A stretch of 25,117 bases of DNA from a virus. Both the position numbers and the translations under genes were made by a program. Under the pieces are notes generated by a model. That model worked only from the letters and a program-made list of their open reading frames with translations. It was not told where the DNA came from and searched no databases. Of this stretch, positions 1-25,117 are shown one piece after another. The stretch is taken from the IMG/VR virus record IMGVR_UViG_3300009705_000104, positions 1 to 25,117 of that record; one strand, given 5' to 3'. Positions within the stretch are counted from its first letter, which is position 1. Every line of letters starts with the position of its first letter.

Positions 1-59
1 AAAATACCACTGCCATTGATATGACATTGGTTTAAACGTATGTGTTATTGAGGGGGGTA

Positions 60-153
60 TTAACTCTTCTTAGAAGTGTTCTTGTTCAGGGTATCCACGA
101 GTCCTGCCATCATCGCGTCCATTTGTTTTTTAAGCTCCGGGTCAACGTATTGT
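60..153 (-). other. Likely frame-shifted C-terminal extension of the giant ejection protein
   Basis: On the minus strand, past the stop at 142-144, the +1 frame reads KQYVDPELKKQMDAMMAGL and then VDTLNKNTSKKS before a stop at 60-62. This looks like real protein and joins smoothly to the preceding QEIYDGFNAN if one A is removed from the four-A run at 153-156. It could be a sequencing or assembly indel, a real mutation, or a programmed shift. Bases 1-59 hold no supported gene; an ATG at 27 opens a frame but has no ribosome site. Confidence 0.6.
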
Positions 154-3100
154 TTTATTGGCGTTGAATCCGTCGTAGATTTCTTGTGATAAGCCTTGGG
201 CTCTAGCTTTAGTAAGCTCATTGATTGCTTCCTCCAGTAATTGATTATAGTCGTAATCAGGTAGTATTGACAAGTCCTTTCCTAAATTAACTGCCTCACC
301 AGGTCCTCTAGAGTTGTCAATTACATTCAGGCCAACACGCCCATCTGAGGCATAGTGTCGGGCAAGTTCCTTCAGTACCCTATTGGAATTTACATGTGTA
401 GCCACATGGACATCAATGGGCACAGTGCGGCCCATCCTTATAGCTCTTTTGATAGCCCCTCTCAGTGCGTCTATAGGGTCGCGGTAAACATAGGCGACCA
501 TAACTTTTTTCCCTGCTGCTGTTGCCTGGTCTATCTTCTTAATTCCACTTTCTAGCCCTGAGACATTGGAGTCATAGATTATCTGCGCTCTCTTTTGAGG
601 GACGGCCAAAGCATCATTTAGTGCTGTTGATTTACCTGCACCAGTACCTCCGGCAGTAAATAGGACATTATTATCTGTGCCTTTTGGAGCCTTATTCTGC
701 AACAACCTTCGGTACACTTCTTTAGCCAGGGCAGACGAGGGTTCTTGGACCGCTGAACTTACTGCCCTACTAGCCCGATAGTCAGAAGAAAGTTCTCTAG
801 CTGTGTCTGCACTAACGATTCTTCCACCATCTGAATCAGGGAGGGCATTGTACTCTCTGATAGCCTTCTCAGGGTCGCTGTTAAGCTGCTCAGAGAATCT
901 TTTTTCAATAACTTTGAATTCTGGCTTTAGATTAGCGTCCCTTTCAATGTTTAGAGGATTCTGGTCAGTGCTTACTGCTTCAAGAGCAGCATCTTTAGCT
1001 ACAGCTAGTTCTGCCTTAGCTCCCTGCTGTGCCATGACTCTTTGTAGGTATTGTCCTAAGTACTTCTCAACTGTCTCACTAGGAACGCCTTTTTCTTCCA
1101 GGCGTATTGCCATTTTCTGGAGAGTTGCTACTGGGTTCTTACCCAGGTTCAGCTGCATCTTTTCAAGAGTGTTTAACAAAAGAGCTTTATGGATAACATT
1201 TTTGATAGTGCCGTCAGCATTGATTGCCTCCGTAATACGAGCTGCTTCTGCAAGATTGTCCTTTCTTCCACGCTCATAATTTTGTTCTTTCTGAGAGAGC
1301 TGCTGTTGTACGGCACCTTGGACAACACCCTGGTTACGAACACGGTTACCCATTAAACCTTTGTACACTGGGTTACTGTCTACGAATCCATTGATTTTAC
1401 GGACAAGACGGTAGTCCACCTGTCCACCAGTTGCGACACTTGTCTCGTAGGCTTGAATCCACCTGGACACTTCGGAGTCTGCAGTACGTTTTATAACTCT
1501 CAATACTTGAGCAATGCCGCTGCGGTCCAGGGCTGTGCCTAACTCAAAGATTCCCTGGGGAGACTCTGGGTTCGGGGGTGCATTTTCTCTGGCTAAATCT
1601 AGGTCAGCCTTTCTACTTTCCTGGGCTAGTTGTTCCTGGCGTAGACGAGAGGACTCTTCTTCTGCTGTGGCTGCTTCCATGTTTTCAATGTTAGTCTCAC
1701 GGAGACTTGTAGCATTAGAACCTGGGATGCCTTGGTTACCGGAGTTCTTTTTGACGTAGGTAGCAACCTTAGAACGCTTGCCTGTGACTTTGTCTATAGC
1801 ACGGCCAGTCCCCTGGGCTGCTAACTGAGCTAACAATGAGCCTCCACCAGTACTAATAGCTGCGCTGCCACTAACGAGAGGTCTTAGGAGCCTTTCTGTC
1901 GCTACGGCACCCTTGTCATAACCACTTGCAGCACCAAATGGAGCAAACTGGTCTGTGACCTGGGAGACTCCACCTTGGTATCCATTGTTGTGTACTTCAG
2001 TCAGTTGGTTGAGCTGCCTAAGAATAGACATTGCTTCCTGACCTTCACGAGTGTCCCCGGTCAATTTTTCCAGGGCAGCCATCTCTTGCTTACCAACAGT
2101 GTTCTTTGTTTTGTTACGCCCTTCTCTGTATGCAGCAGTAGTCATAATCTTGTCTGAGACTTCTGCCAGGGTGTCTTGGTCAGTTATCTTTACGCGAGAC
2201 TTTAAGTCTGCAAACTTTTGCTTGAGTTCTTCTGTGTACTGAACATGAGCTTTGTCTAATGTCTCTCTGGCACCTTTGGTAGACATCTTGTCGATGTCTT
2301 TAAGGTCATAGCTGTTAGCGGTAGCTATCGTGTTTAAACGGCCAGCAAGACTAGCTGCTGCTGCTGTATCGCCTTCGTTCTTTATGTTCTTACTGTTACC
2401 ACGGACTAGGTTAGTTGCCGATTGGACGGTACCTGTTCCGGTTTTAATCGTAGCAGACATAAGTCCACCAGTTATAAAAGCGTCTGTCAGGCGGTCTTGA
2501 ACTTCTTGGCCTTCATATTGTCCACCAACTGCTGCTGTAGAAGCAATTTGTGTAGCTTCTTGAGCTGTCTCTGTAATTCCTTCAATTCCAATACCTTTTA
2601 GGAATTCTTTGGCCTTTACTCCCATGCCTTTCTTACGGAGTACTTCTGCAATCTGGTCAGCAGTCATTTCTTTAAGCTGCTTCAAGTTAAAAAGTTTACG
2701 CACTCCAAGACGGTCTAACGCACCTGAAACTACACCAACACCAATGGCTAGGTCTGCATTAAAATTACCAGTCTTTTCTTTTTGCTCTAGTACGCTTTCA
2801 CCTATACCCAGACCCACCCCTGCAGCTGTGGTAGCAGCGCCTAACGTGGCTATTGCCCACGCAGGGGCACCATAAGTTGCTGCAAGAGCTGTAGCTCCTC
2901 CACCTATCAGGGTTGCCCCAGTGGTAGGAATCCCTGCTGCAACTGCGGAGCCTCCATGAGAGATAGCCCCAGATAGGCCCTTCTTCTCATAAGCATCTCT
3001 GAAACTATCATATTCAAACTGATAGCCTCCTTCAGCCATATCTTTTTCTTGTTGTTTCTGGACATCTTGGCCGTACTTCTGTATCGATGGGCTATTAGCC

Positions 3101-3372
3101 TTTTTACCTATGCCCTCGATTAATCCACCACCAAGAGACTGAGCCTGGTCTATACCATACTGAAATGCATTGTCTGCACCAGGCTTAGGCTGATTACGTC
3201 TATGAGGAGGTATTCTTACTGAGGCTGCTTGTTGTTGTGTATTAGGTTGACGATGGGGAGCCTGGGCAGTTCCCTGTGACTGAGTCTTTAGCATCTGTCC
3301 CAGGCGTTTTGCTGCTTCAACATCACCTGCGTTATGGGCGTTAATGATGGCCTGTTGCAACTGTGCAGACAT
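142..3372 (-). CDS. Giant ejection/internal virion protein with C-terminal zeta-toxin-like P-loop domain
   Basis: This 1076-residue protein begins with LQQAIINAHNAGDVEAAKRL, a start seen in large podovirus ejection proteins. A glycine/alanine-rich hydrophobic part (about 140-195) could cross a membrane, followed by long Gln/Glu/Lys helices. From about residue 900 the sequence changes: FTAGGTGAGKST is a Walker A loop, then QIIYDSNVSG, VMVAYVYRDPIDAL and RMGRTVP. This order resembles zeta-toxin-type kinases. It may be an enzyme delivered with the DNA. The start follows AAAGGT. The C-terminus looks frameshifted: a +1 change near the A-run at 153-156 lets reading continue to a stop at 60-62. Ejection role and enzymatic activity are inference. 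Confidence 0.8.
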   Translation of the reverse strand: MSAQLQQAIINAHNAGDVEAAKRLGQMLKTQSQGTAQAPHRQPNTQQQAASVRIPPHRRNQPKPGADNAFQYGIDQAQSLGGGLIEGIGKKANSPSIQKYGQDVQKQQEKDMAEGGYQFEYDSFRDAYEKKGLSGAISHGGSAVAAGIPTTGATLIGGGATALAATYGAPAWAIATLGAATTAAGVGLGIGESVLEQKEKTGNFNADLAIGVGVVSGALDRLGVRKLFNLKQLKEMTADQIAEVLRKKGMGVKAKEFLKGIGIEGITETAQEATQIASTAAVGGQYEGQEVQDRLTDAFITGGLMSATIKTGTGTVQSATNLVRGNSKNIKNEGDTAAAASLAGRLNTIATANSYDLKDIDKMSTKGARETLDKAHVQYTEELKQKFADLKSRVKITDQDTLAEVSDKIMTTAAYREGRNKTKNTVGKQEMAALEKLTGDTREGQEAMSILRQLNQLTEVHNNGYQGGVSQVTDQFAPFGAASGYDKGAVATERLLRPLVSGSAAISTGGGSLLAQLAAQGTGRAIDKVTGKRSKVATYVKKNSGNQGIPGSNATSLRETNIENMEAATAEEESSRLRQEQLAQESRKADLDLARENAPPNPESPQGIFELGTALDRSGIAQVLRVIKRTADSEVSRWIQAYETSVATGGQVDYRLVRKINGFVDSNPVYKGLMGNRVRNQGVVQGAVQQQLSQKEQNYERGRKDNLAEAARITEAINADGTIKNVIHKALLLNTLEKMQLNLGKNPVATLQKMAIRLEEKGVPSETVEKYLGQYLQRVMAQQGAKAELAVAKDAALEAVSTDQNPLNIERDANLKPEFKVIEKRFSEQLNSDPEKAIREYNALPDSDGGRIVSADTARELSSDYRASRAVSSAVQEPSSALAKEVYRRLLQNKAPKGTDNNVLFTAGGTGAGKSTALNDALAVPQKRAQIIYDSNVSGLESGIKKIDQATAAGKKVMVAYVYRDPIDALRGAIKRAIRMGRTVPIDVHVATHVNSNRVLKELARHYASDGRVGLNVIDNSRGPGEAVNLGKDLSILPDYDYNQLLEEAINELTKARAQGLSQEIYDGFNANKTIR

Positions 3373-3395
3373 AGATTTACCTTTTAGCGAGGGTA

Positions 3396-4766
3396 CTAGT
3401 TAGAGTATTGGTCCAGTATTGCCTGGTCTTCTGGGCTGTAGCTAGAACCGCCACCACTATCACCACTTTGCATTGCTCTGAGTTTGCCCCGAACACTGAT
3501 AGCTGCTTGTCTTTTCGCATCAATCCAATCTAACCAGACAGACTCATCAGCCGTCATGCTAGGCATGGGGCGTTCAAAGGTAGCCATCTCTCTGTCAGAG
3601 ATTGCACCCTTGGTTTTTGCTACGTTCTTGAGGATTTCATCAACTTTGAATTGGTCCATAGCTAATCTGGTGTAGGCTTTAGGGTCACCTCTTAGGCTCT
3701 CCATCCAAGCATCAAAGTACCCATCTTTTAGCCCGGTTAAATCGTCACCGTAAGACAGTACGTCAGCATAAAGAATGTCCATTTGACCTATAGCAGAATC
3801 GTATTCTCCAATGATGCCATCGAACTCAGTACTCTTTTTAGCTGCTTCCTTCTGCTGTGCATCTCGAATCTTTTGCTGAGCTGCTTGTTGTTGTGCTATG
3901 TAGGCATTTTCTGCACGTTCAATGTCTTCGATTTCACCAGTAACAGTACCCATAGCGCCAACTTGAGCCATACCGCCCTGACTACCTGCGTTCATTATTG
4001 CTCCACCATAGCGGCCCATCGCTTCTGCAAAGGACACATGACGGTTCTTCTTGGCTGCAGCAAGTGCCGTGGAGTCTCTTCGGCCACCAGTCTGTGCGCC
4101 CAGGTCACCCATAGCAGGAACTTCTTCTTGTGACCCATAAATACGTTGCCCTGCAGGAGAGTTCCTAAAGGCAGCACTTTCTTCTGGGGTCATTGGGTCC
4201 ATACCTCGGTTCTCTTCAACAGGAGCAGGGACATAGCGTTCAGGCTGCGGTCTTGCCAAAATACCAGGACCAGTCGTGTATTCATGAGTCGCACCAGGCA
4301 TTACTGTGCCATCTGGCATAGTGTGCGTTGTTGGCTCAGCGACACTTTGAGTAAGAGCAGGGGGTGCGGTATTGGGTGCGCCACCTTGAGTAAGAGCAGG
4401 GGGTGCGGCAGGATTAAGATTGTCCATCATGTTGTAGCGGTGGCTACCATCAGGATTGTATTTGTCTTTGTATTGCTGTTGGTTTAAGTGACCACGGCCT
4501 CCAAGGGGGTTAATCCTCCGCAATTGGTCTTCTTGAGTTAAACGTCTGTTGTCTTTCCTGTACTTTTCTGAATCACCAGAAAGGTAGCTATCCTGTGGTC
4601 GGTACTGTTCTAAAGCACCCACACCACTCTGAGAATCAGCCCTTTGCTGTGCCGTAGCCTGCATAGCCGTCTGTGCAAACTGCTGAAGTACTGGGTCTTT
4701 CAGGTTGCCTGTAACAGGGTCATAGTTGTCAGGGTTGTACATATAAGAATTATTTTGATGTCCCAT
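3396..4766 (-). CDS. Large internal virion-type protein, unknown fold
   Basis: This 456-residue protein is low in Cys and rich in Gln, Ala, Gly, Pro and Met. The N-terminal half is likely disordered and has two near-identical PPALTQ units (about 120-140) encoded by 23-base direct repeats. The second half is helical with an Ala/Gln coiled-coil-like stretch (ENAYIAQQQAAQQKIRDAQQ, about 280-310). It ends in a domain with TKGAISDREMATFERPMPS and WLDWIDAKRQAAISVRGK, a pattern known in phage internal or ejection proteins. It sits between two other ejection-type genes. The ribosome site is GAGGGA before ATG. The exact role is not known. Confidence 0.72.
   Translation of the reverse strand: MGHQNNSYMYNPDNYDPVTGNLKDPVLQQFAQTAMQATAQQRADSQSGVGALEQYRPQDSYLSGDSEKYRKDNRRLTQEDQLRRINPLGGRGHLNQQQYKDKYNPDGSHRYNMMDNLNPAAPPALTQGGAPNTAPPALTQSVAEPTTHTMPDGTVMPGATHEYTTGPGILARPQPERYVPAPVEENRGMDPMTPEESAAFRNSPAGQRIYGSQEEVPAMGDLGAQTGGRRDSTALAAAKKNRHVSFAEAMGRYGGAIMNAGSQGGMAQVGAMGTVTGEIEDIERAENAYIAQQQAAQQKIRDAQQKEAAKKSTEFDGIIGEYDSAIGQMDILYADVLSYGDDLTGLKDGYFDAWMESLRGDPKAYTRLAMDQFKVDEILKNVAKTKGAISDREMATFERPMPSMTADESVWLDWIDAKRQAAISVRGKLRAMQSGDSGGGSSYSPEDQAILDQYSN
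4347..4408. repeat. Direct repeat inside the 3396-4766 gene
   Basis: A 23-base sequence (4347-4369) recurs at 4386-4408 with period 39. It encodes the repeated PPALTQ segment and looks like a recent in-frame duplication of 13 codons. Confidence 0.8.
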
Positions 4767-4858
4767 TAGCTATTCCCTCGTTGTTCGTGCCAGGCAGGAG
4801 TTCCATAAGGAGGATTATTGAAGTTTTGGTATTGGTATTGGTTGCCGTAAGTACTCAT
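4766..4858 (-). CDS. Tiny Tyr/Gln/Asn-rich protein
   Basis: This 30-residue peptide is dominated by Tyr, Gln and Asn (YGNQYQYQNFNNPPYGT) and ends in AWHEQRGNS. It is joined to both neighbours: its start overlaps the previous stop (ATGA) and its stop overlaps the next start (TAATG). A G-rich ribosome site lies in the preceding gene, and the peptide carries the GAGGGA ribosome site of the next. It could be a minor virion part or only a coupling leader. Short length limits confidence. Confidence 0.55.
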   Translation of the reverse strand: MSTYGNQYQYQNFNNPPYGTPAWHEQRGNS

Positions 4859-5820
4859 CCAAAATACCCCCCTAACTTAGCGCCCATAGCCATGCCACTC
4901 TGTAAGCCGCCAAGGGTAGACATAGCGGTGTTAGGTTTCATAGGGGTATCCCATGGCGTAGTGTTGTAGACTGCATTACCTAACATGCCTTCTTGGTACT
5001 TGATGTTCTGGTCAAGAGCAAAGTCACGGTCCCTTCGGAAGCGGTTGTGCTGATCGTTCATTGCACCCTGTTCGTAACCTCTAAAATTACCTCCTGCGCC
5101 AGTCATCCAGTTACCTGCATTTTGCATGGCATTCATACCTGCGCCATAACCTTGGAAGAGTCCCTGGTTAGCTCCCATCATGTTACTAAACTGCTGCTGC
5201 TGTTCTCCCAGGCTTTGGTTCATCAACTGGTTCTGAATACCTGAAGACACATCAGCTTGTCGATCATTGTAGCCACGAGTAGCAATAGCATCTGCCATCC
5301 CTGCTCTTGAGGAATTCATGTTTCCTGCTCCAGACGCACCTCTATTGATACCAGGGAGGGTGTTTTCAGTCAGATTTCGGTAGGGGTCGCGCATAGCTGC
5401 ATCAACTAAACCCTGCGAGTTGTTAGTCGCATAGTCTTGGGCAATGCCCATACGGTCAGCTTTGCCTGCTTCAAATAGATCAGCATAGTTGTTTGCAAAG
5501 TTAGCACCCTGGTTGGCAATACCGAAACCCTGAGCCCCCTGGTACATGCCAGCGTTGCCCATGAAGTTGTTGCCCATAGTTTCATAGGGGTTCATGTCAG
5601 CATAGGTTTGACCTTGATAGGTCCCTGTCTCTAAAGAATCGTTCAGCGCCCCTTCAGCCCTGTCATAGCTTCGCTGTATGTAGGGTTTAGAGAAGTTATA
5701 CCCTTCCATTCGGTCATCCCGATCCCTTTCGATACTTGACCTGGCCTCTTTTGCTGACTTGCGCCCTTGTACTGCGCCATTGATAGCACTGGCAGCCATG
5801 ATTGCAGTTTCTATGCCCAT
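4855..5820 (-). CDS. DNA-ejection / internal virion-type protein
   Basis: This 321-residue Gly/Asn/Gln/Met/Ala-rich protein starts with an Ala-rich hydrophobic helix (about 5-17, IMAASAINGAV) and a charged helix. The centre has LPGINRGASGAGNMNSSRAGMADAIATRGYNDRQ, shared in pattern with ejection or internal proteins of P22-like and other podoviruses. The Gln-rich segment QSLGEQQQQFSNMMG and the Gly-rich C-terminus (AMGAKLGGYFG) are low-complexity. Such proteins are packaged in the head and exit with the DNA to build a conduit through the cell envelope. The ribosome site is AGGA about nine bases before ATG. The stop overlaps a tiny gene (ATGA). Confidence 0.78.
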   Translation of the reverse strand: MGIETAIMAASAINGAVQGRKSAKEARSSIERDRDDRMEGYNFSKPYIQRSYDRAEGALNDSLETGTYQGQTYADMNPYETMGNNFMGNAGMYQGAQGFGIANQGANFANNYADLFEAGKADRMGIAQDYATNNSQGLVDAAMRDPYRNLTENTLPGINRGASGAGNMNSSRAGMADAIATRGYNDRQADVSSGIQNQLMNQSLGEQQQQFSNMMGANQGLFQGYGAGMNAMQNAGNWMTGAGGNFRGYEQGAMNDQHNRFRRDRDFALDQNIKYQEGMLGNAVYNTTPWDTPMKPNTAMSTLGGLQSGMAMGAKLGGYFG

Positions 5821-5842
5821 ATCTATTTCGTCCTACTGTTTG

Positions 5843-6127
5843 TTAATCAATTATGTAGATGTCACGCTCTGTGTTGTCGCGGCATACCGTTGTTGTCAGG
5901 TATTCAAAACCCAACATAGTTATAAATTTAAGATGCTTACTGTCATTTTGTTCGTGAATAGCAAACAGGGGTGATTGACGAATATCAACCAGGAGTTTCA
6001 ACCCTTGCTGCAGCTCTTTCCTTACTGGCCTGTTGTACTTAAAGACATCACAATGCAAGAACGTGTGGTTATCGTGGAGGTCGTAATAAGCAGTGAAATT
6101 CTCGGCCTCTATGACTGGGACCTTCAT
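5843..6127 (-). CDS. GNAT-fold-like protein (T7 gp13-type internal protein)
   Basis: This 94-residue protein ends with AIHEQNDSKHLKFITMLGFEYLTT, which has the form of the last motif of GNAT acetyltransferases (Asn/His, then LGF). VFKYNRPVRKELQQGL could be the acetyl-CoA loop region, but the canonical Gly-rich loop is not clear. T7 gp13 and related internal virion proteins have similar short GNAT-like sequence, so a virion-assembly role is as likely as catalysis. The start at 6127 was chosen because it lies four bases into the previous stop, with GGTGG upstream; the ATG at 6139 gives only an extra MGGG. Confidence 0.72.
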   Translation of the reverse strand: MKVPVIEAENFTAYYDLHDNHTFLHCDVFKYNRPVRKELQQGLKLLVDIRQSPLFAIHEQNDSKHLKFITMLGFEYLTTTVCRDNTERDIYIID

Positions 6128-6402
6128 ACCGCCACCCAAGCAGAGCCGTTGTACACAACCATACCTTGGGCGCTAGTGCCTAGGGGGTCCCAGGGCAGTA
6201 CGTTAAACCGTACTGTTCCCTTTCGTGGTTTCACAGGTGCCTGGTCAGTAGCCTGAATAGACGCTTCAGAGAGGCTGTTGATTGCATTCTCTATGCGCTG
6301 AAGCTCATCGGAGATGTAAGTGTTAACACTCGATTCTAAGGTTGGAAAAGGCTTCCTAACGTACTGTCGTAGGACCAGGTCTGTCTGTTCATTAATTGGC
6401 AT
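6124..6402 (-). CDS. Small structural protein (virion or tail accessory)
   Basis: This 92-residue protein has an N-terminal helical part (SSVNTYISDELQRIENAINS) and a C-terminal strand-rich part. The latter has VKPRKGTVRFNVLPWDPLG and GMVVYNGSAWVAV. The G-x-VRF...W-P-x-G...G-x-(V/Y)YNGxxW ending is found in short proteins of podovirus tail modules, often next to fibre or nozzle genes. It probably joins a fibre or tail complex. The ribosome site AGGTAGGT overlaps the end of the nozzle-like gene. It overlaps the next gene by four bases. Confidence 0.78.
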   Translation of the reverse strand: MPINEQTDLVLRQYVRKPFPTLESSVNTYISDELQRIENAINSLSEASIQATDQAPVKPRKGTVRFNVLPWDPLGTSAQGMVVYNGSAWVAV

Positions 6403-6410
6403 ATCGGTAC

Positions 6411-8051
6411 CTACCTTCGACCAGTGGCCGTTAGCTCTACATCAAAGCCTAAGAATCTAAAGTCTTTAGTATCCGACACAGCCATCTTGTAACTGAGGTA
6501 CCTACCTGCAGCTCGTGTGTCTACCTTGTGGGTAACATTGGCATCAAATGTAACTGTGGTTTCATAGACTGTCGCACTTGTAATCAAGTCAGCTGCACCA
6601 AAGTTAAATAGGAACTGCTTGTTAGAGTTGTCAGTGTGTACCTGGGGGACTACCTTAGTAATCACTTTGTAGCCACTAAGTGTCACACTTTCGTCGAGGT
6701 CAATGCCTACACGCTCCAGGAAGGGTGCCTTCGTTGCTACGGTATCAATCGGGAATGTCAGCAAGGTATTATCTTCACTACCATCTAATCCGTAGAGCTT
6801 GTCTGAGGTAATACCATCACTAGTAGAGTCCTCTCCGACAAAGATATTATGCAGACTGTATCCTGCCTCCTGGGAGTGGTAGGTGCCACCTATAGTGGCG
6901 TAGGTTCCTACTACGTTTTGGTAGGTAGTCGTAGAGGAAACACTGGCCAGGGTAGCTGAAGAGACATTGGGGAGGTCCAGGAATGACCAGGTGTTATTCT
7001 TGTAGTTATACGCTGCTGCACGGTTACAACGGTCCCCATTAGTGAACTCAGCCATGTCATCACCTGAGCTATAGCAGAAGTATATTTCTTCTAGCAAAGG
7101 GTTGTGGTGGACAAAGCATCTCTCAAGCTTGTCAGTGGCAATACCGTTAAAGATATATGACTTAACTCTCTCATCAGCAATAGACATCTTACTGTTGCCA
7201 TCGTGCGTGTAGATATCATCAGTACCAAAACAAAAGTGCTTGTTGTCTACTTCTACAACACAGTTAGCATTGATAAGACCTGTCTCATTGAATAGTTTTC
7301 TAAAGTTAAAGATGAAGGTACCACCCACGAATTCCATTAACCACACTTGGTCTTTACTGTAGATAATGAAGTTAGAACCTAGGGTTGCACCATCAACAAT
7401 ACCTGTCTTCATTTGTACTAGGTCATTGAATCCTGCTGACTTGGTTGTGTCAGCTGCATACCAGGTAGAGGGGACAGCGTTAGCGAGTGCCAGGTCAGAC
7501 CACCGGACCCTGGTAGGGAAGGTCGAGCTACCTTCTATCATGTTTAAAGCAATCAAGAAGTCACCATAGGACCTGAGTGACTCAGTTTTCCAGGTAGAGA
7601 CCCAGTTAGCTCCTGTAGCAGATGATTGGTTAGGTACGTCTGCAAAGTTGGTACCACCGTTTAGACGGTACACAGGTATTCTATCGTTTCTATTAAAGTA
7701 GGTGATGTTGGCTAGGGTACAACCAGTAAAGGGTGCCTGGTTAGATGCCATTGCTGAGATGGAACCACTACGATCTGTAGTGCTACCATTTGCATATTCA
7801 TTGATAACGTAGGTGTCAGACACCATTAACACAGTGCCATGACCAGATGAGGGGATGGTGCCATAAGAGAACCGTGGGTTAAACCCTAGGGATTCTTTTA
7901 CTTTACGGAAGACAGGGGCCCGGACTACAGCTCCCTCGTCAAACCTTACATTCTTGGCCCTGGTGAATGCCTGGGGAGGAAGACTAGCAGGGGCAGCATC
8001 AGTGAGGACACCTACGTCACCCACACCTCTAATTGGTAACGTCTGACCCAT
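6411..8051 (-). CDS. Tail nozzle / packaged-DNA stabilisation-like protein
   Basis: This 546-residue protein has repetitive beta-strand character and few charged helices. It starts MGQTLPIRGVGDVGV and has KNVRFDEGAVVRAP, then IYSKDQVWLMEF and FCFGTDDIYTHDGNSKMSI followed by AYNYKNNTWSFLDLP. These features (a start with RG-x-GG or similar, xGTDDIYxHDG, and NxxWxF repeats) are shared with large structural proteins of P22- and BPP-1-type podoviruses, thought to be beta-propeller tail plug or nozzle proteins. T7 gp12 likeness is not evident. The start at 8051 has AAGGA eight bases upstream; the ATG at 8075 does not. Family placement is from pattern memory; the exact role is inferred. Confidence 0.75.
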   Translation of the reverse strand: MGQTLPIRGVGDVGVLTDAAPASLPPQAFTRAKNVRFDEGAVVRAPVFRKVKESLGFNPRFSYGTIPSSGHGTVLMVSDTYVINEYANGSTTDRSGSISAMASNQAPFTGCTLANITYFNRNDRIPVYRLNGGTNFADVPNQSSATGANWVSTWKTESLRSYGDFLIALNMIEGSSTFPTRVRWSDLALANAVPSTWYAADTTKSAGFNDLVQMKTGIVDGATLGSNFIIYSKDQVWLMEFVGGTFIFNFRKLFNETGLINANCVVEVDNKHFCFGTDDIYTHDGNSKMSIADERVKSYIFNGIATDKLERCFVHHNPLLEEIYFCYSSGDDMAEFTNGDRCNRAAAYNYKNNTWSFLDLPNVSSATLASVSSTTTYQNVVGTYATIGGTYHSQEAGYSLHNIFVGEDSTSDGITSDKLYGLDGSEDNTLLTFPIDTVATKAPFLERVGIDLDESVTLSGYKVITKVVPQVHTDNSNKQFLFNFGAADLITSATVYETTVTFDANVTHKVDTRAAGRYLSYKMAVSDTKDFRFLGFDVELTATGRR

Positions 8052-8142
8052 GCTACTGTTCCTTATAATGTACATTGTTGCTTATGTTTTACACGACCCA
8101 GTAAGCTTCAGTGGTACCTAGGGCCCCAGGAGACATAAGGCG

Positions 8143-8940
8143 CTATGCAGTACGCTTCCACATATAGACCACAACATAAGGCTGTAAGTTGTTGTGGGCA
8201 GTACCACCACCAGTAGCCGCTGTAGTACCGGAGGCACTAGCAGACAATTCTCCACCACCTGTCCGGTTGTTAGAGCCAGAGATGGTTTGGAACGCAGTAA
8301 AACCGTGTGTGTGGGAAGGAATCTCTGTTACGTCTAGTGTGTGTGTCTTAGCACCACCCACCAATACAGAGCTACCATCCGTAGAGGAAGCAACAAAGTC
8401 AGTATCTGGTTCAGCTGCATCATCATGGCCTACCATTACTCTACCCTGTCCAAAGGACTCCCAAGTACCACCAAAGAGTACACCTGGGAGTATCGTGGAG
8501 ACTATAGAGGTATAGATAGCCCCTACAGGGTATACCGCTAACAACGTAGCTGCCAGAGTACTCACGCCTACCAAAGTTGCTACCTCTGCTGCAGTGATAC
8601 CTGTAGCCAGGACAGGAGTCACTTCTCCGTCTACTGTACTCGTTGTAATCGCAGGTTCAGTAATACCGACCAGTGTCTTTATCTTGGCTGCAGTGATGCC
8701 TGTGTTAAAGGTGGCATTAGTGCCATCGGAGACTAGTGCAGTCTTCTTGTTTAACTCTGCAGCAGACAAAGTCACTGGTCCAGTAAGACCTACATCACTG
8801 GCTTCAGTGCCACCGGGCCAAGTAGCCTTAATGGTACTCTTGATAATCTTCAGGTGTTCATCGATTTCCGACAAGGCATCAGTCTCAGGGGGATAGCTTG
8901 CGTTGAGACTATTGATGTAAGTTCCGGTTTCTACGGTCAT
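8143..8940 (-). CDS. Tail fibre / tail collar protein with gp10-like C-terminal domain
   Basis: This 265-residue virion protein is probably involved in host recognition or tail-tip structure. The N-terminal region (INSLNASYPPETDALSEIDE, then IKATWPGGTE) matches a stretch common at the start of podovirus fibre proteins. The middle has repeated GITAAKIKTLVG / GITAAEVATLVG units (about 81-129), which suggest a short repetitive shaft. The C-terminal domain runs from YPVGAIYTS through FGGTWESFGQGRVMVG and IPSHTHGF to NNLQPYVVVYMWKRTA. This is the collar / T4 gp10 C-terminal fold with the SHTH metal-binding-like motif. The start has AAGG about ten bases upstream. It is the first gene after the non-coding region. 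Confidence 0.88.
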   Translation of the reverse strand: MTVETGTYINSLNASYPPETDALSEIDEHLKIIKSTIKATWPGGTEASDVGLTGPVTLSAAELNKKTALVSDGTNATFNTGITAAKIKTLVGITEPAITTSTVDGEVTPVLATGITAAEVATLVGVSTLAATLLAVYPVGAIYTSIVSTILPGVLFGGTWESFGQGRVMVGHDDAAEPDTDFVASSTDGSSVLVGGAKTHTLDVTEIPSHTHGFTAFQTISGSNNRTGGGELSASASGTTAATGGGTAHNNLQPYVVVYMWKRTA

Positions 8941-8972
8941 GACTTAGTACCTTGGTTTAATAGTGGTTTCGT

Positions 8973-9017
8973 GGGTTACTAGGGTTACTGGGGTTACTAG
9001 GGTTACTGGGGTTACTG
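8973..9017. repeat. Five tandem copies of a 9-bp unit GGGTTACT(A/G)
   Basis: The array is perfect apart from the alternating last base (A, G, A, G, G). Flanking it are three copies of a GTGGTTTCGTGGG unit (8963, 9031, and 9044 missing the first base). It lies immediately upstream of the tail fibre gene. Confidence 0.8.
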
Positions 9018-9223
9018 GGGTGGTACTAAGGTGGTTTCGTGGGTGGTTTCGTGGGGGACCCTGGTCGAAAGAGGCAGACAACAACAACAACAAGGCGACC
9101 CTTTACCTTTGTTTTTGAAATCCATATACCATTAGACCCATTGGGGGCCATTTAGATAGCCTGGAGTCCCTAGAATCCTGGAGCATTAGTTATATAGACA
9201 TACAGCCCAGGTACTGAGGGCGA

Positions 9224-9238
9224 TCGATATGTTATCGA
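9224..9238. promoter_or_regulatory. Operator-like palindrome TCGATA-N3-TATCGA
   Basis: This is a perfect 6+6 inverted repeat with a three-base centre, isolated in non-coding sequence. It could be a dimeric regulator site, perhaps for the small HTH protein encoded at 13945-14196, which is speculation. Confidence 0.35.
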
Positions 9239-9342
9239 CCTCTCATACTACCTAGATGAATAGATGACCTAGTGACATTAGGATTTGCTTCTGAAAATTA
9301 TTGGGTTAAGGTCTTTTCTTTGTTGTATAAATAGGGAAGTAG

Positions 9343-9402
9343 CCCAAGACCACCCAAGACTAGGAGTATTACACCCAAGACTAGGAGTAGTCTCACCCAA
9401 GA
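9343..9402. repeat. CCCAAGAC iterons with helical phasing
   Basis: CCCAAGAC occurs at 9343, 9353, 9374 and 9395, with spacings of 10, 21 and 21 bases (about one, two and two helical turns). The second and third copies are embedded in a 17-base direct repeat, ACCCAAGACTAGGAGTA. Same-face phasing suggests cooperative protein binding. Confidence 0.65.
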
Positions 9403-9482
9403 CCACCTAAGTATCACCAGGGCCTCTGTCGTTCACTGTAGCTGACTTAAGCTCACACTTGTTAGTGGTGTTGGCTATTGGT

Positions 9483-9559
9483 CTATGTAAAGCCTCAGTA
9501 GGCACCACAGTACTGTGAGGGGGACAGTGGTTGTGATGGTCTACTAAGGCTTGACATAG
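9483..9559. repeat. 19-bp imperfect inverted repeat with an internal 12-bp palindrome
   Basis: The arms at 9483-9501 and 9541-9559 match at 17 of 19 positions (CTATGT-x-AAGCCT-x-AGTAG). The 39-base loop contains the perfect palindrome CACAGTACTGTG (9506-9517). It can form a cruciform or RNA stem and could bind a dimeric protein. Confidence 0.65.
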
Positions 9560-9630
9560 GACAACAGTATATTACTAGTGTTATCGGTTGTTATTCGGTA
9601 GTTATTGCGGCGTCACAACCCGGGTGTAAT

Positions 9631-9653
9631 CTCTTATAGGCCGACAAAACTAA
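9631..9653 (-). promoter_or_regulatory. Putative phage RNA polymerase promoter P3
   Basis: On the minus strand: AGTTTTGTCGGCCTATAAGA. It contains the T7-like CTATA step in register. The expected start is near 9635 (A). It is the only copy in the large non-coding region and would drive the tail and ejection genes, giving a 5' leader of about 690 bases before the first start codon. Confidence 0.72.
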
Positions 9654-9669
9654 ATAGGCCCTTATAGAC

Positions 9670-9757
9670 ACACTTATAGGCACCATAAATAGCACTTAGG
9701 TAACACTTATATACACATTCATGTAACACTTATATTCAAATGTAGGTAACACTTTGG
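9670..9757. repeat. ACACTTATA iterons
   Basis: ACACTTATA occurs at 9670, 9703 and 9726, with a partial copy (ACACTTT) at 9749. The last three are spaced 23 bases apart and carry a GTAACACTT context. The surrounding stretch is AT-rich. Confidence 0.6.
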
Positions 9758-9821
9758 TACTGTACGGTCACCTATCGTTTAGACAATTACAGGTTGTTAG
9801 GAATAGACTAGGGAGTTGATG

Positions 9822-9895
9822 TCCGGGAGTAGTAGTTTGCACTCCTCGGTAGTCTGTTGTTACTACCACTCAAGGAGGCTTCTGTTGTTCCCGGA
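9822..9895 (-). repeat. Long stem-loop after the DUF3310 gene
   Basis: TCCGGGA (9822-9828) pairs with TCCCGGA (9889-9895). Inside them GAGTAGTAG-like and CTACCACTC-like segments can pair imperfectly. No T-run follows on the minus strand, so it is not a standard intrinsic terminator. It may be an RNA processing or pausing element. Confidence 0.45.
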
Positions 9896-9924
9896 TATCT
9901 TCTATTACCTACCTACCTTAGCCC

Positions 9925-10257
9925 TTAGATACTCAGTAGTCTCTCCAGGTACCACTTAGCTTTCAGTAGGTCCTCCTTACTCTTGTTACTCTTCTTACCT
10001 TCTCTCCATATATACTTGAGGCAATTAGCTTTGAGGAACCCACGGTACTCAGAGGGACTGAGTGCTGCCTTGATAGCATCTATGGTCTCTATGCTACCAC
10101 TGGTGTAGTGCCTAGGTGAGTTGACTAGGTCTTCTCTCTGTTCCTCCTCAGCCATCTGTGCATAGATTGCCTTGGTCTCTACAGCCTTGGCATTCTTAGC
10201 TGCTCTGTCCCAGTCTTCAGGCTTGGCATTATTGAGGCCGTACTTAGGCATCGTCAT
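9925..10257 (-). CDS. DUF3310 protein, related to part of T7 gp1.7
   Basis: This 110-residue protein has an N-terminal helix-rich extension (about 1-44) and a DUF3310 domain (about 45-110). The domain has VNSPRHYTSGSIETIDAI, then LKANCLKYIWREGKK and LLKAKWYLERLL. In T7 the related gp1.7 is reported as a nucleotide kinase, and many phages carry DUF3310 alone, so a nucleotide-metabolism role is possible but not established. It starts with GGGAGGG eight bases before ATG and closes the DNA metabolism operon, ahead of the large non-coding region. Confidence 0.85.
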   Translation of the reverse strand: MTMPKYGLNNAKPEDWDRAAKNAKAVETKAIYAQMAEEEQREDLVNSPRHYTSGSIETIDAIKAALSPSEYRGFLKANCLKYIWREGKKSNKSKEDLLKAKWYLERLLSI

Positions 10258-10364
10258 TTCTTATCCCTCCCACCGTCTTTCAATACTTGGAAACAATAGA
10301 CAGCCGTTGCTGTAATGAACAAGGTAAAGAATGTTGTCATAATAAAGTCTGTTAGTATCATCAT
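10254..10364 (-). CDS. Tiny single-span membrane protein
   Basis: This 36-residue protein has one hydrophobic stretch (about residues 3-25, with FIMTTFFTLFITATAVYCF) and a positively charged tail (LKDGGRDKK). The positive-inside rule would place the C-terminus in the cytoplasm. The ribosome site GGAGG lies eight bases upstream, and its stop overlaps the next gene's start (ATGA). Small membrane proteins in such positions can act on host membrane or polymerase functions, or as accessory holins; nothing here decides between these. Confidence 0.68.
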   Translation of the reverse strand: MMILTDFIMTTFFTLFITATAVYCFQVLKDGGRDKK

Positions 10365-10367
10365 CAG

Positions 10368-10541
10368 TCAGTCCTCCAGGTGTCTCATCATTTGAATTGT
10401 GTAGGCAGCGATAGCTCTATCCAGGGCACCAGTGGCTGAGATTAAAGACTCTTCCAGGGTTCTCTGAACTGCTCTTAGTGCATCAACCTGTTGACGTAGG
10501 TCCTCTATGTTGGGGGCTACTTCTTTAGCTTTTAAATCCAT
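10368..10541 (-). CDS. Short coiled-coil protein
   Basis: This 57-residue protein has heptad-like spacing (IEDLRQQVDALRAVQRTLEE) that suggests a dimeric coiled coil, then an Ala-rich helix (TGALDRAIAAYTIQMMRHLE). It starts inside the last codons of the preceding gene with AAGGAG nine bases upstream, and its end carries the GGAGG ribosome site of the next gene. Its function is unknown. The codon-level fit to its neighbours and the two good ribosome sites support it as a real gene. Confidence 0.7.
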   Translation of the reverse strand: MDLKAKEVAPNIEDLRQQVDALRAVQRTLEESLISATGALDRAIAAYTIQMMRHLED

Positions 10542-10723
10542 TGGGGGAATCTCCTTCCGTTATACCTGGCTCTATTGGCAGTACGTTCAGCTTGCTCACC
10601 AATATGATGTTTAGGTTTGTATTGGACACCGTCTTCCAGTCCTGCAAAGTAGTTGGTAGCGGTGGTTGTTTGTTCAGTGCAGTGTTTCTTCAGCTGCAGT
10701 GCTTCTCTCCACGTTAATTTCAT
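10532..10723 (-). CDS. Small basic protein of unknown function
   Basis: This 63-residue basic protein has KLTWREALQLKKHCTEQ followed by a tail rich in His, Arg and Asn (KPKHHIGEQAERTANRARYN). It overlaps the end of the preceding gene by about 50 bases. Two ATGs six codons apart are possible (10741 and 10723). Only the second has a GGAG, at a somewhat long distance of twelve bases. The stop codon overlaps the start of the next short gene. No family is recognised. Confidence 0.6.
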   Translation of the reverse strand: MKLTWREALQLKKHCTEQTTTATNYFAGLEDGVQYKPKHHIGEQAERTANRARYNGRRFPQWI

Positions 10724-10970
10724 TATTGAAGTATTCTCCATTATCTAGGTGGATGATGATTGGGGTCTCAGGACCCATGAATGCTCCGGCAATGTTGAAC
10801 CAGAAGAACTCATGGGCCTCGTCCATAGTCATGTTGTCGTTGGTGACCAGGTTGTCGATGATTAGGCCCATTGAATAGACCAGTACAGGGCTACCTTGGA
10901 TGTTGCAGGTGAGGCCCACGACTGCATTGTCATGACCCTCAATCTTTAGCATCAGGGTGTCTTCAGTCAT
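10674..10970 (-). CDS. Small phage protein with FNIAGAFMGPETP motif
   Basis: This 98-residue protein contains PVLVYSMGLIIDNLV, MTMDEAHEFFWFNIAGAFMG and PETPIIIHL. The pattern (aliphatic segment with Tyr, then EAxEFFxFNxxGAxxGxxTP) recurs in small hypothetical phage proteins; the function is unknown. The hydrophobic parts are amphipathic and not clear membrane spans. The start at 10970 overlaps the previous stop; a GTG four codons upstream is possible but has no better ribosome site. Tightly packed in the DNA metabolism operon. Confidence 0.75.
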   Translation of the reverse strand: MTEDTLMLKIEGHDNAVVGLTCNIQGSPVLVYSMGLIIDNLVTNDNMTMDEAHEFFWFNIAGAFMGPETPIIIHLDNGEYFNNEINVERSTAAEETLH

Positions 10971-11172
10971 CACAATTCTCACAGGTCATTAGCCGCCTCC
11001 ACTCCTCCTGGGTAACCCCTGTCATCAGATACTCCCGGTCCTCTGCACTCAGGTCTGGGAACACATTCTGTATTAACTCACCGTTAGCATGGCGTAGCAG
11101 TTGTTCCTGGGTGGCTTCAATCTCTCGTTGATGAGTGACACCAGTCAAGCTCGATACTTTAGTTACTTTCAT
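10963..11172 (-). CDS. Small conserved phage protein (GELIQ...FLMTGxT type)
   Basis: This 69-residue protein contains THQREIEATQEQL, NGELIQNVFPDLSAEDREYLMTGVTQEEW. The GELIQ-x-x-FP-x-LS ... E-(Y/F)-LMTG-x-T-xEEW pattern belongs to a small hypothetical family common in podoviruses, without known function. It ends in CENC plus acidic residues. The ATG at 11172 overlaps the exonuclease stop and has GGGAG nine bases upstream; the earlier ATG at 11217 lies inside the exonuclease gene. The stop overlaps the next start within ATGACTGA. Confidence 0.82.
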   Translation of the reverse strand: MKVTKVSSLTGVTHQREIEATQEQLLRHANGELIQNVFPDLSAEDREYLMTGVTQEEWRRLMTCENCDD

Positions 11173-11927
11173 CGTCCTGGCTCCCACATGTTGATGGTTT
11201 CTGTATCCCAGTTCCAATCGCAGCTCCGTAGTATCCTGGCGCAGCGACTCTGGACTATTGCATCCTCCCTGGTTAACCCGGCCTTAAGATAAGCCTGGTG
11301 TACCTGGTCCCAACTAGGATGATTGCCTAGTATTCCTTCAGCTTTCTTTGGACCTATACCCTTGATGCCGTCATAGCAATCGGTAGAGTCTCCAGTAAGA
11401 CATTGCGTTAGGAAGTAGTGGTTGGCATCAGCTTCAGATACTGTAAGCAGCTCGTCAGCCATAGGTCTGTACAGCTTCCCTGGTATTGTCTTCATGTCTT
11501 TATCGTCGGACACAATGCAAGTAGGGTGAGTGTTAGCTGACTGCAGGATACCCATGATGTCATCAGCTTCCAGGGTGTCCTGGATATGGCAGCTATAGGT
11601 CTCTTGAGCCCAACCTACCAGGTACTTATAACCGACTGGTTTCCTGGTCTTCTTACGGCCTCCTTTATAGGTAGGCAGCACAGTCTTTCTGAAGTTTTCA
11701 CCCACGGTAAACAGAACAATCATCTCCTGTGTATCAAGGCGTTCTTTGAAAGTCTCAAGACGGTTGTGGAACATCTTCTTGGCAGCACCTACATCACAGG
11801 TTAGGGACCATATGTCTGAGCCCCAGTCTGTCTCTTCTTCACATGCTGCAGCTGCTTGGTAGAGGTACAAATCACCATCGATGAGTAACGTGGTTTTATC
11901 TTTAGAGAAGCTCTTTAATACGTTCAT
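11169..11927 (-). CDS. 5'-3' exonuclease, T7 gp6-like
   Basis: This 252-residue FEN/RNase H-type nuclease removes RNA primers and degrades host DNA. Acidic metal-binding positions are visible: LLIDGDLYLY (Asp17, Asp19), LEADDIMGIL, and VSDDKDMKTIP. A helix-hairpin-helix-like stretch follows (CLTGDSTDCYDGIKGIGPKKAE). The C-terminus CARILRSCDWNWDTETINMW matches T7 gp6 closely. The start at 11927 has GGAGGG six bases upstream. An in-frame ATG at 11957 would add ten residues without a ribosome site. Its stop overlaps the next start (ATGA). Confidence 0.95.
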   Translation of the reverse strand: MNVLKSFSKDKTTLLIDGDLYLYQAAAACEEETDWGSDIWSLTCDVGAAKKMFHNRLETFKERLDTQEMIVLFTVGENFRKTVLPTYKGGRKKTRKPVGYKYLVGWAQETYSCHIQDTLEADDIMGILQSANTHPTCIVSDDKDMKTIPGKLYRPMADELLTVSEADANHYFLTQCLTGDSTDCYDGIKGIGPKKAEGILGNHPSWDQVHQAYLKAGLTREDAIVQSRCARILRSCDWNWDTETINMWEPGR

Positions 11928-12150
11928 CGATACCCTCCATAAACTCAATGCCATCATCAGTAATCAACCAACTCTTACCAAACATCTCGTAGTCAACCTC
12001 TGTTGTGATTAGACCGCTGCTTGCACAGACCGCTATGTACCAGGCAGCCTTACGAGCAAAGTTACTCTTCACAGTGAAGCCTTCCCTGAGTGCTTTATCT
12101 AACACTGTCCAGAAAGCTATGAGCTGTTCGATATCATTACTGAAGTCCAT
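11902..12150 (-). CDS. Small protein after DNA polymerase, unknown function
   Basis: This 82-residue protein starts four bases after the polymerase stop. It contains FARKAAWYIAVCASSGLIT and FGKSWLITDDGIEFM, a pattern of helix plus short strands that recalls small conserved phage proteins; no function is known to me. A longer reading from 12273 has a GAGGT ribosome site but would overlap the conserved end of DNA polymerase by about 120 bases, and its extra residues look like a shadow of that gene; the shorter start was preferred with moderate confidence. Its end overlaps the exonuclease start by 26 bases. Confidence 0.7.
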   Translation of the reverse strand: MDFSNDIEQLIAFWTVLDKALREGFTVKSNFARKAAWYIAVCASSGLITTEVDYEMFGKSWLITDDGIEFMEGIDERIKELL

Positions 12151-12154
12151 TGAC

Positions 12155-13948
12155 TCAGTGGGTATCGCACCAGGTTCTACCCACTGAATAGTCTGCTTCG
12201 ATGGGGAGTTTGTTTGAGATGCTGAAATGAGTTCCTGCTTCTTCTGCCATTCTTCTAAGTATGTCACCGACATTGTGTGCTACCTCTTTGGTTCTACAGG
12301 CAATCTGGAGTTCGTCGTGTACCCAAGCTACTATCAGGGCATCCTTCTCCAGGTTCTGTGCTTTAATCTCCTGGTCAACCAGGGCTAACCACTTCTTACA
12401 TAGAAGGGCTCCTGCTGACTGAAGTAATTGTGAAAGACATTTATGCTCTGACCTTACGAACAGCTTTCTGCCGTCCAAACCTTTGAGGTATCCGCGCTTA
12501 TATGCTTGTGAAAGTTCGTTCTTAAGAGACTTGAAACTAGGTATATTCTTATCGAACTCAGATTTAAGTCTCTTACCATCTTTAGCTGAGCCACCGACTA
12601 ACTTACCGATGAGTGCGTCACCTCCCCCATAGGTTGTGGCATAGATGAAGGTCTTCGCTGCATCCCTGGTAGGTAAACCTGCTGCCTTCTGGTTGTAGGT
12701 ATGAATGTCACCTTCCATGACTTGCGCCGCATACTCACCCCCATCATCAAGAAAGTAGGCTAAACACCTAAGCTCTAACTGAGATAAGTCACCACCACAG
12801 AGGTGCCATCCTTGGGGCACTGTGAATAGCTCTCTCATGGGTTTACCGTAGGCTGCCCTGGCTGAAACCGTCTGAGCCACGTTAGGTCCACGGTGTGCTG
12901 CCCTTCCTGAAATTGTTCCTCCAGAGATAATGGTATGACGGAGCTTACCGTCTGAATCCACCAACTTTAACCAGGCTTGACTACCCTCAGCTAACTGAGC
13001 AATCCTCTTCTGTACTAGCATGAACTTAGAGAGCTTCTTAGCTTCTGGGTATGGCAACTGAGCCAACACAGTCTCGTCTACCTTCGCATCACCACTGGGG
13101 GTGAATGACTTAGGTTTCCACCCATACTTCTTAACCAGGCAGTAATGAATATGCTTTCTACTGTTAGGGTTAAACTCTATAACCTGGACCTTCGTAAACA
13201 CCTCTCCTTTGACGTATCCACGACTCTTGTTGTTCACTTTAGGTACGAACTCAGTGTGTACTTCCCAGGGCTCAAACAGCTCAAAAAGCTCCTTCTCAAG
13301 AGCTATCCTGGTGGTTGCTAACTCGACGTATAAAGACTCTGCAGCCTTAACATCAAAGGTCCATCCATTGTTACCTACTCTGTAGCAAATCTCAGCTAAC
13401 TCATGCTCCAGGTCTAATGACTCCTGGGAGAAACCTTTAGCCATCTTCATAAGCTTCTTGTAAAGCTCATAGGTAACCGTTACGTCTTGCTTACAGTACT
13501 CAAGCATCTCCGGGTTACAGGTTTCCCAACCACCTTCATAGTCACCCTTCATGGTGCCCATTCTTAGGCCCCAGGCTTTAAGTGCATGACTACCAAACAT
13601 TCTGCGTTGGAAACCTTCAGGTAGTCCTAATGAGGTTGCATCATCGTTCCTCAAGTCAGCAGCAACTAAGCGGCTAATGACTAATGTGTCTGTCACTTTG
13701 CCTTTTGGATGCCAACCTGGGGATACCTTTTGTATTGCCGGGATGTCAAAACCAATGACGTTGTGACCAATGATTTCATCAGCTTCTGCAATGAGGTCCA
13801 GGGCTTCTTTGATGCCATCAGGACCGTGGTAAATCTTAAGAGCATTGACTCTTCTGTCTGCACATTTTGTATCGTATATCGCTATACAGTGAATAGTGTC
13901 TAGCTGATGCAACAGTCCATTACTCTCCAGGTCAAAGACCAGGCTCAT
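12155..13948 (-). CDS. DNA polymerase, family A, T7 gp5-like
   Basis: This 597-residue replicative polymerase (T7 gp5 has 704) combines a 3'-5' exonuclease and a polymerase domain. Exonuclease motifs: FDLESNG (Asp6, Glu8), HNVIGFD (Asp68) and YCKQDVTVTY (Asp155). Polymerase motif A is DLSQLELR (about 385-392), motif B is RDAAKTFIYATTYGGGD (about 428-444), with Tyr at the T7 Tyr526 position, and motif C is WVHDELQI (about 542-549). It ends in GRTWCDTH, like T7 GKNWAICH. The length difference lies mostly outside the catalytic motifs, perhaps in the thioredoxin-binding thumb insertion, which is not obvious here. The ribosome site GGAGAT lies in the preceding gene. Confidence 0.98.
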   Translation of the reverse strand: MSLVFDLESNGLLHQLDTIHCIAIYDTKCADRRVNALKIYHGPDGIKEALDLIAEADEIIGHNVIGFDIPAIQKVSPGWHPKGKVTDTLVISRLVAADLRNDDATSLGLPEGFQRRMFGSHALKAWGLRMGTMKGDYEGGWETCNPEMLEYCKQDVTVTYELYKKLMKMAKGFSQESLDLEHELAEICYRVGNNGWTFDVKAAESLYVELATTRIALEKELFELFEPWEVHTEFVPKVNNKSRGYVKGEVFTKVQVIEFNPNSRKHIHYCLVKKYGWKPKSFTPSGDAKVDETVLAQLPYPEAKKLSKFMLVQKRIAQLAEGSQAWLKLVDSDGKLRHTIISGGTISGRAAHRGPNVAQTVSARAAYGKPMRELFTVPQGWHLCGGDLSQLELRCLAYFLDDGGEYAAQVMEGDIHTYNQKAAGLPTRDAAKTFIYATTYGGGDALIGKLVGGSAKDGKRLKSEFDKNIPSFKSLKNELSQAYKRGYLKGLDGRKLFVRSEHKCLSQLLQSAGALLCKKWLALVDQEIKAQNLEKDALIVAWVHDELQIACRTKEVAHNVGDILRRMAEEAGTHFSISNKLPIEADYSVGRTWCDTH

Positions 13949-14196
13949 ACAGCCATCTCCATTTGTGAGACATAGTCATTGACCTTCTCACCTCCCAGAC
14001 TCCACCTACCGATAGTCGCTTTTTGACCCTTACGGTCTATGACCTGAATGTCGTGACGGACGATGTTGTGTCCTGCTTTCTTTAATGTGTATATACGAGC
14101 TGAAATCCTGGTGATACCCCAGAACTTAAATGCATCTAAACTTGTGATGCTGTTGCCTTCTTGTAAAAACGAAAGGACTTTAGCTTCTTGTGACAT
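13945..14196 (-). CDS. Small helix-turn-helix protein (HTH_39-like)
   Basis: This 83-residue protein has a winged-helix pattern: AKVLSFLQEGNSITSLDAF, FWGITRISARIYTLKKAG, then a strand-rich wing. The ITSLDA...GITR(I/L)xARIxxLKKxGH signature belongs to a phage/prophage helix-turn-helix family (Pfam HTH_39). It probably binds DNA, but whether as a regulator or replication accessory is unknown. The start at 14196 has AAGGAG eight bases upstream; an upstream in-frame ATG at 14247 would overlap the primase gene and lacks a ribosome site. The stop overlaps the DNA polymerase start (ATGA), so the two are coupled. Confidence 0.82.
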   Translation of the reverse strand: MSQEAKVLSFLQEGNSITSLDAFKFWGITRISARIYTLKKAGHNIVRHDIQVIDRKGQKATIGRWSLGGEKVNDYVSQMEMAV

Positions 14197-14218
14197 GGTG
14201 CTTCTCCTTGGTTCGATT

Positions 14219-15829
14219 TTAGAAGCGACTGTTACCGGAGTCGGCATCGATAAGCCTCCCGGTGTCGCGTTGATACTTTAAACGTCCTGCAAATCCGACC
14301 TGTCCAGTAAAACGGTTCTTTAAGACCACTAAATCACGGCAGTCATTGGTGGGGTCTTCAGCGTCAATCTGTAGCCCTAAACATTGGTCTGCTAGTTGTG
14401 CTATGGCGTGACTTCCTCTGAGCTGAGACAGCTCTACCTTGCCTCCTGCCTCATGTCCTTTGCCCTGGGGACGAGTCAAATGACTGACCAGGAACAACGT
14501 AATACCAAGCTCCTGGACCATCGTTCTTAGCCTGGTCATAGCGTCATCGATTAGCCTTCGTTCATCAGTGACCTTTCCGGTCATGGAACTAATAACAAGT
14601 GACAAATGATCTAGAAACAGATGGGTGCAGCCCATAGCTTTTGCCATGTACTGGATGCGGTTAATGACTACGTCCAAGTTCATCATCCCTTTGGAATAAA
14701 AGAGCTGAATGTCCTGGTGTTTAAACAGCTCGTCGTGAGCTTCTAAGACCTCTTCTTTTGTGGCAGCCTCATAGTCCTGGACGATGTTCTTGTTGAGGTG
14801 AAGGCCAATTAGACCCCTCACAGTACGCTTGTTTTCTTCTTCCAACATGAGCATCCCAACCTTCTGACCATGTGTATGTAAGTGGTAAGCAATCTCAGTA
14901 ACTAAGGTTGATTTACCGACACCACTCCCGGCACATATTGTGACCAGGGTGGAAGAACGGATGCCTCTAGTGAGTTCGTTGAGCTTTGAATAGGGGTAGG
15001 TAATCGTGGAGTGTTCGTCAGTCTCTGTGACTCTGCTGCGGAGGTCTGTTGTGGAAACAATACCATCAGGTCTCCAGTCTTTAGCCCTCCATATTGCATT
15101 GACTATCTCTGCCTCAGCTCCTGCCATGAGAGCCTCGTTAGCGTCTTTGTAACCACTAAGCTTAGCTATCTTACATTTGCCAATAGGAAGGCTCTCGGCA
15201 CAGTCTAATGCAGCCGATGTACCGGCCTCATCTCCATCAAATAGAAGGATAAGCTCATCGAATCCACTGAGGTAGTCCCAGGCATTCATAAGGGCTTTCT
15301 TAGCTGATTGAGCGCCATTTTGGACTGACACTACAGGCCATTTGTTCTGTTGAGCCTGGGACGCTGAGAGGCAGTCTAAGGCCCCTTCTGTAATGACTAA
15401 TTTCTTACCAGTGGTCCATAGATGTTGACCAAAGAGACCCATCTTCTTAGTCTCTCCCAGGGCAAGGAAATTCTTATCTTTGTCCCTGGTCTTCTGAGCA
15501 ACAATCTCACCGAACTCATTACGATAGTTCTCAATCTGTACTGGAATTCCCAGGTACTCTCCAATCTGGTAGTCAAACTTACGACAAGTGTCTTCTCGTA
15601 TTCCTCTGGCAACCAATGCAGCGTAGTGTCCCTGGATTAAATCTTTGTGTAGCTTCTTAGGCTTACTGGCTGCAGTTTCCTCAGCAGCGTCATCACCTGG
15701 TGTATAGACCTGGCACCCAAAACAAAAAGTGTGGTTATCACTGAACAAGCCACAGTTGTCTTTACTACCGCATTCAGTACACGGTGTATGCATTACGAAT
15801 TCTGAGTTATTGTGTGTATCTAATAACAT
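14219..15829 (-). CDS. Bifunctional primase-helicase, T7 gp4-like
   Basis: This 536-residue protein makes RNA primers and unwinds DNA as a ring helicase at the fork. The N-terminal zinc ribbon has Cys17, Cys20, Cys36 and Cys39 (CTEC...CFGC). The Toprim primase domain follows, with VITEGALDCL (about 148-157) and LLFDGDEAG (about 196-204). The DnaB-like helicase domain has Walker A GSGVGKST (about 302-309), the Walker B-like HLFLDHLSLV, VSHLTRP and LRGSHAIAQLAD. T7 gp4 has 566 residues. The start at 15829 has GAGGGG seven bases upstream; an ATG five codons earlier lacks one. The gene is followed after 22 bases by the small HTH gene and then DNA polymerase. Confidence 0.97.
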   Translation of the reverse strand: MLLDTHNNSEFVMHTPCTECGSKDNCGLFSDNHTFCFGCQVYTPGDDAAEETAASKPKKLHKDLIQGHYAALVARGIREDTCRKFDYQIGEYLGIPVQIENYRNEFGEIVAQKTRDKDKNFLALGETKKMGLFGQHLWTTGKKLVITEGALDCLSASQAQQNKWPVVSVQNGAQSAKKALMNAWDYLSGFDELILLFDGDEAGTSAALDCAESLPIGKCKIAKLSGYKDANEALMAGAEAEIVNAIWRAKDWRPDGIVSTTDLRSRVTETDEHSTITYPYSKLNELTRGIRSSTLVTICAGSGVGKSTLVTEIAYHLHTHGQKVGMLMLEEENKRTVRGLIGLHLNKNIVQDYEAATKEEVLEAHDELFKHQDIQLFYSKGMMNLDVVINRIQYMAKAMGCTHLFLDHLSLVISSMTGKVTDERRLIDDAMTRLRTMVQELGITLFLVSHLTRPQGKGHEAGGKVELSQLRGSHAIAQLADQCLGLQIDAEDPTNDCRDLVVLKNRFTGQVGFAGRLKYQRDTGRLIDADSGNSRF

Positions 15830-15846
15830 TTGCTTTCCCCTCAACC

Positions 15847-15876
15847 AAAAAAAGGGGACCCTTTCGGGCCCCCTTA
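15847..15876 (-). terminator. Strong hairpin with T-run between endonuclease and primase-helicase
   Basis: On the minus strand GGGGGCCC-GAAA-GGGTCCCC forms an 8-bp stem with one G-T pair and a GAAA loop, then seven T. It sits only 18 bases before the primase ATG, so like copies A and B it stands directly before a ribosome site. It would lower expression of the downstream genes or mark an RNA processing point. Confidence 0.8.
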
Positions 15877-15889
15877 GCTCTCCTTACGA

Positions 15890-16321
15890 CTACTCTCGTA
15901 GCCACTCATCAGGAATCGTCTTGTGTGAATACACAAACCCATGCTTATCGCAATAAGCCGCGTAGGTTGTCTTCGACCCCTTGTAGAGTTTCGCATTGCA
16001 ATTACTAAATACAAACCTAATGTCCAGGTCTGGGTACTGCTTCTTTATCAGAAGATGTTTCTGACGGTCAGCGGTGTCCCAGATACCTTTTGTTTCGACA
16101 TAAAAAAAGCCGCCTTTCTTTGGCAGCCTGAAATCAGGAGTGTACTTGTGATTGCTCTCTGGTATTACATAGTGAATCTTGTCGGTCTCATAGAGAAGCT
16201 CTAGTCCTGCTGCTTTAATCTGTGCAGCTGCTTTGTCTTCAAGACCACTTCGATACCCATGTCGAATACCACGTTGTTTCTTAGAACCTGTCTGCCGTTG
16301 CTGTCTCGGGGAGGTCTTCAT
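15890..16321 (-). CDS. Endonuclease I (Holliday-junction resolvase), T7 gp3-like
   Basis: This 143-residue nuclease cleaves branched DNA, resolves recombination intermediates and helps degrade host DNA. The family residues are all present: Glu28 (RSGLEDK), Asp63 (YTPDF), Glu76 and Lys78 (VETKG), as in T7 Glu20, Asp55, Glu65 and Lys67. HLLIKKQYPDLDIRFVFS and KLYKGSKTTY also match gp3. The basic N-terminus (to about residue 20) is slightly longer than in T7. The start at 16321 has AGGA upstream and overlaps the ssDNA-binding protein gene by 41 bases. A longer reading from 16399 would overlap it further and lacks a ribosome site. Confidence 0.95.
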   Translation of the reverse strand: MKTSPRQQRQTGSKKQRGIRHGYRSGLEDKAAAQIKAAGLELLYETDKIHYVIPESNHKYTPDFRLPKKGGFFYVETKGIWDTADRQKHLLIKKQYPDLDIRFVFSNCNAKLYKGSKTTYAAYCDKHGFVYSHKTIPDEWLRE

Positions 16322-16829
16322 CGAAAGCTTCCTGCATGATGTCATCTGCAACATAGCCGCCCTCAACAGCCTCAAATCCTTCACCTTTGTTCTCACCACT
16401 GGACACAGGGTTAATCACCTGGACCTTAGTGAGCTGCAGTGAAACGCCCTTTGAACCATTCACGGTATACGGAACGATGTAGCCGCCTATCTTTATGACC
16501 GACCCGGCCCATAGCTTGGGGATTTGCCCACCCACAAGGTCCTGACCGTTAGAGTCGTAGAAGAAAGGTGCATATTTTGACTTGGTAACAAAGACAGTTT
16601 CACCAGTCTCATCATCCATTTTGAAAGGCATACGAGCTTTGGCCCACTCTTTGCCGAACTCTGCCTCAGCGACTTCTTCAATCTTTACTTTTAGCGCAGA
16701 AGCATCGTCTGCTATCAGATTGGTTTTGTACTTAGGCTCACCACCAAAGGCGGTGTCAGGTTCATTTAACCAAGGGTATTGGGCTCTGCCCTGGCTGCTG
16801 TTAAATTTGACGCGTGTAATATTACCCAT
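16281..16829 (-). CDS. Single-stranded DNA-binding protein, T7 gp2.5-like
   Basis: This 182-residue protein (T7 gp2.5 has 232) coats ssDNA at the replication fork and contacts polymerase and helicase. It has an OB-fold-like order of strands: PKYKTNLIAD, the acidic/aromatic middle YAPFFYDSNGQDLVG, and LWAGSVIKIGGYIVPY followed by GVSLQLTKVQVI. It ends in an acidic stretch with a C-terminal Phe (FDEDLPETATADRF), the feature that in gp2.5 mediates partner binding. Its position, after RNA polymerase and before endonuclease I, is that of T7. It overlaps the short gene before it (by eight bases) and the endonuclease gene after it. Confidence 0.9.
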   Translation of the reverse strand: MGNITRVKFNSSQGRAQYPWLNEPDTAFGGEPKYKTNLIADDASALKVKIEEVAEAEFGKEWAKARMPFKMDDETGETVFVTKSKYAPFFYDSNGQDLVGGQIPKLWAGSVIKIGGYIVPYTVNGSKGVSLQLTKVQVINPVSSGENKGEGFEAVEGGYVADDIMQEAFDEDLPETATADRF

Positions 16830-16992
16830 TGTTGGGTTTCTCCTTACTGTTGGTATTTAAGTTTTCTTTAGGGGGTTTACTCGACAAGGTGATTCCAAGT
16901 CGAGCTGCTTCTTCAATCAGTCTTGGTGGATATGCAGCGCCTTTGTTATCTAGCAGACGAGCAAGTCCCAAGACCCTTTCTCTGGGATGCAT
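16822..16992 (-). CDS. Short protein between RNA polymerase and ssDNA-binding protein
   Basis: This 56-residue open frame has clear protein-like composition: a basic N-terminus (MHPRERVLGLARLLDNKG), a helix-rich centre (PPRLIEEAARLGITLS) and a Lys/Asn/Pro tail. It begins at an ATG with GGAG nine bases upstream, directly after promoter P5, and its stop lies inside the start of the next gene (ATGGGTAA), so it is coupled to it. The two short helices around residues 8-35 could form a DNA- or protein-binding unit, but no family is recognised. By position it resembles the small T7 genes between 1 and 2.5; T7 gp2 similarity is not evident. Confidence 0.68.
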   Translation of the reverse strand: MHPRERVLGLARLLDNKGAAYPPRLIEEAARLGITLSSKPPKENLNTNSKEKPNNG

Positions 16993-17012
16993 CGATTGTT
17001 ACTCCATTGATA

Positions 17013-17036
17013 CTATCTAAGGGTGGACAGAACTAG
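17013..17036 (-). promoter_or_regulatory. Putative phage RNA polymerase promoter P5
   Basis: On the minus strand: AGTTCTGTCCACCCTTAGAT. It overlaps the stop codon of the RNA polymerase gene. The expected start is the G at about 17017, 25 bases before the next ATG. It would drive the DNA metabolism genes. Confidence 0.72.
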
Positions 17037-19654
17037 CTAAAGCAGTATTCAGACTCCAGGACCTTCGTGATATCCAGGTTACCTTTCTCTGGTACCTTCA
17101 TATCAAGACGCTCAAGTCCTGCATAGCTCAGCTGTTTTGCTACCTGGGACTTAAAGTCACTAAACAAGCAATAGTCCTGGTAGATATTGACGAACGACCT
17201 TCGCACTGTCTCGTACATGATGTCTGTATCTGCAGGGGTCGTTCCAAACGAGTCGTGGATTAAAAAGAAGTCCTTAACACCATTAGCTTTGGCGTTAAGG
17301 ACAGTCAGTAAGAGGTGCGCTGAGTCCATTGAATGAATGATATTAGGAGCGACAGAGCTTTTACTTTTCTTCTTGTCGACAAAGCTTTTACCGTTGTTAG
17401 TTTTGGCTTCACTAGGGACCCTGAAGTTTATTTGGGTTCGCTTCTGAACTCCGGCAACCCTGTCAAACATGTATATCTTGACTTTCTTTATGTCCCAAAA
17501 GGTGTACTTCTGGACCAGGGGGAAACCCACTGGATTGTCAAAACGTAAGTGCTTTCCTTCGTGTGCCAAAACGCCTACTGCAGCCTGAAAGAACTTCATC
17601 CCTACAGAGGCACTACGGATGACCTGCTTCACAGCGGTGTAGTTAATGTCTGCCAGGAATCGTGCTGCTGCCTCTTGTTCAAACTTGGTCTTTCCAAAAG
17701 GATGTTCTTCAAGGTTGCCCCTCATGACCTGGTCAGCAAGTGGCTTCATGAAGTCATCATAGAGCTGAGTACCAAACCCATATTTACAACTACTGTATCC
17801 AAAGGTCATGGTGTTACGTTTGACAGTGTAGCGAGTAATTCCTAGCTTTAACCAGGCGGCTGCATAAACAAGCGTTTGGTCAATTATAAGATTACCTTCC
17901 TTGCTGATATGGTCCTTGGGTACATAGGTGTCCAGTACCTCTTCAACCATCGTCTTAGTCACCGCTGCAACCTCCCCATAAACATCCTGGGGCTTTGGTG
18001 AAGGGACCAGGTTAACCAGGCGGCCATCGTCTTCATTGAGAGATGCTGCAGCGTAATGTTGCACTCCGCTATTGGTTCCATCAAGATTTGGCGCTAGTCC
18101 ACACTCATAAGCATCACCATAGTCCATGTAGTTGGCAAACTCATGACAGGCTGCCAGGAACTGGAAAGGTTTATCAGCTTTGGACCAGATACGATATGTT
18201 CCCTGGTAGTCTCTCCCAATGGCATAGATAAGCATCTTCTTTCTTTCTACCCAGGCAGCTCTATCTTCCAAAGACTTCTTAGACACTTTGCCAAAGTCAC
18301 CAGTGTTGGCAACATGGACCGCCAACCAGAAGGCCGCATTATCATCCATCGGCTTAGCATTCTTTAGGAGGAAGAGGGCTTTAATATGGTCATCCCTGTG
18401 ATATGAAAAGTGGGGGACACAATAGGCTCTCCCTCGAAAATCTAGATTCCAGGGTAAGAAAAACTCATCAAAGCCAGTCATCTCATCAGCCGTACTCAGG
18501 TCCTGGTTCATGAGGTTTCGGCCACCCCCTATCTCACGGTTCTTTGCCCTAATCTTGTTGTTACTAAAAGACCACGTTTTCTGCTCATCAGGGGTGAGGT
18601 CACTAAAGTTCTTAGGCTTCATGACATAGGGCATATTGTCTTTCTGAGGGAACTTATCAATAGGCTGAGCTGCTAGTCCTTGGTCTTCATAACCACCGTG
18701 CCAGGTCCACTTGACTGCGTCTAAGACATAGTTATTAACTTGTAGCGGAGTAGCCTGGATAGCATTGAGAGCCTCCATGTACTGTGGTAACTCTTCAGAT
18801 TTATCTATTTGGTGTTGGATAGCTTTACGCTGTACATAGGTAGACCCACGAACCAGTGGAACCTGGGCTGCAGTCACCATGTCCTGATAGCAGCCTGTGT
18901 TCACTGCAGTCCACGGTCTTGGTGGGACAACCATTGGAGCTAACATAGGCTCCTTCCAAGCAGCCTCAAAGTCCATGTCTGCAAGAAGCTGTGAAGCCTC
19001 TTCCGTTAGACCTATCATCTTGGTTGTTTGCTTCTTTGTTGTCTTGGTCCACTCATCAAAGATGTCACTAAACTCTAAGACAACACTTAGGACTTTACCT
19101 CCAACCTTACACTGCTTAGGACCATCCCAAGAGTCACGCTTGTATCCTTGGTTCTCTGCCAATTTCTTAGCGGCCCTAATCTTGTAGTACTCGACACCCT
19201 GCTCTTTGACACTCTTGTGATTTTCAATACGTTGGGCAAGCTTTGAGTCTTGGTGCTTCAGACCTGCAGCCCAGTCTTCTAGCTCAATACGGTGGCCTAT
19301 AGTATTTACGACTGAGGTCCTAGCGCCTCCGATTGAAGTGCCATCTATGCAGGCGTTTAGTCCTATGTAGGCTAAAAGGTCAGGGTCCATACCTTTCAGG
19401 ATTGAATAAGCAAAATGCTTTCTTCCGTCACCTTTAGCTTCTTCCTGGGCAATGAATTCTCTTATGCCACTTGAGACTCTAGGTAAAGCTCCTGATACTA
19501 ACTTGTGTGGGTTGTTTTGAGTGGATTGCTTAGTGTTCTTTGCGACTCGTTCCATGAACCTTTCATTACCTTTGTCGAACATTTGCTGCTCTCGTAGGAG
19601 TTCTTGAGTCATTAGGTCTTCATTGATTTTAATAGTCTGCTGTATCATGGTCAT
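17033..19654 (-). CDS. T7-like single-subunit DNA-directed RNA polymerase
   Basis: This 873-residue protein is near the length of T7 gp1 (883). It transcribes the phage middle and late genes. Landmarks in order: LDFRGRAY (about residue 405); LDGTNSGVQHYAA with the first catalytic Asp (about 525; T7 Asp537); KRNTMTFGYSS with the catalytic Lys and Tyr (about 608-617; T7 Lys631 and Tyr639); APNIIHSMDSAH; HDSFGTTPAD with the second catalytic Asp (about 800; T7 Asp812); and a C-terminus LESEYCFS like T7 SDFAFA. The specificity-loop region before APNIIHS is longer and unlike T7, consistent with a different promoter. The start has GAGGG five bases upstream and follows putative promoter P1. It is transcribed away from the integrase operon, behind its terminator. 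Confidence 0.98.
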   Translation of the reverse strand: MTMIQQTIKINEDLMTQELLREQQMFDKGNERFMERVAKNTKQSTQNNPHKLVSGALPRVSSGIREFIAQEEAKGDGRKHFAYSILKGMDPDLLAYIGLNACIDGTSIGGARTSVVNTIGHRIELEDWAAGLKHQDSKLAQRIENHKSVKEQGVEYYKIRAAKKLAENQGYKRDSWDGPKQCKVGGKVLSVVLEFSDIFDEWTKTTKKQTTKMIGLTEEASQLLADMDFEAAWKEPMLAPMVVPPRPWTAVNTGCYQDMVTAAQVPLVRGSTYVQRKAIQHQIDKSEELPQYMEALNAIQATPLQVNNYVLDAVKWTWHGGYEDQGLAAQPIDKFPQKDNMPYVMKPKNFSDLTPDEQKTWSFSNNKIRAKNREIGGGRNLMNQDLSTADEMTGFDEFFLPWNLDFRGRAYCVPHFSYHRDDHIKALFLLKNAKPMDDNAAFWLAVHVANTGDFGKVSKKSLEDRAAWVERKKMLIYAIGRDYQGTYRIWSKADKPFQFLAACHEFANYMDYGDAYECGLAPNLDGTNSGVQHYAAASLNEDDGRLVNLVPSPKPQDVYGEVAAVTKTMVEEVLDTYVPKDHISKEGNLIIDQTLVYAAAWLKLGITRYTVKRNTMTFGYSSCKYGFGTQLYDDFMKPLADQVMRGNLEEHPFGKTKFEQEAAARFLADINYTAVKQVIRSASVGMKFFQAAVGVLAHEGKHLRFDNPVGFPLVQKYTFWDIKKVKIYMFDRVAGVQKRTQINFRVPSEAKTNNGKSFVDKKKSKSSVAPNIIHSMDSAHLLLTVLNAKANGVKDFFLIHDSFGTTPADTDIMYETVRRSFVNIYQDYCLFSDFKSQVAKQLSYAGLERLDMKVPEKGNLDITKVLESEYCFS

Positions 19655-19669
19655 CTGTCCCTCGTGTTT

Positions 19670-19692
19670 TATCTAAAGGCCGACAAAACTGT
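19670..19692 (-). promoter_or_regulatory. Putative phage RNA polymerase promoter P1
   Basis: On the minus strand: AGTTTTGTCGGCCTTTAGAT. The expected start is the G at about 19673, giving a 19-base leader before the polymerase ATG. The polymerase would thus read its own gene. TGTC-x-x-CC-x-TTAG aligns in register with the T7 promoter steps GAC, CTATAG. Confidence 0.75.
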
Positions 19693-19795
19693 TTTTATTC
19701 TTTTTGACACTCTCTTAAACCTAGTCCATCTTCTATTCAGAAGCAACTAGCTAGGAGTATAAAAGTGAGTACATTTTCTAAGTCATTGTTTTTGT

Positions 19796-19825
19796 TATAT
19801 ATCCTTAAAGACTAGACATAGACAA
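19796..19825 (-). promoter_or_regulatory. Possible host sigma-70 promoter for the RNA polymerase gene
   Basis: On the minus strand TTGTCT is followed after 18 bases by TATATA, in an AT-rich stretch between the integrase terminator and the polymerase gene. A host promoter is needed to make the first polymerase molecules. This one is the best match seen there, but it is unproven. Confidence 0.38.
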
Positions 19826-19842
19826 TTTAGCTATATATACAG

Positions 19843-19870
19843 GCAAAAAAAAGCCTCCACGAAGGAGGCT
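19843..19870 (-). terminator. Intrinsic terminator after the integrase operon
   Basis: On the minus strand AGCCTCC-TTCGT-GGAGGCT forms a 7-bp perfect stem and is followed by eight T. It closes the integrase transcription unit before the RNA polymerase promoter region. Confidence 0.85.
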
Positions 19871-19888
19871 ATAGTTTCTTAGCTATGG

Positions 19889-20074
19889 TTAATGCAAATT
19901 CCTGGACCTACGTTCTTCCAGTTCAGTCATATCAAAGCAGTCAGTGGCTAATCCTAAAGCCATTTCAAACTGCATAGGAAGTTCGCTGCAGGAGTGTCCT
20001 GTGTCCAGGACCTTAGCTTCAATGCAGCCACAAGGCTCTAAAATGTTTCCGTTATCGTCATAGTTTCTCATCAT
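19889..20074 (-). CDS. Small Cys-containing protein coupled to the integrase
   Basis: This 61-residue acidic protein has Cys at the start (EPCGCIEA), in the middle (HSCSEL) and later (TDCFDM). Its start overlaps the integrase stop (ATGA) with AGAGGG upstream, so it should be made with integrase. It is followed by a strong terminator. It does not look like a basic winged-helix excisionase, and no function is recognised. The cysteines could bind a metal, which is speculative. Confidence 0.65.
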   Translation of the reverse strand: MMRNYDDNGNILEPCGCIEAKVLDTGHSCSELPMQFEMALGLATDCFDMTELEERRSRNLH

Positions 20075-20916
20075 GCTGCCCTCTTTTCTAGTTTAGACAT
20101 TATGGTAGCCAGGTTTTCTTTCTTGGCATGGACGTACTTCTTCGTCGTAGCAATAGACTTGTGACCTAGGATGGTACCCACGATTAGTGTGTCCACGCTG
20201 AACTCCATTGCTAACCTGGTTGCACAGGTGTGTCGCAGCACATGGAATACAAAATGGTCATCACCAGGTGCTAGACACTCCTTGGCTGCCTTCCAAGTAT
20301 CATAGAACTTACGGTTAGTCCAAGGTCCTGAAGGACAGTTGTCCAGGTTACGCAGCGCCTCCTTTGCTGAGGCGTTCATCGGCACCGTGCGTTCTGAGCC
20401 GTTCTTGGTGTTCTTGAGGTCGATATAGCTACCGCAGGGGCTAATGGTGCCAATTGTTTTCTTGGGCTTAGGATGGTTGATAGACAGTATCTCGCCTAAC
20501 CGCATTCCGGTGTTCAGCGCAAAGATGACAAAGTCAGCCATCCAAGGGTGGTCTGAGTCCAGGAAGAACTCAACCAAATCATCCACTTCCTGGTCCGTGT
20601 AGAACCTTGGTCTCCCAGGTTCAATGGCCTTCCACTCTACCTTGGGGGTGTAGCTCATCAGCTTCTTATTCACAGCCTTCTTAAACAGGCGGCTATAGGC
20701 TGCCAGGTACCTGTTGACGGTGGAGTCAGATAGGCCCTCTTCTTTCAAATAGTCCATGAAGTCATAGAGGTCATCGTCGGTGTAGCTGCCGATTGCTCTC
20801 GTTCGGTTGTTCGCAAAGTTACTTAGGCGGTTGACCATAAAGTTACAGTCTTTTAAATACTTGTCGTGCCAAAGTCGCTTTCCGTACTTATCAAAAAATG
20901 TTTCTAAAGTTTCCAT
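20071..20916 (-). CDS. int: Tyrosine recombinase / phage integrase
   Basis: This 281-residue site-specific recombinase would catalyse phage integration at the tRNA gene represented by attP at 22647-22696. A SAM-like core-binding domain (about 15-95) with STVNRYLAAYSRLFKKAV is followed by the catalytic domain. The catalytic set is complete: Arg139 (NTGMRLGEI), Lys171, His225-x-x-Arg228 (FHVLRHT), His252 (LGHKS) and nucleophile Tyr261. The chosen ATG at 20916 has GAGGGAAACACA upstream. An in-frame start at 20997 would add 27 residues encoded by a terminator hairpin and is rejected. It lies about 1.7 kb from attP, farther than usual, with four small genes between. Its stop overlaps the next gene as ATGA. 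No excisionase is recognised nearby. Confidence 0.93.
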   Translation of the reverse strand: METLETFFDKYGKRLWHDKYLKDCNFMVNRLSNFANNRTRAIGSYTDDDLYDFMDYLKEEGLSDSTVNRYLAAYSRLFKKAVNKKLMSYTPKVEWKAIEPGRPRFYTDQEVDDLVEFFLDSDHPWMADFVIFALNTGMRLGEILSINHPKPKKTIGTISPCGSYIDLKNTKNGSERTVPMNASAKEALRNLDNCPSGPWTNRKFYDTWKAAKECLAPGDDHFVFHVLRHTCATRLAMEFSVDTLIVGTILGHKSIATTKKYVHAKKENLATIMSKLEKRAA

Positions 20917-20961
20917 TGTGTTTCCCTCATTTTCAGTGACAGCATCAAGGCTGCCTAAAAG

Positions 20962-20987
20962 TAAAAAGGCCCCTACAAAGGAGCCTC
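20962..20987 (-). terminator. Hairpin/T-run before the integrase gene (copy C)
   Basis: On the minus strand AGGCTCC-TTTGTA-GGGGCCT is followed by TTTTTAC. The stem is the same as copies A and B with a different loop. It lies about 50 bases ahead of the integrase ATG. A longer reading of the integrase gene (from 20997) would run through this hairpin, which argues against that start. Confidence 0.65.
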
Positions 20988-21002
20988 GTTTAGTCAATCG
21001 GT

Positions 21003-21278
21003 TTAGTACTGCTCAGATTCCTTTATTGCTCTTATTTCCACATAAGAAGCCATGTCCTTTTCTACTTCTCCCCAAGTCATTAGGCAGCCTGAGTCATCAG
21101 TAACATAGTCTTTCCACTCACTATCTGAGTAGCACTCAACAAAAAAGTCATAACCCTTGTCATAGTTTGCTTCGGCAAAAGCCTTAGCCTTATTGATAAC
21201 AACATCCCATCGCTTTACTCTGGCTTCGAGCAGTATTTGTTCCATTTGAACAATGTCTGTATAAAGTTTAAAGGTCAT
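21003..21278 (-). CDS. Small early-region protein of unknown function
   Basis: This 91-residue protein is acidic and aromatic-rich (YDKGYDFFVECYSDSEW, and WGEVEKDMASYVEI) with no membrane segment or known motif. It begins at an ATG with GAGGGACACATT, a leader duplicated from the 22461 gene together with its hairpin. The integrase gene follows after a further hairpin. Its family is not recognised. Position and the shared regulatory cassette place it with the other early accessory genes. Confidence 0.7.
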   Translation of the reverse strand: MTFKLYTDIVQMEQILLEARVKRWDVVINKAKAFAEANYDKGYDFFVECYSDSEWKDYVTDDSGCLMTWGEVEKDMASYVEIRAIKESEQY

Positions 21279-21290
21279 AATGTGTCCCTC

Positions 21291-21315
21291 AAAAAGAAGG
21301 CCCCTTTCGGAGCCT
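21291..21315 (-). terminator. Hairpin/T-run leader before the 21278 gene (copy B)
   Basis: It holds the same 18-base hairpin (stem AGGCTCC/GGGGCCT, loop GAAA) as copy A at 22481-22498, followed by TTCTTTTT and the same GAGGGACACATT leader. It terminates or attenuates transcripts leaving the 21324 gene just before the next ATG. Confidence 0.65.
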
Positions 21316-21323
21316 CATGTTGG

Positions 21324-21917
21324 TTAATGCCCATAACCCCAGGCAGTTTGATACTCAGGTTTACCATCGAAAGGGTAGGCATTGGCAAAGCTTTCAACTT
21401 TAAACCCACCATGCTGATTAACACGCTTGGTCATCACCTCGCCAATCTCACAGGCAACATCGGGCAGTAGATAGTCACTGCCCTGGTCACTGTGGTCTAC
21501 CAGGGAGCCAACCTTAATCACATCAAGCATCTGTCCTCTCTTAGCGACACACTTGTAAAAGTCGACATTGGTTTGGTCATAGCCCCAACTGCTACTGAAG
21601 ACATCCCCAACCTGTACAGTATCTGCTGCTTCAGCCTTGGCAGCCTTATCTTTGGCAGCCCTGGCCTCCTTAGCCTCTGTGTTGGCTTTGACGTTCTCAA
21701 AGATGTCCTGGGTCCACTCTTCCCTACGTTCCTCAGTACGGAAGCAAAGGTGCTTGCTTGGCTTCTTAGATTTACCAATGAAGATTATCGCTGCAGGTGT
21801 ACTAGAGTCTAGGTCATAGTAGTAAGCAACAGCATTAACTCCTTCCGGACTTACCGTTGTAGCATTAGAAGGAATGTAAAAGTCACGAGTCAGTTCTCTT
21901 TTCAATAGAGTGTTCAT
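21324..21917 (-). CDS. Early-region protein with SSWGYDQTNVDFY motif
   Basis: This 197-residue protein appears to be in two parts. The N-terminal part (about 1-85) has PAAIIFIGKSKKPSKH and a charged segment. A Lys/Ala/Glu-rich linker (about 83-100) leads to a C-terminal part with VGDVFSSSWGYDQTNVDFY. That motif recurs, to my recollection, in a hypothetical family of plasmids and phages that often sits beside proteins like its two upstream neighbours. It is translationally coupled to the 21914-22147 gene (ATGA overlap, GGAGGTG seven bases before ATG). The function is unknown. The linker suggests two separately folding units. Confidence 0.78.
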   Translation of the reverse strand: MNTLLKRELTRDFYIPSNATTVSPEGVNAVAYYYDLDSSTPAAIIFIGKSKKPSKHLCFRTEERREEWTQDIFENVKANTEAKEARAAKDKAAKAEAADTVQVGDVFSSSWGYDQTNVDFYKCVAKRGQMLDVIKVGSLVDHSDQGSDYLLPDVACEIGEVMTKRVNQHGGFKVESFANAYPFDGKPEYQTAWGYGH

Positions 21918-22147
21918 GCTGCCACCTCCTGGAACCCTTGTTCCTGTAAAACCGTCCTAACATGCTCACGGTCCATACTGTCGCCCTCGAAAGTTAACTC
22001 AGGCCACTTTAAAATCCTCACAGTAGTAGCATGGGCAATGTCAGCCCTGGTTGCTCCCAGGTCATAGATACCTCCTGGACCGTAGAAGCTATAAACGTAA
22101 TTAATAAAGTCTTGTACTACTTGGTTACCAATATTAAGTATTCTCAT
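21914..22147 (-). CDS. Small early-region protein of unknown function
   Basis: This 77-residue protein contains FYGPGGIYDLGAT and, near its end, FEGDSMDREHVRTVL. This pairing resembles small hypothetical proteins recalled from plasmids and phages (from memory, not a search). The fold is predicted globular and cytoplasmic. ATG is preceded by TGAGGGAAACATT, the recurrent leader of this region, here without a hairpin. The stop overlaps the next start as ATGA, and the end of the gene carries the GGAGGTG ribosome site of that gene, so the two are coupled. No function can be assigned. Confidence 0.72.
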   Translation of the reverse strand: MRILNIGNQVVQDFINYVYSFYGPGGIYDLGATRADIAHATTVRILKWPELTFEGDSMDREHVRTVLQEQGFQEVAA

Positions 22148-22170
22148 AATGTTTCCCTCATTAATGATTG

Positions 22171-22461
22171 TTAAGCGCGAAAGGCCATCAAGGTGCCTGC
22201 ATCGTAGGGCTCTAAATGGAAGCCGTACCTGGTGACCAGGGCCTCAAGTTTTGGGTGATACCTAGGAGAAAACTCTTCCCAGTAATTAAACAGAGGCGCT
22301 CCATCAGGGGCTTCTCCACCCTCCTGCCTAAACCAGATACCGTCCTGGCTAACCTTGTTGTCACCGTTCCATTGGTCATAAGTAACTGCATTGCACTCAG
22401 GAAAAGCTGCGTTAAGTTTTTTACAAAGGGTCGCTGCCCTGGTATTCGTAGTCTTAGTCAT
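22171..22461 (-). CDS. Small early-region protein, YDAGT family-like
   Basis: This is a 96-residue protein of unknown function. It has no membrane segment. The aromatic-rich middle (LFNYWEEF) and the C-terminus YDAGTLMAF resemble a group of short hypothetical proteins recalled from phages and conjugative plasmids; this is memory of the family, not a search result. The start uses GAGGGACACATT ahead of ATG, the same leader as the 21278 gene. It is the first gene after promoter P2 and its hairpin, so it should be among the early products. A host-takeover or anti-defence role would fit the position but is not shown. Confidence 0.75.
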   Translation of the reverse strand: MTKTTNTRAATLCKKLNAAFPECNAVTYDQWNGDNKVSQDGIWFRQEGGEAPDGAPLFNYWEEFSPRYHPKLEALVTRYGFHLEPYDAGTLMAFRA

Positions 22462-22474
22462 AATGTGTCCCTCA

Positions 22475-22498
22475 CAAAAAAGGCCCCTTTCGGAGCCT
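22475..22498 (-). terminator. Hairpin/T-run leader before the 22461 gene (copy A)
   Basis: On the minus strand AGGCTCC-GAAA-GGGGCCT forms a 7-bp stem with a GAAA tetraloop and is followed by T residues. The Shine-Dalgarno leader GAGGGACACATT and the ATG come next. The 18-base hairpin is identical to that at 21298-21315. It may be a terminator, an attenuator just after P2, or an RNA-stabilising 5' hairpin. Confidence 0.65.
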
Positions 22499-22514
22499 GG
22501 TTGATATAAGTGTG

Positions 22515-22537
22515 TATCTAAAGGCCGACAAAACGTC
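22515..22537 (-). promoter_or_regulatory. Putative phage RNA polymerase promoter P2
   Basis: On the minus strand: CGTTTTGTCGGCCTTTAGAT. It is identical to P1 over the 17 bases from TTTTGTC to TTAGATA. The expected start is the G at about 22518. It serves the early gene cluster beginning at 22461, but a hairpin with a T-run stands between. Confidence 0.75.
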
Positions 22538-22543
22538 TACCCA

Positions 22544-22566
22544 CAAAAAAAGACCCGGAGGTCTTT
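22544..22566 (-). terminator. Intrinsic terminator upstream of promoter P2
   Basis: On the minus strand the stem AAGACC / GGTCTT with a four-base loop is followed directly by a run of T. It would stop transcripts arriving from P4 or from the lysis region before P2 restarts transcription. Confidence 0.7.
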
Positions 22567-22590
22567 GGTACGTCGATTGGTTCAGGTTTT

Positions 22591-22620
22591 GTCTATTGCC
22601 TTTACGCATGTAGAAACTAT
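22591..22620 (+). repeat. Left arm inverted repeat of attP
   Basis: This is the partner of the right arm repeat at 22717-22746, in opposite orientation on the other side of the tRNA-like core. A further GTCGATTG copy at 22572-22579 lies 19 bases outside the GTCTATTG of this repeat, mirroring the 20-base spacing on the right. The arrangement is two sites per arm, facing each other. Confidence 0.7.
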
Positions 22621-22646
22621 TGCACTGCTTGTCACCTCAGAGGGCG

Positions 22647-22696
22647 CTCGACTCATAATCGATCGGTCGTAGGTTCAAGTCCTACTGGGCCCACCA
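22647..22696 (+). other. attP: attP core: 3' half of a CAU-anticodon tRNA gene (tRNA-Ile2-like)
   Basis: The plus strand carries an anticodon arm (loop CTCATAA, anticodon CAT), a five-base variable loop, a full T arm (GTAGG, TTCAAGT, CCTAC), the 3' acceptor strand TGGGCCC, discriminator A and CCA. No matching 5' half (GGGCCCA plus D arm) lies upstream, so this is a fragment and not a working tRNA. Such 3' tRNA halves are the usual crossover site of tyrosine integrases and rebuild the host tRNA on integration. The sequence resembles E. coli tRNA-Ile2 more than elongator Met. The outermost anticodon-stem pair is mismatched (C-T), so identity with the host gene may begin just inside it. Confidence 0.85.
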
Positions 22697-22716
22697 TTTT
22701 TAGAGTCTTTTTAGCT

Positions 22717-22746
22717 ATAGTTTCTACACTAAAAAAGGCAATCGAC
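22717..22746 (-). repeat. Right arm inverted repeat of attP
   Basis: These 30 bases are the reverse complement of the left arm at 22591-22620 with 24 of 30 positions matching. Shared parts are ATTGCCTTT and GTAGAAACTAT, separated by six bases in both. A further CAATCGACTATT copy lies at 22759-22770, twenty bases beyond the one inside this repeat (22739-22750). Paired inverted sites flanking a core are the pattern expected of arm-type binding sites of a tyrosine integrase. Confidence 0.7.
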
Positions 22747-22917
22747 TATTAGTAAAGTCAATCGACTATTCGTGTAGAAGCCTTCACCTATCGATTACCG
22801 CATGATAGTTCAGGGCCCTTACCTTGGTCTCTCCACCGCAGTGGGCCAAGAGGCTATTGTCTGGATTGCCTTGGGGAGCCACCCCTGCAGTTAATAAAAG
22901 GTACTAACTACATTTAT

Positions 22918-22947
22918 AGTATCGCACAGGAGTATGACGGTTGTCTA
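22918..22947 (-). promoter_or_regulatory. Possible host sigma-70-type promoter
   Basis: On the minus strand a TAGACA box is followed after 18 bases by GATACT. Both boxes are only partial matches to TTGACA and TATAAT. It is listed because an early region must first be read by host RNA polymerase and this lies just upstream of that region. The evidence is weak. Confidence 0.22.
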
Positions 22948-22951
22948 CACT

Positions 22952-22975
22952 TTGTATATAGGTGGACAAAACTGA
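22952..22975 (-). promoter_or_regulatory. Putative phage RNA polymerase promoter P4
   Basis: On the minus strand: CAGTTTTGTCCACCTATATA. The first eleven bases, AGTTTTGTC with flanks, match P1 and P3, while the CCACC core matches P5 and P6. The expected start is near 22956, where the base is T, unlike the G of four other copies. Transcription would run across the attP region toward the early genes. Confidence 0.65.
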
Positions 22976-23071
22976 AAAAACATCAGTCACTTATAGTCGA
23001 CCGATGTGCCCATAAGGGCTGAGGGGCTACGGTCTCAGGGGATAAAGACCGCTGCCAGGGAGAGGGACACC

Positions 23072-23251
23072 CTATAAAGGGGGCTTTGGACAGGGACATT
23101 CATGGTTTCTACCAGGGTTTTCAGTCTCCCAGTAGTTTCCACAGTGTTCACATTTCTTGTATTGAGTCTTAGGTTTGCCAAAGATGGCATCAAAGTTGGA
23201 TTCGAATTGTTCCCGGTTCGGGATAGGTCGGGGAGTGCTGCCTTTCGACAT
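23072..23251 (-). CDS. Small phage protein with MSKGS-type N-terminus and a zinc-ribbon-like C-terminus
   Basis: This is a 59-residue protein of unknown function. Its first half (MSKGSTPRPIPNREQF, then FGK) resembles a short protein recurrent in tailed phages. The second half has paired cysteines: CEHC at 34-37, then His50, Cys52 and Cys54, suggesting one zinc site. An ATG four codons earlier is available, but the internal ATG at 23251 is preceded by an almost ideal GGAGGTG six to ten bases upstream, and that Shine-Dalgarno would itself lie inside the longer form, so the shorter form was chosen. It is the only gene between promoter P6 and the attP region. Zinc binding is inference from Cys spacing. 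Confidence 0.72.
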   Translation of the reverse strand: MSKGSTPRPIPNREQFESNFDAIFGKPKTQYKKCEHCGNYWETENPGRNHECPCPKPPL

Positions 23252-23282
23252 AGACACCTCCATTTTGGGTGGGTTTGGTTCT

Positions 23283-23305
23283 TCTTAGGGTGGACACTTT
23301 TACTT
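23283..23305 (-). promoter_or_regulatory. Putative phage RNA polymerase promoter P6
   Basis: On the minus strand this reads AAAAGTGTCCACCCTAAGAA. It shares TGTCCACCC and the following A/T-rich step with P5, and a G falls at the expected start base (about 23284). It overlaps the holin stop and lies 33 bases before the next start codon. It is the weakest of the six copies in its upstream half (AAAAG instead of AGTTT). Confidence 0.55.
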
Positions 23306-23671
23306 TCTAAGGTCCATGAGCTTACTGACACCACGGATGCCAAAGCTGCTTGAGATAGCTATAAAGAGTAGGTACTGATACCACTCAGGGAGACCAGAGA
23401 GTGCAGTAAAAGCTAACTCCACACGGTCAATGACAGTAACGTCATTCGCTGCAATGGCATAGCCCACCATAAAGATAGGGATGGATAACACTAGCGTCCA
23501 AAACTCATCTTTCCAGGAGTTACCAGAAGCAGCGGCCATTGTCTGCTCCCAGTTAGCATCATTCTGGATAACATTGATTTTAGCTTGGTGCTTAGCTTGC
23601 TTCTCTTCTGCTTTATTCTTCATGTAACCGCCTACCAGGTTACTGATAGGACCTATAAGTGCCTGTAACAT
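23300..23671 (-). CDS. Holin, GTA-holin (3TM) type
   Basis: This 123-residue membrane protein has an amphipathic N-terminus (about residues 1-17), a charged Lys/Gln/Ala stretch (18-50), and strong hydrophobic segments at about 56-75 and 96-115. The last ends in SSFGIRG, followed by a basic tail. The layout and the Trp-x-x-x-Phe-Trp, Pro-Glu-Trp and Phe-Gly-x-Arg positions match the family known as holin of 3TMs for gene-transfer release. It would form inner-membrane holes that let the neighbouring lysozyme reach the cell wall. The start is coupled to the lysozyme stop (TAATG) and has AAGGAG nine bases upstream. A putative phage promoter overlaps its stop codon, so the lysis unit ends here. 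Confidence 0.82.
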   Translation of the reverse strand: MLQALIGPISNLVGGYMKNKAEEKQAKHQAKINVIQNDANWEQTMAAASGNSWKDEFWTLVLSIPIFMVGYAIAANDVTVIDRVELAFTALSGLPEWYQYLLFIAISSSFGIRGVSKLMDLRK

Positions 23672-24084
23672 TATGCTGCGCTCCTTATCATTTGGGCCAC
23701 TTCAACAGCCCGATAGCCAACCTGGTGTGCATAACGACTGTCCAAGAGTTCATTGGCAGCCTTCTTGTAATCGCCTTCCTGAATGTAAGCTAAGGTCTTC
23801 TTAAACTGCATTAGCCTGGGAATACCCATGTTGAAACATAGATTAACCAGGGCCTCCTGGACAACCTCCGGTAGCTTTACAAAGCCACGAATGTTTTTCT
23901 CCAGGTCAACAACTGCATCCAAGATGTCTTCCTCTAGCATCAAAGCTGCGACTGCTGCGGAGATACCTTTGGCATCCAGGTTGTGTCCTACACCAATAGT
24001 ATTGGCGTTAGCAGTACACTGGTAGAGGTCCAGGCGTAGACCTTCGTGCCTGGTGATTGTTTCTTTAAGTTGTTCAATGTTCAT
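23671..24084 (-). CDS. Endolysin, T4-type lysozyme (GH24)
   Basis: This 137-residue lysozyme cleaves the peptidoglycan glycan strand to release progeny. The N-terminus carries the GH24 signature HEGLRLDLY...TIGVGHN. Aligned to T4 lysozyme (Glu11, Asp20, Thr26), the triad positions are Glu14, Cys23 and Thr29, with the family spacing (E-8-x-5-T) kept. Cys replacing Asp is known in phage relatives and is compatible with activity. No signal peptide or signal-anchor is present, so export should depend on the holin encoded next. An in-frame ATG exists at 24186 but lies well inside the upstream gene. The start at 24084 follows that gene's stop by 19 bases and has an AAGAGAG-type ribosome site. The stop overlaps the holin start as TAATG. 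Confidence 0.92.
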   Translation of the reverse strand: MNIEQLKETITRHEGLRLDLYQCTANANTIGVGHNLDAKGISAAVAALMLEEDILDAVVDLEKNIRGFVKLPEVVQEALVNLCFNMGIPRLMQFKKTLAYIQEGDYKKAANELLDSRYAHQVGYRAVEVAQMIRSAA

Positions 24085-24103
24085 ACTTTTGCTCTCTTGT
24101 TCT

Positions 24104-24613
24104 TTACTGCAATGGATTCGACAAATAATCAAGTCCTTTCCAAAGGTCTTCGATTTCCTTAGAGACTTTGCTAACTTTTGATTCAAAGCTAGAAACCTTT
24201 TGACTAACTAACTCAGCTTTTACCACTGTCGCTTTCATCGCTTCTATTTCTAACTTCAGCTCAGTTACGGACTCATCAATCAGTAAAAGTTTCTGCTGCT
24301 GTTCTAGGATGGTTTTTAGATTAGTGCCCAGAGTCGCTAGTTTGCCCTGAAGCTGCGAGACGTCATTTGCCTTTAGTTCTGCAGTAATCAATTCTATTGA
24401 AGACTGGAGTTCTTTTTTATCTAGGGCTGCTTTTTCTACTATCTGTCCTACTTCTGGTATTCTTCGTCCCTCAACCGCTTCTAGGCGAGAGTACAGGCTA
24501 GATGCTAACCAAACCCCCGAACCTAGAGTTGTGCTTAGGGACAAAAGTATAGCCAGGTAGACACCTTTGAAACTTTGGCCGCCTATTTTCAGTTCGGTAC
24601 TTTCTAAGCTCAT
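24104..24613 (-). CDS. Membrane-anchored coiled-coil protein (candidate inner-membrane spanin)
   Basis: This 169-residue protein has one hydrophobic segment near the N-terminus (about residues 17-41). The rest is a Lys/Glu/Leu-rich, heptad-like region expected to form a long coiled coil. The start is an ATGA overlap with the preceding stop, with AGGTG just upstream. It stands immediately before the lysozyme and holin genes. One N-terminal membrane anchor followed by a coiled coil is the topology of inner-membrane spanins (lambda Rz type), which link the inner and outer membranes at lysis. No lipoprotein partner (o-spanin, with a lipobox Cys) was found inside or after it. It could instead be an unrelated membrane protein. 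The topology is seen in the sequence; the spanin role is inference. Confidence 0.75.
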   Translation of the reverse strand: MSLESTELKIGGQSFKGVYLAILLSLSTTLGSGVWLASSLYSRLEAVEGRRIPEVGQIVEKAALDKKELQSSIELITAELKANDVSQLQGKLATLGTNLKTILEQQQKLLLIDESVTELKLEIEAMKATVVKAELVSQKVSSFESKVSKVSKEIEDLWKGLDYLSNPLQ

Positions 24614-25110
24614 GTATCGTCACCTGTTTCTTCACAACCCACTTGCTGAAGAAAACAACTTAGAGTCATGGACGTAGGACCAGTGTTGTAGAACATGGAG
24701 TCGTACCCAGTTGCTAATATGGCGGCTTCAGAACTGTAGATGTCTAGGCCAAAAGAACCTTGACCATTCAAATAGACGCTACTGACATCACCGCTTGTCA
24801 ACCAGGTCATTTCGATTGCTTGGTTAGCACTTGAATACGCAAGACTATTTTGTTCTACCGTGGTGTTCTGGTCTTGAGCATTTTGCATTAGATAGGCAAC
24901 TGCTTCGGGGTTAGCGGCTGTTGCGAGATAAGCACCTGCTGCTGAGGCAGAAGCCTCAATCGCATCCAAAGAAGAATTGTAGCTATCAGCATCCTCCTGG
25001 GAAACACTTAGGTCATTGGTAGCAATGTATTCTTGGACTTCAGCTTGGCTGTCAGGGTCACTGGCATTTTCAGCAAGCTCATTGACCTCTACTACCTCTA
25101 GCATGTCCAC
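24610..25110 (-). CDS. Acidic hypothetical protein, probably 5'-truncated by the window edge
   Basis: The product is not recognised. About 166 residues are visible. They are acidic and rich in Ala, Ser, Asn and Gln, with an Ala-rich middle (YLATAANPEAVAYLMQNA) and two Cys near the C-terminus. No membrane segment, signal peptide or catalytic motif is seen. The frame stays open to the right edge (three Val codons precede the first GTG at 25110), and neither this GTG nor the ATG at 25104 has a convincing Shine-Dalgarno. The gene therefore most likely begins outside the window and this is its C-terminal part. Its stop overlaps the start of the next gene as ATGA, so the two are translationally coupled. 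A virion-associated role is possible from composition and position, but this is a guess. Confidence 0.55.
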   Translation of the reverse strand: MDMLEVVEVNELAENASDPDSQAEVQEYIATNDLSVSQEDADSYNSSLDAIEASASAAGAYLATAANPEAVAYLMQNAQDQNTTVEQNSLAYSSANQAIEMTWLTSGDVSSVYLNGQGSFGLDIYSSEAAILATGYDSMFYNTGPTSMTLSCFLQQVGCEETGDDT

Positions 25111-25117
25111 TACTACG

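Follow-up and report, generated by a model that had tools for sequence, protein, structure and literature searches.

A predicted promoter set of new specificity for a T7-type RNA polymerase from an uncultured marine phage clade

The promoter of the cyanophage Syn5 RNA polymerase (RNAP) is ATTGGGCACCCGTAA, with a G at +1 (PMC3950665). In the T7 enzyme, R756 and Q758 read promoter positions -9 and -8, and N748 contacts positions -10 and -11 (PMC5937735). Phage promoters have also been mapped in the Pseudomonas phage LUZ100, which is T7-like and carries an integrase (PMC10134795). The lytic/lysogenic control of integrase-bearing T7-like phages is poorly understood. Here, we analyzed a virus record of 25,117 bases (the window), a contig representing a fragment of a genome with T7-like replication genes, in which the minus strand bears all assigned genes. 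The window, which belongs to an uncultured marine clade, encodes a T7-type RNAP and very likely its promoters, a set with new specificity.

Six motif copies and the polymerase encoded in the window

The features on which the analysis is based are as follows, with promoter copies numbered by position (the initial annotation had numbered them differently).

17033..19654, minus strand: T7-type single-subunit RNAP, 873 aa (Pfam RNA_pol, 259 bits; phrog_414, 610 bits)
20071..20916, minus strand: tyrosine integrase (Pfam Phage_integrase, 73 bits; phrog_1)
9633..9650, minus strand: predicted promoter P1, GG form, T of TGTC at 9646, predicted +1 G at 9633; precedes a ~700-nt non-coding leader, then virion genes
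17016..17033, minus strand: predicted promoter P2, CA form, T of TGTC at 17029, predicted +1 A at 17016; touches the RNAP stop codon and precedes the SSB/replication block
19672..19689, minus strand: predicted promoter P3, GG form, T of TGTC at 19685, predicted +1 A at 19672; immediately 5' of the RNAP gene
22517..22534, minus strand: predicted promoter P4, GG form, T of TGTC at 22530, predicted +1 A at 22517; precedes the early/integrase block
22566-22549, minus strand: terminator-like hairpin, with P4 coming right after
22955..22972, minus strand: predicted promoter P5, CA form, T of TGTC at 22968, divergent start region TATAT-A, predicted +1 A at 22955; precedes the structured RNA and attP
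23283..23300, minus strand: predicted promoter P6, CA form, T of TGTC at 23296, predicted +1 A at 23283; weak in sequence, supported by synteny; precedes a 59-aa ORF

The RNAP is intact, with the counterparts of the T7 catalytic residues D537, K631, Y639 and D812 all there. Its specificity loop is longer than that of T7 and carries K/K/R/Q at the positions of T7 R746/N748/R756/Q758, in agreement with the initial annotation, which had described this region as unlike T7. Identity to the RNAPs of cultured phages is ~30% for the best matches listed. No close DNA match to the window was found among GenBank phages, and a search for a host or prophage, using a profile of the RNAP alignment on genome contigs, returned distant relatives only (25-34% identity) and assigned no host.

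The six minus-strand copies of TGTC-NN-CC, with GG in three and CA in three, are all present where they had originally been reported. Likewise, all of them point with the genes and lie either between genes (P1, P3, P4 and P5) or touching stop codons (P2 and P6). That each precedes a functional unit stands for five copies; P5 precedes no gene, but rather a structured non-coding stretch and attP. The bare 8-mer TGTCNNCC has 23 matches on both strands relative to 13.0 +/- 3.3 expected, a mild enrichment that is weak alone. When the window was searched on both strands with a weight matrix for the extended motif, the only sites above the cut were the six minus-strand copies, with none on the other strand. 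Scored with a floored matrix, five copies reach 26-32, whereas in 100 randomised windows the mean best score was 16.5 and the maximum 24.2. P6 scores 17.3, which is at chance level by sequence alone; it was accepted as a copy because at least 10 relatives have a copy at the same place. The motif spans ~17-20 bp, is non-palindromic and recurs between genes in a single orientation.

Of 79 distinct promoters, 76 have a purine 13 nt downstream of the T of TGTC. This base is the best candidate for +1, and it also corresponds to the mapped register of the Syn5 promoter. The register proposed originally, by alignment with T7, is one base off for most copies (e.g., P3) relative to this purine-conserved +1 and to Syn5. 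The RNAP would read the TGTC-NN-CC core at -13 to -6 and start at the purine 13 nt after the first T. The start region differs with position: P1 copies have GAGA or GAGT in all cases, P5 copies have TATAT-A, TTAGT-A or CTTAT-(A/C), and most other copies have TTAG-A. Two positional classes do exist, in the start regions of the P1 (9.6-kb) and P5 (22.97-kb) copies.

Several further elements were observed in the window. Iteron-like repeats (TATAAGTGTTACCT and variants), possibly an origin, lie at 9655-9750 on the minus strand, just upstream of P1. A block in the P1 leader (9046-9177, minus strand; 15902-16033 in the relative L002) is conserved in five relatives and includes an invariant TTGTTGTTGTTGTTGTC run and GATTCYAGGGACTCC. 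Two near-identical 42-bp copies (95%) at 22457-22498 and 21274-21315 on the minus strand each combine a terminator-like hairpin with a ribosome-binding site before an early gene. The 59-aa ORF behind P6 (23075-23251, minus strand) has a zinc-finger-like arrangement (CEHC ... HECPCP), and its DNA is conserved in L002 and L008. A late protein of 1076 aa (142-3372, minus strand) has a zeta-toxin-like kinase match over residues 926-1009 (E = 1.7e-8).

The motif and the specificity loop across related lineages

Scans of IMG/VR gave more than 100 related loci, and in 41 distinct uncultured lineages the RNAP gene has TGTC-NN-CC in front of it. For a motif-free comparison, the 140 nt before and the 450 nt after each RNAP gene were searched in 69 distinct lineages for a matching 20-mer pair (16/20 or better). 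Such a pair brackets the RNAP gene in 45 of the 69, relative to one of 69 in a control with the downstream stretch reverse-complemented. In the inner clade the bracketing pair is built on TGTCCACC; outside it, the sequence shifts gradually to GTGTACACCC, TATACACCC, TGTGACCC and GGGACCCCC. Copies also recur at the same places as in the window, and motif position is conserved in relatives whose polymerases are 35-63% identical. The order of the six window copies is repeated in one relative (L027), which also has six; another contig (L001), 99.9% identical, ends just past P1. Around P1, the same 34-nt sequence is found in three contigs that are 83-93% identical there. The 39-kb contig L002 (RNAP 63% identical) has five copies, all of GT form, at the P6, P5, P3, P2 and P1 places; it has no counterpart of P4, and no motif score in its remaining 21 kb exceeds chance. 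The rest of that contig (L085 11210-18170) encodes portal, scaffold and major head proteins matching phrog_1216, phrog_9013 and phrog_1328, as well as a terminase (phrog_2); the genome is possibly a hybrid. The mild enrichment of the bare 8-mer and the chance-level score of P6 alone would suit a set of chance repeats, the least probable account of all those weighed here; it is refuted for the five copies that beat all 100 randomised windows, also by the 20-mer bracketing, and the conserved positions stand against it as well.

The motif also changes together with the polymerase. Among the 41 lineages with TGTC-NN-CC before the RNAP gene, the residue equivalent to T7 N748 is Lys in 40 and Val in one (L002), whereas among lineages without the motif it is Arg in 17, Lys in five and another residue in two (Fisher 6e-11, ignoring relatedness). 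The five Lys lineages without the motif mean that residue 748 alone does not determine the motif. A lineage nested in the inner clade (L141) has switched both, with Arg at the 748-equivalent and GGTGACCC as its promoter sequence, and resembles separate KRWQ lineages with TGTGACCC. The promoter positions that differ most are -10/-11, and the Lys that stands in for T7 N748 is the probable reader of TGTC. Covariation of the motif with the specificity loop is thus a correlation, with relatedness ignored. More than 60 distinct polymerases, the majority of which can be paired with a promoter, form a natural series within which recognition appears to have switched more than once, so that the evolution of single-subunit RNAP specificity becomes directly testable.

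These comparisons bear on two other functions for the motif. Operators bound by a phage repressor or another DNA-binding protein could take the form of short intergenic repeats close to an integrase, but the motif sites are non-palindromic and in a single orientation, have a constant purine start at a fixed distance, and change along with the specificity loop, which makes operators very improbable. Action at the RNA level, as leader or processing elements, would be in keeping with the several copies found in leaders or touching stop codons; we regard it as slightly less probable still, given that conservation stops just after +1, that an inverted repeat is absent and that motif and polymerase loop diverge together. 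The original proposal that the six motifs are promoters for the encoded T7-type RNAP is upheld by strong comparative evidence, namely the relatives, the bracketing pairs and the loop correlation, and we consider it highly probable. From the sequence, we infer transcription from each motif and the unit that it drives: P3 would let the RNAP amplify its own gene, P2 would drive the replication block, P1 the virion genes via the leader, P4 the early/integrase block and P6 the small ORF, while P5 and a host sigma70-like promoter, in tandem, would drive the structured RNA beside attP.

The meaning first given to GG and CA, as two promoter subclasses encoding different strength or timing, did not hold up. 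Both forms occur in the window, the variable bases fall at -9/-8, the positions read by R756 and Q758 in T7 (PMC5937735), and three close relatives retain GG at P1. However, CA is the clade-wide form, found in nearly all relatives on the RNAP tree and there at every copy in most of them, at the same positions where L002 has GT everywhere. The other forms are scattered by lineage, as GG/CA (window), GT (L002), GA/TA (L003), GA/CA (L015) and TG/CA (L019), and the positions of GG, GT, GA, TA and TG are not kept across relatives; within the window, GG and CA do not separate early copies from late ones. A code for strength or timing is therefore unlikely, and was rejected as a reading of these forms. 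GG versus CA would instead be lineage variation tolerated by one enzyme, which would use both forms. Val and Ser occupy the 748 and 758 positions in a single lineage of the tree, L002, which has GT throughout.

A structured RNA and a candidate attP downstream of P5

In the P5 neighbourhood of these T7-like phages, which carry an integrase, a conserved and previously undescribed RNA lies at the attachment site.

22980..23007, minus strand: terminator-like hairpin with a T run, immediately upstream of P5; same layout in relatives
22918..22947, minus strand: sigma70-like promoter (TAGACA - 18 - GATACT), downstream of P5 at a constant spacing
22810..22885, minus strand: conserved structured RNA, core (covariance model match, 93.9 bits)
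22634..22694, plus strand: candidate attP, the 3' part of a tRNA-Met(CAU) (sub-threshold tRNA match)

The order in the inner clade is P5, the sigma70-like site, a conserved RNA stretch of ~100 nt and a tRNA-derived attP, and P5 is preceded by a T run in the relatives shown. In 12 of 13 relatives the sigma70-like -35 starts 20-22 nt from the TGTC of P5, and the summed score of the site is 114 relative to 94.1 +/- 2.8 (maximum 102) in shuffles. At the attP place, L008, L015 and L027 have a full tRNA-Met; the attP tRNA of relatives is tRNA-Met or tRNA-Leu (ARAGORN), with a Phe-like tRNA in L003 (by eye). Three outer relatives (L024, L036 and L059) keep P5, the sigma70-like site and attP without the RNA.

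The whole RNA stretch (22780-22911, minus strand, in the window) is found at 3650-3722 in L002, at 1946-2021 in L016 and at other loci, the covariance model locating the RNA in ~20 related loci. Its structure was drawn by eye from eight of these sequences and then guided the alignment, so that the paired percentage is biased toward the drawn structure and two-sided changes are the safer measure. Such changes occur in eight of 13 pairs of the core, relative to 0/500 in shuffles and 0-2 in slid controls, and at one helix position the G-U pairs are compatible solely with the strand transcribed from P5. Free-energy folding of the core was no better than for shuffles (z about 0.3 to 0.5), so the support for the RNA comes from covariation; RNAalifold found little in a first rough alignment. 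In Rfam, the core had no match up to E = 1, with sub-threshold matches only over the tRNA-like attP. A loop pseudoknot (GGCU with AGCC), with one two-sided change and two broken cells, is suggestive at most. A terminator-like hairpin between the RNA and attP (22764-22739) is not kept with its T run in all relatives, and nothing was drawn from it.

In T7, phiOL lies near the host early promoters, and P5 sits where T7 has phiOL. Because attP lies between them, integration would separate the P5 unit from the int and RNAP genes. We tentatively propose, as a possibility that we hold to be somewhat doubtful, that a conserved decision point lies in the P5 region: a phage-RNAP promoter placed on a host sigma70 promoter would drive the new RNA, integration would cut the polymerase gene off from early host transcription, and the lytic/lysogenic choice would be regulated by the RNA in cis (e.g., by antitermination) or in trans.

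Comparison with described promoters and polymerases

A literature search for TGTCCACC with phage and promoter, of incomplete coverage, gave only unrelated work among the papers listed. The T7 promoter (TAATACGACTCACTATAG) is of the same size and, as in the window, occurs in multiple coding-strand copies; the polymerases share fold family and catalytic residues, and outer relatives of the window show CCTATAGG. The T7 core GACTCACTATAG is not found in the window copies, whose core is TGTC-NN-CC; the specificity loop differs as well, the RNAPs are 27% identical, and the window phage, in contrast to T7, has an integrase and a motif copy directly upstream of the RNAP gene. LUZ100 shares the latter arrangement, with a phage promoter immediately before its RNAP gene and again immediately after it, and with integrase and tRNA adjoining, but differs in its promoter (ATTACCACACAG-), in R/D in the loop, in a MarR regulator beside the integrase, and in an RNAP only 28% identical. 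The Roseobacter phages CRP-361 and CRP-125 have the closest cultured DNA polymerases (45%), and their RNAP is bracketed by a matching pair (TAGGTTGCACC-) as in the window; motif and loop differ, and the RNAPs are 26% identical.

With Syn5, the CA form shares CACC(C) at -9 to -6(-5), i.e., C-9 A-8 C-7 C-6; this is all that the window has in common with the sequence GGGCACCCGTAA at -12 to -1, and only in the CA copies, the CACC core being absent from the GG copies. A G at -12, an A/T-rich -4 to -1 and the purine start are also shared, whereas Syn5 has TGGG where the window copies have TGTC at -13 to -10, and its RNAP is only 24% identical. The motif had been called new, which is apt for its specificity class but not for the CACC(C) core in this register. 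Thus, the window motif very likely represents a new specificity class of T7-type RNAP promoters, closest in register to that of Syn5.
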